Source: Unio delphinus (lineage: Eukaryota > Mollusca > Bivalvia > Unionida > Unionidae). From it: a DNA stretch of 64,000 nucleotides. The first letter of the stretch is position 1, and each line of letters starts with the position of its first letter. The stretch is taken from NCBI GenBank assembly GCA_029339505.1, contig JAQISU010000210.1, forward strand, positions 10,027,501-10,091,500, in the 5' to 3' direction. The notes under the pieces were generated by a model. It saw only the letters and a list, made by a program, of their open reading frames with translations, ran no database searches and was not told where the DNA came from. The position numbers were made by a program, and so were the translations under genes. Below are positions 1 through 64,000 of the stretch, in pieces.

Positions 1-741
<741 letters not shown>

Positions 742-1385
742 CACTCGGATTTACTACATTGTGGACACTAATCCAAAGTATAGACCTTCGTTGTGGACAC
801 AATTTACATTGTGGACACTACATCTTGGTGTCCACAAGGTACACACCTGTAAATTATCATTTTGGTCCACGTACATATTTTTAAAACCAAAAGAGTAAAC
901 CAACGTTGTGAACCATATCCCGCCATAAGTGTGTATCTTGGCACGCTCCCGCGCAGCATCCAGTTTGTGTGAACCCCACCTCACATACACACATTGCGGT
1001 TTGCGCATGTCATCGCCATTCGATATCACGATCTCTCACTTCTTATGGGTATTCTCGCAATATCTATAGTCGTCATTTTAATAAATGTTTAATCTCAGTA
1101 TACTTTGGAAATACTTGCAAACTCTTATATTTACTTACTACGATTTGCCCCTGTCCAGTGAATCATTTCATAGAATGGAAAAACGAACTCTACATGATTG
1201 CACTGTATACAAGAAGTATACACGAAATGATTCGGTAGATACAATGCAAAATTATAATAATAAAATATTCTATTTAAGCAATATTAGACTAGACCCATGT
1301 GTATGAGTTTCCTTTTACTGAAAAATGTATACAACGTTTTGCGTACATACTTTATTACTTTAGTAACAGTACGAGTGACCATAAA

Positions 1386-1387
<2 letters not shown>
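742..1387. other. Flank with short TTGTGGACAC repeats, no gene seen
   Basis: Around 760-835 the words TTGTGGACAC and its complement recur four times within about 75 bases. No coding potential is convincing; the short frames here lack any recognisable domain. Confidence 0.4.

Positions 1388-1470
<83 letters not shown>
1388..1470. repeat. (CT)n microsatellite
   Basis: About 41 CT units in tandem. Frames encoding runs of Arg-Glu or Leu-Ser across it are artefacts. Confidence 0.95.
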
Positions 1471-1471
<1 letters not shown>

Positions 1472-1552
1472 GACTATACAAACTGCAACAATCTCTGTAC
1501 TTGTAAATTAACCACTAGACAAAATATTTATACTTACTGCATATTTTGACAA

Positions 1553-1558
1553 TATATA
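1553..1558. repeat. Left target-site duplication of the Polinton (TATATA)
   Basis: Six bases TATATA directly precede the AG that opens the terminal repeat; the same six bases follow the closing CT at 32504-32509. Polintons make 6-bp duplications. Because the right side is a TA microsatellite, the match alone is weak, but both ends sit at the expected place. Confidence 0.7.
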
Positions 1559-1917
1559 AGTAGTAATATGGGGCACTATAGCGACAATGGAAAATCCAGT
1601 CAAAAAGTGCTTGGGGCACTATGGCGACAAGATTTATAGCGACAAGGGAAAATCCAGTCAAAAACAGCTTGGGGCACTATAGCGACAAAACAGCTTGAGG
1701 TATTATAGCGACAAGGGAAATTGAACATAGTGGGCCTGTATAGCGACAAGGGAAATTGAACAGGGTGGGCCTGTATAGCGTCAAGGGAAATGGAACATAG
1801 TGGGTCTATATAGCGTCAAGGGAAATTGAACATGGCGGGTCTGTATAGGGACAAGGGAAAAAAGGGTGGCAATGAAAGCTACTATCTTTTCGAGACCTAT
1901 GAGTGGCCCTGAAAAGG
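1559..1917. repeat. Left terminal inverted repeat of the Polinton (359 bp)
   Basis: Reverse complement of 32145-32503, with no mismatch seen by eye. It starts AGTAGTAATATGGGG and contains irregular internal repeats of roughly 30 bases built on the words ATAGCGACAAGGGAAA and GGGCCTGTATAGCG. The inner boundary falls within the 1905-1920 stem-loop, so the terminal repeat also carries most of a 3'-processing signal for the outward-facing gene at 1948-2181. Confidence 0.95.
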
Positions 1918-1920
1918 ACC
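1905..1920 (-). terminator. Histone-mRNA-type 3' stem-loop (minus strand)
   Basis: On the minus strand the sequence is GGTCCTTTTCAGGGCC: a six-pair stem (one G-U pair) with a UUUC loop, followed by ACTCA and then CGAAAAGA, which resembles the histone downstream element bound by U7 snRNA. It lies 28 bases past the stop of the minus-strand gene at 1948-2181, at the inner edge of the left terminal repeat. The match to the metazoan histone 3' consensus is visible in the sequence; its use in processing is inference. Confidence 0.75.
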
Positions 1921-1947
1921 GTTATGTGTAATGTTAACGTTGTCTTG

Positions 1948-2181
1948 TTAACATAGAGGACATCTCACAGATCTTCTTCTTTTCCTTAAACTTCTCCTTA
2001 CTGTGGGTCCATAGAAGAGAACTCTCTTCAAGCAACCTTGTCTTTCCACATAGACTCTTCTCTTCCAATAGGCTGTCTCCGTCCTATGAATGACACTCCA
2101 TGATGATCTGACATACATGGGTATGTCAGTCCTAAACAGCATACTTGACACAAGGGTTGACGATTCAACATTAGTCCACAT
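1948..2181 (-). CDS. Small basic protein of unknown function, outward-facing left-end gene
   Basis: 77 residues, starting at the first ATG about 45 bases downstream of a TATA box (CTATAAATAA on the minus strand, 2225-2235). The C-terminal half is rich in Arg/Lys (RRSLRKRRRS) and ends in a CPLC motif. No domain is recognised. It is transcribed outward toward the terminal repeat and is followed by the histone-type stem-loop at 1905-1920; this TATA-ORF-stem-loop layout matches that of the other end genes and is the main reason to think it is real. It is divergent from the gene at 2400, sharing a 218-bp intergenic region. Confidence 0.6.
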   Translation of the reverse strand: MWTNVESSTLVSSMLFRTDIPMYVRSSWSVIHRTETAYWKRRVYVERQGCLKRVLFYGPTVRRSLRKRRRSVRCPLC

Positions 2182-2399
2182 CTTCTGATGAGAACAGGTG
2201 AATCGAATGCCGTGTACTGCGGTTATTTATAGGGGAAGAGCGGATTGAAACGGATTGAGTGTATCCACCAATCCAAACGTGCGTTACAAAAGTCAGGTAC
2301 AGCCATCCAATCGGAAGAGAGCAGTCTGTGACGTCACCTTTTCTATATAGAGGTACTAGCGCCTGTGCGCAGTCAATCGATTCAAGAGAGTTGTCAATC
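2182..2399. promoter_or_regulatory. Divergent promoter between the two left-end genes
   Basis: Plus side: CCAAT at 2307-2311, a perfect CRE/ATF site TGACGTCA at 2329-2336 and TATA box CTATATAG at 2343-2350, about 50 bases before the ATG at 2400. Minus side: CTATAAATAA at 2225-2235 and an inverted CCAAT-type box (plus-strand CCACCAATCCAAA, near 2265-2278). A bidirectional control region for both end genes is inferred. Confidence 0.7.
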
Positions 2400-3050
2400 A
2401 TGGCGGACAGTAAGAAGACAATGAATTGGAGTGAGACAGGAGTAGAGACAGCAAGTCATGGACCAACAGTGACTACTAAAGTCATGACAAATCTACATCC
2501 AGAAGAAGTTGATTTTAACTGGGATATTGTGGATTTTTTAACATCGCAAGAATTTATTCCGGAACCTTCGTTGCCTTCTGTATCTTCTTATGGACACGTC
2601 GATGATTTTAAACAAAGACAAAAAGAAGCATTGGAGCGATTTTTACAACAACAGAAAGTAGAAGAACAAGCTTTTCTTATGCAACAGCAGGAAGAAGAAG
2701 AAGAAAGAAGAAAACACCAGGAAGAAACAGTAGCAGCAGCAGCAGCAGCGGAGAAGAAGAATGAAGACCAAGGACAGAAAGAAAATAGTGAAAATCAAAC
2801 GGTTACGACGGTACTTTTAGATATTTTAGCTGAGTTAAGGAGTCTGAAACAAATGTATCAGACTTCTTTATCACGGCCGAAGAGAAAAAGACCTTCTCGA
2901 GCGAAACAACCTGATCTCTCTGTGACTACGTCTACCTTACCACCGTTAGTGATTTCTACCAAATCATTGACAGGAACCACCAGTCCCGAAGTAGGCCTTG
3001 GCCGTGGCAAAGGCTTAAGACAGCTCAAGAGGATTTCATCCCGTTTCTGA
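2400..3050 (+). CDS. Glu/Gln-rich coiled-coil nuclear protein of unknown function
   Basis: 216 residues from the ATG at 2400, chosen because it lies about 50 bases past the TATA box; the frame is open upstream but that part would precede transcription. The N-terminal 75 residues are acidic and mixed. A long Gln/Glu/Lys-rich probable coiled coil with an Ala run spans about 75-130. A leucine-rich helix near 135-150 is followed by a basic patch (RPKRKRPSRAK) that looks like a nuclear localisation signal. No known domain or LxCxE motif is seen. The histone-type stem-loop lies 33 bases after the stop. Its position, strong promoter and nuclear signal suggest an early regulatory protein, but that is inference. 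Confidence 0.8.
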   Translation: MADSKKTMNWSETGVETASHGPTVTTKVMTNLHPEEVDFNWDIVDFLTSQEFIPEPSLPSVSSYGHVDDFKQRQKEALERFLQQQKVEEQAFLMQQQEEEEERRKHQEETVAAAAAAEKKNEDQGQKENSENQTVTTVLLDILAELRSLKQMYQTSLSRPKRKRPSRAKQPDLSVTTSTLPPLVISTKSLTGTTSPEVGLGRGKGLRQLKRISSRF

Positions 3051-3083
3051 GTTTGTTTTGTTTTAAACACACAAAACACCAAC

Positions 3084-3123
3084 GGTCCTTTTCAGGGCCA
3101 CTCCAATTATTTCGAAAAGAAAT
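3084..3123 (+). terminator. Histone-mRNA-type 3' stem-loop plus downstream element
   Basis: GGTCCTTTTCAGGGCC at 3084-3099 forms a six-pair stem with a UUUC loop. The 5' flank CACCAAC and 3' flank ACTCCA resemble histone mRNA flanks. A purine-rich CGAAAAGAAAT at 3113-3123 sits where the U7-bound histone downstream element would. The 25 bases at 3114-3138 recur exactly at 30909-30933 after another stem-loop. There is no AATAAA between the stop at 3050 and this site. Confidence 0.8.
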
Positions 3124-3162
3124 ACTATGTCAATTGCCTATTTCAATGAAAACTCAAAAGTC

Positions 3163-3168
3163 CTTTAT
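3163..3168 (-). terminator. Possible poly(A) signal for the minus-strand zinc-knuckle gene
   Basis: AATAAA on the minus strand about 190 bases past the stop of the gene ending at 3356. It lies between the convergent genes, so the minus-strand gene appears to use ordinary polyadenylation while its plus-strand neighbour uses the stem-loop. Confidence 0.4.
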
Positions 3169-3355
3169 TTTTTTAAAAACCCATGATGTACGTGTGAGTG
3201 AATGAATGTGTGAGTGTAGGTAATTATACTATCAAATCAAAACCAAGAGACACTTACGTTTTTTCTCTCTGGTGTATTCTAGTACAAACGTCACAATTCA
3301 ATATCACAACATAACACAAGACCACTTTAAAAAAGTTCATAGGTTTTCTTCTGTT

Positions 3356-3805
3356 TCACTCTTTCTGTTTTTTCATTTTCTTTACTGTCACAGCTTTTTC
3401 TTTTTCTTCCTCTTCACTTTCGTTTCGTCTTCTTTTCTTGTGAACGTGACGGGGTTCTTCCTTGGGGGAGGGTACCTCTTCTTCCTCCTGTTCAGAATTT
3501 CTTTCCTCCTCCTCCTTCTCCTCCTCCTGTTCCTGTTGTTTCTTAGGGCAGTTTGGAGACCAATGTCCTTTCTCTTTACAATAATAACAGGTATCTTGAC
3601 TTTTGTCTCTATTGTAGCCTTTTTTATTTTTGTCACGATCTGAACATTCTGTAGCCCAATGTCCTTTCTTCTTACAGATATAGCAAGTATCTTGACTTTT
3701 ATCTCGATAGGAAGGAGAGTAGGCCGTCGGCTGGTCTGACGAAAACTTTCGTATGACCCCACGTAAAGCTCTAATGAGAAGTTCCACTTCTGTAGGTTCT
3801 TTCAT
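3356..3805 (-). CDS. Double CCHC zinc-knuckle protein, probable nucleic-acid binder
   Basis: 149 residues from the first true ATG (3805), about 55 bases past a minus-strand TATA box at 3858-3869. Two zinc knuckles are plain, CYICKKKGHWATEC and CYYCKEKGHWSPNC, each C-x2-C-x4-H-x4-C, linked by a repeated RDKSQDTC stretch that points to internal duplication. The C-terminal half is highly acidic (Glu runs) and ends in Lys/Arg clusters. Such knuckles bind single-stranded nucleic acid in retroviral Gag and cellular proteins. It is divergent from the DNA polymerase gene, sharing a 135-bp promoter region. A Gag-type knuckle protein is not part of the usual Polinton core set. Confidence 0.8.
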   Translation of the reverse strand: MKEPTEVELLIRALRGVIRKFSSDQPTAYSPSYRDKSQDTCYICKKKGHWATECSDRDKNKKGYNRDKSQDTCYYCKEKGHWSPNCPKKQQEQEEEKEEEERNSEQEEEEVPSPKEEPRHVHKKRRRNESEEEEKEKAVTVKKMKKQKE

Positions 3806-3940
3806 CGTTCTGGTCAATGTGAGAGTGAAAGGAATACTGAAAGGTTAGACACTCACCCTTTATATATATGCACGGATCGAACATGAATATATAGGGGTTA
3901 TGGTCTTTAAAAGGTAGTCATTTGACTTTTTGCAGACAAG
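3806..3940. promoter_or_regulatory. Divergent promoter, zinc-knuckle gene and DNA polymerase
   Basis: Two TATA-like boxes point opposite ways: CTTTATATATAT (minus use) at 3858-3869 and ATATATAGG (plus use) at 3887-3895, the latter about 50 bases before the polymerase ATG. Their spacing is only about 20 bases, so the two genes probably share control. Confidence 0.6.
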
Positions 3941-6900
3941 ATGAAAAGACCACATCATGTTGTGGAGAAAGGAAAAGACAGTAAGAGACAGAAACGTAAT
4001 GTATCGCCTAGCACAGTAACTGAAGTCTTGGCTCAAATTCATGCCAGTGATTTTGAAGATGACATGAGTGAGCCCGAATCTACACCCAGACAATCCACGT
4101 CCAAGCAAAGTGCACCACCCTTAGTAAACCCTGAAAATTACTATCACATTCGAGAGACAGAAAAGCGTTCCTCTCGAAAATTTAGAACAACGGCTTACAC
4201 GTATGCCGTAAAGTTTAAAGATTTCAAGGCCAATGTACCTTTGGAGAATACAGAAGGGTTCATTACTGAGGTGTGGGATTCTGTATTAACTGCATTGAAA
4301 CAGCAATGTCAAGCCAAAGAAGACGATCGCTTGAGACTTTCTATTCATCACGATAATTTAAAGTCTCCCGTTTGGATCGAGTTTACTAGCCCATCAGAAT
4401 TAACACCTTCCAAAGTCATCGACAAAATTCAACATGTGCAACAATCCAACGACAAGTTTCACATTGACGATGGAAAAGCCACACTGTTTATGACCCACGT
4501 GTCTCTTCCCCAGGGGACAGGACGCAAAAAAGTATTATTGGTCGACAACCTTCGCAGCATGAAGCGAAGCCTCGTCCAAATTAACAATCCTCAAGACAAG
4601 ATGTGTTTAGCCCGTGCTGTCGTCGTGGGACGAACGTATGTCAACAAGAACGACACGACAGAATGGAAAAGAGCCTGGAAAACTATTCAACGATCGGACC
4701 GAGCCAAACAACGAAGTGAAGCAGAACTTCTGTTACAGCAAGCGGGGATATCCAAAGACACCCTTAGCGGCATTCCAGAAATGCAAAAATTGCAAGACGT
4801 CTTGTCTCCACATTACACTTTGAAAGTACACCCTCAAGAAGTGCGTGGACCTCTTTTGTTTCGAGGCCACGATTTCAAAGACGGAAAATACATTCACGTC
4901 TATCATCACGATGGTCATTTTGATACCATTACCAGTATCACTGGATTTCTGAAATTCAGTTACTACTGTGAAAAATGTGACTATGGTTATAACAATCGAG
5001 AACAACACAAGCATTGTGGATCGAAATGTGAGGGATGTTTGGCCTCTCAACCTTGTCTGGACCAAGGACAAGAAAGAGTGCATTGCCTTGTGTGTCAGCG
5101 CACTTTTGTCAGTCTTACCTGTTACCAACAACATTTGAAGATGCAAGGTTCACAGCAGAAAAGTGCTTGTCAACTGCTGAGATTGTGCCCTACTTGTGGC
5201 CAAGGCATACGTACTAGTAATGCCAAGTTTCACGTTTGTCGAGGGAAGAAACGATGTCACATTTGTCGCCAAATTGTGGACTTGGAGCACGAATGCTTCA
5301 TTCAAAAATATCAACCCCAACCAAAAGATACCCAGAAGAAAGGGAATTTTATCTTTTTTGATTTCGAATGCATGCAAGAGACCGGTATTCACATTCCCAA
5401 TTTCTGCGTGGCTCACCGTGCGTGCGAGCAGTGCATCCAAGAACCTATCTTTAGTCATTGCCCTTACTGCAGCAAGATTCCTGGAGGACGTGAAAAAATC
5501 TTTCGAGGGTCAAATACGCTAGCCGATTTTGCCCAATGGATCCTAAATCCCATCGACGAAACGTGGAGTCCAGAAGACATCGAACGTTACGGAGAGTGTC
5601 ATCGCCATGCCACGGTCATGGCTCACAATTTCTCGGGATACGATGGGCAATTTCTGCTCAGATACTATGCGGAACAAAGTACCGAACGGCCTCAAGTGAC
5701 TTTAAACGGAGTCAAAATCATTTCTATGCAAGTAGGACAAGTACAGTTTAAAGATTCGATGTGTTACTTGGCCATGCCATTAAGTCGCATGCCTAAAACG
5801 TTTGGAATGACAGAAATGGCTAAAGGTTATTTTCCACACTTTTTTAATACCAAAGCCAATCAACATGCCGTTCTACCCCATTTGCCGGAGGCTGACGACT
5901 ACGACCCCGACAACATGCGCACCGAACAACGAGAAGCTTTCTATGCTTGGTACCAGACTCACGCCTCGGACCCTTTTGACTTTCAAGAAGAAATGTTAAA
6001 GTACTGTCGATCTGACGTGGACATTTTACGACGTTGCTGTGGAAAATTTCGAGAATTGTTCATGGAATACGGAGGGATCGATCCTTTGAAAGAAGCTTGT
6101 ACCATCGCCAAAGCGTGTTCCTTAGTGTACCGAAAACGCTTTATGCCTGAAAATACTCTAGCGGTCATCAGTCCTCAAACGACAAATTTTGTCAAACGTC
6201 AATACTCGGTCAAAGCCTTACGCTGGCTCCATTACTTGTGCGACAAGGAAGACAAATGGATCCAACACGCTCGCAACGGAGGAGGCGAAAAGACCATCGG
6301 AACGTATTCGGTAGATGGTTGGGACTTAGAAAACCCTCAGATTGTGTACGAGTTTAACGGATGTTTATTTCACGGATGTCCCCTATGCTACCCTCAACGA
6401 GACACCAAAAATCAGTTTTTACAACGAACCATGGAAGACTTGTACCAGACCACGTGTCAGCGACGTTTGAAGTTAGAACAGCAAGGGTACCAGGTGGTGG
6501 AAATGTGGGAACACGAGTACAATCAGCGTTTGAAAACTGATCCCGAGTTTAAACGCATCGTAGAAAGTTACAAGTGGGTGGACCCCCTGAACCCTCGGGA
6601 TAGTTTGTACGGAGGACGAACGAATGCTACTTGTTTGCTGTACCAAGCGGACGAGGAGAAGGGAGAAGAAATCAAATACTTGGACGTGTGTTCGTTGTAT
6701 CCTTACGTGTGCAAATATTGTCACTTTCCCGTAGGGCATCCAGAATTGATGACAGAACACATTGATTTGGACCACATTCGACAGTACGAAGGATTGATCA
6801 AGTGTAAAGTCTTACCACCCACAGACTTGTACCATCCAGTATTACCTCACCATTGCCAAGGAAAACTGATGTTTCCTTTGTGTCGCACATGTGCCGAAAC

Positions 6901-8011
6901 GTGCAACCAAGACCAACCTTGTCATCACACTCAGGAAGAACGTGCCTTGACAGGAACGTGGGTGAGCGTGGAATTGTTTAAAGCTCTGGACCTGGGATAT
7001 CAACTGTTAGAAGTGTACGAAATTTACCACTTTCCCAAAACACAACAATACTGCAAGGGCGACGAGAGACAGAAAGGTATTTTTGCAGACTACGTGGATG
7101 CTTTTTTAAAACTAAAACAAGAAGCTAGTGGCTATCCTTCCTGGTGTCACACTCCCGAAGACCAAAAGATATTCAAAGAAAAATATCGGGAGCAGGAAGG
7201 TATCACTTTAGACCACATCGAGAAAAATGAAGGAAGGCGATCGTTTGCCAAAGTGATGCTCAATTGTTTGTGGGGTAAAATGGCACAACGTCCGTCTTTA
7301 CCCAAGACGGAGTATTTGTCCGAGCCGTCTCGCTACTTCCAGATGATTCACAACCCAACCAAAGTCATCAAACACGTGGACGTCATTCGTGAGGACTTGA
7401 TCTTAGTCAATTACGAAGAAGAACTAGACTTTGTAGAAGCCGACACATTTGGAAATGTCATCATTGCGGCTTACGTGACAGCCCACGCTCGCTTAAAATT
7501 GTACGAAGTGTTAGAACTGTTAGGAGATCGTGTGTTGTATTTTGACACGGACAGTTGCATTTACATTCACCGACCGAACCAGTGTAACCCTACCATCGAA
7601 GGAGACCGTTTAGGAGCCTGGACCGATGAACATCCCGACGACAAGATTCTATGTTTTGCAAGTGGCGGTCCTAAAAATTACGGCTACGAATACCGTGACC
7701 CACAAGGAAAAATGCACACTGAATGTAAAGTGAAAGGATTGACTCTTAATTATCGCACCAGTCAAGTGGTGAACTTTGACGTGCTACAAGAAGCCTTGCA
7801 GTCGGGACAGGATGAAACGTTTCAAGTGACTACCCACGAACCGCACAAGATTGTCCGTTTACCCACACACCAAATTGTTAGCCGACCTTTGGAAAAAGTC
7901 TACCAAATCGTGTACCAAAAGAGAGTACGACTTCCCAATCACTTCACTCTACCGTACGGTCACGTCGAAATTGGGCAGCATATAAAAAGGGACATTGTCC
8001 AAGACCAATAG
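3941..8011 (+). CDS. Protein-primed family B DNA polymerase
   Basis: 1356 residues; replicates the element's linear DNA with a protein primer. The 3'-5' exonuclease motifs are present: FDFE near residue 470, HNFSGYDGQF near 565, and YCRSDVDIL near 687. Polymerase motifs are also intact: DVCSLYPYV near 918 (motif A), KVMLNCLWGK near 1108 (motif B, with Leu-Trp where NxxYG is usual) and YFDTDS near 1200 (motif C). The long N-terminal region carries dense Cys/His pairs at about 343-450 (CEKCDYGY, CLVCQRTF, CPTCGQG, CHICRQ), likely several zinc-binding modules. The start is the first ATG, about 50 bases after a TATA box. The frame is uninterrupted. Length exceeds many Polinton polymerases (about 1000-1200), owing to the N-terminal extension. 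Confidence 0.98.
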   Translation: MKRPHHVVEKGKDSKRQKRNVSPSTVTEVLAQIHASDFEDDMSEPESTPRQSTSKQSAPPLVNPENYYHIRETEKRSSRKFRTTAYTYAVKFKDFKANVPLENTEGFITEVWDSVLTALKQQCQAKEDDRLRLSIHHDNLKSPVWIEFTSPSELTPSKVIDKIQHVQQSNDKFHIDDGKATLFMTHVSLPQGTGRKKVLLVDNLRSMKRSLVQINNPQDKMCLARAVVVGRTYVNKNDTTEWKRAWKTIQRSDRAKQRSEAELLLQQAGISKDTLSGIPEMQKLQDVLSPHYTLKVHPQEVRGPLLFRGHDFKDGKYIHVYHHDGHFDTITSITGFLKFSYYCEKCDYGYNNREQHKHCGSKCEGCLASQPCLDQGQERVHCLVCQRTFVSLTCYQQHLKMQGSQQKSACQLLRLCPTCGQGIRTSNAKFHVCRGKKRCHICRQIVDLEHECFIQKYQPQPKDTQKKGNFIFFDFECMQETGIHIPNFCVAHRACEQCIQEPIFSHCPYCSKIPGGREKIFRGSNTLADFAQWILNPIDETWSPEDIERYGECHRHATVMAHNFSGYDGQFLLRYYAEQSTERPQVTLNGVKIISMQVGQVQFKDSMCYLAMPLSRMPKTFGMTEMAKGYFPHFFNTKANQHAVLPHLPEADDYDPDNMRTEQREAFYAWYQTHASDPFDFQEEMLKYCRSDVDILRRCCGKFRELFMEYGGIDPLKEACTIAKACSLVYRKRFMPENTLAVISPQTTNFVKRQYSVKALRWLHYLCDKEDKWIQHARNGGGEKTIGTYSVDGWDLENPQIVYEFNGCLFHGCPLCYPQRDTKNQFLQRTMEDLYQTTCQRRLKLEQQGYQVVEMWEHEYNQRLKTDPEFKRIVESYKWVDPLNPRDSLYGGRTNATCLLYQADEEKGEEIKYLDVCSLYPYVCKYCHFPVGHPELMTEHIDLDHIRQYEGLIKCKVLPPTDLYHPVLPHHCQGKLMFPLCRTCAETCNQDQPCHHTQEERALTGTWVSVELFKALDLGYQLLEVYEIYHFPKTQQYCKGDERQKGIFADYVDAFLKLKQEASGYPSWCHTPEDQKIFKEKYREQEGITLDHIEKNEGRRSFAKVMLNCLWGKMAQRPSLPKTEYLSEPSRYFQMIHNPTKVIKHVDVIREDLILVNYEEELDFVEADTFGNVIIAAYVTAHARLKLYEVLELLGDRVLYFDTDSCIYIHRPNQCNPTIEGDRLGAWTDEHPDDKILCFASGGPKNYGYEYRDPQGKMHTECKVKGLTLNYRTSQVVNFDVLQEALQSGQDETFQVTTHEPHKIVRLPTHQIVSRPLEKVYQIVYQKRVRLPNHFTLPYGHVEIGQHIKRDIVQDQ

Positions 8012-8045
8012 TTCATTGTGACTAACACAGCCAAGCGAAAAGAAG

Positions 8046-8594
8046 ATGAATCCATTTAAACAGACATCATTCAAATTTGGGAATTCTCAAGTGGAGTGCG
8101 ATGCTAAACCTTACGATTGTAGTGATGCCAGGCGCTGTGACATTAGCGATTCAGCAGGATATCGTGGGAACTTTGCTATGACTACTACCCCTATATCTAC
8201 CCTGGAAAGTGATGCTGTGCGTGTCAAACCTGAGGGATGCGAAAGCGGTGCGACACGTTATCGTGGACTCCTAGGAATTTCACCGTACCTGCATCGAACA
8301 GAAGTGAGGAGAGTCGAATATTCGTTCCCGACGAGTTTGCCTGAATACTGTCACTTTAAAAGTCGATTCCAAACCTTCAAAGATAAATGGCCAAAATATC
8401 TGCCTGGACCAACTCCTGAAGAATTAGCCAGAGCTGGATTTTTCTACTTGGGCGAAGGAGATAAAGTCAAGTGTTTCAGTTGTGGTGTATCCATTTACGA
8501 GTGGGAAGAGAAAGATTCCGCTTACTTGGAACATGCTCGATGGTCTCCGAATTGTCAATACCTACCTTTAGTAGGACCTAGTGATTGGAAGTGA
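8046..8594 (+). CDS. BIR-domain (inhibitor-of-apoptosis type) protein
   Basis: 182 residues with one BIR domain at about 103-175. The zinc ligands C143, C146, H163 and C170 fit the family pattern C-x2-C-x16-H-x6-C; the upstream GFFYLGEGDKVKCFSCG stretch and R107 are also typical. There is no RING, CARD or second BIR domain. The N-terminal 75 residues are unrecognised, while residues about 77-94 resemble linkers next to BIR domains in animal IAPs. IAP-family proteins block caspases or act in innate signalling; baculoviruses and other large DNA viruses carry them. A role in restraining host cell death is inferred. It lies 34 bases after the polymerase stop, in the same direction. It may be an acquired host gene, since BIR proteins are not part of the Polinton core. 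Confidence 0.93.
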   Translation: MNPFKQTSFKFGNSQVECDAKPYDCSDARRCDISDSAGYRGNFAMTTTPISTLESDAVRVKPEGCESGATRYRGLLGISPYLHRTEVRRVEYSFPTSLPEYCHFKSRFQTFKDKWPKYLPGPTPEELARAGFFYLGEGDKVKCFSCGVSIYEWEEKDSAYLEHARWSPNCQYLPLVGPSDWK

Positions 8595-8606
8595 CACTAC
8601 TGCTCC

Positions 8607-8993
8607 ATGTCGTGTAACACACCTAGACCAGTATATAAACCCTCTCTAAAACATTATATTCAAGGATTACCACACGAATTGCAAGAGAAGATCTACAAGG
8701 ACGTTTGGCAGGGTCTTGCTAAAGAAAAATCGCAATGGGTGACTGTAGAACTTTTGTGTCGTGAAATTCACAAGAGGCAAGTGACAAAAATTAACCAACG
8801 TGTCAGATTTCTCTGGATCAAAGGTATTTTTTTGCTCTGTTTCCAATTTAGTACGTTTACCTCTGAAGATGCTTTGATCCTTCTTGACCGTTACCCTGAA
8901 TGGCAGTGGGACGAAATTACACGTTATATTAATCACTTTTGCTTTTTGTGCAAATTTAATTCTGTGTTTAATTCTGGGTTGAATCTACACTGA
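8607..8993 (+). CDS. Unknown protein, 128 residues
   Basis: Starts 12 bases after the BIR gene stop. The N-terminal third has a weak F-box-like look (GLPHELQEKIYKDVW), followed by a basic, amphipathic stretch and a hydrophobic segment near residues 68-82 (IKGIFLLCFQFS). No confident family. Tight packing and shared direction support it as a real gene; composition resembles its neighbours. Confidence 0.6.
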   Translation: MSCNTPRPVYKPSLKHYIQGLPHELQEKIYKDVWQGLAKEKSQWVTVELLCREIHKRQVTKINQRVRFLWIKGIFLLCFQFSTFTSEDALILLDRYPEWQWDEITRYINHFCFLCKFNSVFNSGLNLH

Positions 8994-9016
8994 TAGTCTT
9001 CGACCTAAAAAAGAAG

Positions 9017-9023
9017 TATAAAA
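9017..9023 (+). promoter_or_regulatory. A-run plus TATAAAA interior-gene box
   Basis: CTAAAAAAGAAGTATAAAAGAG belongs to the box class shared by interior genes at 9874, 10688, 11629, 11941, 12229 and 23153. Here it is only about 11 bases before the ATG at 9034, too close for a conventional TATA box serving that ATG, so it may drive the next gene (9259). Confidence 0.45.
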
Positions 9024-9033
9024 GAGAACGACC

Positions 9034-9252
9034 ATGCCACAACCTTTATCATTGGTGATCCAACAGATTCCGTGGAAGGATATCAATGAGAAGATTCACA
9101 CGGTGAAAGATTACGAACACTTATTGCAAGAACTGTACCCTATGAATTGGGGTCGACGTGTCGTGTGTGTTTTAGTGACTTGCTTTCTAGGATTTCGTTT
9201 ACCTGTCGATTCCTTGTGGACACTTTACGAACACTACCTATCAAAAAAATAA
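9034..9252 (+). CDS. Unknown small protein, 72 residues
   Basis: Mixed sequence with a short hydrophobic segment (VVCVLVTCFLGF) near residues 43-54, possibly a membrane segment. No domain recognised. It sits in a tight row of small same-strand genes, ending 6 bases before the next ATG. Confidence 0.5.
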   Translation: MPQPLSLVIQQIPWKDINEKIHTVKDYEHLLQELYPMNWGRRVVCVLVTCFLGFRLPVDSLWTLYEHYLSKK

Positions 9253-9258
9253 GACAGT

Positions 9259-9507
9259 ATGGTGACTCCTTTAAATGTCCACGAGAGACTTATTCTGTTC
9301 AAAGCCTTACGTTTTCATCTGGATACGTCTCGACCTTTCCAAGAAAAAAAGATTCGTCAACTTTTACGTACGGAAGCAGTGTACGAAGATGTGTGTGTAG
9401 CTTGTGAATTACACCCTCATTGGACAGATGTACGTGACTGGAAAAGTTGGGATTTTGAGGCTTGGACAAACGAAGTATCCCATTATGCCCAAGCGTTGTG
9501 TTCCTAA
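9259..9507 (+). CDS. Unknown small protein, 82 residues
   Basis: Soluble-looking and rich in His, Trp and charged residues; no recognised motif. Overlaps the following membrane-protein gene by 23 bases in another frame. Supported by packing and direction only. Confidence 0.5.
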   Translation: MVTPLNVHERLILFKALRFHLDTSRPFQEKKIRQLLRTEAVYEDVCVACELHPHWTDVRDWKSWDFEAWTNEVSHYAQALCS

Positions 9508-9856
9508 AATTCATCGTCGTGTGAAAAAAGTCACTTTTAATCCTGTGTTAGTAACAGTACCAGAAGAAGAAAAAGAAAAAGAATCTATCACCCAAGACAA
9601 TCCTTCTGTTCAAGACAAAACTGTCATGGACATTTCCCCACAAAGACCCTTTCGAGAAGACACCTATGTGACTGTACCCCCTGTAGAGGAGACTATAAGA
9701 ACATTACATACTACCTCTAGGACACCTTCGTTACCCAAACCACGTTGTACAGTGACTTGTTTATATTCCACTTTGATCGTTTGCCTATGTCTTTTATTCT
9801 TGTATTTATCCATTTGGCTTTTATGTATTTTTGTCTTTCGTGTTGCATTCAAATAA
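9485..9856 (+). CDS. C-terminally anchored membrane protein of unknown function
   Basis: 123 residues from the ATG at 9485; an upstream-open frame adds residues overlapping the previous gene and is less likely. The N-terminus is basic, the middle is Glu/Pro/Thr rich, and one strong hydrophobic segment covers about residues 92-119 (TLIVCLCLLFLYLSIWLLCI) just before the end, as in a tail-anchored protein. AATAAA overlaps the stop codon (9852-9857). It may be a virion or host-membrane protein. Confidence 0.65.
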   Translation: MPKRCVPKIHRRVKKVTFNPVLVTVPEEEKEKESITQDNPSVQDKTVMDISPQRPFREDTYVTVPPVEETIRTLHTTSRTPSLPKPRCTVTCLYSTLIVCLCLLFLYLSIWLLCIFVFRVAFK

Positions 9857-9865
9857 ACGTGTCTT

Positions 9866-9880
9866 GAAAAAAGTATAAAA
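9866..9880 (+). promoter_or_regulatory. A-run plus TATAAAA box of the packaging ATPase gene
   Basis: GAAAAAAGTATAAAA ends 52 bases before the ATG at 9933, the right spacing for a TATA box with a short leader. Confidence 0.6.
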
Positions 9881-9932
9881 ACCTCTTGTCTTGTCTGTTT
9901 TTGTGTCAATACTGACATACCACTACACGACT

Positions 9933-10664
9933 ATGGCTCACTCTACTCTTTCTACTACTCCTTCCTCCTCCACATTCAAAGTCATTGACGAACACTTAGA
10001 TCAGGCTAGTTGGAAAGCCTTGTATCTTCGTCATCCTTTTAACATGTTAATTGCTGGACCGAGCGGTTCAGGCAAAACCGAATTTGTCAAACGTTTGATC
10101 GAACATAAACATCATTTGATCGATCGTCCACCTCAACGCATCGTGTGGTGTTACAAAGAGTGGCAATCGGCATACAGCCTCTTGCAAGAAAGTCAAGGTG
10201 ATTCCATTGTGTTTGTAGCAGGCATTCCTAAAGAAGACGAGGGGATCGTGTCTGACCCTAGTCAAACTCATTGGGTTATTTTTGACGACATGTTAGGAGA
10301 AGACGAAGAAGAAATTAAACTGTGGTTTACACGTAAAGGGCATCATCGTAATGCCAGTGTCATTTACATTACACAAAATTTATTTCAACAAAGTAAAGCC
10401 CATCGTACCATTAGTCTTAATGCTCATTACGTGGTCTTGTTTAAAAGTCCTCGAGATAAATCACAAGTGCAAGTTTTAGCCAAACAGTTAGGAACACCTT
10501 GGCTAACTCATGCGTACGATGATGCCACTCAAACGCCACACGCCTATTTACTCGTGGATTTAAAACCCACTACCCCTGATTATTTGCGATTTCGTACCGA
10601 TTTGTTTCACGACTGGTGTCAAGACGGAGGACCTGTCGTGTACACGTCCTCCTCGTTGACATAA
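9933..10664 (+). CDS. FtsK/HerA-superfamily genome-packaging ATPase
   Basis: 243 residues from the ATG at 9933, chosen because it lies about 50 bases past the TATA-like box. Walker A is AGPSGSGKT at residues 41-49. Walker B is HWVIFDDM at about 113-120 with the acidic pair D118-D119, and a later polar strand ends in YITQN (about residue 150), as in A32-type ATPases. These motors pump DNA into double-jelly-roll capsids in Polintons and related viruses. The family and length fit Polinton ATPases, and the frame is intact. Confidence 0.95.
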   Translation: MAHSTLSTTPSSSTFKVIDEHLDQASWKALYLRHPFNMLIAGPSGSGKTEFVKRLIEHKHHLIDRPPQRIVWCYKEWQSAYSLLQESQGDSIVFVAGIPKEDEGIVSDPSQTHWVIFDDMLGEDEEEIKLWFTRKGHHRNASVIYITQNLFQQSKAHRTISLNAHYVVLFKSPRDKSQVQVLAKQLGTPWLTHAYDDATQTPHAYLLVDLKPTTPDYLRFRTDLFHDWCQDGGPVVYTSSSLT

Positions 10665-10687
10665 CACTATGAAGCACTAAAAAAATC

Positions 10688-10695
10688 TATAAAAA
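10688..10695 (+). promoter_or_regulatory. TATAAAAA box of the Lys-rich core protein gene
   Basis: CTAAAAAAATCTATAAAAAC lies about 40-50 bases before the ATG at 10734, repeating the A-run plus TATA arrangement of the neighbouring genes. Confidence 0.55.
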
Positions 10696-10733
10696 CCTTG
10701 GGTTACTTTAACCTGGTCTCATACATCGTCAAC

Positions 10734-11633
10734 ATGACGTCCCTTCAGTCTCATCTTCCGATCAAATTGATTCGTGCCTTGTACGGCATCAGTCGCGAAA
10801 AAAATCCACAAAGACGTGCTCACGTCTTAGAAGCCAGTCTCAAAGAAGTCTTACGATGGTTTACGGTGACAGCACGTCAAATACTGCAAGGCATCATTCA
10901 CATTCCACATCAAACCAAACGCTTTTTTGACAGAAACAAAGTAGCCTTGACGCAACTGGCCAATCCTCGCATTGACACTCACACCAAAAAGCAAATCATA
11001 TTGAAACCTGGAGGTAGTGGTTCTCTAGGAGGTGTCATCATTCGTTCCCTTTTAAAATGGGATCCCAATACTCCCAAAGTTCACCCCAAGAAGAAAACAA
11101 AAAAAGCCAAACAAACCCCAAAGAAAAAGAACAAGGGTACCAAGATCAAAGCACAGAAAAAGAAAAGTCCACAGAAAAAAGCGGTCACCCGCAAAAGAGG
11201 CACTTCGGCCAGGACACAACCTTACCTTCGTCAACCACGACCTGTAAGAAAAGATCTACAAGGACGTTTGGCAGGGACTACGTTGCCAGTAGCCTCAGGG
11301 ACTGCCACTTCTCCGTTGCGGGTGATGCCAGCCAAACCCAATTTGACACCCGTTTTTCCTAATTTGATGAAACATTGGAAATCTGCGTCTCCCAAAACGT
11401 CTCCTCCACCGGAGACACCCTCGTCCACCTTAGCGTCAGTAGCAGCTGCTCACAAAGTACCTGCCCCCAAAGTCAAAGTCCAAGAAAGATCTGGCATGTT
11501 AAAGAGTTTACTAGATTTGTCCAAACAAGAACTGTCCCGATTGAGTCCATTGCGAACTCCTTCACGACGTGTGTTACCTGCCATGAAGTTGATACGACGT
11601 AAAGATAATCAGTGGCGACGCATTCCAGTATAA
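10734..11633 (+). CDS. Lys-rich basic protein, probable virion core or DNA-binding protein
   Basis: 299 residues. Residues 1-105 contain predicted helices and end in a Gly-rich stretch (KPGGSGSLGGV). Residues about 118-165 are almost all Lys, Pro, Gln and Thr (KKKTKKAKQTPKKKNKG), a histone-tail-like composition. The remainder is Pro/Ser rich with basic clusters at the C-terminus. Similar strongly basic proteins in Polintons and adenoviruses condense genome DNA in the particle; that role is inferred from composition and its place among other basic genes. The stop codon overlaps the next gene's TATA-like box. Confidence 0.75.
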   Translation: MTSLQSHLPIKLIRALYGISREKNPQRRAHVLEASLKEVLRWFTVTARQILQGIIHIPHQTKRFFDRNKVALTQLANPRIDTHTKKQIILKPGGSGSLGGVIIRSLLKWDPNTPKVHPKKKTKKAKQTPKKKNKGTKIKAQKKKSPQKKAVTRKRGTSARTQPYLRQPRPVRKDLQGRLAGTTLPVASGTATSPLRVMPAKPNLTPVFPNLMKHWKSASPKTSPPPETPSSTLASVAAAHKVPAPKVKVQERSGMLKSLLDLSKQELSRLSPLRTPSRRVLPAMKLIRRKDNQWRRIPV

Positions 11634-11636
11634 AAA
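11629..11636 (+). promoter_or_regulatory. TATAAAAA box of the His-run basic gene
   Basis: The box overlaps the stop codon of the preceding gene (TAA at 11631-11633) and lies about 63 bases before the ATG at 11699. Confidence 0.5.
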
Positions 11637-11698
11637 TATGACTTGAAAACCGCGACGTCAATCAGTATTTTTTCTGTACCACTGATGATCACTCCAGG

Positions 11699-11926
11699 AT
11701 GCCTCCTCAAAAACGTGCACACCACCACCACCACCACCACCCTCGTCGTTCTGCTGCCCAAAAAGGAAAAGGAAAAAGACAATCTCGTCATCGTACCAAA
11801 GGCTTAAAAACCAAACATCGACGTCCTTTCCTCCAAAGACGTAGTCTTTTAAAGAAGAGTCACCAAAAAGGAGGATCCTTTGGTAATTTTGTGAAAGACA
11901 TTGTTACCTTTTTGACGAAGCGGTAG
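11699..11926 (+). CDS. Small protamine-like basic protein with a seven-His run
   Basis: 75 residues. The start is MPPQKRA followed by seven His; the body is Arg/Lys/Gln rich, then GGSFGNFVKDIVTFL at the end, a short hydrophobic amphipathic tail like that of the core proteins that follow. Probably a DNA-condensing virion protein; the His run is unusual and could bind metal. Same direction and box class as its neighbours. Confidence 0.65.
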   Translation: MPPQKRAHHHHHHHPRRSAAQKGKGKRQSRHRTKGLKTKHRRPFLQRRSLLKKSHQKGGSFGNFVKDIVTFLTKR

Positions 11927-11940
11927 TTCCCCAAAAAGTA

Positions 11941-11948
11941 GATAAAAG
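11941..11948 (+). promoter_or_regulatory. GATAAAAG box, first copy of a duplicated unit
   Basis: GATAAAAGAG(A/G)GTGTGT lies 55 bases before the ATG at 12003 and recurs with its downstream leader at 12229, as part of a tandem duplication. Confidence 0.55.
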
Positions 11949-12002
11949 AGAGTGTGTACCAAGTCATTGACACTAGTAATATTGTGAAACGAACAAGCAA
12001 AG

Positions 12003-12233
12003 ATGTCACCTCGCAGAAAACATTCTTCTTCACCCCACAAAGGAAAGAAAAGGAAAGGACGTTTAGCCAAACATCGACACGTTCATCGTCCAAAGGCCCA
12101 AAAGAAAATATCCGTCCGTCAAAAGAAAAAGATGCTAGTGCAACGCGGAGGATTTTTCCTACCCCATGATCTCTTTCCAGAAAAAGTGATACCACTTATA
12201 AATCAAGTGATGGCACAACAAAAAAAAAGATAA
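12003..12233 (+). CDS. Short paralogue of the adjacent pX/mu-like core protein
   Basis: 76 residues. It shares the N-terminus (MSPRRK, then HKGKK) and the block LAKHRHV...QKKKMLVQRGGF with the gene at 12291, but lacks about 65 central residues and has a different C-terminus (VIPLINQVMAQQKKR). About 60 bases of leader, including the GATAAAAG box, are also nearly identical, so promoter and gene were duplicated together and one copy then lost its centre. Very basic; likely a virion core component. Confidence 0.7.
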   Translation: MSPRRKHSSSPHKGKKRKGRLAKHRHVHRPKAQKKISVRQKKKMLVQRGGFFLPHDLFPEKVIPLINQVMAQQKKR

Positions 12234-12236
12234 AAG
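12229..12236 (+). promoter_or_regulatory. GATAAAAG box, second copy of a duplicated unit
   Basis: Preceded by an A-run of nine and followed by the leader shared with 11941-12002; the ATG at 12291 is 55 bases downstream. Confidence 0.55.
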
Positions 12237-12290
12237 AGGGTGTGTTTCAAGTCATGGACGTCAGTGGCATTGTGGAACGAACAAGCAAAG

Positions 12291-12683
12291 ATGTCACCTC
12301 GCAGAAAATATTTTTCTACACCTCACAAAGGAAAGAAAAAGAAAGGACTACCTCCTCGTTTGGTCAAACACGGAGACGTGTTGTCTGTCCTGTCCAAAGC
12401 CTCTCCACCCATGCGAAAACAAATCATTAAAACGGCTTCCAAAGATGTCATCGATACCGTGTGCGAATGTTGTTTGAATGTCTTGAAAGGCACGATACCT
12501 TTGTCTTCACACCAGAAAAAATGCTTAGCCAAACATCGACACGTTCTTCGTCAAATGGTCCAAAAGAAAATACCCGTCCGTCAAAAGAAAAAAATGTTGG
12601 TGCAACGCGGAGGATTTTTACCTTTTCTTCTTCCTGTGTTGGGAGGATTAGCGAAATCCGGTATCCTATCCAGCATATTGTAA
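12291..12683 (+). pseudogene. pX/mu-like virion core protein gene, 3' end cut off by the LTR retrotransposon
   Basis: The frame gives 130 residues and ends at a TAA supplied by the LTR itself (12681-12683). It has a basic N-terminus, a helix with CECCLNVLKG, then QKKCLAKHRHV, QKKKMLVQRGGF and a hydrophobic LLPVLGGL tail. This basic-then-LVQRGGF arrangement recurs in Polintons and adintoviruses, where it has been compared with adenovirus pX (mu). The original gene continued for about 33 codons now lying beyond the retrotransposon (23029-23129, same frame once the insertion and one ATAT copy are set aside). Most of the protein remains, so a truncated product is possible. Confidence 0.8.
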
Positions 12684-13690
12684 CCTCAAGGGGTCTGGAA
12701 AATTATTCCGGGGTTTGAGCTATCATTTTCAGACCCTGAAGCTACAAGGGTTCGTCTGACTCTAGCATTAGAGATAAAACAACAATATAGAAAGATTAAA
12801 AATTCAGGACATATTTATTCAATCATTTCTCATTTGTTAGACAAATTACATCCTTTTACCAGATTACATATTCAAATTGTACGTAGTGAAATATATCAGT
12901 AAATAGAACCATAGTGGGCATATCTCGATTATCTAAAACATTTCATAAATTACTAAAACCAAGTCCGAGTGTTAAATATTATTTAGTGGGCATCTTATGT
13001 TCTTTTAAATTTATAAGATCTGAATTTCAGAATCCTACTTTGGGTTCTGAAATTCGGGTGTAGAAATTTCGTCTGCTTGTGAGAACTTGTACTTTAAAAT
13101 CTAAGTTCCAAATTTCGTTTCTAAATTTTCATACAATAAATCTTTTTCTTTTAAACAATTACCTCTCTCATTTTTCTCTCCTTATTCTGGATATCAAATT
13201 CCACTAGTCCTTTTCCTATCTTTCTTCTACCTTTTTCCTTTTCTACCCCTATCTGCCCTAACCCTATCTGGTACCGATTTGGAGCAGCGACGCTCCTTAT
13301 ATACAAGTTTAGCACGTGTAAACATTCTGGTAAACAAAGCATGGATTGGTGGGTATTGCAATCGATCAGCCAATCCAAATCGACCATGCAGGCGGGACAT
13401 GACGTCACGACAGAAGTACACACAACTCCGTGTTTGAATTCTCCTAATTCAACATAATGTAATACGATATAATCAGTCATGACAAATCTATTGGAATATA
13501 TTATTCTCATCTTCGAATGTTTATGCAGGTACCTTAATATTAAAATCTTGTATTGTTGTACAAAATACGCGAATGGGTAACGAGCATATCGATATACGAG
13601 GGGACATCTCAAAATGGCTACGCTCGACCACAACAACGTGCAGTCGCTAGAATCAGCTGATCGAAAGATACATGAAGTAACGGCATAGCA
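12679..13690 (-). repeat. 3' LTR (relative to the minus-strand element)
   Basis: 1012 bp, from TGTAACC to TAGCA on the plus strand. Minus-strand signals: CRE TGACGTCA at 13400-13407, CCAAT boxes nearby, TATA box TGTATATAAGG at 13295-13305 and AATAAA at 12814-12819. A 161-residue frame inside both LTRs has no recognisable domain and is probably not coding. Confidence 0.95.
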
Positions 13691-13706
13691 CTACCCCCAC
13701 CTTCTA
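13691..13706 (-). promoter_or_regulatory. Polypurine tract
   Basis: On the minus strand AGAAGGTGGGGGTAG directly abuts the TG of the 3' LTR, the expected place for the plus-strand priming site of reverse transcription. Confidence 0.7.
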
Positions 13707-13967
13707 AGAATTGGTCCCCAATTCAGAGATTACAAGAAAGCAAAGTTTTTGGAAATACGGTAAGTTAAGCTCGAAATGCACGTTACCAACATGCTCATTT
13801 TGCAAACAAATACGAGATTTCGTGCAATATCAATTCTATCTGTATTTGACTCTAATAAAACTTTATATTTACATTACATTACACAAGGCTAAACCGCTTA
13901 ATATTGAGCAATCAAAATACAATATGTGAAAACACAGCTGAACAGTTCGTGCCTTGTGCATGACAAT

Positions 13968-14031
<64 letters not shown>

Positions 14032-14914
14032 AATTTTTACAGGACATATGCAGCAACAATGATTTCAAATGTAATAAGTTAAAAGAACTTTGAGTTGAAT
14101 TTAACAGCATATTATCACTTATAACAATAATATGAAATATATTTATATACATATTTAGAGACACCATTTTTGTTTATACTGAAATTATTCAATATTTTCT
14201 TAACATATTTATTAATACAATATTTCATGCTTACCTACATGAAAGAATTTAAATACACATACACAATAAATATTGTCATCTGTAATGACAATATTATAAC
14301 TTAATAAATAAGAGTTCTATTTAAAGTAACACTTATATCAGAAGTTCATAGTTCTTGAATCACTTGTATCCACTTGAAATTGCACAATCCCTGAATCCAT
14401 TGCTGTCCTTCCGAAAAGTTATGAATGTCACATTTAGAATATTGATCCCAGGAAGAAGAAATTCTTGATGAATATCCACACTTGACAGTTCAGAAAGCAC
14501 TCCAAAACAGGAACCAGTTTTCATATTTTTAACATCAGTTTCATAAACAGTTTCAGTTTCAAGCATGTGATTCATCATCATTATAATATCTGTTTTCATG
14601 TTATCATTTTCCAAGCAATATTCACTTCATTGGAAACATTATACATCAATCATTAATTTACAATCAGTATCAAAAACTGTTCTCAATATACGTTTTCAGA
14701 ACCATACACTCCATGACTGCATAAGATCTGATAAGATTCTAATCTACTTGATTCTTACTGGGACTTGAATATGCAGAAAGTAATATGACTAACCAGACAC
14801 TTAAAATAAACATTATTCATGCAAGTACTATAATTTCAACTATTTAAAATATTACTAACATTCATTGGACATTAAGATAACTGTAACTGTTCAAGGTTCC
14901 TATAGAGAATAAGT
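13707..14914 (-). other. 3' untranslated region of the retrotransposon with (CT)n
   Basis: Contains a (CT)n run at about 13972-14029 and AT-rich sequence. An 84-residue minus-strand frame at 14360-14614 has no recognised motif; it could be a small exon or chance. No other gene is seen. Confidence 0.4.
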
Positions 14915-15709
14915 CTATCCCCTTAAGTTTTCTAATCTTTTCTCCACCAACTGGATCAGTCCCTTAATGTTATAAAATCTTGCCTCTAATAGTATCTCAA
15001 ATAATTCTTGAGTCCCTTTTGGGAGTAGACCTATTGGGAATTCTGGTGCATCTCTCATATAATTTAAGATTACCCTAAAATGAGTTGGATCTCTATCAAA
15101 AAATATTGGATTCTGATTTCCCCCTTTCCCAGTGTTTAGATCTGCTAATTTTGTCTTTTCAATTTTGTTTAGAGTTGTTCTTGTTGTTAAAAATACTGTT
15201 CCCCCCACATTTAAGTTCATCAAATCAGAGTTGTCATTATTGTCTTTTGATATTGTGGAACTTGGACCGATTTCATTGTTTTTCAAGTTCTCTTTTTCTA
15301 TACTTGGAGTTGTTTTCTCCTTTTTCTCTGCTTTTTCTTTCCTCACTTTCTCGTTTGATACCCTTTCTAGTATCTTCTCTGTTCCATTTTCTTTTCCTTT
15401 CTCTTTCTTTTGTATTAGTTTCTGCCCATTTCTTTCTTCCTTGTGTATACCAGATTTTTCATTCTCTGTTTTTCCTGGACATTGTTCTAAGTCTTTGTCT
15501 TTTTCTTTCTTGTTTTGCATTAATTTGACATTCTCTTTCTTCATTTCTCGATTTTCTCCCCTTAATGGTGACTTATCTTTTTCTTTATTTGATATTGAAC
15601 CTTGTACATTTCTACTTGTTTTTCCATTTTCACACTTTTCATTCTCTTTATTTCCTTGTGCTTTCTTTGCTCCTTCATCCTCAGTTTCTGCTAATTTTTG
15701 TTCTATCAT
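14915..15709 (-). CDS. KCTD-type BTB/POZ (T1) domain protein carried by the retrotransposon
   Basis: 264 residues from the first ATG. Residues 1-160 are highly charged Lys/Glu/Asn sequence, probably disordered or coiled coil. Residues about 165-260 form a BTB domain of the potassium-channel tetramerisation (KCTD) class: LNVGGTVFLTTRTTL, FFDRDPTHFRVILNYMRD and ELFEILLEARFYNIKGL are its signature strands and helices. KCTD proteins oligomerise and often serve as cullin-3 adaptors. The frame stays open upstream of the ATG for about 28 codons and meets the zinc-finger frame at a run of A residues with a +1 offset, so both may belong to one protein in the ancestral copy. It sits downstream of pol, where other LTR elements carry env or accessory genes. 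Confidence 0.85.
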   Translation of the reverse strand: MIEQKLAETEDEGAKKAQGNKENEKCENGKTSRNVQGSISNKEKDKSPLRGENREMKKENVKLMQNKKEKDKDLEQCPGKTENEKSGIHKEERNGQKLIQKKEKGKENGTEKILERVSNEKVRKEKAEKKEKTTPSIEKENLKNNEIGPSSTISKDNNDNSDLMNLNVGGTVFLTTRTTLNKIEKTKLADLNTGKGGNQNPIFFDRDPTHFRVILNYMRDAPEFPIGLLPKGTQELFEILLEARFYNIKGLIQLVEKRLENLRG

Positions 15710-15767
15710 TTCTCCTTTTTTCTTTTCTAGGTTTACAATTTCCCTCTTCCCAAATGATTTTTCTTTC

Positions 15768-16391
15768 TCATCTGTTTTTTTCTTTTCCGGTTTTGGTATG
15801 GCATATATTGGTTAAATTCCTGAATGGTTCTTCTAGGTATATATCCGGTTCTTCTAACTCTTCAAATGGTATTTCTTGCATCTGTTGTTGTTTTCTTTTT
15901 AATTCCACTTTCTCACCAATTTCTCGTAAAAATTTTTCATTTTCAGAGGATGATGTCCAATTATCCAGTGACGAACTTGATGATGTCATTGAAGATATGG
16001 AAGATAGAGATTTTCTAGAGGGTGAAATGTTGTTGTTCCTGATCTTTCCTGCAAAAACAGGCATAGGTAGCGTTCTTTTTCTTTCATATTGGCTACTGGT
16101 TGAGCGTTGTGGGATGCGAATTTCTTTTACTAATTTCTCAAGGGCATTCTCCATGAAACGTCCTAACTCAGCTTCAGCTTCTTCCCTTTTTAAACCCGTT
16201 GAGTGTGAAAATAGATAAAAATCTTCTTTTTGAGCCCTACAATTATGGGGGTTGTCATTCCGCCTGAATATTTTTAAACATTTATTGCATTTATAGGCGA
16301 CTCCAGAATGCTGTTCCCTCAGATGTGTTATGCATCGTGACTTGAGTTGAAATGTCAAGTCCTCACAAATACCACACTGGTAGGATATTAT
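15768..16391 (-). CDS. C2H2 zinc-finger exon downstream of pol
   Basis: The frame opens right after a splice-acceptor-like site and begins with a finger CGIC...HLREQH (C-x2-C-x14-H-x4-H) and a second finger-like CNKC...HNC, then an acidic/basic linker with a Ser run. There is no ATG near its beginning, so translation from a spliced mRNA with a start elsewhere is the natural reading. It ends at TGA at 15768-15770, where the +1 frame continues into the KCTD/BTB protein. A DNA- or RNA-binding module is inferred. Confidence 0.65.
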   Translation of the reverse strand: MISYQCGICEDLTFQLKSRCITHLREQHSGVAYKCNKCLKIFRRNDNPHNCRAQKEDFYLFSHSTGLKREEAEAELGRFMENALEKLVKEIRIPQRSTSSQYERKRTLPMPVFAGKIRNNNISPSRKSLSSISSMTSSSSSLDNWTSSSENEKFLREIGEKVELKRKQQQMQEIPFEELEEPDIYLEEPFRNLTNICHTKTGKEKNR

Positions 16392-16412
16392 CTGTATGGA
16401 AAAAAAAAATTA
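16392..16412 (-). promoter_or_regulatory. Probable 3' splice site for the accessory ORF
   Basis: On the minus strand a T-run of ten leads into TTCCATACAG followed by the zinc-finger frame. An in-frame TAA lies just upstream of the T-run, so the frame cannot simply start earlier. This looks like the acceptor of a subgenomic spliced mRNA, as used for env in other LTR elements. Confidence 0.6.
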
Positions 16413-16462
16413 TTTACAAAGAATAATGAAATAATGTTTAAGTGTTAAAATGACCATAATAA

Positions 16463-19400
16463 TTATAGTTTGGTAAACCATTGAGGTATATTTGCACCTT
16501 CATATAGCCTTAATTTGTCATGGTGGACCACTTTCGGTTTTTGCTTAGGCCCTCCTTTTATTCTATACAATACATCATTAACTTTCTTCAAGATTTGATA
16601 GGGACCTTTCCATGGTCGTTGTAATTTTTGACTTAACCCAATTTTTCTGATTGGATTGTAATACCAAACAGCATCACCTTCTTTATATTTATTAAAATTT
16701 ATTTTTGTGTCATAGTTTCTTTTCATACATTTGCTGGACAAATTCATTCTTTTTCTTGCAAACTCATGTACATTTTTAATCTTATATTCAAGATTATTTG
16801 CATACTCTGTTCTGTATCTGTGTTCATTATCAGTCTCATTTATTTCAGGTTTTCCAAGTACCATGTCAATGGGAAGAATTATTTCTCTACCAAATGTCAT
16901 CATGCTGGGAGTTATTCCAGTTGATTCATGTACAGATGATCTGTACGCCATCATGACCAAAGGTAAGATTTCATCCCAATTATCTTGATGTGAAGACACA
17001 AATGCTGAAAGCATGTTATAAATAGTTCTGTTAGCTCTCTCTATCATGCCATCACTTTGAGGTCTGGCAATAGAGGTTCGTGTTTTCTCAATTCCTAATA
17101 TTATACAGATCTCTTTGAAAAGTTCTGATTCAAAGTTTTTACCTTGATCAGTGTGAATAAGAAGAGGAATTCCAAATCTTGTGATAAAATTATCAATCAG
17201 TTCTTTTGCTGTGGTTTTAGCATCAATCTTTTCTACAGGGTATGCCTCTGTCCATTTAGTAAAATAGTCACCTATGACCATTATGTATTTATTTCCCTGT
17301 TTGGTCCTGGGAAGTGGACCAATAAAATCAATAGCCACCCTTTCCATAGGAGCACCTACATTGTAGGTTTTCATGGGTGCTTTTGGTTTTCTAAGGGAAG
17401 ATTTTCTACTGGCACACACATCACATTTCTTGCACCAATTTTCAACATCTTTATTCAGCCCATACCAAAAAAATCTCTGTCGCACTTTCTGCAGAGTCTT
17501 TGCAACTCCTAAGTGTGCAGCTGTGACACTGTTATGTAACTGTGTAAGTATACAACTTTTTAAGCTTTCTGGGACAACAATTTTCATGGTGACTGTCATT
17601 CCATCATCACTTTCCCATTTCCTATACAGGATATCATTTTCTACTACAAAGGAATCAACCTGTTTCCAGTAGTATTTTATTTCATGACAGTACTGTGAAA
17701 TATCTGACCATTCATATTTCTTTTTACTTGTCACCATCCCCTTTACCACTTTCAGAACTGTATCATCATTTTGTAAATGGGGTAATTTGGACATATCCAA
17801 GTTGTCCATGTCATCTTTTGACTGATAATTACTATTTGTCTCTGTACTAATGCTACTGTCAGGAGATGGGAGTTTCTTCCTAACCTCTTTTGTAACATAA
17901 CAGAGTTTATCACTTACACCCTCCATGTGATTACAGTTTTCACTCAATACTCTTGGTTTTTCACCATGTGGACTCTCTGACAGATTTCTCACTAGAGTAT
18001 TGTCATTAAAAGAGTATCTAAATACCACAGAACACATATTCAGAATGAAGCAAATAATATATATTGGTTCTATGGGGAATAGGCATAGTAAAAATATTGT
18101 GATGAGTGATATGAAAATATCACTTTTATATAACTCTATATTTATCTCTTTGTTCTTTAAATTTACATGGGATGGAATAGACACAGAATCTATTTGATTT
18201 GGGAGCTTAGAAATACAAGCTACCAGTTCTTTATCTGATTCACTTTCAGCATGATTTTCAACTCTTTCACAATAGGTACAGTTCATTTCTACACATGGAC
18301 GCCTTGATAAAGCATCTGCATTAGAGTGCAATCTGCCAGCTCTGTGTATAATCTCAAAATCAAAGGTAGCCAGAAAAGTCAGCCACCTAGCTAATTGACC
18401 TTCTACCATTTTGAAATTTATCAGCCATTTCAGACTGCCATGATCAGTCCTCACTGTGAACTTCTTTCCATAAAGATAGTGATGAAAGTGTTTGACTGCA
18501 TTTACCACTGCAAGAAGTTCACGTCTTGTTACACAATATTTTCTTTCAGTTTTTGAGAAACATTTACTAAAGTAGCTAATTACTTTTTCCTTTCCATTTT
18601 GGATTTGGGAGAGTACTGCTCCTTGACCAACATTTGAGGCATCACAATCTAAAATAAATACATCGTTTTCAGTAGGGAATGCCAAGATTGGCGCATTTAT
18701 CAGTGCATGTTTTATGTCCTTGAAGGACTGCTCACATTTCTCAGTCCATACATATTTTCTACCCTTTTCAGACAATTCATGTATAGGTTTTGCCAAAGTT
18801 GCAAACTGATACACATACGATCTGTAATAACTTGCCAAAGAAATGAAGCTTCTAGCCTCTTTTACATTTTTAGGGGTTGGCCAGTCTCTTACTGCTGTGA
18901 TTTTATCTGTGCTTGTGCCTACACCAGATTCACTTATAGTATGACCTAAAAATGTGACCTCTTTTTGAAACAAATTGCATTTCTTCGGATTCAGTTTCAA
19001 ATTGGCATTTTTCAATCTTTGAAAAACTCTTTCCAAATTAGTGAAGTGTTCTTCAAAAGTTTTTGAATAGCAGATGATATCATCAAGGTACAAAATGACG
19101 ATTTTCCACAAGAGACCTGAAAATGCCATCTGGACAAGGCGAGTAAATGTCGCAGGTGCATTGCAGAGACCAAATGCTAATCTTCGCCATTGCCATTGTT
19201 CCCCTCCTGGTATGGAGAATGCAGTTTTATGTCTATCTTTTTCATCAATTTCTACTTGCCAATAACCTGATTTCATATCCAGACAAGACCACCATTTTGA
19301 TCCTGCTAAAGCATCTAAACTATCATCTATTCTAGGCAATGGTTGAGAATCTTTGACAGTAACATCATTCAATCCTCGAAAATCACAACAGAACCTCACA

Positions 19401-20464
19401 GAACCATCAGATTTGGTAACCATTACAATGGGAGCATTCCAAGGGCTTTGTGGACATTTTTCTATTATTCCATCTTCTGCCATCTTTTTAATTTCGTTCT
19501 CTGCAACTTGTCTTTTAGCAAGTGGTATTCGGTACGGATACTTTTTAACAGGTTTTTCATCTCTTGTGTCAATTTGATGTTTTATCAAGGTCGAATGACC
19601 TATATCACTTGATGAGGCAGAAAAGATACTCTGATGTTTCATCAAAAATTGTTTTAACTGTTCTGTTTCTTCTTTATCCAGATTTTTTGAAGATCTTACA
19701 AACATTTCTGTTAAATGTTCAGGTAATCGTTGAACACTACCCCCTTTTTGGTTTATTGTACCAACAGATGTACTGTGTACAACTTGTACTGGTTGCAATT
19801 CTGCAATAACAGTATTTTTATACAATTGAACTGGTTTTTCACCTAAATTTGCTATTCTGAGAGGAATGTATCCATTTTTAGGATGTACTAAAACTTTTGC
19901 TACTAGTAGACCAGTTTTCTCCACAAATTTTGGGAATGGTTCAGTTAAGCCCATTGTGTCTTTATCATACAAGTCAATTGGTCTGCCATTTACAATTACT
20001 TCAGATTCAGGCAATATCACAACATTTTCAGTTAAAGCGATTCTACAGCACACAGTTTTCTTTTCATCCGATTTCATATAGCATGGTACTTTTTCACCTT
20101 TTACATTTAAATAACCTTTACTAATAATAGGGTCACACTGGTGTTTCTTTAAGAAATCAATACCAAGTATGCCATCTTGTTGTATGTCTGCTAATAATAC
20201 TTCATGTGTGAAAGTATGAGTCCCTAACATAATGTCTACCTCTGCTTTGCCATCAAAGGGTTGGCTTTCGCCTGTTACAGTTAAAAGCATACTTTTTACA
20301 GGAGTCACCACTGGTTGTGAAATTTCTGACCAAGATTTTACTACCCTACTACTTAGAATTGTAACATTGGCTCCAGTGTCACACAACAAAGAAATGCAAT
20401 TTCCATTTATTTTAACATTTACGAAATATCCTGTATCAGTTCCTAGATTGTTTAGTTCGATCAA
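16463..20464 (-). CDS. Gypsy pol polyprotein (protease, RT, RNase H, integrase)
   Basis: About 1333 residues, in the -1 frame relative to gag and open a little upstream of the nominal start, so probably made by frameshifting. Aspartic protease LLCDTGANVTIL near residue 30; reverse transcriptase with FGLCNAPATF and YLDDI near 458; RNase H with LDCDASNVGQGA near 608; integrase H2C2 zinc motif at about 983-1020 and DDE core residues in AIDFIGP (about 1045), HTDQGKNF (about 1107) and GMIERAN (about 1143). Order PR-RT-RH-IN marks Ty3/Gypsy (Metaviridae). A strongly hydrophobic segment at about 780-810 lies between RNase H and integrase, which is unusual. The frame is intact. Confidence 0.97.
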   Translation of the reverse strand: MIELNNLGTDTGYFVNVKINGNCISLLCDTGANVTILSSRVVKSWSEISQPVVTPVKSMLLTVTGESQPFDGKAEVDIMLGTHTFTHEVLLADIQQDGILGIDFLKKHQCDPIISKGYLNVKGEKVPCYMKSDEKKTVCCRIALTENVVILPESEVIVNGRPIDLYDKDTMGLTEPFPKFVEKTGLLVAKVLVHPKNGYIPLRIANLGEKPVQLYKNTVIAELQPVQVVHSTSVGTINQKGGSVQRLPEHLTEMFVRSSKNLDKEETEQLKQFLMKHQSIFSASSSDIGHSTLIKHQIDTRDEKPVKKYPYRIPLAKRQVAENEIKKMAEDGIIEKCPQSPWNAPIVMVTKSDGSVRFCCDFRGLNDVTVKDSQPLPRIDDSLDALAGSKWWSCLDMKSGYWQVEIDEKDRHKTAFSIPGGEQWQWRRLAFGLCNAPATFTRLVQMAFSGLLWKIVILYLDDIICYSKTFEEHFTNLERVFQRLKNANLKLNPKKCNLFQKEVTFLGHTISESGVGTSTDKITAVRDWPTPKNVKEARSFISLASYYRSYVYQFATLAKPIHELSEKGRKYVWTEKCEQSFKDIKHALINAPILAFPTENDVFILDCDASNVGQGAVLSQIQNGKEKVISYFSKCFSKTERKYCVTRRELLAVVNAVKHFHHYLYGKKFTVRTDHGSLKWLINFKMVEGQLARWLTFLATFDFEIIHRAGRLHSNADALSRRPCVEMNCTYCERVENHAESESDKELVACISKLPNQIDSVSIPSHVNLKNKEINIELYKSDIFISLITIFLLCLFPIEPIYIICFILNMCSVVFRYSFNDNTLVRNLSESPHGEKPRVLSENCNHMEGVSDKLCYVTKEVRKKLPSPDSSISTETNSNYQSKDDMDNLDMSKLPHLQNDDTVLKVVKGMVTSKKKYEWSDISQYCHEIKYYWKQVDSFVVENDILYRKWESDDGMTVTMKIVVPESLKSCILTQLHNSVTAAHLGVAKTLQKVRQRFFWYGLNKDVENWCKKCDVCASRKSSLRKPKAPMKTYNVGAPMERVAIDFIGPLPRTKQGNKYIMVIGDYFTKWTEAYPVEKIDAKTTAKELIDNFITRFGIPLLIHTDQGKNFESELFKEICIILGIEKTRTSIARPQSDGMIERANRTIYNMLSAFVSSHQDNWDEILPLVMMAYRSSVHESTGITPSMMTFGREIILPIDMVLGKPEINETDNEHRYRTEYANNLEYKIKNVHEFARKRMNLSSKCMKRNYDTKINFNKYKEGDAVWYYNPIRKIGLSQKLQRPWKGPYQILKKVNDVLYRIKGGPKQKPKVVHHDKLRLYEGANIPQWFTKL

Positions 20465-20481
20465 TTTGGACCATTCTTTCT

Positions 20482-21798
20482 TTACAGTCGCGCTTCGGTC
20501 CCCAAGCTTGACCCATTCATGTTTCCCTGACCTCTGGTCTGTCTGTCATTATTTTCCCATTTGTTTCTAAAACTATAGTTTGGCTTGTACTTTTGATTTT
20601 GATTTCTATCTCTCTGTTCAAAAATTTGTTTTCTGTCAGTACTGTTTGAAAAGTTCTGAAACCATTTCCCATTGTAATCTCTTTGGCAAACATTTCTTCT
20701 AACATTGTCCTTCCTATCTACTTGTTTTCTGGTCCAGTTTTTGTACTCATTCTTTTCTGTTTCTGACTGCAATTTTTCTACTTTATCAGACAACTGTTCG
20801 AGTCTTTGTACAATTTTATCTAGCTTTCCTTCATTAGGTACAGTTTCTATTTCAGACAGGGAGTTCACATTTTTCTGTCTCTGTTTATCAGCTAGTTTGT
20901 GAGCTTCCATCTTAACAGCTATGGTTTCAGCCTCATTTAGTGTTTTTGGCCCACATTCTCTTAGTCTTAGTCTGGTTTCAGAGTCTAGTAAGGCATCAAT
21001 AAAATAATCCAGAGCTAAAATTTCAATTATTTCACCAGTTGCATCAGGATATGCCTGTCTGGTCAGTTTTTTTATGTTTTGTGCCAATTCAGAAATTGAT
21101 TCTCCTTTTTCGCGAACTCGAGATTTAAGTTGAGTTCTGTATATTTCAGCTTTATTTAGAGTACCAAATCTGGATTTTAACACTTTTACGAGATGGTAAT
21201 AATCTTTCCTTTGTTCTGGTTCAATTTCATTAAGCAAGGAGCGAGCAGTACCAGTGAGACTGCTGGCTAAATACAATGACTTTGAATGATAATCCCAGTC
21301 ATTAAGTTCAGCAATAATAGTGAATTGAGTTAAATATTCATCTATGTCAGTCTGACCATCATATAGCTGAGGTTTCATTCTAGACTGTTTATTTTTTCCA
21401 ATTTTCTGATGAGCATGTGTGTTTTCTCTACTACTTCTGATTTCACTGTTACTTTGAAAGCTGGGGTTTTCTATTTCTCTAGATCTGGAATTTTCATTTC
21501 TATTTTCAATCAAATGTAACTTTTTCTGTAAATTTAGCAATTTTGATTCAAAATGTTCAAATGTAGATTTCATGTGATCTGCTAGGTTGAGCACTGTATC
21601 TTTCACTTCTGTAGCTAAACTTGTCATTTGTTTTTCTAAATTACTCTCCAGTTTACCATAGCCATAGGGACTTGAATCCCTTGATCTTATTCCATCACTG
21701 TTCTCATCAATTTCACTTGTCACAATTTCAGTTTCATTTCCTGTTTCAGATCTCATATTCATATCTTCCGAACGTAATAAATGATCATTTTCCTCCAT
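20482..21798 (-). CDS. Gypsy gag protein
   Basis: 438 residues. The N-terminal 130 are acidic with a coiled-coil segment (about 50-95). Capsid-like region at about 140-290 with YDGQTDIDEYLTQF, YLASSLTGTARSLL and DYFIDALLDSETRLRL, typical of retrotransposon gag. The C-terminal part is basic and Asn/Arg/Gln rich but has no CCHC knuckle, so RNA binding probably relies on the basic tail. Stop at 20482-20484; pol continues in the -1 frame. Confidence 0.92.
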   Translation of the reverse strand: MEENDHLLRSEDMNMRSETGNETEIVTSEIDENSDGIRSRDSSPYGYGKLESNLEKQMTSLATEVKDTVLNLADHMKSTFEHFESKLLNLQKKLHLIENRNENSRSREIENPSFQSNSEIRSSRENTHAHQKIGKNKQSRMKPQLYDGQTDIDEYLTQFTIIAELNDWDYHSKSLYLASSLTGTARSLLNEIEPEQRKDYYHLVKVLKSRFGTLNKAEIYRTQLKSRVREKGESISELAQNIKKLTRQAYPDATGEIIEILALDYFIDALLDSETRLRLRECGPKTLNEAETIAVKMEAHKLADKQRQKNVNSLSEIETVPNEGKLDKIVQRLEQLSDKVEKLQSETEKNEYKNWTRKQVDRKDNVRRNVCQRDYNGKWFQNFSNSTDRKQIFEQRDRNQNQKYKPNYSFRNKWENNDRQTRGQGNMNGSSLGTEARL

Positions 21799-22012
21799 TT
21801 TTAAACTGTTTGTATATATTTCATCTACTATTGCTGGAGTCAGATTTTTATTTAATTTTGTTTTCTTTTACAGGAAGATCAACTCTACGAAATTTTCAAG
21901 AAGATAAGATTTTGTTAATAAAATTTAAGAACTATGTTATAGTGTTATATTTTCTTTTTTTTTTTAATAATTATTATTAGATCATTTTGATCCCACTTCT
22001 GACTACCAAATC
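21799..22012 (-). promoter_or_regulatory. Leader and primer-binding region
   Basis: Directly after the 5' LTR (minus strand) come GATT and then TGGTAGTCAGAAGTGGGA (plus 21991-22008), placed and shaped like a tRNA primer-binding site starting TGG. The matching tRNA was not determined. The remainder is untranslated leader. Confidence 0.55.
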
Positions 22013-23024
22013 TGTAACCTCAAGGGGTCTGGAAAATTATTCCGGGGTTTGAGCTATCATTTTCAGACCCTGAAGCTACAAGGGTTCGTCTGACTCTAGC
22101 ATTAGAGATAAAACAACAATATAGAAAGATTAAAAATTCAGGACATATTTATTCAATCATTTCTCATTTGTTAGACAAATTACATCCTTTTACCAGATTA
22201 CATATTCAAATTGTACGTAGTGAAATATATCAGTAAATAGAACCATAGTGGGCATATCTCGATTATCTAAAACATTTCATAAATTACTAAAACCAAGTCC
22301 GAGTGTTAAATATTATTTAGTGGGCATCTTATGTTCTTTTAAATTTATAAGATCTGAATTTCAGAATCCTACTTTGGGTTCTGAAATTCGGGTGTAGAAA
22401 TTTCGTCTGCTTGTGAGAACTTGTACTTTAAAATCTAAGTTCCAAATTTCGTTTCTAAATTTTCATACAATAAATCTTTTTCTTTTAAACAATTACCTCT
22501 CTCATTTTTCTCTCCTTATTCTGGATATCAAATTCCACTAGTCCTTTTCCTATCTTTCTTCTACCTTTTTCCTTTTCTACCCCTATCTGCCCTAACCCTA
22601 TCTGGTACCGATTTGGAGCAGCGACGCTCCTTATATACAAGTTTAGCACGTGTAAACATTCTGGTAAACAAAGCATGGATTGGTGGGTATTGCAATCGAT
22701 CAGCCAATCCAAATCGACCATGCAGGCGGGACATGACGTCACGACAGAAGTACACACAACTCCGTGTTTGAATTCTCCTAATTCAACATAATGTAATACG
22801 ATATAATCAGTCATGACAAATCTATTGGAATATATTATTCTCATCTTCGAATGTTTATGCAGGTACCTTAATATTAAAATCTTGTATTGTTGTACAAAAT
22901 ACGCGAATGGGTAACGAGCATATCGATATACGAGGGGACATCTCAAAATGGCTACGCTCGACCACAACAACGTGCAGTCGCTAGAATCAGCTGATCGAAA
23001 GATACATGAAGTAACGGCATAGCA
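22013..23024 (-). repeat. 5' LTR (relative to the minus-strand element)
   Basis: 1012 bp; every segment compared matches 12679-13690. Promoter elements at the equivalent places: TATA at 22629-22639 and CRE at 22734-22741, both on the minus strand. Confidence 0.95.
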
Positions 23025-23028
23025 ATAT

Positions 23029-23129
23029 TACCAGGTTTTTTACAAGGGATGACACAAGGGATGTCCCCAGGGATGCACCAAGGGATGGCCCCGGGGATGC
23101 ACCAAGGGATGGCCCCAAGGTATGGGTAG
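23029..23129 (+). pseudogene. Detached 3' end of the pX/mu-like core protein gene
   Basis: Continues the frame of the gene broken at 12678. It encodes about 33 residues rich in Gly, Met, Gln and Pro, with a GM pair recurring every four residues, and ends at TAG 23127-23129. No start of its own is likely. It ends 24 bases before the next interior-gene box at 23153. Confidence 0.8.
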
Positions 23130-23152
23130 CAATATGTATGATCCTTCCAGAA

Positions 23153-23160
23153 GATAAAAG
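23153..23160 (+). promoter_or_regulatory. GATAAAAG interior-gene box
   Basis: Same box as at 11941 and 12229. The nearest ATG (23167) is only 6 bases on, whereas the in-frame ATG at 23206 is about 46 bases on, the spacing seen for the ATPase and core genes. Confidence 0.5.
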
Positions 23161-23166
23161 GGATCC

Positions 23167-23901
23167 ATGAAGCACCACGATCTCAGACGTAACCTTTGGA
23201 AGCCCATGGAAGGACGAAAACTGACTTTAGTTCCTTACAAACGATGGATGGAATACCATCGTTGGCAAGAACAACGTACCCCCCATTTACCACCCAATCC
23301 TGATTTGAACGAGATGTCCCAATTACAACACGAATTGCAATCCTTGCTGCATCGCCACGATTTGTCCGAAACCGAAAAATCGCAAAAGTACGGTCAACTT
23401 CTGCAACGACTACAACTCTTTCATCGAAAAGCTGTGGAACAAACAGCTCTACCCACACTGTCCGATTTGAAGGCACTAATGAATAATCCGTCGCCTTTAC
23501 CCTCTACAGTAGCCAAAACAGACGTCACCCCACCATTACCCAAGGAAGAAAAAGAACCCCATGATCTCTTTCAAACACCCACTGCTACTCCCATTCCGAG
23601 TAAGATTGCCGCTTCCTTATTGACCCCTTCTCCCACGCCCCAACGAGAAGAACTCAAAACTTGGGTTAAAAAGATGATGGCTACTCCTGCTTCAACAGAA
23701 GTGAAAAAGAAAGAAAGGAAACCAGAGGTGAGAAAAGAAAAGAAGACCAAAGCTATCTCATTACCTCCGCCACCACCACCACCACCACCAGCACCCTCGA
23801 CGTCAACTCCTGTGGCACACCGGACACGTAAAACCGTTTCCAAACAACCCGCATTTCGTCCCACCCAAAGCAATATCCTCGAAGAGTGGGTCACTTATTA
23901 A
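23167..23901 (+). CDS. Conserved-looking Polinton protein upstream of integrase, function unknown
   Basis: 244 residues from the first ATG; the Met at 23206 (231 residues) is a likelier start by box spacing and gives MEGRKLTLVPYKRW. Residues about 15-100 look helical with LVPYKRWMEYHRW and QLQHELQSLLHRHDL; the rest is Pro/Ser/Thr rich with Lys clusters and a run of nine Pro near 200. Proteins of this shape (helical N-terminus, disordered tail, placed before integrase or capsid genes) occur in Polintons, but no activity is known to me. It may be a virion component. Confidence 0.75.
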   Translation: MKHHDLRRNLWKPMEGRKLTLVPYKRWMEYHRWQEQRTPHLPPNPDLNEMSQLQHELQSLLHRHDLSETEKSQKYGQLLQRLQLFHRKAVEQTALPTLSDLKALMNNPSPLPSTVAKTDVTPPLPKEEKEPHDLFQTPTATPIPSKIAASLLTPSPTPQREELKTWVKKMMATPASTEVKKKERKPEVRKEKKTKAISLPPPPPPPPPAPSTSTPVAHRTRKTVSKQPAFRPTQSNILEEWVTY

Positions 23902-23909
23902 CCTAAACC

Positions 23910-25022
23910 ATGGAGAAGGTCTTAGCCAGCATTTATTACGATCCAGCTCACCCTGCAGGTTACGGAGGCATTCAGAAATTGTATCGTGCTGCAAAAAGTC
24001 GCTTGAAAAAGCTCCGTTTACCTACAGTACAACGATGGTTACAAGAACAAGCGACGTACACTTTACACAAACCCATTCGACGAAAATTTCACAGAAGTCG
24101 CACTCAAGTGGAAGGCATCGATCATCAATGGCAAGCCGATTTAGCCGATGTCTCTCATTTAGCCACCTACAATCGTGGCTACAAATATTTGTTTTGTGTC
24201 ATCGACGTCTTTTCTAAATTTGCCTGGGTCGTACCATTGACATCCAAATCGAGCGGAGAGTTAGTACGAGCTTTGCAACTGGTGTTGAAACAAAGTGGTC
24301 GTCACCCTCTTCGATGGCAAACCGACAAAGGCACCGAATTTCTAAACCAAGCTTTCCAACGAGAATTAAAGAAACGTGACATTCATTTTTTCACCACCGA
24401 AAATCCTGAAACCAAAGCCAGTATCGTGGAACGTTTTCAACGTACCTTGAAAGAACGCATGTGGAAATATTTTACGCATCAACACACTCTCAAGTACATC
24501 GACGTCTTACCGCACTTAGTCCAAGCCTACAATCAATCTTACCATAGAAGCATTGGACGTGCCCCACAAGAGGTGACACCCGACAACGAAGTGACTGTTT
24601 TTGAGCGTCTGTTTGGTACGTCCCGAACGAGGGCTGTCCCCAAGAAAGGTGGAGAAGTGTTAACCCCGGGAGATTGGGTACGCATTGGTAAAACCAAACG
24701 CACTTTCGACAAAGGTTACTTACCCAATTGGACCACCGAATTGTTTCGTGTTACTGAACGAGTGCGTGGCCGTCATCCTGCCGTCTATAAATTGGAAGAC
24801 ATGAACGGAGAAGTATTAAAAGGAACGTTTTACTTGCCTGAGTTACAACGTGTCACCAAAAAAGAAGACGACGTGTACGACATTGAAAGCATTCTCGAAC
24901 GAAGAACTCGTAAAGTAGGAAAACGTCGTGTCAAAGAAGTCAAAGTACGTTGGAAAGGATATCCTCCTAGTTTTGATTCTTGGATTGACGCTGCCCAAGT
25001 CATCGACTATAAAAAGAAGTGA
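23910..25022 (+). CDS. Retroviral-type (rve) integrase with chromodomain
   Basis: 370 residues. Helix-turn-helix-like N-terminus (about 15-50), then the DDE core: D77 in WQADLAD, D139 in QTDKGTEF and E174 in SIVERF, a D,D-35-E spacing exactly as in retroviral integrases. A C-terminal chromodomain at about 318-368 (YDIESILERR, VRWKGYPPSFDSWIDA) could guide insertion to methylated histones. The integrase inserts the linear element and makes the 6-bp duplication seen at its ends. Starts 8 bases after the previous stop. The frame is intact. Confidence 0.97.
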   Translation: MEKVLASIYYDPAHPAGYGGIQKLYRAAKSRLKKLRLPTVQRWLQEQATYTLHKPIRRKFHRSRTQVEGIDHQWQADLADVSHLATYNRGYKYLFCVIDVFSKFAWVVPLTSKSSGELVRALQLVLKQSGRHPLRWQTDKGTEFLNQAFQRELKKRDIHFFTTENPETKASIVERFQRTLKERMWKYFTHQHTLKYIDVLPHLVQAYNQSYHRSIGRAPQEVTPDNEVTVFERLFGTSRTRAVPKKGGEVLTPGDWVRIGKTKRTFDKGYLPNWTTELFRVTERVRGRHPAVYKLEDMNGEVLKGTFYLPELQRVTKKEDDVYDIESILERRTRKVGKRRVKEVKVRWKGYPPSFDSWIDAAQVIDYKKK

Positions 25023-25027
25023 CCATC

Positions 25028-25447
25028 ATGCCCTTCAATACAGCTTCAGCAACCACAGTGACTACTCCTTCACCCACGTCATCTCTGCAAGATTTACAAA
25101 AGCAACCCTTGTGGGTGTGGTGTGGAGAACGTGTCCCTAAAACCCAAATCGTCTTTTTCTGTCAAATCTTTGTGGTGTATTGTGTCATCGGTGCAGCCAT
25201 TGCTAATTTGAGTTTGCAACAAGGAGACAAACAATTGTGGACCATTTTACTCAGCAGTTGCATCGGATATCTTCTTCCCAATCCTTCCCTGAAATACTCT
25301 TACAACGGGAACAACAATAACACTATTGGGAGTCTTGCGTCCAACGTTAGTCATTCTCCTGACAGTCACCCTTCCAATCACAATCCTCTTTTAGACACTC
25401 CTTTAACCTCGAGTGACTCCTCGGACAGAACAACATTGGAATTATGA
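25028..25447 (+). CDS. Two-helix membrane protein, conserved Polinton type
   Basis: 139 residues. A Ser/Thr N-terminus is followed by WVWCGERVPKTQ, a hydrophobic segment (IVFFCQIFVVYCVIGAAIANL, about 42-62) and a second one ending GYLLPNP (about 72-90), then an Asn/Ser/Asp tail. The pairing with a GYLLPNP motif next to the penton gene is familiar from Polintons; function unknown, perhaps entry or assembly at membranes. It overlaps the penton gene start by 4 bases. Confidence 0.75.
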   Translation: MPFNTASATTVTTPSPTSSLQDLQKQPLWVWCGERVPKTQIVFFCQIFVVYCVIGAAIANLSLQQGDKQLWTILLSSCIGYLLPNPSLKYSYNGNNNNTIGSLASNVSHSPDSHPSNHNPLLDTPLTSSDSSDRTTLEL

Positions 25448-26385
25448 ACAACACTATTAACCAATTTTACTTAACGTTACCCAGTGACAGTTCCATGGAG
25501 GTGTTTCCTAACAACACGTTGTGCTGTTACATGGCTAAATTACCTCAAACCATGCATTTGGATCAAGATGATCATTGGGAAGTAGCTTTAGTGGAAATAA
25601 TACACCCGACACAAATCAAAAACATCGTCGAAAATCAAAACACTTTTACAGTTGAAGTGTTTGACGAGCAATTGCAAAAAGCCTTAGACGCACGAGGTAA
25701 AGGTGGCGAAAAGAAATCAGATGGACCCCCAACTAAAGCCCTGTCCACTCATAAGTTCGTCATTCCTCCAGGTTATTATTTTAGTGGTCAACATTTAGTG
25801 AATACGATTGTAACCAGGTTCAATGTTGTGTTTGGTAAAGTCATGGAGTCCTTTGCAAACTCAAAAAACCCAAAAAGTGTAACCATTGAGTACTATTCAG
25901 TGTCTCGTCGACTCATGATGACATTTTCAGAGGAGAAAATGATGGCCATTACTTTTTGTCCTGAATTGTTTGATATTTTAGGTGGAGACGTCGAGATGCT
26001 CAAGAACAAAAAGCAAATACCAGGCATAACCAGTAACTCGGATTTTGCAAAATATTTTCGATTCCCTGTTGAATTGAACCAAGGTCTCAACTTGATGTTT
26101 GTGTACTCCGATGTGGTGGAGTACAATGTAGTAGGACACACCTCTGTACCGTTACTGCGTGTCATTCCTTTCAAAGTGGATTCTGACACTACCGATAAAG
26201 AGGAAGGTGGAAATACCAATCACGTTCACCGTGAATTTGTACATCCTCATTATTTACCCGTCAGTAAGTCGTATTTCGACAGTGTCAACATTTCTATAAA
26301 AGGAGAACTAGGACAAAATATTCCATTTACCAAAGGGAAAGTCACAGTGAAACTCCATTTTCAAAAACGATTCTCCAACAACTGA
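25444..26385 (+). CDS. Penton-like minor capsid protein (single jelly roll)
   Basis: 313 residues. The opening FYLTLPSDSSMEVFPNNTL, then FKVxL-like spacing replaced by CYMAKLPQ and WEVALVEI, is the signature start of Polinton minor capsid (penton) proteins. A conserved-looking FCPELFDILG and a C-terminal basic HFQKRF segment follow. The protein forms the fivefold vertices of the predicted virion. ATG overlaps the previous gene's stop; it precedes the pVI-like and hexon genes, the usual order. Confidence 0.93.
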   Translation: MNNTINQFYLTLPSDSSMEVFPNNTLCCYMAKLPQTMHLDQDDHWEVALVEIIHPTQIKNIVENQNTFTVEVFDEQLQKALDARGKGGEKKSDGPPTKALSTHKFVIPPGYYFSGQHLVNTIVTRFNVVFGKVMESFANSKNPKSVTIEYYSVSRRLMMTFSEEKMMAITFCPELFDILGGDVEMLKNKKQIPGITSNSDFAKYFRFPVELNQGLNLMFVYSDVVEYNVVGHTSVPLLRVIPFKVDSDTTDKEEGGNTNHVHREFVHPHYLPVSKSYFDSVNISIKGELGQNIPFTKGKVTVKLHFQKRFSNN

Positions 26386-26392
26386 AAAAGTG

Positions 26393-26833
26393 ATGTATCC
26401 TGTGTACCGAGGAGTCACTCGACAACGAGGACATGGCTTAGGAGATATGTTTAAATCAGCCTTTCGTTCTGTGGTCCCTGTTTTGAAACTGATGGTGACA
26501 CGAGGATTGCACGCCTTAAAAGATGCCGCATTGACTCACGGCAAAGATTTTCTCCACAATGTTCTCATTGACAAACAAAACCCAAAAGAAGCTTTTTTGA
26601 GAGCAGGCAAAAATGTCTTACTTCAAACGGGTAAAGAGATTTTGGGTCGACGAGAAAGTCCTATAAATGCCCTGAACGGTACCGAGTCTGACATTTCTGC
26701 TTCCCTGACGACACAGCAAGGACAAGGTAGAAAGCGACGACGAAGGCACCCTTTCAAAAGTCTCCGTGCCTCTAAAGTGAGAAAGACGAAGAAAAAAAGA
26801 ACCGCTCGAGACTTAGACATTTTTGATTATTAA
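26393..26833 (+). CDS. Basic Gly/amphipathic virion protein, possibly pVI-like
   Basis: 146 residues from ATG 26393. N-terminal amphipathic helices (GLGDMFKSAFRSVVPVLKLMV, HALKDAAL), a variable middle, then a strongly basic stretch GRKRRRRHPF and KVRKTKKKR. Placement between penton and hexon with this composition is typical for Polintons and adintoviruses; comparison with adenovirus protein VI (membrane-lytic, capsid-lining) is an inference from layout and amphipathicity. Ends 29 bases before the major capsid ATG. Confidence 0.7.
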   Translation: MYPVYRGVTRQRGHGLGDMFKSAFRSVVPVLKLMVTRGLHALKDAALTHGKDFLHNVLIDKQNPKEAFLRAGKNVLLQTGKEILGRRESPINALNGTESDISASLTTQQGQGRKRRRRHPFKSLRASKVRKTKKKRTARDLDIFDY

Positions 26834-26861
26834 AAGTGAAGAGAAAAAACATAAAGAAAAA

Positions 26862-28211
26862 ATGATGCACCAAGAATCTTGTGCCTGTTCCAAGTCGGAA
26901 CTAGATCTCTTTGCCATGCCACCCACGATGATGACCATGCAAGAAGCCCAATGGGTCGAATTTCATCCCGTCTCCTCTTTGACGGATTCAGCTCCCATCG
27001 AGTTTGAAATCAAAGGACAACCCGAAGATTACATCGATCTCAACAACAGTTACTTGTATTTGAAAGTGAAAGTGAGTAGAACGGACAACACCGATCCAGC
27101 AGCCGATGCCCAAGTAGCTCCCGTCAACAATTTCATGCATTCTTTGTTCAGCGAAGTGGATTTGTACATGAATAACAAACTGATCAGCAGTAGCACGGAT
27201 ACTTACCCTTACCGAGCGTACCTCGAAAATCTCTTGACGTACGGAAAAGAAGCCAAGAACACTCATTTAGATGCTTGCGTGGTATGGAAACCTGACACCG
27301 CAGATACATTTAACGACACAGTCTTGTCCGTAGCAGCAGCAGCTGCTGAGGGCAGCAATCCAGCCATTCCTGCCAATCCTCACAATGTGGGTTTTAACGA
27401 GCGTCGAAAGAAAATTCTGCGAGGACGTAGTTTAGAACTGTTCGATCGTTTGCATTTGGACATGTGGTTTCAAGAGAAGTATTTGCTGAACGGAGTAGAT
27501 ATTCGCTTGAGACTGAATCGTAGCAGTGCTGCTTTCCATTTGATGGCTGATGCCAACACATACAAAACCATCATCCAAGAAGCCAGGTTATACGTGCGTC
27601 GTGTGGAAGTGTTACCTAAAGTGGGAAATGATATCAGTCACACTTTGAGCAGAACGACAGCCAAGTATCCGATACGACGCGTGGAAGTCAAAACTTTCAC
27701 CATTGCCGCTGGGCTCCGATCTAAGATCGAAGATCATCTGTTCCAAGGCCAGTTACCCAAACGTTTATTCATCGGTATCGTGACCAATGCAGCCTTCAAC
27801 GGTACCCACGATAAAAATCCTTTCGAGTTTAAGCACTGCGGAGTAACCAAAATCGAAGTCAGTCGCGATGGCAAAACTTTGTGTACCCGACCCTTCGAAC
27901 CCAACTTTGCCCTGAAGAATTACTTGAGGTCGTACTTGTCACTGTACGAAGCCACAGGACAATTAGGAACCAACACCAGTCACGGTATTTCCTACGACGA
28001 TTATGCAGGAGGTTACGCGTTGTGGGCTTTTGATTTCACTCCAGACCAAGGCAGCGACGAGGGACATTTCCACCCTATAAAATCTGGACAACTGCGTGTG
28101 GAACTTCAGTTGGCAGCAAATCTTGACCATACGGTGAATGTCATTCTGTATGCTGAATTCGATAATACCATAGAAATCAACATTTTGAGAGAAGTCATTC
28201 TAGACTATTAG
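26862..28211 (+). CDS. Major capsid protein, double jelly roll (hexon-like)
   Basis: 449 residues from ATG 26862 (a second ATG follows at once). Motifs usual for Polinton major capsid proteins are seen: PIEFEIKGQPEDYIDLNNSY near 45-65, VNNFMHSLFSEVDLYMNNKL near 90-110, and TYPYRAYLENLL soon after. Later WFQEKYLLNGVDIRLRLNRS near 200-220 and the C-terminal RVELQLAANL. Forms the trimeric capsomers. A frame-maintaining Ala-rich stretch near 155 is a variable loop. Intact. Confidence 0.96.
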   Translation: MMHQESCACSKSELDLFAMPPTMMTMQEAQWVEFHPVSSLTDSAPIEFEIKGQPEDYIDLNNSYLYLKVKVSRTDNTDPAADAQVAPVNNFMHSLFSEVDLYMNNKLISSSTDTYPYRAYLENLLTYGKEAKNTHLDACVVWKPDTADTFNDTVLSVAAAAAEGSNPAIPANPHNVGFNERRKKILRGRSLELFDRLHLDMWFQEKYLLNGVDIRLRLNRSSAAFHLMADANTYKTIIQEARLYVRRVEVLPKVGNDISHTLSRTTAKYPIRRVEVKTFTIAAGLRSKIEDHLFQGQLPKRLFIGIVTNAAFNGTHDKNPFEFKHCGVTKIEVSRDGKTLCTRPFEPNFALKNYLRSYLSLYEATGQLGTNTSHGISYDDYAGGYALWAFDFTPDQGSDEGHFHPIKSGQLRVELQLAANLDHTVNVILYAEFDNTIEINILREVILDY

Positions 28212-28216
28212 ACATT

Positions 28217-28546
28217 ATGGAAGACCCTTGTCCTTCTTTGAATAGTGGAGAATCCATGGAATGGGAGGTTACAGAAAAAGCAAACCCTCAAGACCAAAAA
28301 GAAGAAGTAGTGATCATGCAATCCAGATGGCCAGAACAGGAACAACAGTTAGTGGCTTGTTTTGCACAACACTTGGAAGATAAAATGAGGGAGATGATTA
28401 AAAAAGATTGTTATGGATGTCAAATCGATCATCCCAGTCAAATTCAACACGATAAATGTATGATGATGAGTCAAGAAGAAAAATTGGACAATTATCTGAA
28501 CGAAGCTTGGAGTCTCATCTCCGAAGAAGCCGTGTTACTTCAGTGA
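28217..28546 (+). CDS. Small acidic protein with CYGCQIDHPSQ motif, ended by an early TGA
   Basis: 109 residues. Acidic N-terminus, then KDCYGCQIDHPSQIQHDKCM, a Cys/His cluster like that of a short conserved protein in many Polintons, possibly zinc-binding; function unknown. It starts 5 bases after the capsid stop. The TGA at 28544-28546 is followed in the same frame by 55 further open codons of coding-like sequence (see next entry), so this copy is either truncated by mutation or read through. AATAAA at 28547-28552 abuts the stop. Confidence 0.75.
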   Translation: MEDPCPSLNSGESMEWEVTEKANPQDQKEEVVIMQSRWPEQEQQLVACFAQHLEDKMREMIKKDCYGCQIDHPSQIQHDKCMMMSQEEKLDNYLNEAWSLISEEAVLLQ

Positions 28547-28714
28547 AATAAAGGCTTACGTGATCATTCCTCTCCTCCATTGTTTGCTCGAGAAATTGAT
28601 CGCATCGAAGCTCTCTTGGCACAGAGTAAAGAGACGAAGCAAACCATCAGTTACTTGTCAGACCGTTTCAAACAAAAAGTCTGGATTGAATTGATGACTT
28701 ATCATCACCTGTGA
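28547..28714 (+). pseudogene. In-frame continuation after the TGA of the CYGC protein
   Basis: 55 sense codons in the frame of the preceding gene, with a helical charged composition (FAREIDRIEALLAQSKE, FKQKVWIEL), then TGA at 28712-28714. It has no good start of its own. Expected if the ancestral protein was about 165 residues and a point change created the TGA, or if stop-codon readthrough makes an extended form. Confidence 0.55.
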
Positions 28715-28752
28715 AGAAAGGAGAGAAAAAAAACAAGGCTACACAACAAAAA

Positions 28753-29307
28753 ATGGATACTTGGGAACTTTATTATCTTTTGAACCGTAGTTCGTACACT
28801 GCTTCTTGGAATCCTGTCGTGTGTGCTAAAGATGAACTACCTCATCGCAAACCTCAAGAGAATCAAGCTTATGTCATCAACACAGATGACAGTCATCTTC
28901 CAGGAACTCACTGGGTTGCAGTCTACTTTCCTCAAGGATGTGCGGAGTATTTTGATTCGTATGGATTGCCTCCTTTCGAAGATGATATCATTGACTTTAT
29001 GAGAAGAAATGCTCAGACGACACGATTCAATAATGTGAAATTACAAAGCACAGATTCTATGGTGTGTGGACAATATTGTATCTATTATCTGCATCATCGC
29101 AGTCTTGGATATTCTTTAGAACATTTAGTGACTTATTTTGATCGTCATTCGTCTCGAAACGATGACAAAGTAGATCGATGGTTTTGTGACCATTATGGCT
29201 ATCTGTTGTCTTTAGCTAGGAAACGTAGTGTACATCAATCGCCCAATGACTTCCAACAGTGGAAATCTCAATTTAATTCACAACGTTGTCAACCATGTCA
29301 AAGATAA
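28753..29307 (+). CDS. Adenain-type cysteine protease
   Basis: 184 residues from ATG 28753; upstream codons in the frame are A/G-rich leader. Catalytic set in adenain order: H53 in GTHWVAVYF, D68 in EYFDSYG (Glu or Asp in the family), oxyanion Gln98 in KLQSTD, and Cys105 in VCGQYC; the seven-residue Gln-Cys spacing equals that of adenovirus protease. Processes virion precursors during maturation. Length is near the family's usual 200. It is the last of the interior gene cluster and is followed by a conventional AATAAA. Confidence 0.95.
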   Translation: MDTWELYYLLNRSSYTASWNPVVCAKDELPHRKPQENQAYVINTDDSHLPGTHWVAVYFPQGCAEYFDSYGLPPFEDDIIDFMRRNAQTTRFNNVKLQSTDSMVCGQYCIYYLHHRSLGYSLEHLVTYFDRHSSRNDDKVDRWFCDHYGYLLSLARKRSVHQSPNDFQQWKSQFNSQRCQPCQR

Positions 29308-29326
29308 TGTATTAGTGTTATGGAAG

Positions 29327-29400
29327 AAAGACATGTTTGTTCTTTGAAATAATGTTTGTTCTTTGAAATAATGTTTGTTATTTGAATAAAAATGTTGTGT
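29327..29400 (+). terminator. Short repeat and poly(A) signal after the protease gene
   Basis: Three copies of a roughly 20-base unit (ATGTTTGTTCTTTGAAATA) precede AATAAA at 29385-29390 and a GT-rich ATGTTGTGTTTTG. This is an ordinary cleavage/polyadenylation site for the capsid-protease cluster, in contrast to the stem-loops that follow the end genes. Confidence 0.65.
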
Positions 29401-29520
29401 TTTGAAAACCAATGCGTCTGTCGTTTGTTTTACATTTGTATTCATATAAATGCTCTTTGACTTTTCTTTCTATCCCTCACATCAAACTATCTAAACGTTT
29501 CAAAACCCTAAACCGTCGAG

Positions 29521-29560
29521 GGGTGTTTTCCATCACGTCCGCGCTTGAACCATATAAAGC
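29521..29560 (+). promoter_or_regulatory. Right-end promoter cassette, copy 1
   Basis: GGGTGTT followed by TTCCATCACGTCCGCGCTTG at 29528-29547, then TATA box CATATAAAGC at 29551-29560. The ATG is at 29613. The same block stands before the next gene (30300-30340), and a diverged one before the last (31465-31503). A downstream AGTCTGGCCATCCATTGTTTG is also shared with copy 2 and probably marks the transcription start region. Confidence 0.8.
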
Positions 29561-29612
29561 AGGGGTAGTCTCCAGTCTGGCCATCCATTGTTTGACTCAT
29601 CCTCCTACGAAG

Positions 29613-29981
29613 ATGTGCTCAAGACTAGCTAAGCTGAACGAAGCTTATGTCACTCTGCATCGTATCAGACACAATCTGATGCCAAAGCCTGAAGAGATAG
29701 AGAATGTGAGAATGCTACAAGAAACGGAAGACCTCATAGAAGAACTCTTCAGAGAGGAAATTCAAAAAGAGAAAGATGAATGGACTGAGAAGTATCGACT
29801 TCAAAAGCAGCAGAGAGAGCAGAGAGAACAGCAGCAGCAGCAGCAGCAACAGCAACAACAGCAGCAGGACCCAGACAGAAGTTTTGTCGACTGTCGTGTG
29901 GATACGAAAGAGTTCTCTTTCTCATTCCGAAGAAGCAGACCCTATCGTGTAGCCAAACGAGGACGCAATCTTAGACGATAA
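29613..29981 (+). CDS. Coiled-coil protein with polyglutamine tract, right-end gene 1
   Basis: 122 residues from the first ATG after the TATA box. Helical, charged N-terminal 85 residues (LQETEDLIEELFREEIQKEKDEW), a run of about 13 Gln, then a basic Arg-rich C-terminus (FRRSRPYRVAKRGRNLRR). No known domain. It shares promoter block and histone-type 3' end with the next two genes, and all three begin with short leucine-rich helices, suggesting a gene family grown by cassette duplication. Confidence 0.75.
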   Translation: MCSRLAKLNEAYVTLHRIRHNLMPKPEEIENVRMLQETEDLIEELFREEIQKEKDEWTEKYRLQKQQREQREQQQQQQQQQQQQQDPDRSFVDCRVDTKEFSFSFRRSRPYRVAKRGRNLRR

Positions 29982-30017
29982 AAGATTGCCATCCTTCCTC
30001 GTACACACACAAAAAAC

Positions 30018-30054
30018 AGCCCTTTTCAGGGCTACCCAATATTCTCGAAAAGAA
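30018..30054 (+). terminator. Histone-mRNA-type 3' stem-loop plus downstream element
   Basis: AGCCCTTTTCAGGGCT at 30018-30033: six perfect pairs with a UUUC loop, followed by ACCCA, the typical histone flank after which cleavage occurs. Purine-rich TCGAAAAGAA at 30045-30054 fits the downstream element. It lies 36 bases past the stop at 29981. Confidence 0.85.
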
Positions 30055-30225
30055 TTAATCATTCAATTTGCTCATGGTATGTGAGGAAGTTAGAAAAAAA
30101 TAGAAGTGAGTCTATAATCACTATCTCATTTTACTTTTGTTTTGAAGTGCGTCTATAAGCACAGCGTATTTTTTTTCAAAATAACTTGTTCAATGTATAA
30201 TTATTATGAGTCAAGTATAAAGTGT

Positions 30226-30340
30226 GGGGTGTTTTCTTTTAAGTCCGCGTGTTTTGTTTTTTGGTAATGATAGGGATAATGTAAGTTTTTGGATCTAGGG
30301 GGTGTTTTCCATCACGTCCGCGCTTGTGCTATATATAAAA
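30226..30340 (+). promoter_or_regulatory. Right-end promoter cassette, copy 2, with an upstream degenerate copy
   Basis: Exact copy of the cassette 1 block at 30300-30326 (TTCCATCACGTCCGCGCTTG at 30307-30326), TATA box ATATATAAAA at 30331-30340, ATG at 30388. A degenerate copy of the block (GGGGTGTTTTC...AAGTCCGCG) without a good gene behind it lies at 30226-30251. Confidence 0.8.
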
Positions 30341-30387
30341 AGCTCTCGTCAGTCTGGCTACCCATCGTTGGCGCATCAACACCAAAG

Positions 30388-30852
30388 ATGAATAGAGTAC
30401 AGAAATTAAGAGAACTTCAAATGCATCTGGAGAATGCTAGACGTCTCCTGGACGAACTGGCAATGGAGGCCAAAGAAGAAGAGACCAGAGTTAAAGAAGA
30501 GGAGGAGAGGAAAAAGAAAGAAGAGGAGAAGGAAATGAAAATGTCAATTTTGCCTCACCGCATGATGAGGCAAACTAGTGAAGTCAAGCCTATAGTGAGG
30601 ACACCTTCACCAGAACCAGTTCGTCCACTACAGGCGCAGCCCCCACTGCCTCAGCCGCAACAACCACAGCCTCATCCACGGTTGCGGAATAGAGTCAGAA
30701 ATGAAGAGACTTTCACTATCCCTCAAACAGAAGATTGGGATAGTGAAGCCACTCATTCTCCCTCTGCGCTCCCAATCACAAGAGTGAATTGGGAGAATGA
30801 TTGGAGTAGGAGATGTGTGTGTGGGGCTAGACCTGGGAGATGCCAGCATTAG
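30388..30852 (+). CDS. Coiled-coil, Pro/Gln-rich protein with Cys-rich C-terminus, right-end gene 2
   Basis: 154 residues. Coiled coil at about 5-55 (LRELQMHLENARRLLDEL, then Glu/Lys repeats), a Pro/Gln-rich middle (PLPQPQQPQPHPR), acidic/Trp patches and a C-terminal CVCGARPGRCQH that could bind a metal. No known domain; no LxCxE. Same cassette architecture as its neighbours. The N-terminal LxxLxxxLExAxxLLDEL pattern is loosely like that of gene 1. Confidence 0.75.
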   Translation: MNRVQKLRELQMHLENARRLLDELAMEAKEEETRVKEEEERKKKEEEKEMKMSILPHRMMRQTSEVKPIVRTPSPEPVRPLQAQPPLPQPQQPQPHPRLRNRVRNEETFTIPQTEDWDSEATHSPSALPITRVNWENDWSRRCVCGARPGRCQH

Positions 30853-30879
30853 CCAGGTGTAATTTGAAGTTTTAAAAAC

Positions 30880-30915
30880 AGCCCTTCTCAGGGCTACCCA
30901 AATAACAAGAAAAGA
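30880..30915 (+). terminator. Histone-mRNA-type 3' stem-loop, variant loop
   Basis: AGCCCTTCTCAGGGCT at 30880-30895: the same six-pair stem with a UCUC loop, keeping U at loop positions 1 and 3, followed exactly by ACCCA. CAAGAAAAGAA at 30906-30916 is very close to the histone downstream element consensus. It lies 27 bases past the stop at 30852. Confidence 0.85.
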
Positions 30916-30989
30916 AATACTATGTCAATTGCCAATGGGTGTGAGAGAGGAGTAGTGTGATTATAAACACTGACTCTATTTAGATGGTA

Positions 30990-31425
30990 TATGGTGTGAT
31001 TTTGGATAGTATATAGTATGGTTTGTTTTGGCTGCTTCCCCGTGTGTGTGGTTAGTATAGGGTGTGATTTTGGATAGTATATAGTATGGTTTGTTTCGGC
31101 TGCTTCCCCGTGTGTGTGGTTAGTATAGGGTGTGATTTTGGATAGTATATAGTATGGTTTGTTTTGGCTGCTTCCCCGTGTGTGTGGTTAGTATAGGGTG
31201 TGATTTTGGATAGTATATAGTATGGTGTGTTTTGGCTGCTTCCCCGTGTGTGTGGTTAGTATAGGGTGTGATTTTGGATAGTATATAGTATGGTTTGTTT
31301 TGGCTGCTTCCCCGTGTGTGTGGTTAGTATAGGGTGTGATTTTGGATAGTATATAGTATGGTGTGTTTTGGCTGCTTCCCCGTGTGTGTGGTTAGTATAG
31401 GGTGTGATTTTGGATAGTATATAAT
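30990..31425 (+). repeat. 68-bp tandem repeat upstream of the last right-end gene
   Basis: Units start at about 30993, 31061, 31129, 31197, 31265, 31333 and 31401, so the period is exactly 68; six are nearly complete and the last is partial. Core words: GGTGTGATTTTGGATAGTAT and GGCTGCTTCCCCGTGTGTG. Only single-base differences are seen, so it is recent or homogenised. Could be an enhancer, a replication element or a simple minisatellite. Confidence 0.95.
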
Positions 31426-31464
31426 AGGATTTGTGAATAGTATCTAATATGACAAGTGAATGTA

Positions 31465-31503
31465 GAGGTGTTTACTTTCACGTCCGTGCTTAAGATATAT
31501 ATA
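31465..31503 (+). promoter_or_regulatory. Right-end promoter cassette, copy 3 (diverged)
   Basis: GAGGTGTTTACTTTCACGTC followed by CGTGCTT at 31465-31491, then TATA box GATATATATA at 31494-31503. Relative to copies 1 and 2 it keeps the GGTGTTT and CACGTCCG words with several substitutions. The ATG is at 31549. Confidence 0.7.
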
Positions 31504-31548
31504 CGCAATCGTCGGTCCTTGGAGCCATTCAATTTTGAACACATCAAG

Positions 31549-32121
31549 ATGAATTTTGAATTGTTTATCCAACTCCGAGACAGCTGGTTTGGGATCCTTG
31601 ATGCAGAATATCAAGTGAAAAGACTTGAGGAAGAATTTCAGAGTAACCATGGCTTTGTAAGCCAACTGAAATTAGCAAGAGATTTATTAGAAGGTATGAT
31701 AGAGGAGGAAGACCAGAAATTAAGAAGACGTATTAAAAGAAAATATATAAGAATAGGGGACTTGAAGCAAGCACTTGATCATGTCATCAAAGTCAGGTGT
31801 TTTCTAGAAGAAACATTACATCTGATAGAGTGGGAATATGTGAAGTGGGGTCTAGACAGGCTAAAGAAAGCAGAAGCAATGATGAGAATGGTGATGGAAG
31901 AACAGGTGATCCAGATTAAAGAAAACTGGTCTAAGGAGAGAAAGGAAAAAAAGAACAAAAAGACGAAAGAGGACTTTGATCTACTCAATCTAAGATGGAT
32001 GAGAGTTCAGGAAAAGTTTAGAGCTATGGGACATCCTGACTGGATTCCCGAAGAAGAAAAGAAGAAAAAAACAGGAATCATTGGTAAAATCAAAAGGTGG
32101 TGGAACAATGGCAGAAAATAA
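31549..32121 (+). CDS. Helical charged protein, right-end gene 3
   Basis: 190 residues, almost entirely predicted helix/coiled coil with many Glu, Lys, Leu and Trp (KRLEEEFQ, LARDLLEGMIEEED, WEYVKWGLDRLKKAEAM), ending in a basic amphipathic tail KKKKTGIIGKIKRWWNNGRK. No domain recognised. AATAAA overlaps the stop (32117-32122), but the histone-type stem-loop follows 20 bases later at the inner edge of the right terminal repeat. Confidence 0.75.
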   Translation: MNFELFIQLRDSWFGILDAEYQVKRLEEEFQSNHGFVSQLKLARDLLEGMIEEEDQKLRRRIKRKYIRIGDLKQALDHVIKVRCFLEETLHLIEWEYVKWGLDRLKKAEAMMRMVMEEQVIQIKENWSKERKEKKNKKTKEDFDLLNLRWMRVQEKFRAMGHPDWIPEEEKKKKTGIIGKIKRWWNNGRK

Positions 32122-32141
32122 AAGAAGAAGAAGTATCCAAA

Positions 32142-32177
32142 GGCCCTTTTCAGGGCCACTCATAGGTCTCGAAAAGA
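32142..32177 (+). terminator. Histone-mRNA-type 3' stem-loop at the right terminal repeat
   Basis: GGCCCTTTTCAGGGCC at 32142-32157: six perfect pairs, UUUC loop, 5' flank TATCCAAA (as in histone CCAAA), 3' flank ACTCA, then CGAAAAGA near 32170-32177. This is the mirror of the left-end stem-loop at 1905-1920; the terminal repeat boundary falls inside the stem. Confidence 0.85.
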
Positions 32178-32503
32178 TAGTAGCTTTCATTGCCACCCTT
32201 TTTTCCCTTGTCCCTATACAGACCCGCCATGTTCAATTTCCCTTGACGCTATATAGACCCACTATGTTCCATTTCCCTTGACGCTATACAGGCCCACCCT
32301 GTTCAATTTCCCTTGTCGCTATACAGGCCCACTATGTTCAATTTCCCTTGTCGCTATAATACCTCAAGCTGTTTTGTCGCTATAGTGCCCCAAGCTGTTT
32401 TTGACTGGATTTTCCCTTGTCGCTATAAATCTTGTCGCCATAGTGCCCCAAGCACTTTTTGACTGGATTTTCCATTGTCGCTATAGTGCCCCATATTACT
32501 ACT
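32145..32503. repeat. Right terminal inverted repeat of the Polinton (359 bp)
   Basis: Reverse complement of 1559-1917, no indel or mismatch seen by eye. Ends in ...ATTACTACT, so the element closes with CT. Confidence 0.95.
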
Positions 32504-32507
32504 TATA

Positions 32508-32587
<80 letters not shown>
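32504..32587. repeat. (TA)n microsatellite including the right target-site duplication
   Basis: The first six bases, TATATA, are the right target-site duplication. The TA run continues for about 40 units. The Polinton therefore landed in, or helped create, a TA-rich site. Confidence 0.85.
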
Positions 32588-32590
<3 letters not shown>

Positions 32591-35080
32591 GTAATAAATA
32601 TGGAGTATACGCATTTGATAGCACCCCGTTCTAAGCAAATCTTGAATTTGTGTGATTATTACGATTTGGCACCATTAAAAAAATCCTAGCCCGAAATAAT
32701 TAGCCAATTACTAGGAACAAACGTCATGGAATCGAGTGTTAGTGAGTTTGAACGATGCCTTGGTTCGCTAATTGTGAATTTAGATTCAATCCGAATGACT
32801 GTCCCTGGAACATAGTCTATATTAAAAATCTAGTGGCGTATAATAGTGTTGTGGTTGAGGTGGCAGAATTTACGGTAGGAAATCTGTAAATTACTCAATG
32901 GAATCAATAAGTAGGGACTTGGTAGATACCGTTTATGTGTCCATAGTGGAAAATATAGTGGAAAATATATGCATTTATATTGGTGTAATGCGCCGGTAAA
33001 ATCGTGTATTGACTGGCCTAAGGTGGTGTAATGAAATAGTTCCCAATGAAAAAGGGGATACATGGCATAACCGGGTAGCGGTACGGAAATCTGATGATTA
33101 TGAAGAAAAACCAGGCAAATGTACGGTTGATGGACTCATGGCAAGTTGTTTTATCTGTGTTCTTGACTTGATTAGAGTAAAATTTAGCATAAAAAAGTAG
33201 ACATGTCTGGCTTTCCAATTTCCAACTTAAATTATACGGAAGTCTTTGGAAGATTGGGGAAAACATATGACTTCCAGCGGGATTCGCACTAGAGTTTGAA
33301 ACAGCTCGGTCAATTGAGACCCCTGTACGTGTAACAATACGTTCATAAAGCACTACGAAATTATTTATTTCAACACGAATAACGCTTAATTTCGTCACAT
33401 ACAAAATTGATTTTTTTCTTCTTTTCCACTCGCTTGCTTCCTCTATCCCGACCTTTACCATTCATGTCAAATTGTGTGCTATTCTTCGTAAAAACACTAC
33501 CTGTAATTGTGATAAAAGTAATCGCTTCATAACAGATGTATAGCTTCGTCGCAAAGCTAACTTTTTCCTAAAGATTTTTTCTTCTCGAAAGATAGCGCTA
33601 AGTCAGTGACACGAATGGTCATATATTAAAATAATATTATAATAGACCTATTTTCATCCGACTTGTTGACACGTGGTTCACAATTGGTTCCACATTAATA
33701 AGAAACACCCACACAGCATTATGAACACCGTGTCCATAACTACAATATCGTGTCCACAATGTCGCGACGATGACAATCAATAATGCATTTAGTGTACTGT
33801 GTATAAAACATATGTTGGTAAAAGCATCACCAATAGAGGATATTTTCATCTTATTTAGCTTGTATGTCTTGTTTAAATGATTATTTAAGGATGTATCCAT
33901 AACCCGGTCCCTAGTCGGATGGTTCACAAGTATAGCAATCCACGTATGTGTGTGTGTGTGTGTGTGTCAGATATACGTAGCAGTTCGATATTGTGTTTAA
34001 ACTTTGCCCATGAGTGAAAATTAAAGGTATCATTTAGAAACAAAATTTGGCTTAGGTATTTTTTGTATCCGGGTATAGATTCTATTTTTAGCTATTTACA
34101 GTGCCTGTTGGTTGCATCTAATCTATAAGTATGAGTTTATAATATTTTATGATTCTATTAATAGTCCGTATACTACTTAAGAGGATATTTCCCATTGGAT
34201 GGGTCGGTCAGGTGGTATTTATTTGCGTCTTTTGTGTATTGTGGAATGTTGCATTGTGAGTAATTACGTTTTACGACCGAGTGCGTGTATATAAACATAT
34301 AAACCTGAACAAAACTAATTTTATTTATATTTCATATTTTTTTTTGTTTTATCAACAATCAGCAGATTTGCCTAATGTTGTGTTTAGATATGATTTGAGA
34401 CGATACGTTTGTTTTTCGACATTCCCTTAGAAGTACAAACTTCTAGATTTACTGTGGACTAAAAATTATATTACGGTGCTGTAGCAAATTTACTCAAGGA
34501 CCTTTTCGAATATAAACATTAAGACACCAAGACTGGTGGTACGCGAACACTCGATTTCGTTTTATTTGTGTTGACGGTTTCAAGAATAATTCGGATTTAT
34601 TTTAGAAAGTTTAAATTCCTCTTGAATGTTAACTTTTATAACCTGAGGAAAGAAATGGTTTGTTATGTTTTACAAAATGTGCTTGTTTTTCTTCTTTTGT
34701 TTTACTTTGTTGATGACCAGAGAGTCGAAACAGACAGACGAACAGTTTGGGGACACTGTAAGTTAGTAATCTGAGATTTTATATCCTCAAAACAGCTGAA
34801 TATAAGGTATTTATTATATGTTGCATATGAAAAACATTTACTAATTAAAATGTAAGTGACCTTATATATCTCATAATTCGGTATATTTTAACGTGTATTC
34901 AGTGAGAGCTATAATCCGCTGAAAATGAGAAACAATAAAGACAATTTTAAAGCTATCCAAAAGGTCCATGATAACTTGTCAAACATTGTTGCATTTTTTA
35001 TAAAACACAAGAGAGGTCACAGAAAACATAATCAGTGCTTTATACAACGGACATTATCAGCGTTTACTTAAATCTCTACC
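32588..35080. other. Non-repetitive AT-rich host DNA, no confident gene
   Basis: Contains a short (GT)n near 33947-33967. A candidate small exon at 34655-34757 begins MVCYVLQNVLVFLLLFYF, which resembles a signal peptide, and runs into a splice-donor-like CTGTAAGT; this is weak. No other coding, RNA or element signal is seen. Confidence 0.4.
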
Positions 35081-35084
35081 TTTA

Positions 35085-36235
35085 TTATGTAATATGCATA
35101 TATCAAAACATACTTAAGTCTCTACCATGAATATGAGATATGCATGTTACCCAAGGTGATATCAAAGCATACTTAAGTCTATACCATGGCTATGTGATAT
35201 GCATGTTATACAATGTGCTATCAATACATACTAAAGTCTTTACCATGGCTATGTGTTATGCATGTTATACAATGTGCTATCAATGTATACTAAAATCTCT
35301 ACCATGGCTATGTGATATGTATGTTACACAAGGTGATATCAAAGCATACTTAAGTCTCTACCATGGCTATGTGATATGCATGTTACACAATGTGATATCA
35401 AAGCATACTTACGTCTCTACCATGACTATGTGATATGCATGTTACACAATGTGATATCAAAGCATACTTAAGTCTCTACCATGGCTATGTGATATGCATG
35501 TTACACAAGGTGATATCAAAGCATACTTAAGTCTCTACCATGACTATGTAATATGCATGTTACACAAGGTGATATCAAATCATACTTAAGTCTCTACCAT
35601 GACTATGTAATATGCATGTTACACAAGGTGATATCAAATCATACTTAAATCTCTACCATGACTATGTTGTATGCATGTTACACAAGGTGATATCAAAGCA
35701 TACTTAAGTCTCTACCATGATTATGTGATATGCACGTTACACAATGTGATATCAAAGCATACTTAAGTCTCTACCATGACTATGTGATATGCATGTTACA
35801 CAAGGTGATATCAAAGCATACTTAAGTCTCTACCATGACTATGTAATATGCATATTACACAAGGTGATATCAAATCATACTTAAGTCTCTACCATGACTA
35901 TGTTGTATGCATATTACACAAGGTGATATCAAAACATACTTAAGTCTCTACCATGAATATGAGATATGCATGTTGCACAAGGTGATATCAAAGCATACTT
36001 AAGTCTATACCATGAATATGTGATATGCATGTTATACAATGTGCTATCAATTTATACTAAAGTCTTTACCATGGCTATGTGATATGCATGTGATATGCAT
36101 GTGATATCAATGTGCTATCAATGTATACTAAAATCTCTACCATGGCTATGTGATATGCATGTTAAACAAGGTGATATCAAAGTATACTTAAGTCTCTACC
36201 ATGGCTATGTGATATGCATGCTTCACCCACTTTAT
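35085..36235. repeat. 59-bp minisatellite, about 19 copies
   Basis: Unit built on CATACTTAAGTCTCTACC, ATGGCTATGTGATATGCATG and TTACACAAGGTGATATCAAAG, with period 59. Copies differ by a few substitutions and some small indels near the ends. A 97-residue frame at 35140-35433 is the repeat translated, not a gene. Confidence 0.95.
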
Positions 36236-36667
36236 CAATGTCTGATTATGTATCTGACATGACCAAATTGTTAACATATTGCACCTCATTGAGTCAATGC
36301 AGATTTGAAAGTGAAATGAAACATGTACTTTAAACTATTTTGAATGGTCATAGCTTGCTTTTTAAGGTCTCCGATAAATAAAACGAGAACAAAACACTGA
36401 CAAAATGTTAACTTCCACCTACAAAGATATATGTCCTACTTCCATGCGGTCGATTCCTGTTGGAATGTCTCAAACCAATGCGGTCAATTGTATCATTGTA
36501 ATGACCATATTATTAAGATGGAAGATAATTGAAAATTATCAAGACACTATATGAAACATTTTCAGTCCGGTTATCTAAACCATTTCATATCATTGAATGA
36601 CAACAGATGCGGAAACTTTTCAGTACAGTTTATATTTTCAGGTCACGTCGCAGATTATCGATTTTGA
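36236..36667. other. Intergenic sequence 3' of the GPCR gene
   Basis: AT-rich, with no gene seen. It is the 3' flank of the minus-strand receptor and may include its untranslated region. Confidence 0.4.
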
Positions 36668-38104
36668 TTAAGTTCTTCCGCATTTCAAACAGAGCGTGTT
36701 TCTGATATTCTGAAATAGTTCTCGTATTGTCTTTCGATCTTTCCGACATCTGAAAGCACTCACAAACACACTAGCGATGTATTTCCTAAATTGCGGGTTG
36801 TAAATCCCATAGATAAAGGGATTGCTGGCACTGTTTAGAAAGTATGAATGAATAGCAATTGAAAAAAGCACCAGCTGCCAGTCTGTAATCTGGTTTACTA
36901 AGTAATCCAATGAAAAACCCTGCCATACAATCAGACCGAGATAAGGGAGAAAACTCACAATGAAAATTACCGTAATCAGAAACATAATTGTCGTGTTTTT
37001 ATCAGCGTTTACATCTCTAGACTTCTTTTGAGTGGAAGGAGACACGAATCTGGGTCCGTTGTCATTTTTTATGACACATTTTCTGGCATTTTCATCTGCT
37101 GACTCCACACTGTCACTGATATCGATTGATATAAGATCATTTTCATGCTGCAATGTAATATCATCTTGTTTTTTGTATTCATCGACAAAGTTACTTTCTT
37201 CATTATGCAATCTTGTTTCTTCGACTAAATTTGTACAATTTAATTTGACCTTTGTTGTGTTATATGCTGTTTCTACATTGGGTATCTCTTTTTGAATGTT
37301 CTTTTTCATGTCTGCATCGTTGTTCTTTTTCCATTTACCGCTTGATATGCTGGTCATTGTATCTTTGCCTTGAGGCTTTGATAAGTACTGGTGTTCACCT
37401 GACTTTTCTGGTTGGTTCTTGCACTTTTGTCGGAATTTTTTCCCTCGACTTAACTGTCTGTATACCAAGACATAAAGTACAATTATAACCACGCTAGCTG
37501 AAACAAACAGCAAAATATGGAGAGCAAAGAACAAAAGTAAATAAATTCGCATAGACTCGTTCTTGACTGTCGTGCAATCGTATCCCTGGATGATATACGA
37601 TCCGTTAATGGGTACGTCTACTGGAACGATTGAAAAGAAAAAGAAAGCTGGCCAGGAAATCGCAATGGATATTACCGTAGAAAGGACGCATACGAGTTTT
37701 GCCTGAAACACTGTGGTCTGTTTCTTGAAAGGAAGACAAATTCGTCTGTATCGTTCCGTCGCTATGGCTATGAGGACAAGTACAGATGACAGTGTGAATA
37801 TAAAAGCTGTTGTACATAGTACCTTACAAACAGTAACATTTGGAAACATGTAGAAAAAACGTATGTCCATTATTTCCATTGGCATTGTGAGAGTACAGTT
37901 CATTAGGTCAAATACTGCTAATCCGACAATAAAGCATGAGGTGGGATTCACCTTTGCCTTACACCCATAAAAATAACAAACAAAAGCATTGCCGATGAAT
38001 CCGGTGAACATCAGTAAGCCTATGAATATGAAAGCTGGAATGTGCAGAATGGCTTTCTCATCACTCAGCTTCTGCAAAAGATCTGTGACAGATGAGTTAT
38101 TCAT
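36668..38104 (-). CDS. Class A (rhodopsin-like) G-protein-coupled receptor, intronless
   Basis: 478 residues. N-terminus MNNSSVT has an N-glycosylation site. Seven hydrophobic helices: about 20-45, 58-80, 95-117, 138-160, 190-215, 370-395 and 405-430. Family marks: GNAFVCYF in helix 1, ATERYRRICLP (ERY at the end of helix 3), a Cys in the first extracellular loop (VCKVLC), and NSASNPFIYGIYN (NPxxY variant NPFIY) in helix 7. The third intracellular loop is very long (about 218-365), charged and Ser/Asn rich. The CWxP motif in helix 6 is reduced to FLPYLG. Peptide-receptor-like by general look; ligand unknown. The whole protein is in one exon, common in molluscan receptor expansions. Confidence 0.93.
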   Translation of the reverse strand: MNNSSVTDLLQKLSDEKAILHIPAFIFIGLLMFTGFIGNAFVCYFYGCKAKVNPTSCFIVGLAVFDLMNCTLTMPMEIMDIRFFYMFPNVTVCKVLCTTAFIFTLSSVLVLIAIATERYRRICLPFKKQTTVFQAKLVCVLSTVISIAISWPAFFFFSIVPVDVPINGSYIIQGYDCTTVKNESMRIYLLLFFALHILLFVSASVVIIVLYVLVYRQLSRGKKFRQKCKNQPEKSGEHQYLSKPQGKDTMTSISSGKWKKNNDADMKKNIQKEIPNVETAYNTTKVKLNCTNLVEETRLHNEESNFVDEYKKQDDITLQHENDLISIDISDSVESADENARKCVIKNDNGPRFVSPSTQKKSRDVNADKNTTIMFLITVIFIVSFLPYLGLIVWQGFSLDYLVNQITDWQLVLFSIAIHSYFLNSASNPFIYGIYNPQFRKYIASVFVSAFRCRKDRKTIRELFQNIRNTLCLKCGRT

Positions 38105-38469
38105 TGCGATGGCTTTTCAAGTCGCTACTTCAGTTGAATAAGTTCTGGAATAGAAAAAGAATGCTAATTGGTGGAAAATACATGAAAGAAAATACCAATG
38201 TAAATGATTGCCCATATACGGTTTTGAAAATGATCTTTGCATTTCAAGGAGTGAATGAAGTAGATTTGAATAGTGTGTATTGAATAATAAGGATAAATAC
38301 TTTTAACAAGCGATGACAAGGTCTACCAATTGTTTTTTTATGACAGTACTCTTTCTAAATCTAAAAGTTATCCTTGATTCTCTTGTAAACTCCCTCTATC
38401 CAGTTGTTATCTAAATTGCATTCTCAAACTATATCTCGATCCCTCGTGATAATGGTAAACTTGTTTGGA
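38105..38469. other. 5' flank of the GPCR gene
   Basis: No further coding exon, TATA box or CpG-like region is convincing. Presumed promoter side of the receptor. Confidence 0.35.
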
Positions 38470-39235
38470 TAAGGTTTGAGTCATGGTCACTCTGCTTACG
38501 ATAAAGTTAGAGTCATGATCACTTTTATTAAGATAACGTTAGAGTCTGGGTCAGTGTGATTAAGACACAGCTAGAGTCATGGCCTTTTCTTTTATTAAAA
38601 TACAGCTAGAGTGTTGGTTACTTTGACTGAGATAATGTTAGAGTCATGGTCACTTTGATTAATAGACAGCAAGAGGCATGGTCATCTTCATTAAAATACA
38701 CCTAGAGTCATGGACACCTTGTTTAAGACACAGCTAGAGTCATGGTCACCTTGATTGAGACACAGCTATAGTCATGGTCACCTTCATTAACACACAGCTA
38801 GAATCAGGGTCACATTCATTAAAATACAGCTAGAGTCACGGTCACCTTGAATAAGATACAGTTAGAGTCATGGTCACTTTGATTATGACACAGCTAGAGT
38901 CATGGTCACCTTGATTGAGACACAGCTAGAGTCATGGTCACCTTGATTAAGGCACAGTTAGAGTCAGGGTCACTTTGATTAAGACATAGCTAGAATCATG
39001 GTCACCTTCATTAAAATACAGCTAGAGTCACGGTCACCTTCAACAAGATACAGTTAGAGTCATGGTCACTTTGATTATGAAACAGCTAGAGGCATGGTCA
39101 CCTTCATTAAAATACAGCTGGAGTCATGGTCACTTTGATTGAGACACAGCTAGAGTCAGGGTCACTTTGATTAAGACACAGCTAGAGTCATGGTCACCTT
39201 GATTAAGACACAGCTGGAGTCATGGTCATCTGATG
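38470..39235. repeat. Degenerate ~32-bp minisatellite
   Basis: Units such as AGCTAGAGTCATGGTCACC joined by TTGATTAAGACAC, period about 32, roughly 23 copies with many substitutions. Confidence 0.9.
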
Positions 39236-39984
39236 GATCTGACAGTTAGTACGTGTTTATTCTTGAGATCCGCTTTAGCTAATACATGTTGTAGAATAGG
39301 TCCGGAAGACTTTGAAAATTCTCAGTAACTTAAATGCTGATATTAAGCTACAATTTCACTTATTATATTTTCGTCCTTATTTCTATTTTAACATTTCCAC
39401 AGTAATTTCCATCTTAATATTTCCAGCTTAATTTCGAATCTTTGAAACTTTCCGTCCTACTTATGGATTGGAGGAGCTGGATGGGGTTTAAATTTTAATT
39501 AATATTGAAAAACAATACGTGCCATTTCAATCAAGATTTTGATATATATTAATATCATTACTTATAACGCGTAGTTTTATATCTTGATGAGAAAAAATGA
39601 AAATATAATACTAATGTAAATGATGTAATATTTTTTTTTGTACCAGAGATTCCATATTATTTATTTGTGTAGTATACATTTACGTACCTGCTTAGTATAT
39701 TTCTATATCATACAATTGTTAAGCATCTCATTCCATAACATCTCTGCTATAATGTCCACACGTACACTTCTTACTCCACACAAAGTCACAAATCTTATGA
39801 TCGACTCATCTATACATATATTCAGTATATATTCGTAAAATATGACCTTACTAGATTTATGAACTTCACATGCATATGTATATCAATAACGTTACCACTT
39901 TACTACGCTGTATCTGATACAGACAACGTATTATAGATCTTCTTCAACTTGAGTGCACACTCAAACTCAGTTTTGATATCAATC
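39236..39984. other. AT-rich host DNA, no gene seen
   Basis: Simple AT-rich sequence with no supported feature. Confidence 0.4.
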
Positions 39985-40147
39985 ATAAACAGCGCCAGTG
40001 CAAGGCATTTTGGTGCCCTAGGCGAGATCAGATATCTGGCGCCCCCTTTCACACACGCCCTCCCCCACCCGCCCATCATGAAATAAACCCTTAGCCCTGC
40101 GCCCTAGACGATTGCCTAGTTCGCCTAGCGGAAGCGCCGGCCCTGGT
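39985..40147. mobile_element. Small GC-rich MITE-like element
   Basis: A GC-rich island in AT-rich DNA. Its right end, read inward, is AGGGCCGGCGCTTCCGCTAGG; its left end reads GCGCCAGTGCAAGG and GGTGCCCTAGGCGA. The two ends are imperfect inverted repeats around CCTAGGCGA/TCGCCTAG words. This resembles short non-autonomous hAT-type elements; family is uncertain. Confidence 0.5.
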
Positions 40148-40441
40148 CATAAACATACAATTGTTTCACGCTATGTGAAGGGATCTGCTGAGCTCCTCGT
40201 CTTTTTAAAATTAAACGAATTGCCATGTTTAAACCTATAATAGTCTCACCTGAGTAATTAGTTAGACATACGATTATATTTGTTACAGTAGCGACGTCAT
40301 ATCATCAGCATCGGTAAAAGTTTGCATTTAGCATTTGTTTAAGTTACATACATCGAGATGGAGCGGATAACCTACATCATGTTAACCTAGTTTATCGCAA
40401 CAAATAGTAATTGAATGTGCTGTTGATAGTCTTTTATCCAT

Positions 40442-40492
<51 letters not shown>

Positions 40493-41012
40493 TACATACA
40501 TTGCTTCCATGCGCCTGTTGTCGAGACTTTGAACTATAAACTTCTTTCCCAAATACTTTCTTCACTGTGAAGTGGTAGACGTGAACACCGTGTAACTGTG
40601 CTTATTCCTCGTTTGTTTTCCTTATATAACACAATGCCATATGTGTTTATACAGTGGATAATACACATCAAACGTAAAGTATAGAAAATACGATGTGTTA
40701 CCACTATATTTGTTATCAATTTCTTTCAGAAATCACACGATGGCCAGGCCAATGTACGTCACTCTTACAATTACTATGTAACAACTATAAGGCAAAACCA
40801 TTCATCTTTTTAAAAACTGTTTACAATATTAAAAGATATTGTCAACATTTTATACATTATTTAGGTAGCGTTCACACCCTAAATACTTGTTTTTACCAAT
40901 ATTCCTTGGAATTCCGAGAAATGAAAATGATTAAACAGAGTTTACAGATTATTGATAGATGCGCATCAGAAGTAAAGTTATATATGTATGCTCAGGAGTT
41001 AATCAATCAATG
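40148..41012. other. Host DNA with (CA)n, no confident gene
   Basis: A (CA)n run lies at about 40445-40490. A 106-residue plus frame (40693-41013) has no domain and is unlikely to be a gene. Confidence 0.4.
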
Positions 41013-41205
41013 ATACATCTATCAAGGTTACATCAATCAATGATACATCAATCAATGATACATCAATGATACATCAATCAATGATACACCAATAAATGAT
41101 ATATCAATCAATGATAATACATCAATCAATGATGCATTAATCAATGATAAATCCATCAAAGATAAATCCATCAATGATACATTTATCAATGATACACCAA
41201 TATGA
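41013..41205. repeat. 15-bp tandem repeat
   Basis: ATCAATCAATGATAC and close variants repeated about 12 times. Confidence 0.85.
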
Positions 41206-42005
41206 GGGTATTTAAAGGCACTTTCGACAATACCAATAATAATTTTAAAAATTGTCTTAAATAGCCAGGATCAACAGTGAGATAAACAAAGATTCAACTT
41301 TTACATATAAAAAATAAACTTTATCCAAAGTGTGAAACTGTAGTGGATAATCATAAACAAATAGGAAAATGTGTGCGATTGATGTTCTCTGTATCATATA
41401 ATATCGTAATGCCTTTATGTGGTACATTAACATTGGAGTTATGTATGGCAATATGTTAATTATGCCAATTATGTGTTTGATAATCCAATATGACTTGATA
41501 CAGTATAATATTTACATTGGCCTTAATTATGGGGAAATAAGAAATCGTGGCAGTCGAGAGTAAATTCAATTCAATATAAAGGAGTGAATTAAGTAGAAGA
41601 TTACAATATCATGAATATTTCTTTTAATTCGATGCTGATCCTATCTGTAATTTTTTCAAAAAATATAGACGAAATTCTATTGAGACAATTTTACATACTG
41701 GACTTAGGAACACTCAATAATGAAAATAGCACATGAATTGTTTTTTGCAGAATAATAAATGTCTTTTATTCATATGTAGATCTCAAATATACCGCGGCTT
41801 GTATGGTGTTCTCAAAACACAAGCTTGCACCGACGATAGCTGTGCGTGGAGAATATAGGTCTGATCATCAGCAACCAGAAATGTTAAGTTTTAGAATTTT
41901 GAATATCATTGTGTTTCGATATATTTACTATGGGAGTTGAATTAGTATCGTGAGTACTGTTAAGTAAGACTGTTGGATAGCTATTCATGCTTATTCATTT
42001 GTATT
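41206..42005. other. Host DNA containing a copy of a dispersed repeat
   Basis: 41320-41600 is clearly similar, with many substitutions, to 57600-57860 (shared words GTATCATATAATAT and CAATATGTTAATTAT). No gene is seen. Confidence 0.55.
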
Positions 42006-42009
42006 CAGG

Positions 42010-42490
42010 AAACCTCATAATAAAGCAGTTCTAAACTCGGTAAACCTCATAATAAAGCAGTTCTAGACTCGTTAAACCTCATAATAAAGCAGTTCTAGAC
42101 TCATTAAAACTCATAATAAAGCAGTTCTAGACTCGTTAAACCTCATAATAAAGCAGTTCTAAACTCGTTAAACCTCATAATAAAGCAGTTCTAAACTCGT
42201 TAAACCTCATAAAAAAGCAGTTCTAGACTCGTTAAACCTCATAATAAAGCAGTTCTAGACTCGTTAAACCTCATAATAAAGCAGTTCTAAACTCGTTGAA
42301 AATCATAATAAAGCAGTTCTAAACTCGTTAAACCTCATAATAAAGCAGTTGTAGACTCGTTAAACCTCATAATAAAGCAGTTCTAAACTCGTTAAACCTC
42401 ATAATAAAGCAGTTCTAGACTCGTTAAACCTCATAATAAATCAGTTCTAGACTCGTTAAACCTCATAATAAAGCAGTTCTAGTCTCGTAA
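42010..42490. repeat. 32-bp minisatellite, about 15 copies
   Basis: Unit AGCAGTTCTAGACTCGTTAA plus ACCTCATAATAA, period 32, few differences. The repeats are directly adjacent with no unique spacers. Confidence 0.95.
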
Positions 42491-43145
42491 GTGAGTACGG
42501 CAATGTGGATTCAAAAGACGATTGTATCTTTTTTCAATTTTGAGGATTTGCCGGCATGATTCTGGATCATTCCAGGGTAGAAAATGGATATACAATACAT
42601 TTATTATCTTCAGGATTGTTACGCCGTTGCGTTGGTGACATCACCAATGACGTTATGGCTATACTTAACCAAATTAAGTTTACAACATGGCCGATATTTA
42701 ACAATTGTAAACGCTAGACGGGAAAATGTACAAAATTGTCTTTCCCTAATAATTCATACTGCATTGGTAAACAGGTTTTCAATTTATTTTCTTGTTTCCC
42801 AAGTATGTTCATTTGAAGGACATTAGAACATGATGACCCAGAGTTTGCCCACTTATGCGTGATGTTTATCACGAGGCTTCTCCTATCGTCCTCACGGAAG
42901 CTGATACATGTCGTCAAGAGCTAATATAATTGTACTTTTCCTTCTTCCTTCATGACAACGAAAGACAGTTGTTATCTAAGTATATGGGGTCGAGCTACAT
43001 TGAATTGAATCCATTGATGGTACTACATAGCCAAGTCGGGAAATAAATAAATACATAGCCATTACATTATCAAAGACATATACTACTAACCAACTTCATT
43101 TGTATAAATGTTTTAATATTCCTATACAATTTCTTCACTCGTTTA

Positions 43146-43212
<67 letters not shown>

Positions 43213-43440
43213 GCAGACACTATTACGCATTTGTTTTGTTTTTTTAATTTCTTTGCTTCTTTCTTAACTTTATTTCAGTTTCCCTGAACCTTTTCAACTG
43301 ATTGTACATAACGGCAATCTTTTCCTTGGAAACAAGACTTGAAAGTAAATAGCAGCAGAGAGGGTGAACAGACTGAAACTATTTCAAGCAAACCTAAAGG
43401 ATTTCAACCGAAACTAATTTAGGCAGACAAAAAAAGGAGA
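42491..43440. other. Host DNA with (CT)n microsatellite
   Basis: (CT)n at about 43148-43209. No convincing gene; short frames lack domains. Confidence 0.4.
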
Positions 43441-43500
43441 AATCCTTTAGGATTTTACCCTACAGACAATGCACTGATTGCGCTGCGGAGACGAATTTTT

Positions 43501-44076
43501 TCAACCGAATATTTGATCAAGTCCGATACGATATCTTGATCTCGGGTCGTGCAAATTTATCGTTACAAATCCATGTGGAATTGACTGAGCGTGACTAAAG
43601 GAATTTCTAAAGAGATTATAATCCATATCACCTCCGCACCAAGTTTGACAAATATTTCGTAGCGTATGTGTGTCAACTCCGTTGAATACAGCAAGACTAT
43701 TGCAGTTATCTCTGATCACTTTTGGTATTTGAGTGTATCGTTGAGTGACATATATCACATCGGTATTTTTGTGCCTACGTCTGGAAAATATCCTAGCAGG
43801 ATTCTTTTGATTGTCTAATATGACATCATCATTATAGACTAAATTGTTAATACTTCTGTCAATATCATCAATGCTCGGTGCCTCCTCGATATCGGTTATA
43901 ATATCCTCATCCATTTCCGATTTTGCTTTCTCGTTAAAATCCTTTAACACCTCGTAACATCGCTGATCGTCTACACTCGGGGCTACTAAATACAAATGGT
44001 CCCATTTCATCCATCTTGTTATTAAATTAAGTAACAACTGCGTCTTGCCACTTCCAGATGGTCCGATTATAATCAT
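43501..44076 (-). pseudogene. Packaging ATPase (FtsK/A32-like) fragment
   Basis: 191 residues open, with Walker A IIGPSGSGKT at the start of the track and YVTQRY later. The frame stays open for about 25 codons upstream (through LPKSIRM) and then meets a stop, so the N-terminus is incomplete or shifted. The usual Walker B strand is not obvious: a stretch VILDNQKN stands where a hydrophobic-DD motif would be expected. Decayed relative to 9933-10664. Confidence 0.8.
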
Positions 44077-44172
44077 GCGAATAGACTTCGGTAGCGCTGC
44101 ATGATGCTTAACTGATTCTCGTGTTTTTGTCGCCGAAAAATCACTTTACATTCATGTTATTATAAATAAATT

Positions 44173-44649
44173 ATGGATCTGTATTGTGTGAAATATAAGA
44201 AGCGTACTAGCACAAACGACATGACGACGATAACAACTAAAAATAACAGACGAGCACTTGCTGGTAAGTGTGTAGAATGTGGTACAAAAAAATTTAGATT
44301 TGTTTCCCTTGATAAAATCAAGGATTTAAAAACATGAGGATGTGATATTGCAGCCAAGTTTGTAAAACTCCCAGGAAAACCATGGGCAAAATATCCAGGA
44401 GAAAAACAACTTCCAGGGTATAGTTATTCTGAGCCCGGGACCAGACTCGATATCAGACTCGACTTGATAAGGCGTGTCATGCTCATGATGATGCTTATAA
44501 AAGCAGTAATCTGCAACACAGACATATCGCAGATGTGAAATTGATTCATGCGTTGAATTATATCACCGAGAAATCCTTCAAAACAAAATTGGCTTCATGG
44601 TTGATAAAATCGGCGATGAAAAGTAAATTGATGTTGGGTGCTGGTAATT
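44173..44649 (+). pseudogene. Zinc-ribbon plus PLA2-like domain protein, broken
   Basis: Opens MDLYCVKYKKRT and continues to KCVECGTKK, a two-CxxC-type zinc ribbon (DUF5679-like; one Cys is changed to Tyr). TGA at 44335-44337 interrupts. The frame goes on through PWAKYPGEKQLPG and PGTRLD, shifts near 44460, and resumes with DKACHAHDDAY and HRHIADVKL, the His-Asp active-site pattern of parvovirus-type phospholipase A2 domains. Such domains breach endosomal membranes in viruses. At least one stop and one frameshift make it nonfunctional. Confidence 0.75.
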
Positions 44650-44658
44650 AATAACATC

Positions 44659-45590
44659 ATGGAATCTATTTATTATTCTCCAAGAGGATACTGGAGGGGT
44701 AAATCAGCAATCAGTAAACTCGCTAGCGCTGCAAAGGTGAAAAATACCACTGCAGCGGATTGGTTATCCAAACAGGCGATATGGCAAATTTATCTACCAC
44801 AGCCTAAACATATTAACTTCTCGCATTTTGATGTCAGCGACGTTAATGAGGTTCATCAAGCTGATATATTATTTCTGCCGCATGATGGTGTTTACAAGTA
44901 CGCGCTAACCGTAGTTGATGTTGCGAGTCGATACAAACAAGCAGAACCTCTAAAGACAAAATCATCAACTGAGGTGGCTTCTGCGTTTGAAAGGATTTAT
45001 CGTAGGCGTCCTCGGCATTGGCCTAATCTATTACAAGTTGATCCTGGCAAGAAATTTCAGGATGCGGTTCTATCAACAATAAAGCATCATAATGTCGCCA
45101 TCAGAAGAGGACATACTGCATTACATCTTGATCAGGCAATTGTTGAACGATTTAATCGGACACTTGCTGAGCGGTAATTTGGATATCAATACGCGAAGGA
45201 ATTCATTCAGGATAAACGATCCCGTGAATGGGTCAAGAGATTACCACGCGTAATTACACGGCGCTGAATACTGAGATTACTCGAACAATTAATATGAAAC
45301 TTAACAACGCGATTTAAAAAAACTATATACCTGTAAAACCACAAAATGATTTTTCAAAACAACCAATACTCGGCAATGTCACTATTAGATATTTATATGA
45401 ACCATGAGAGCTCGAAGGTGGCAAAAAAAGAGCTACTGATCCTATTTGGAGTGTCACCGCACATACAATATCTAGTATAACGAGATCTACGGGTACTGCC
45501 AGTCTATAGATTGGATTCAACTGCTCCTCAGCGAGGATTTACTCGTGATACCCGAGGATACTCAATTACCACCGCGTGTTCTTAACTAGC
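44659..45590 (+). pseudogene. rve integrase of the second Polinton, broken
   Basis: About 173 residues open from MESIYYSP: HTH-like start, then HQADILFLP, QVDPGKKF and QAIVERFN holding the D, D and E of the core. TAA at 45175-45177 ends it. Downstream DNA still encodes decayed C-terminal pieces (WVKRLPRV, then EGGKKRATDPIW and later an IPEDTQLPPRVL-type end) with stops and shifts to about 45590. No chromodomain is seen. Confidence 0.8.
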
Positions 45591-45770
45591 ACCTCTGCGT
45601 CTGTTGCACTCAAGACAAGTCAGCATCACATTATCTCTGGTATGACCAATACCGCTATATTTTCTGTCTACGGTAAATTGGCAGGGGTCTTTATCCGACC
45701 AACACCAACGCACATATTCATTGAAACTTGTCATTTTCGTTCTGTCAAATTTCTCAGTTCCCTCAGCCAT
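45582..45770 (-). pseudogene. HNH-like zinc-binding fragment
   Basis: 62 residues with WCWSDKDPC, FTVDRKYSGIGHTRDNVML and TCLECNRRRG, the pattern of HNH/treble-clef modules found in some viral and Polinton proteins, including polymerase-associated ones. Only this module remains; it lies convergent to the integrase remnant. Confidence 0.6.
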
Positions 45771-45794
45771 TGATTGCTCCTTCTTAGCTAGACC

Positions 45795-45797
<3 letters not shown>

Positions 45798-45840
<43 letters not shown>
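45798..45840. repeat. (GT)n microsatellite
   Basis: About 21 GT units next to the end of the Polinton fragment. Confidence 0.95.
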
Positions 45841-45843
<3 letters not shown>

Positions 45844-46057
45844 AGCTATACATAATGTGACACATACGTATTACGTAGACAAGTTTCCTACTCATGACGT
45901 CATCGGGAAAGGCACAATCGGTCTATGGAACTAGAGTGCCATAATGGCATAAACGGTTCGTGCACGTATTGCTTCGATATGTAATTTCTTTTGAGCGCAA
46001 GACCTAGTACGTTTCCCAACACAAATGATCAGAACAGTCACACAGAGAAGATAAAGA

Positions 46058-46405
46058 CGAATCAGAAAGCGTATTTGTACTCAACGGACCGGACAGGATG
46101 AAGATGAATCAGAAAGCGTGTTTGTACTCAACGGACAAGATCAAGATGAATCAGAAAGCTTATTTGTAATCAACGGACCGAACAGGAAGAAGATGAATCA
46201 TATAGCGTATTTATACTCAACGGCCGGACAGGATGAAGATTAATCAGAACGTGTATTTGTACTCAACGGACAAGATGAACATGAATCAGAAAGCGTATTT
46301 GTTCTCAACGGACCGGGAAAGATGAAGATGAATAAGAAAGCGTATTTGTTCTCAACTGACCGGACAGGATGAAGATGAATCAGAAAGCGTATTTGTACAC
46401 AACGA
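46058..46405. repeat. ~47-bp minisatellite, about 7 copies
   Basis: Units of GAATCAGAAAGCGTATTTGT, ACTCAACGGACCGGACAGGA, TGAAGAT with variation in length (some units lack CCGGACAGG). Confidence 0.9.
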
Positions 46406-46739
46406 TGCTTCCTAATACACAGGCTTGATGATAACCATTTTGCATCGACAATACACGACGCTTTAAACTCTGCACTATGATGACAATGATGGCGATGAAG
46501 GCCTGCTATTACAGGTTACTTATTTTGCAATGGGCGCATGAGGCCATTAGAAGACATTATTGGACGGAATCTTGGTTTTATTCGGTTTGTATTTGAGGAG
46601 GTCCAGTATTGTTTAATTTGATCAGCGCAAAAAAAAAAAAACGAAATATAGATAGTTTGAACGAAAAACGTTTTTATTAGGCAAATGTATTTTTTACAGA
46701 AGGTAAACACTTTTAAGCATGCGTATTTGTAACTTTTTC

Positions 46740-47540
46740 GTATTGATCAAAGCTAGATTCAGTGTACTCAGACAGCAAACACTGTATAATTTACTCATGT
46801 AGTAAAAAGACTTCAAGCATAGTGAAATTGTGCAACTGAAAAAAGACAGATATTTAACTTATCTTAGTCCCTAGGGATACAATTGGTTTTAGGAACCCCA
46901 AAATTACAGCTTTACAGCTGCTGACATTTCTGTGGTTGGCTTTACAGCTTTCACCACGTAGACATCGATTCCGCTTCTATTTGGAACGCTCGGACAATAC
47001 AGAACAACACCGGACACTCCAGATACTGGACTGCTATACAGATGGGATACTTCATATACTTGCCATTCCAGACACTCGACAGCACCTGACAACACCAGAC
47101 ATTCTGAACATTTCCAGACACTAGGTATCTCAATAGCTGAAGATGTGCGAATCTTTATAGTAGATCGCAGACCGACTTTTCGTAATGTAAAGATATTTAC
47201 ATCTGATGAGGTAGTTATACACAGGTTTTGTCTGCATCGAAGGCATTCATTTCGTCTCATTAAAGGCACTTCGCACGTGCGGCATAGAATGAACCGAACT
47301 CACCATTTTAAAATACGACATAATACATATTAATCAGCCTTGGGTATATTTGTTCGCCAGAAATGAAACTCTAGTCCACAAATTTAATAAATACGTAATA
47401 AGGGTTTATACAATTCCGTGACAACATCACTGTATTAAATTTGTAAACAAAACGTATACACTGGCTCGGAATGGGGCGTAGCACTTTAGTGTAAAGGTTT
47501 ATTCGTTTCTTGTATCTAGAATATAACTATTGTACCACCA
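46740..47540. repeat. Diverged dispersed repeat, copy A
   Basis: 46760-47130 resembles 55300-55790 (words AACCCCAAAA, ACAGCTTTACAGCTGC/GCAGCTTTACCGCTGC, CACCACGTAGA, GGACACTCCAGATACTGG). 47140-47540 resembles 57270-57540 (TTTTCGTAATGTAAA, GATGAACCGAACTT-like, ACGAAACTCTAGT-like). The core of the first part is a string of CCAGACACTGGACA-type words. Short frames here are not genes. Confidence 0.75.
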
Positions 47541-48114
47541 CGTCTATATTTGTATGTCTGCTATGAAACTTTGGTTTACGCAGTATAATGCACATATTTA
47601 TATTCTTGCTTGCGAATTACCAAGGCATTTATATTAGTAATATTAAACTACATTTTTAAGAAATGTTTAGTACAGTTTGATTCTGATCGAGCTGTGTTAA
47701 GTTTAATTCTGAGCTTGTTTATTGTTTTGTAATTATTGTGCGGTAATGTAATCTGTATAACTTACATAACGTTATTACTTTCTTTATGTCTACATCATGT
47801 GTAGTACATGGGGTTGGATATGTGAGCATGGCATTATTAAAACAGGCCGGGAAAGAAGGGATAGAATGGAAAGAGAAGCTGAGAGGGACAAGATAGTTAG
47901 AAAAGCAAGCATAAAGGGACAAAGTAGATACGTAGAGGATACGAAGTTAGAAAGGGAAAGCAGGTGAGATTAGAAGATATACAGATAGCAGATATAAAGT
48001 TGGAGAGGGAATATTAAAAAAATTCTAAACTATTGCAAACTAAACGGAAGGGGGAACATGATGACTTTAAACTGAGAAGTCCAAAGTTGCTAATCATTTG
48101 AAGACAACAAAGAT
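47541..48114. other. AT-rich host DNA, no gene seen
   Basis: No supported feature. Confidence 0.4.
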
Positions 48115-50090
48115 AACATGAATAGTTATCTAAACAGGTTCGCAATGTATGCCACTGCACAGGAATGGAGAAAGATTGGTCGCTGCATCTTAGGTCGTAA
48201 TTGTAAGGTAAAGCATTAAACGTGTATTCGGCTTAATCCGTTTCCGATTCGCTAAATTATCTAACGTTGAAACACGCACTTCTGAAGAAATATGATCTAA
48301 CCGAGCAAGGGTATATGTTTAAGTACAGCAAACCCGAAAGAGTCGAGACATTCACCCATTTCATCAGTAGGACGTGCATTTACTTTCAGCGATGGGTGTA
48401 ATGTGGTAAAGTTACTAAGACATTTGAGGGTCTTGTTGATTTTGTGCTTTGGGACAAGCTATTGACACCTTGTGGCAAGGAGTTATGTTTGTTCTTGAGG
48501 GAAAGGTCCTTTACGAATATATATGACATGACCACACAGGCGGTTTTATTCGCTGAAGCTCAGGGATGTTTTCAAAACGTCATCTCGCGAGACAAAAAAG
48601 GTGGAAATCTTGTCAAGGACCAACTGCCCAGGAAACCTTAGAAAACTGGTAGTAATAAACAGGGTAGACATAAGGACAACCAATGTTTCACTTGCAAGGA
48701 GTGTGGTCATATCTCCCCCCAAATGTCCTAAGGGACGGGACCAGTCAAAAGAGTCGCGATAGCCATTGTAGGCAGACAGTCGATTGATCGAAAACTCGAT
48801 TTTTCTCAGCAGGTTGAGCGGAATGCTGTGCAAGAGCCTGTGGTGCGTGCCAAGATCGGTCTTGATGGAATCCAATCGATAGGCACGTGTACATTCCCCT
48901 AGGTACCGACGGCAAATAACGTTGTCAATGAACAAGAAGTGACTGCACTACTGTAGTCGTGAAACGGAGTCTAGTTCGCGATGATCAATTGCTTGTTTAA
49001 ATCGCCATGTATGCTACTAGACCAGACAATCGACAACGGTCCTCTCGCAACTATAGTTATTCAAACACCTTTCTTGACCGGAACCGTGGAAATCTTTGCG
49101 CATAGATAACCCGATCTACTAACGTACGATTGGCAATGTGCATGAATCTAGACTCCCAACCATGTCTGATTTCAAATTTCTGATCATCCAGCAGTACAAG
49201 CTAGGACTCTGGTAAAGGGAGATAATCAAATCTTTACGTACCTTAAGAGCAAGAATGTTTTGCATCTCAACGTGCAAGCGCAGAAAAGCATTATAAGGCA
49301 ACGTCAGTAAATGTAAGAACATGGGTTTCTATACATTCGCTACTGCAAAATGTTTACTGTGTAGGGAATACTTTACATTTGATAAGACGTCATTGGTACC
49401 CAGATATTAAGGTCACATGTACTAAAGGTCGCGCCAGACATTTAGGTATCAAGAAAACAACAGATAGAGTTTTACAATAGCACCGTATTGCGGGTGTTTC
49501 GCTCCTGCGATGTTTACCAGATTATCTTTAATGGCAGGGTAACTAGAGTACCGTTAGGTCAGATGCCCTTGATATATACTCAATTTAAAAGAGTTGGCAT
49601 TGTAGGACCTTTTTCCCATAGGCATGTTGGAAAAATGAATACATCTTGACGCTGCTAGATTACGCTGCTAGATACTTCAAAATCATAGGTTTGTCATCGA
49701 TTGAAACCGAATGTATAGATGAAGCGCTCATAGACATGCTCAGCAGGTTGGAGTGCCCAAAGATGTTCTTAAGGATTGAGGAGCGCATTTCACATCAGCT
49801 CGCATGGCAGAAATTAAAAGATTGTCGACCTTTAAACAGTTGCGCACAATACCCTACCACCCTATGTGCAATGGGATGGTCGAGAAATTTAACCAATTCA
49901 GCTGAAGCAAATGTTCAACCGATGTGTGAAAAATGACCTAGGTATTGAGATAGTACGCAATTCTGCTTGCCCATCGTGTGGTTCCTCAATAATGCTTAGG
50001 CTTCTCCCTGTTTGAACTATTGTTCGGTAGGTCAGTTCGTGGTCCTATGCTTATTCTACGCGAACTGTTGTCAGACGTATTGCTATTCTC
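48115..50090 (+). mobile_element. Decayed Gypsy-type retrotransposon, reverse transcriptase missing
   Basis: 48115-48640 keeps gag-like sequence (MNSYLNRFAMYATAQEW, then VLWDKLLTPCGKELCLFLRE and AVLFAEAQ), 48680-48735 a zinc-knuckle remnant (CFTCKECGH), and about 48840 a protease-like start. 49590-50090 then holds integrase pieces: IVGPF, LSSIETE, EALIDMLSRLECPK, NGMVEKF-type sequence across a shift, and FELLFGRSVRGPM. No reverse transcriptase or RNase H motif lies between, so the centre was deleted. Multiple stops and shifts. LTRs were not found. Confidence 0.75.
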
Positions 50091-50337
50091 ATTATTCTTA
50101 TTCTTCTTCTTCTTATTATTATTATCATTATTTTGCATGCACTCAAGAACTAGTTTGTGTACATTGAAAAAATGTCACTGCCAAATCTGTTTTATTTATT
50201 CATTATTTTTTTATTTATTTAATATTTTGTTCATTTATTTATTTTATTTTTTTATTTTTTTATTATTATTGTTATTAGTACTAGTAGTAGTAGTATTATT
50301 GATTTTGTTAATAGTGTTATGATTATTAAATTATTTG

Positions 50338-50372
<35 letters not shown>

Positions 50373-50380
50373 TTTGCATG
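50091..50380. repeat. TTA/ATT-rich low-complexity DNA
   Basis: Imperfect TTATT and (ATT)n runs, with (TTA)n at 50338-50370. Confidence 0.85.
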
Positions 50381-51518
50381 CATTCAAGGACTAACAGGTT
50401 TAAAGTGAAATAAAAATGTTACTTCCAAGTATTCGTTCTCTCTGTGTAACAATAATTTATATTTGAAAATGGTTTGCATTTTAGTTTAAAGTTAAGGTTA
50501 CATGTATCAATAATTTATAATTGAAATTTGTTTGTATTTTAGTGAACCGATAAGGTTACATGTATCAAATATTATAATTGAAAATGGTTTACTTTTTGGC
50601 TTACCGATACGGTAATTTCTTTTTAATGTGTTATTTTTTTAATTTTTTTTAATTTTATTTATTTATATTCAATTTTTATATTATTTTACGGGCTATACAG
50701 AGCCTCTGGACAATATGCTGTACGATAAAACGGTTTTGGGGCTATGTATTGTATAGACTATGCACAGTCTCTAGACTATGTACTGTACGAGTCAAAAGTC
50801 TTTGGACTATGTACTGTACGAGGTAAAGCAGTAAATGGGGTTATGTACTGTACGAGGTAAAGCAGTCAATGGGGTTATGTACTGTACCAGGTAAGCAGTA
50901 TATCTGCTATGTAGTGCACGAGATAAAACAATTTATGGGCTATGTAATTTACCTGGTAGTGCAGTATATGGTATATGTACTGTACGGGCAAAACAGTTTA
51001 GGGGCTATATTCGGTAGGTGCTATGCAGTCTCTCGACTGTACTGTACGAGGTAAAGCAGTCTCTAGGATATGTATCGTACGGGTAATGCAGTCTTCGAAA
51101 TATGTAATGTACGGGCATACCGTTCGAGACATGGCATTCGACCGAACTTCCTTTTGGTTCATTCGTAATACAGTTCTTCAACTTAATATCAAATCAGACG
51201 CTTAAGAGAAGTTCAATTATGCAGTTTGGATTTGGTTCATAAATTGGAAAAACGGTCGAAAACCCTGTTTCATGTAATATTAACTCGTATCCTTTCCTAG
51301 TACTGTTCTATAAGGAAAAGAATGAGCACAATGGCTGTTAGTTTATTTTTATTATTTATCTTTTCATGTATTTAACTTGTTCTGTATATTATTATTATTA
51401 GTAGTAGTGTTGGTAGTAGTAGTAGTAGTAATAGTAGTAGTAGTTTTCATGCAATATTGAAAAACTGGTATAAAATAAAATAAAAGTTTATTCCAAATAT
51501 TATTAATACCTCTTTTTG

Positions 51519-51567
<49 letters not shown>

Positions 51568-51619
51568 GTGTTTTCATGCACTAAGGAAGAGCTGGTTTGA
51601 AGTGAAATATTATTTCGGT
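50381..51619. other. Host DNA with degenerate tandem repeats
   Basis: 50690-51120 contains about nine irregular units with GGCTATGTACTGTACGAGG and AAAGCAGT words, 40-60 bases apart. (TTA)n/(GTA)n lie at 51385-51440 and 51525-51567. No gene is seen. Confidence 0.6.
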
Positions 51620-51860
51620 CTGTTTTACTAGTCACAACATGTTCCCGACTCTACTTCCAAATGTTATATCTGTGTTATACTTGTCACGCCATGTTACCCT
51701 AGCAGCCTCCAAATGTTACATCTGTCTGTTTTTTATGTCTAGCGAACATGCAAACTCCAATTATAAATGTTACATCTGTCTGTTTTTTATATTTAACGAA
51801 CTTGCCCACTCTAATTCCAAATGTTACATCGCTCTGTTTTATTTGTTTAGCGTTTATAAC
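51620..51860. repeat. ~54-bp tandem repeat, four copies
   Basis: CCAAATGTTACATCTGTCTG followed by TTTTTTATGTCTAGCGAAC, repeated at about 54-base intervals. Confidence 0.8.
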
Positions 51861-53178
51861 ATGTTCGAAGATGAAAATCAAAACTGAGGTAAAGAATAAG
51901 TAATGCAACTGGTATGCCACTCTTTTCGAACTCGCGATCTCTTGTTTTGCAAGCGGAACTGGACACACAGAAAAAAGAAAAATATCAGTGTGGGCGATAA
52001 TATGAAATACTATGTTATTCATGTATTATAAATATATACTACTTGTGCATTTTATTCATGAGATCGTTAAGATATTTGAATTACTCTTGAAATTATGTGC
52101 AAGTCGACATTCTGATTTATTATCACGATAGCCAGCATCCGTTTTTTATCTAGTCCTACAATCAAGTTTCTGTACTTCGATTCCCGACTCCACCCTAAAC
52201 AGGACACTATACTTAAACCTCAAACTTTGTTTCGATTCTATAAACAGGTGATCCTTCTGGGTAATGTTGTATTAAAAAAGATAATATTCTCAAGCACATT
52301 TGTCTTTCCCAAAATCATAAGGTTTGGACGAAACAAAACGTTACAATTGTGAAGATAATACAGTATAAAAAAGTTCGATTACACTGAGATACAAAGACAT
52401 AACCAACCAAAGTAAACATATAAATACATAAATAAAACAATTCAAAGACCAGACTGACAGGATGCATTGATATTTTATATTTCACTCAGTGTTTGCTTGC
52501 ATTCTTATTTTCTAACATCACAACTTTATATGTATCTCCATCTACATTTAGTAATATGTGTTTAATGAATTGTTTAGAATACACTCCAGCCCAGTCGTCA
52601 CAATATTTACTGAAGACATTTCAAAAAGTTCAAAACACAGATCTCGGATCATCTTTAGAGTACTCCGATCAGAGCACATCTCACCACTGCTCTGTACCCT
52701 ATACTTGCTATCCATTCGATACGGAATCAAACATACAATTTGTTCTCTGTGTTATGTTTCACTGACAGACTCCAGTCCAACGTACTTATCCAGCCTCATC
52801 CATGTGTATACACCAGCAAGATACTTACGCTCTTCTTCTGAAAATCGCATACTTATTGTTCCCAAGGTGAAAACGAAGTCATATGGACAACGTTCTTTTG
52901 CATACCAGTGTCTGGCGATGTGAAACGAATCTCCCATTGAAATGAGACACAAAGACACAGTGGTCCCTATTAAGAGTACTCTTGAAACTCATTTTTCTCG
53001 ACTGCAGGAACAAACTTAGAGACCTAATAATGTTTTGTATCTTATATGTTTTCAGCATATTTTTATGTTTTTCTATTTCATTGTTTTTGTCATTTTTTTC
53101 TTTTCTGTAGTGTAGTCATATCATTATAGATGGTGTAAAGCGCTTACAGCTTCTAAAGATTAGGCGCTATAAAAAGAC

Positions 53179-53180
<2 letters not shown>
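51861..53180. other. Host DNA, no confident gene
   Basis: A minus-strand frame at 52752-52958 (GDSFHIARHWYAKERCPYDF) is non-repetitive and contains a donor-like GCGTAAGT; it could be an exon, but no domain or acceptor is clear. Nothing else is seen. Confidence 0.35.
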
Positions 53181-53231
<51 letters not shown>

Positions 53232-53356
53232 CTCCATGGCATGTGATCAGGGTATGCGATTTTGTTAGCTTGTATGTCTGGAATTTCAATTTTTGGAGCT
53301 AATTCTTGATTTAAGTGGGGGTTCTCCTGTCAAAAGTTGCTTTTCCTCTTTTGTGC

Positions 53357-53388
<32 letters not shown>

Positions 53389-53681
53389 TACATGAATATA
53401 TATATATGGGGTCTACCATTTTCTGCTGATCGTCAAAGATGAGTTTTCACTAAGTATTTATTGAGCGAACAAAATGGTACAGGGAACATATATCAGGGAA
53501 CATGTTTCCTACCTTAAACATTTTCATATGTTTTTGTTTTCTAGTTGCATGGTATTTCGAGCTCGTTTTCTTTTTTGATAGCCATATCATTGTAGATGTT
53601 GCAAAGCGCTTAGAGCTTCTAAAGATAAGCGATAGAGAGAGTCATCATTATTAGTAAGATTAATACTATTATTAATATTAA

Positions 53682-53716
<35 letters not shown>

Positions 53717-53757
53717 GTAGTAGTAGTAGTAGTAGTAGTAGCAGTAGCAGCAGCAAA
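53181..53757. repeat. Cluster of microsatellites
   Basis: (TTA)n at 53181-53231, (CA)n at about 53365-53390, and (ATT)n-(AGT)n-(AGC)n at 53668-53757, separated by unique DNA. 53120-53175 and 53575-53640 share GTAAAGCGCTTACAGCTTCTAAAGA-like words, each just before a TTA-type run, so a small repeat with a microsatellite tail may be present twice. Confidence 0.75.
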
Positions 53758-54061
53758 AAGGGTGAACTTGTTGTCAGAAATATGCATTAGATTGACAGAG
53801 AAAGTCTTGATAAATACAGGTTGAGTGGACTCTGCAGTATTCAATTCATTAACTACACTATTGATATACTACATTATATCGATTTACCAATGCCATAGTA
53901 TATACTACATTCAGCTACTATATCCTACATTGATTTATGATATTCTACATTAATCTACAATATATGAAATCGATCTATGATATATTACATTGATATACTA
54001 ATCTGCTGATATTATATTACTGATATATGACATTATTGATATACGATACAATTAATGCTTT

Positions 54062-54092
<31 letters not shown>

Positions 54093-55299
54093 CTCGATAA
54101 ATACAAGCATATTAAAGGCGGATTAATACACTTTACGTTGGCGATAAAGTGGTGGTGCTTTTCCCAACAAAACAGAAACAATATGCTAGTCCAATGGAAA
54201 TTGCCAAACGAAGTCAAAGGCGAAATGGACTATATCATTGACACGGAGGGTTAAGTCCAAGATATTTTACGCCAATATGCTTTAACTCTACGTAGAAAGA
54301 TTTAAACAAACAGTTGATAAACATGTCTTGAATGTAGTATGTGTAGCGGTGGGGGAGGATAGGTCGTGTGACGAATCGGAATTCGTCTCCAGTACCGAAA
54401 TGCCTCTTGACGGAGGGTAATAAGGTATAGACATAGACCATATCAATGTATGCATGGGTTTATATGATAGTCAGCATATACAGATTTTGGAGGTATTGTC
54501 TCAATACCCATAAGGGTTTACGGACAAACCCGGCCGTACTGGATTGATTCATTACGAGAACAAGTTGAACACCTCACAGCCGATCAGGATTAAAGGATAT
54601 CAAATACACTTTAATGGACAAGAGAGAACCAACAAATACGTTTTTGTTTTTCTAAAAGTGTTACCACTTTTGTTGAACAGGAGAGCTATTGCCACGGAGT
54701 TATATAAATCCATTTTATTTATTAAATACATGCACTCTTGTTTCGTTTTTGATGTACAATGAAACCCGAAGGTAATTAATGCATATTATGTTGTATTTCA
54801 AAATAGTATATTCGGTCCATCATATGCCACACGTGCGAAGTGCTTTTGATGTGGGACGAACCGATTGCTTCCAGTGCACAAAAGATAGATATCTGTGCGT
54901 AAATACCTCACCGTATGTAAAAGCTCTTTTGTTACGGATAGGCTTGTCAGTGAACAGGTCTACCTTAAACACTTGCACATCTTCAGGTGTAGATTTATAT
55001 AGGTTGATTATGTTTTCATATTAGATATAAATATTGTACTGTAACAAAGTAACCGGGTGGAATTTTCGGATTCACAACAAAATACTTTTGACTATGATAT
55101 AAATACAATGTTCAATAATTAATGTCTTGAATGAGCAATTAAATTACGAATAAGTGCGTGTATATTTAATTGAAATATTGGATAATTAACATAAAGATTC
55201 ACAAATGTAATTTAGAAAAATACAAACAAATTACTCTACAAAAAACAAACAAGGAGTGAATGTTTCACCGGCACTAAATAATGGAAGGATGGATAAAGT
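53758..55299. other. Host DNA with (GA)n, no gene seen
   Basis: (GA)n at 54060-54088 and short TGATATAC-type repeats at 53865-54050. No supported gene. Confidence 0.4.
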
Positions 55300-57860
55300 T
55301 TACTGAGCTAGCAAACAATGTAGAATTTTCCTCATGTAGTAAAATGAATTTACTCACTGAAATTCTGTAAATGAAACAGGACGATATATATATCTTATCT
55401 TTACAGTTTCTAAAGATACACTGGGTTTGACGAACCCCAAAAGTGCAGCTTTACCGCTGCTACGAATAATTCCTGTGGTTGCCTTTGCAGTTTGCACCAC
55501 GTAGATCTGGATCCTTCAGGTACTTGGAACCTCTAGCCACTCTCGACACCCCAGACGGCTCATAACTTTTCAGAGTTTTGTATACTAGACTCTGGATAGC
55601 ACAGGACAACACCAGACACTCCAGATACTGGACATTCCCGACACTGGACAGCTCGGGCATTCCAGATACTGGACAGATCTACAGCGGGGTAACTCCAGAC
55701 ACTGGACAACACCAGGCGCTTGACAACACCGGACATTGGACATTTCCAGACAGTGTGCAGCTGCAAAAAACATATCTAACACCGTGTACTATATATATGA
55801 CACGGGGATAAGAACGTAATAACGTTATACGCGGTACGTTGTACACATATTACTGGCACAATGATTACAAAACAACAAGTTCAGAAATAAGCCTAAACCT
55901 GCTACTGTACCAAATATTTCTTAACAAATTAGTCTTATATTACCAATATAAATCCTTTACCAAGTCGTAAACATAAATATACACGTGTGTGTTATTCTGA
56001 GTAAATCAAAACTACAAATCTTGCAAAAAGTGAGGAGGTAGTACAATAGTGTTATCGTATATACGGTAATAGATTTAAGCTTACATACCTGTACAGCTGG
56101 AGCTTTGCGAGTCTTCATAGTTTATTGGTGTGGTTCGTCTCAATATTAACCTCATTTGACGGACTCTCTAGTACTATTAGGTTTCTGTTTACCCCATATT
56201 ATGTGTGTCGTTTTTAGTTTCTTAGAATTTCATTTTGTTAAATAATTTTGATAAGAGTTTTTACACCTTTCTAACTTTTGTGCCAGTACTCCTGAACCCT
56301 GGCTGGTCTTGCAGTTATTTGGATAAAGTGATCCATGCAGTAGGATATATTGTGTCCAGTGAATGCTATTCTGTATGTTGCTATATTGTATTGTACGTTA
56401 CCCTTTGTATTTTTTTTTGTTTGGACTAGCTTTGTATTAGTCAAATTTCATTTCGGTTTTCATTAGCATTAAGTTCAAACAAAGTCAATCGTGCAGCATT
56501 TGCACCCGGCACACACCAGTAGGCGTTGTTCATGGGATCTCCTGCTGCATGCTATTTGAAGCTCAGCGTAGTGTATAGTAGATTTACGTAGATGGAATTC
56601 TAACATGTCATATTATCAATTCATTCAAAGTAAATATATAATGTTCCATGTTAAGATTGTCCATTGATAATTATGTTCAGGTCTGTTATAAGTGCACACA
56701 TGTTCTATTATTGTCAATGGAGACTTCCGATAGATATCCCAAATTGGAGAACAGTCACATATTCATCCAAGTTCTACATGATATTTGTTCATGATCCATA
56801 TAGATTTCAGGCGTAATGGCAGCAAAAGGTCTGGATCACTCGCAAATCATCTCTATTTCACCGTCTTACAAAATCTCGTTTCTCAAGACTTTATGTGAAA
56901 TACTCGCGAATTTCCACTAACTATATTAACGGTCTATAAAGGTTTCATTATACAGAAGTTATATTTATATATTGGAGAATAGTAGCAAGTGCATCCTAAT
57001 TTCCACACGAATTTTTTTCTAGATCTTTGGGGATTTCAGTCGTAGTTCTATCAAAGGTCTAGATCTCTCGCATATCTATCCTTATTTCCCAGTAGTCAAC
57101 TTTTTCAGGTCTTCAAGAACTCGGCACAAAAACACTCACAATAATAGGTTTCTTTCGTTGTGCATGTCCAAGTGGTTTTCAAATAATTTCAAAATTAATT
57201 TCACTTCTTTTGTAGTTCCATTAGAAATAATATTTGTCATTTTCATTTCCATGTCGTTTCCATGTCCTTAAATAGACCGCCGACTGATAAGAATTTTCGT
57301 AATGTAAATAATTTTACATGCGGTGAGGTATTTATGCACAAATATTGTCTATGCATTGAAGGCATTCGGTTCTTCCCATCAAAAACACTTCACACATGCA
57401 GTATAGGATGAACCGAACTTATTATTTTGAAATAGAATACAATATACATTATTCTCCCTTGGAAATCTTTGTACGCCAAAAACGAAACTCTAGTACACGA
57501 ATTGAATAAATAAAAAGGGTCTATACATTTCTGTGACACGTACTATCACGTCTATTTTTGTATGTTTGCTATGTTTTGGTTACATGGATATCGTTATATG
57601 TATAATAAAAAATGCTTTGTGCAAAGTACGAAACTGTAGTGGGCAAACATAACGAAATATGACAATTTGTGCAATTGCTGTTTTCTGTATCATATAATAT
57701 TGTATGACTTTCTCAACAATATGGTACATTAACATGATTTATGTACGACAATATGTTAATTATATCTATTTCGTGTTGATCATCCAATACGACTTATTAC
57801 AGTATTATATGTACAATGACCCTAATTATGATGAAATAAGAAATCTTAAGTCGAGAGTAA
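55300..57860. repeat. Diverged dispersed repeat, copy B (long)
   Basis: Holds in one stretch segments homologous to three other places: 55300-55790 (to 46760-47130), 57270-57540 (to 47140-47540) and 57600-57860 (to 41320-41600). The CCAGACACTGGACA-type word array at 55600-55750 is longer here. An old duplicated block or an unrecognised long element would explain this. No gene is seen. Confidence 0.6.
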
Positions 57861-58210
57861 AGTCATTTAAATAAAAATTAGTGCATTAAATGAAAAAACA
57901 AAATAGCAGGAGTCTTTTCTTTTAACGAAGGACAAATTTGTGACAACGCTATAATGAGAAAATTCATTGTGCATTGTTAAAAGAGATCATTTCATAGCGG
58001 GCATGACTTGTCTTGGACATTGCTACGAATGAATACTGTTATATGGACGACATTAATGAGAATTATTCAAAAGCACCATGTACATACTTGCGACTTCACC
58101 TATACATCCAAACTGTTAAATCGCACAATAATAATACTTATGTGGTCTGTACGATTGTATTTGAGACTTCTGTCGGAGTGAGAGGTTTAAGGAAAGTTTC
58201 ATTTACAACA
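57861..58210. other. Host DNA, no gene seen
   Basis: No supported feature. Confidence 0.35.
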
Positions 58211-58454
58211 GGCACTGCGGCCTCAATTGACCGAGTGGTCTAAAGCGCTCTCCGTTACGGATCACTGCCATCTCACCTCTGTATGCGTGGATTCGAGGCT
58301 CACGCTCAGCTAATGTGGGTATGTCAGAAAGCTTGCCGGTAGTTTCTCGTGGATCAGTGGTTCTTTCTGGGGTTTACCTGGGTTCTTCCTCCACGAATAA
58401 TACTGGCCGCCATGTATGGGCTATCGTGTGCTGCAAAATGACGTTAAACCTATT

Positions 58455-58496
<42 letters not shown>

Positions 58497-58497
58497 G
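58211..58497 (+). mobile_element. tRNA-derived SINE with (CAA)n tail, copy 1
   Basis: tRNA-like head with A box (GACCGAGTGGTCTAAAGCG) and B box-like GGATTCGAGGC, a body GGTTCTTTCTGGGGTTTACC, and a 3' end TGCAAAATGACGTTAAACC followed by (CAA)n. Similar throughout to 61555-61811. Typical of molluscan SINEs. Confidence 0.88.
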
Positions 58498-59985
58498 GCA
58501 CAAGGGATAGAATGTTGGCGTAGACCTAAGTTAATTTCATGTAATGTGGATGAAATGTGTTTAAGTAGTGGAGTTGTGGAAATTGTGCATGATCTATCAA
58601 CGTAGCTGATCATAATGGCTGCCCACATGTGCTCGACAAATCGGTCCAAACTAGTCCAAAGTACCCACACCTTAGAAGTTATTGTAATATGAATTATTTT
58701 GCCAGAGTAGTATCAACATCTCAACATTCATAGATTTATATATAGAGTGAGAGTTGAAACAAGATACGGCCTAGTGTTTTAACAACGTACTTTTCAAGTC
58801 CATGCATGTTTGTTTTTTCCCAATGTGCATATATCCAGTAAGACTAACTATATACTGTACTCTGTTATAATTCAACTTGCAATCAACTTACATCCGTCAG
58901 ACACAAAATAAAGGAAGGTAAGATTACTTTTAACAATACTTACAATGTAGAAGGCCTATGTTAATATCGAGGAAAATCAGTTAGGAACATCCGGGAACTT
59001 TATTGACCTTTAAACTTAAATGATTTGGAAAGAACGAAACTATAGAGCCATGGGTGTCCTGGGGTAGTTTGTCGACGGCTGTTTGTTTGCAATCCATGAC
59101 TGCAATGGACTAGTTTTTTAACTGTACTTTCCTTACAATCCACCACCGGCTGGATCACTGACATTTTTTTATATATGAAAATTTTTATTACAGACACATA
59201 AGCTTATGTCCATTCTAAATAAGGCAGTCTGTGACGTTATGTGCATGCAAAATACGTGCTTCAACTATAACTGAGACGCCTTAGAAATATTGTCGCTGTG
59301 AGTAGCATGCCGTACCTAATTTATAATGGAAATACGTACCGGTGAGCCATACAAATGGAAAACAAGATAAAAGCGAAAGCATTTGATGATGAATAGTCAT
59401 TAGGTTATGAGAGAAAATGATATGTAGGAATTGAAGGTCAATGAAACCTAAATTGGCAACGAATGTTGCCTTGATATCTTTTGCAATAGAAAATATACAT
59501 ACCGTACATTCTTTTGGTTCTCTTTGTAGTAAATGCATTGCGTGTTACATGATGAACACATGTATTTAAGTATTAGTTGTTCCTATGAACATTTCAAGTA
59601 ATCCTATTTCACCGCATTATTACACTGGCTTTCTATAAGGAACGCTGGAGTAGCTGGTCGAATTTCATTTGCTTAAATGCAGTATTCCATGATATCTAAA
59701 TAAATGGCATGCACAAAACAAATATATACAGGTAGGAGTATATCGTAACATGACAAACCTGTATACGTCTGAATCTGTTCATAAGCAAGACCACTGATCA
59801 TTCAAGGACTACGTGATGATGACAGCAATGTGTTCAATAGTCCTACGATCATATTGAATGAATAAATTAACATATTCCTTCCATTAAATCAGTCATAAAT
59901 AAACATTTTATTTTGTGTTACCATCAGCAGTGTTCATTCTTATAATCCGATCCCAGCCCGGTTATCTTGTTACAAAAGATCTTGG
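58498..59985. other. Host DNA, no gene seen
   Basis: Unique AT-rich sequence; short frames lack domains. Confidence 0.4.
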
Positions 59986-60850
59986 AACGCATGACCAAAT
60001 ATACATCAATTCTATACCATTGGAATGCATGACAAAATATACATCAATTATATACCATTGGAATGCATGACTAAAATACGTCAATTATATACCATTGGAA
60101 TGCATGACTAAATATACGTCAATTATATACCTGACTAAATATACGTCAATTATATACCATTGGAATGCATGACTAAATATACGTCAATTATATACCTGAC
60201 TAAATATACGTCAATTCTATACCATTGGAACTCATGGCTTAATATGCATTAATTATATTGTATTGGAATGCATGAATAAATATACATCAATACGTCAATT
60301 ATATACCATTGGAATGCATGACTAAATATACGTCAATTATATACCTGACTAAATATACGTCAATTATATACCATTGGAATGCATGACTAAATATACGTCA
60401 ATTATATACCTGACTAAATATACGTCAATTCTATACCATTGGAACTCATGGCTTAATATGCATTAATTATATTGTATTGGAATGCATGAATAAATATACA
60501 TCAATACGTCAATTATATACCATTGGAATGCATGACTAAATATACGTCAATTATATACCTGACTAAATATACGTCAATTCTATACCATTGGAACTCATGG
60601 CTTAATATGCATTAATTATATTGTATTGGAATGCATGAATAAATATACATCAATACGTCAATTATATACCATTGGAATGCATGACTAAATATACTACATC
60701 AATTCTATACAATTGGATCGCATTACACAATATACATCAATTCTATAAAATTGGAACGCATGATTAAATGTAAATCAATTCTATACTATTGGAATGCGTG
60801 AATAAAAATAAATCAGTTATATACTATTGGAACTCATTAGAAAATTGGCT
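59986..60850. repeat. Minisatellite with higher-order structure
   Basis: Basic unit of about 38 bases (ATTGGAATGCATGACTAAAT then ATACGTCAATTATATACC), about 22 copies. A longer block containing GGAACTCATGGCTTAATATG and ATGAATAAATATACATCAAT is itself repeated three times (near 60200, 60430 and 60575). Confidence 0.9.
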
Positions 60851-61554
60851 TTTTTCTATACTATTGAAATGCAGGACTAAATGCAAAACAACTCTATCCT
60901 GTATGCAAGTTAGAACAAGATATTTACGTGAAGTAATTGACATGTAAATGTTTACACCTAGTTGAAAGAACATAAACGCACCTCTTCCCGACCTTGACCA
61001 CTTCATAAATTTACGTCACGACGATAGTCCTAAAGAGGGGTTACGACTCCACTTTAGAATCGGGAATTTTGGAAGCCACATCCGTCACACAGAATTGCTT
61101 ATGTTGTCAACTAATTGGAGTAAACACGACTACGACTGCAACAAATAAATTACTTACCGTAAAAAATTACTTACCGTAAAAAATTACTTACCGTAAAAGC
61201 AACAAAGACGAAACAAACAGAATGCACAGATCGTTAATGTGAGTTGCAATCCTCATGTGTAACATATATTTTGTAACTTCTATCTGTCATTCAGTGTACA
61301 AAATGAGTTATTTATATTCGGTATCTTCTAACCTGGTCATTTTTGTACTCTGTGAATAGGATATAATCTGTACTTTCTATCAGTTATTTCTGCACTGAGT
61401 CAATATTGATCTGTACATTATGTTAATTTGTACTAAGCGAGTAGTTTGTGTTCTGTACTTTCTATCGGTTATTTTTGTTCTACGCGAGTAAATTATTTTA
61501 TGTACTTTCTATCTTTGTCATTTTGGACTATGTATATCACTATCTGTCATCTTA
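60851..61554. other. Host DNA, no gene seen
   Basis: Includes a triple AAAAAATTACTTACCGTAA repeat at 61150-61200 and loosely repeated TTTGTACT...TTTCTATC words at 61260-61540. Confidence 0.4.
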
Positions 61555-61811
61555 AAGGCTCCGATTGGCCGAGTGGCCGAGTGGTCTAAAACGCTAACTG
61601 TTATGGATCACTGCCATCTTCCTTCTGTCTACCTGGGCTCGAGTCTCGGGCTCAGCCAATGTGGGTATGTGGGAAATCCTGCCGATGCTTCGCATGGGTC
61701 GGTGGTTCTTTCCGAGGATTTCCCGGGTTCTTTCTCCACCATTAATACTTACCGCCATGTATAGCCTATATTGTGCTGAAAAATGGCATTAAACTTTAAC
61801 AACAACAACCA
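61555..61811 (+). mobile_element. tRNA-derived SINE with (CAA)n tail, copy 2
   Basis: Same family as 58211-58497. The A box region GGCCGAGT is duplicated here; B box-like GGGCTCGAGTC; body and tail ATGGCATTAAACTTTAACAA match. The two copies differ by many substitutions, so they are independent and not recent. Confidence 0.88.
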
Positions 61812-62374
61812 TCTGTCATCTTTGCTCAAAATGATACGTGTATCTCTGTCATGTTTGTACTAACTGATACATGTATCTCGATATTTTTTGTACTGTCATG
61901 CTTGTAATTTATTTATATATCATCTTTATTACTTTATATTATCACTGTATTTATTTTAATGATGAATTTCTGTATGTATGTATTTAATTATTTATTTTAA
62001 GTATCAATTTATTTATGTATTTAATACTTTATTTGTTTTATTTATCAATTTATTTATGCATTTATCACTTTGTTTATATTATTTATCGATTTTTATTTAT
62101 GTATTTATCACCTTATTTATTTTTGTTATCACATTTTTTTTAAATTCTTGTTTTTAAATTTATCCATTATGTATAAATTTATCACTTTATCACTGTATAA
62201 CTTTATCCTTCGGAGATCCTTTAATTTGAAATGAAATCAACTATTTAAATGAAATCAACTCAGTTCAAAATAGATGCTCTATTGCATGTTGGGGCTGACT
62301 CCTGTAGCACAAATGTCTTCAATGCTGGGCTCACAAATGAATGACGATGGTTCCAATCCTACATGGCTTTGTAG
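61812..62374. other. AT-rich host DNA, no gene seen
   Basis: Runs of TTTATTTAT-type sequence at 61900-62170. No supported feature. Confidence 0.4.
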
Positions 62375-62534
62375 CAGTGGCGTAGCGAGGATATTTAGTG
62401 CCCAGGGCAAAACAACCAAATTTGCGCCCCCGGCTGCCCCTGTTGCGTTATGTTGATACGTTACACCGATTTAGACCCCATTTGGCGAATGCCCCACATG
62501 CCCCCCCCCCCCCCCCCCCGTCGCTACGCCACTG
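62375..62534. mobile_element. hAT-like MITE
   Basis: 14-bp perfect inverted ends CAGTGGCGTAGCGA (62375-62388) and TCGCTACGCCACTG (62521-62534), 160 bp long, with a run of about 20 C near the right end. Flanking octamers CTTTGTAG and CTTGGAAT match at five of eight positions, compatible with an old 8-bp hAT duplication. Confidence 0.75.
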
Positions 62535-62979
62535 CTTGGAATCTATATAAACATGTGTTTATAAAAAAAGCTGTCTGAAATGAACACTCGATAACGGTCC
62601 GAAGCAAGCATTAGTGTAAGGTCGGAAATGAGCACTAATTTAAGACCAGAAAAGAACACTTGTGAACCTTTATCTTGTGTTTCTGGTAAAATATCTTCCG
62701 GGTTACTCCACAATGGAGATCAATTCTTTACGTCTTGTAATTAACCCAATTGAATATTCAGAACAGTACATGGAACTAATTGATTGTGATTTGAATATTG
62801 ACCGTATGGTAGTTCTACAATAAGTTAGTTAATTGTTTTGTTATTGCATGAAGTCCAATATATTAGCTTAATTATTAAATTAACTAAATTATTAAAATTC
62901 ATCAAGACTGTAATACGCATTAACCTGCACATAATAGTGAGATCAAAATAAGTTATATTGCATAGTCATGAAGTATATA
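62535..62979. other. Host DNA, no gene seen
   Basis: No supported feature. Confidence 0.4.
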
Positions 62980-63485
62980 CACTGGAACCTCGGGTTACGA
63001 ACGCCTTGGAGTACGAACGATTCGGGTCACGAACAACGATTTTGAAGAATTTTTGTCTCGGTTCACGAACAGTGCCTCGAGTCACGAACCAAAGCCACGC
63101 GGTACGTACGCTAGTCTTGCATGTGTGCACAACCTCGCTTTGTCATTGATACGCTGTCACCGTTCAACGTTCCTTAGCAGTGGCGCAATGCTGAAGGTAT
63201 TTCACTGTTTTTAGGTGTGTACCACCTCCTTTATGAGTTCCGAGAAATCAAAAAGTGACGGTGATAGTAGGAAGCCGAAACGTATCACAGTGGACGTTGA
63301 GAAAGAAATAATTGCGAAACATGAGAGTGGCGTTTGTGTGTCCGACATCGCTAATGAGTACAGCAGTACTGTTCTTGGGTTCTGGAACGGATTGTTTGCA
63401 TTTACATTTATTTCAATGTTCCACTTCACGTACAATTCGGTTCACGAACCGAGTTCTGGAACGAATTAAGTTAGTGACCCGAGGT

Positions 63486-63491
<6 letters not shown>
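62980..63491 (+). mobile_element. Non-autonomous Tigger/pogo-type DNA transposon
   Basis: Imperfect inverted ends: TGGAACCTCGGGTTACGAAC on the left and, inverted, TGGAACCTCGGGTCACTAAC on the right; the left end is preceded by TA. Inside, the frame at 63233-63469 begins MSSEKSKSDGDSRKPKRITV and continues VEKEIIAKHESGVCVSDIANEY, the N-terminal helix-turn-helix of Tigger/pogo transposases, then breaks off. The catalytic core is deleted. Further AACGAACG-type words repeat inside. Confidence 0.8.
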
Positions 63492-63571
<80 letters not shown>

Positions 63572-63593
63572 GTGTGTGTGTGTGTGTGTGTGT
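63490..63593. repeat. (CT)n-(GT)n microsatellite
   Basis: Starts directly at the right end of the Tigger-type element. Confidence 0.95.
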
Positions 63594-64000
63594 TCGAAAG
63601 GGATGCTGTGTATTTTGTTTAGACCTCAACGTTGCTGTCCACTGCTTGTAAGTTGCAATCTTCAAAGGATACCTACTCGCCAGAAAAATAATCAGATAAA
63701 TGCACTAATTTTGTTTACGTTCGGTCTTGAAAAAAACCTAGTAAGAAACAGATGACTCGTTATGCTTAGTTCTGCATTTAAAATAAGTGAATTTTAGTTT
63801 AATTTGAAACTGTCGTTTTTTATTATGCTGCGCAGTTACAGGTGCGTATAAAAAGGAACAGCCGGCCCAATCATGTATTCATTCGATTAACTGACGGCAA
63901 GCGAGTTTATATCTGACATTCAAGATAAAGAAATTTTGCTTTCATTGTATTTGTTATGTTTTGCATCAACATACATGAAACCTGCCTACCGCTAAATACC
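63594..64000. other. Window end, possible promoter
   Basis: GTGCGTATAAAAAGGAAC at 63842-63859 is a good TATA-box-like sequence followed by GC-richer DNA. A transcript could start near 63880 and run out of the window; no coding frame is visible in what remains. Confidence 0.3.

Follow-up and report, generated by a model that had tools for sequence, protein, structure and literature searches.

Histone-type 3' ends and promoter elements predicted at the end genes of a Polinton in Unio delphinus

The Polinton family represented in the window, by which we mean the whole 64-kb stretch of DNA analyzed, very probably runs its five end genes like replication-dependent histone genes, with mRNAs that would be S-phase-coupled and non-polyadenylated. 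This reading, drawn from sequence, extends an original prediction concerned with gene 3' ends. New beyond that prediction are putative histone promoter elements at three right-end genes, H1-type at E2, E3, and E4 and H4-type at E3.

Overall organization of the element

The window Polinton contains a B-family DNA polymerase (PolB, matching Pfam DNA_pol_B_2), a retroviral-type integrase (rve plus chromo), and an A32-type ATPase (Pox_A32), the features by which Polinton/Maverick elements are recognized, together with a BIR. Its 365-bp terminal repeats are enclosed by inverted matched arms (1552-1923 and 32139-32510; 372 bp, 99% complementary), and the TATATA read at both ends lies amid AT-repeat sequence. 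The capsid and protease genes are presumed from their look, position, and order; Pfam gave no supporting match for the ORFs named as major and minor capsid proteins and adenovirus-type protease. PolB gave two weak matches against phage records. This copy is broken by a Gypsy insertion. The element and its end genes are as follows.

1559..32503, no strand assigned: Polinton element, with terminal repeats 1559-1923 and 32139-32503 and TATATA at either side
1948..2181, minus strand: gene E0, ORF of 77 aa, basic, directed outward into the left terminal repeat
2400..3050, plus strand: gene E1, ORF of 216 aa, charged, copies found elsewhere
29613..29981, plus strand: gene E2, ORF from internal ATG 29613, 122 aa, charged, copies found elsewhere
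30388..30852, plus strand: gene E3, ORF of 154 aa, charged, copies found elsewhere
31549..32121, plus strand: gene E4, ORF of 190 aa, charged, directed outward into the right terminal repeat, copies elsewhere

None of E0-E4 has a Pfam histone match (E<=1), so these are not histone genes, though they are apparently regulated like them. LxCxE motifs are likewise absent from E0-E4, and the fold model of E4 is helical, of low confidence (mean pLDDT 50), and uninformative.

Hairpins following the end genes

Exact matches to RGYCCTTYTCAGGRCYAC number five in the window, each where the original prediction had placed a hairpin, and 0 in 100 shuffles. Each hairpin is followed by GAAAAGA, a candidate histone downstream element.

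1905..1920, minus strand: hairpin a, GGUCCU-UUUC-AGGGCC, after E0, within the left terminal repeat; RF00032 25.1 bits (1881-1925)
3084..3099, plus strand: hairpin b, GGUCCU-UUUC-AGGGCC, after E1, 3' flank ACTCC; RF00032 29.8 bits (3079-3124)
30018..30033, plus strand: hairpin c, AGCCCU-UUUC-AGGGCU, after E2; RF00032 34.9 bits (30013-30059)
30880..30895, plus strand: hairpin d, AGCCCU-UCUC-AGGGCU, after E3; RF00032 33.2 bits (30875-30919)
32142..32157, plus strand: hairpin e, GGCCCU-UUUC-AGGGCC, after E4, within the right terminal repeat; RF00032 34.9 bits (32137-32181)
1885..1891, minus strand: GAAAAGA, candidate downstream element of hairpin a, +14
3114..3120, plus strand: GAAAAGA, candidate downstream element of hairpin b, +15
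30047..30053, plus strand: GAAAAGA, candidate downstream element of hairpin c, +14
30909..30915, plus strand: GAAAAGA, candidate downstream element of hairpin d, +14
32171..32177, plus strand: GAAAAGA, candidate downstream element of hairpin e, +14

All five hairpins combine a six-pair stem, whose second pair is G-C, with a four-base loop carrying U at positions 1 and 3. They lie on the sense strand, 27, 33, 36, 27, and 20 nt beyond the stop codon (a-e), and the predicted purine-rich element starts 14, 15, 14, 14, and 14 nt beyond the stem. The flanks were described beforehand as ACCCA/ACTCA; at 3084 the 3' flank is instead ACTCC. The combination of hairpin, AC flank, and GAAAAGA occurs five times in the window and in none of 60 dinucleotide shuffles. 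The hairpin descriptor by itself finds 7 sites, where shuffles give 1.1 on average and 4 at most. In a scan with the Rfam histone stem-loop model RF00032 (gathering score 34 bits), the window gave matches solely at these five sites, with no sixth at E<=5. Hairpins c and e exceed the gathering score and the other three fall below it.

Preserved pairing despite base changes had also been claimed. The six-pair stems stand in all five, but covariation among them is too slight to count as strong evidence: a single pair differs on both sides, and 62 of 500 shuffles did as well on the covariation score. Moreover, hairpins a and e are twins inside the terminal inverted repeats, and the five are therefore not independent. 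The proposed absence of the hairpin from interior genes held for 16/16 interior ORFs examined in the window.

The position of two of the five hairpins within terminal repeats would suit a signal acting at the DNA level, in replication or packaging rather than in mRNA. Against this, three hairpins are located away from the repeats, every one of the five follows closely on a stop codon in sense orientation, and host histone genes possess the same module; such a role is barely credible.

Comparison with the host histone genes

The likeness to replication-dependent histone 3' ends that had been predicted extends to the histone genes of the host itself, in both stem variant and GAAAAGA offset. Host histone genes carry the GGCCCU/GGUCCU stem variant found in the window hairpins, with GAAAAGA at +14/15. 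GAAAA lies at +13..17 in 8/8 host sites (H2A counted twice and the match L015 included) and in 5/5 window sites, and a TTGCC/ATGCC block follows further downstream in most modules. The RF00032 scores of host histones (29.2-41.5 bits) overlap those of the window (25.1-34.9), and host H4, at 29.2, is below gathering, as are sites a, b, and d.

For U7 snRNA, the Rfam U7 model found no match in the host genome, and its control also matched nothing anywhere. A U7 pattern search returned 120 matches, of which six were inspected and none was convincing; at one match, L081, the downstream stem-loop is better than 98.5% of shuffles. By impression, one of the pattern matches lies in integrase-like sequence and many in a ribosomal-looking tandem array. 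A human U7 sequence pairs no better than shuffles.

Hairpins in other Polinton copies

The searched host genome is the 2.5-Gb source genome of the window. Among 74 scored RF00032 matches, 65 fall in Polinton copies, 7 at histone genes (3 of these assigned on the basis of repeat spacing), 1 next to an H2B fragment, and 1 is unassigned; 69 of the 74 listed reach the gathering score. L015 was rejected as a histone-gene match, as it merely adjoins a 25-aa H2B-like match on the opposite strand. An E4 or E0 relative directly precedes 61 of the 65 Polinton-copy matches, including an E4 match at each of L017 and L055, and E0 relatives directly precede 14 of the 68 scored matches outside C15. GAAAA occurs at +13..17 in 57/61 and 4/6 sites of other copies, compared with 1.6% of random 60-mers.

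The genome has 6,245 exact matches to the hairpin pattern and 0 to its reversed control; among the first 100 matches listed the layout is often the same, the hairpin types recurring in repeated order in clusters. With such abundance, the transposon copies could draw off SLBP or U7 and thereby interfere with host histone mRNA, the timing of expression being secondary. This would require massive transcription and is very unlikely as the main explanation; it is compatible with histone-like control of the end genes.

Stem variants across copies stay paired (GGUCCU/AGGACC, GGCUCU/AGAGCC, AGCCCU/AGGGCU) in a search that itself required pairing. In E3 copies that were not hairpin-selected, pairwise identity is 0.87 at the hairpin, 0.76 in the coding sequence, and 0.91 at +43..+80. 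In E1 copies chosen likewise, the hairpin (0.65) is less conserved than the coding sequence (0.81), and some copies are without it. In several unselected hairpins a pair is broken or a key base lost. Conservation in unselected copies is thus not hairpin-specific.

AATAAA or ATTAAA lies within 60 nt upstream of 41/70 hairpins in loci fetched outside C15, and AATAAA spans the stop codon of window E4, which leaves room for polyadenylated ends. Interior genes are followed by too few poly(A) signals for their mode of ending to be judged.

Histone-type promoter elements upstream of E2, E3, and E4

Four candidate promoter elements resemble those of host histone genes.

29521..29544, plus strand: H1/H2B-type promoter element of E2, 23/24 identical to the host H1 promoter, just upstream of a TATA box
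30300..30323, plus strand: H1/H2B-type promoter element of E3, 23/24 identical to the host H1 promoter, just upstream of a TATA box
31466..31489, plus strand: H1/H2B-type promoter element of E4, diverged, 19/24 with ACGTCCG kept, just upstream of a TATA box
30233..30256, plus strand: H4-type promoter element, the second element upstream of E3, 22/24 identical to the host H4 promoter element

The best score among 60 shuffles was 18/24. The TATA box follows the H1-type element by 7-9 nt at E2, E3, and E4, compared with about 5 nt at host H1 and 27 at host H2B. ACGTCCG is present in the 250 nt preceding E2, E3, and E4 and in those preceding 0/16 interior ORFs. The GTCCG-type promoter elements of histone genes H1, H2B, and H4 resemble the HINFP/HiNF-P site. 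In other copies, exact ACGTCCG within 250 nt upstream was found for 8/29 E4, 1/3 E3, 0/4 E2, 0/12 E1, and 0/13 E0 matches; the promoter element is not constant across copies. These putative promoters of E2, E3, and E4 form a line of evidence independent of the hairpins.

Virophages are related to Polintons, and the hairpins might accordingly be a generic 3' signal, like that of polyadenylation in mimivirus and the virophage Sputnik, and not histone-type. To our knowledge that signal has no downstream element. The window hairpins match host histone ends and the Rfam histone model in sequence and spacing, GAAAAGA included, are confined to end genes in the window, and are accompanied by host histone promoter elements, all of which makes a generic signal highly improbable.

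A further possibility is that an ancestor gained histone-gene flanks by recombination and that the signals persist by copying, unused. Modules are alike beyond the hairpin, in the TTGCC/ATGCC block, and E2 and E3 have 5' and 3' flanks in common; duplication therefore clearly played a part. The E3 downstream sequence as conserved as its hairpin, and the decayed hairpins, would also fit disuse. On the other hand, the five genes have no mutual coding similarity by blastn and yet each carries a hairpin 20-36 nt past its stop codon, the stem variants of other copies stay paired, though by a search demanding it, and promoter and 3' element flank the same genes in the order expected of a gene. We consider unused remnants unlikely.

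A model for end-gene expression

If the end genes are run like histone genes, host SLBP would bind the end-gene hairpin and U7 snRNP would pair near GAAAAGA, the pre-mRNA being cleaved a few nucleotides past the stem to give short non-polyadenylated mRNAs. Their synthesis, export, and translation would fall mainly in S phase, and they would decay once DNA synthesis stops. The products, perhaps regulatory or early proteins, would then appear at just the time when the cell is able to replicate DNA, and the interior replication and capsid genes would use another route. The histone regulatory sequence was probably captured from a host genome and then spread among end genes.

As far as we know, the SLBP/U7 route is more or less exclusive to replication-dependent histone mRNAs. 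It is likely, at somewhat lower confidence than the histone-like control itself, that the transposon family took over the whole histone programme, promoter and poly(A)-free 3' end, to drive S-phase expression of non-histone genes of its own. Non-histone messages would then compete for SLBP and U7, and the family may be the genome's most numerous user of histone-type ends. If true, a virus-like element would thereby have a novel means of tying gene expression to S phase, which would explain why end-gene transcripts could escape poly(A)-selected RNA data. The copies also supply naturally occurring variants of hairpin and downstream element with which SLBP and U7 specificity could be studied.

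Relation to known systems

Our literature searches turned up no account of histone-type gene ends in Polintons; the terms histone, stem-loop, and hairpin are absent from the main text of PMC8097293 and PMC4028283 by term search. In IMG/VR, searches with MCP, PolB, a PolB piece, and an integrase alignment found no relative, and the hairpin pattern gave 0 matches. Six contigs with the integrase pattern were rejected as Polintons, none being supported by tblastn, and the histone stem-loop was absent (E<=0.1) from the five of them scanned.

In its terminal repeats, PolB, integrase, and packaging ATPase, the window element is like Polinton/Maverick (adintovirus-like) elements. Its hairpins recall the mimivirus/Sputnik signal, likewise a hairpin at the ends of genes in small DNA viruses (PMC6723459); that signal, however, is described as a polyadenylation signal specific to mimivirus and is without histone-type sequence. 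The SLBP/U7 route is described for animal replication-dependent histone mRNAs in the relevant passages of PMC7614891 and PMC9756948. The window gene ends are like those of metazoan replication-dependent histone genes in the six-pair stem, the U-rich four-base loop, the AC(C/T/A)CA-type flank, the purine-rich element about 14 nt on, and the hairpin position 20-36 nt past the stop. The upstream elements are similarly like the host H1 and H4 promoters (23/24 and 22/24 bases), but they precede non-histone genes. Unlike histone genes, those carrying these signals in the window are the non-histone end genes of a virus-like transposon.

Histone-type 3' ends of the Polinton end genes

As judged from their sequence, the five short end genes (E0 to E4) of the Polinton in the window are very probably expressed like replication-dependent histone genes; our confidence is slightly lowered because promoter counts are low in other copies and because one further locus, L015, is not a histone match. 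The element and its end genes are arranged as follows.

Polinton, its end genes and the inserted retrotransposon (window coordinates)
1559-32503: Polinton, ~31 kb including a ~10-kb Gypsy-type retrotransposon
1948-2181, minus strand: E0, reads outward
2400-3050: E1, hairpin gene
~12679-23030: Gypsy-type LTR retrotransposon inserted into the Polinton, with RT, RNase H and integrase domains in pol
29613-29981: E2, hairpin gene
30388-30852: E3, hairpin gene
31549-32121: E4, reads outward

An exact pattern built from the five hairpins matches the 64-kb window at just the five predicted places (1905-1920 on the minus strand; 3084-3099, 30018-30033, 30880-30895 and 32142-32157 on the plus strand) and has no match in shuffles. 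RF00032, the Rfam histone 3' stem-loop model, recovers the same five sites with 34.9, 34.9, 33.2, 29.8 and 25.1 bits, two lying above and three below its curated cut-off of 34 bits, and finds no sixth site at E<=5 in the 64-kb window. All five hairpins are located on the sense strand, 20-36 nt from stop codon to stem start, and each is followed by GAAAAGA starting 14 or 15 nt 3' of the stem. A combined descriptor (hairpin, AC flank and GAAAAGA) gives five matches in the window and none in 60 dinucleotide shuffles. The predicted absence of the hairpin from interior genes is also seen, in all 16 interior ORFs looked at in the window. Two details of the original prediction need adjustment: the ACCCA/ACTCA flank does not hold at 3084, where it is ACTCC, and the claim of selection-like pairing is softened, covariation among the five being weak. 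The outermost pair of hairpins belongs to the terminal inverted repeats, each being a copy of the other.

The element and its neighbours

The ends of E0 and E4 lie within the terminal repeats or at their edge. At 1577-1863 and 32202-32485, these repeats are composed of internal 35-bp and 58-bp repeats of the GCGACAAGGGAAA type, and a tandem array with a 68-bp unit occupies 30987-31462, between E3 and E4. Pfam supports PolB, an integrase with chromodomain, an A32-type ATPase and, at 8046-8594, a protein with an inhibitor-of-apoptosis (BIR) domain (E 4.3e-24); the genes that we take to encode capsid and protease are named from look and order alone. The Gypsy LTRs are direct copies of 1 kb, starting at 12679 and 22013. 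The insertion appears to truncate the ORF at 12291-12683, so the window copy is probably inactive.

A second Polinton-like element, a distant one, is represented at 43501-45177 by fragments with an integrase and an A32-type ATPase. No RF00032 match lies near them; the hairpin feature is not universal among Polinton-like elements here. In addition, the minus-strand ORF at 36668-38104, in which Pfam recognises the receptor domain 7tm_1 (E 1.8e-32), is probably a host gene.

Promoters of the right-end genes

The histone-type reading of the gene ends is supported, and it is extended by promoter evidence, an addition beyond the original prediction. The three right-end genes E2, E3 and E4 have in common an upstream block that is, by sequence likeness, a host histone promoter element, and that presumably resembles a HINFP site. 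Particularly, a 24-base stretch from the host H1 promoter has 23 identical positions upstream of both E2 and E3 and 19 upstream of E4; the best of 60 shuffles reaches 18, and the closest unrelated site elsewhere in the window 16. E3 is also preceded by a second block, which shares 22 of 24 positions with the H4 promoter element of the host (shuffles <=18). In a BLASTN comparison of five host histone promoters with the window, the right-end promoter sites come first, with E values of 8.9e-6 (H1), 3.5e-5 (H4) and 0.009 (H2B); the next best match anywhere has 0.034, and no match of the H2A or H3 promoter is better than 0.53.

In E2, E3 and E4 the motif ACGTCCG precedes the start codon by 69-78 nt, and none of the 16 interior ORFs has it in the 250 nt before its start; the sole other plus-strand occurrence of the motif in the window (7288) is within the PolB gene. 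E0 and E1 have no ACGTCCG. Their divergent common upstream region (2181-2400) differs from the promoters of E2-E4, containing a TGACGTCA site and CCAAT boxes, and the two genes are possibly under different control. The promoter element is variable among other copies: ACGTCCG is present within 250 nt upstream of 8/29 E4, 1/3 E3, 0/4 E2, 0/12 E1 and 0/13 E0 matches, and the H1-type element, at 18/24 or better, in 15 of the 68 loci outside contig C15 and six of ten inner flanks.

Hairpins across the genome

In the window's own assembly (2.5 Gb), RF00032 gave 74 matches at E<=0.001, which are the best matches rather than all, 75 of 434,796 candidates having been scored. They comprise 65 Polinton matches, seven histone matches, one beside a histone fragment and one without assignment. 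The analysis covered all 68 matches outside contig C15, plus the initial 19 kb of that contig, which holds three of its six. Directly 3' of an E4 relative (47) or an E0 relative (14) lie 61 of the 68. Among the others, L011 adjoins a Polinton PolB and has terminal-repeat similarity, L029, L046 and L050 have terminal-repeat similarity only, and L045 is an H2B gene. At L015 the neighbour of the scored hairpin is a 25-aa H2B-like match on the opposite strand, and no coding match was found for the hairpin itself; two H2B-like 3' modules apparently stand tail to tail there, one with the 25-aa H2B end. The remaining locus (L043, one of the 74) carries a histone-type stem-loop whose surroundings match neither a histone nor a Polinton nor the terminal repeats. 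Contig C15 holds a histone cluster: tblastn identifies H2A, H2B, H3 and H4, and we take a further gene for H1 from its look. All three matches examined there follow H2A, and the other three, from the 6,817-base repeat spacing, are inferred to be histone as well.

The exact pattern RGYCCTTYTCAGGGCYAC, a strict one that misses hairpin variants, has 6,245 genomic occurrences (3,106 on one strand, 3,139 on the other), against 0 for the reversed control. The first 100 sites listed, all on contigs C1 to C5, form 42 clusters, 19 of them with at least three hairpins. Their recurring order is an E0 type on the minus strand, an E1 type ~1.2 kb on where present, an E2 type (UUUC loop, AGCCCU stem) at ~17.3-17.8 kb, an E3 type (UCUC loop) 0.86-0.96 kb past it in 13 of 17 adjacent pairs, and an E4 type ~1.2 kb further. 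Some clusters deviate, and the full five-type order is seen in two of the 42. In part of one such cluster, relatives of E2, E3 and E4 are 97, 90 and 95% identical, each ending at its own hairpin.

Copies selected without reference to the hairpin

Within the fetched loci, C-terminal ends of end genes away from the scored match were graded on an 11-point hairpin score (stem pairs, key bases and flank). Scores of at least 10 were obtained for 6/11 E1 (four perfect), 10/16 E3 (two perfect), 0/4 E2, 1/1 E0 and 1/3 E4 ends. The low scorers include visibly decayed hairpins of E3 (L034, L028) and E1 (L019), and no hairpin is visible at E1 in L013, L018, L022 and L074. Inner flanks of ten copies, taken regardless of any E2 hairpin, gave E2 matches in four loci, three with an E2-type hairpin (L083, L088, L091) and one where none was found (L086); L090 has the hairpin without an E2 match. 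A low-scoring call in L085 was taken as chance. The interior gene ends seen in these flanks, MCP and o28217 (L087), PRO (L086, L091) and o26393 (L089), carry no hairpin.

Conservation in E4 copies, which were chosen by hairpin, is 0.98 for the hairpin, 0.72 from stop to hairpin and 0.85 for coding sequence. The hairpin and coding values are 0.87 and 0.76 in E3 copies (0.91 further downstream) and 0.65 and 0.81 in E1 copies. Since this picture is mixed, conservation alone does not carry the case.

Proposed 3'-end formation and relation to host histone genes

In histone mRNA, SLBP sits on the stem-loop, U7 snRNP pairs downstream and CPSF73 cuts, giving S-phase messages without poly(A), as outlined in PMC9756948 and PMC7614891. 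By analogy, SLBP would bind the stem-loops of the end genes, U7 snRNP would pair downstream of the stem and CPSF73 would cleave the transcripts, yielding mRNAs that lack poly(A) and are produced in S phase. AATAAA or ATTAAA is present within 60 nt upstream of 41 and within 200 nt downstream of 17 of the 70 hairpins in fetched loci. Use of both end types by the element is possible, because a human histone gene with both is known (PMC9756948).

Titles and abstract openings yielded no description of histone-type ends in Polintons, adintoviruses or other transposons, and our claim of novelty is confined to that literature: a known kind of element and a known gene-end signal, not found described in combination. 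The terms histone, stem-loop and hairpin are absent from the main text of PMC8097293 and PMC4028283; in PMC11071296, which speaks of histone-like proteins in other animal viruses, stem-loop and hairpin are absent.

Host histone stem-loops read GGCCCU-UUUA/UUUU/UUUC-AGGGCC or GGUCCU-UUUC-AGGACC, followed by GAAAA at +14/15 and mostly by TTGCC or ATGCC between about +26 and +37. This last block lies, to our knowledge, outside the textbook histone-end layout, and is a third block common to most host histone and Polinton ends. L043 has neither motif in the ranges tabulated.

Downstream motifs at host and Polinton ends (GAAAA at +13..17; TTGCC/ATGCC at +25..45)
Host histone (H2A counted twice, L015 included): 8/8; 6/8
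Window: 5/5; 4/5
Other copies, E0/E4/terminal-repeat sites: 57/61; 49/61
Other copies, E1/E3 sites: 4/6; 5/6
Random (60-mers for GAAAA): 1.6%; 3.0%

Host H4 scores 29.2 bits with RF00032 and so falls under the cut-off, as do the window hairpins of E3, E1 and E0. In GAAAA and TTGCC/ATGCC, then, the element agrees with the host histones beyond the universal stem-loop.
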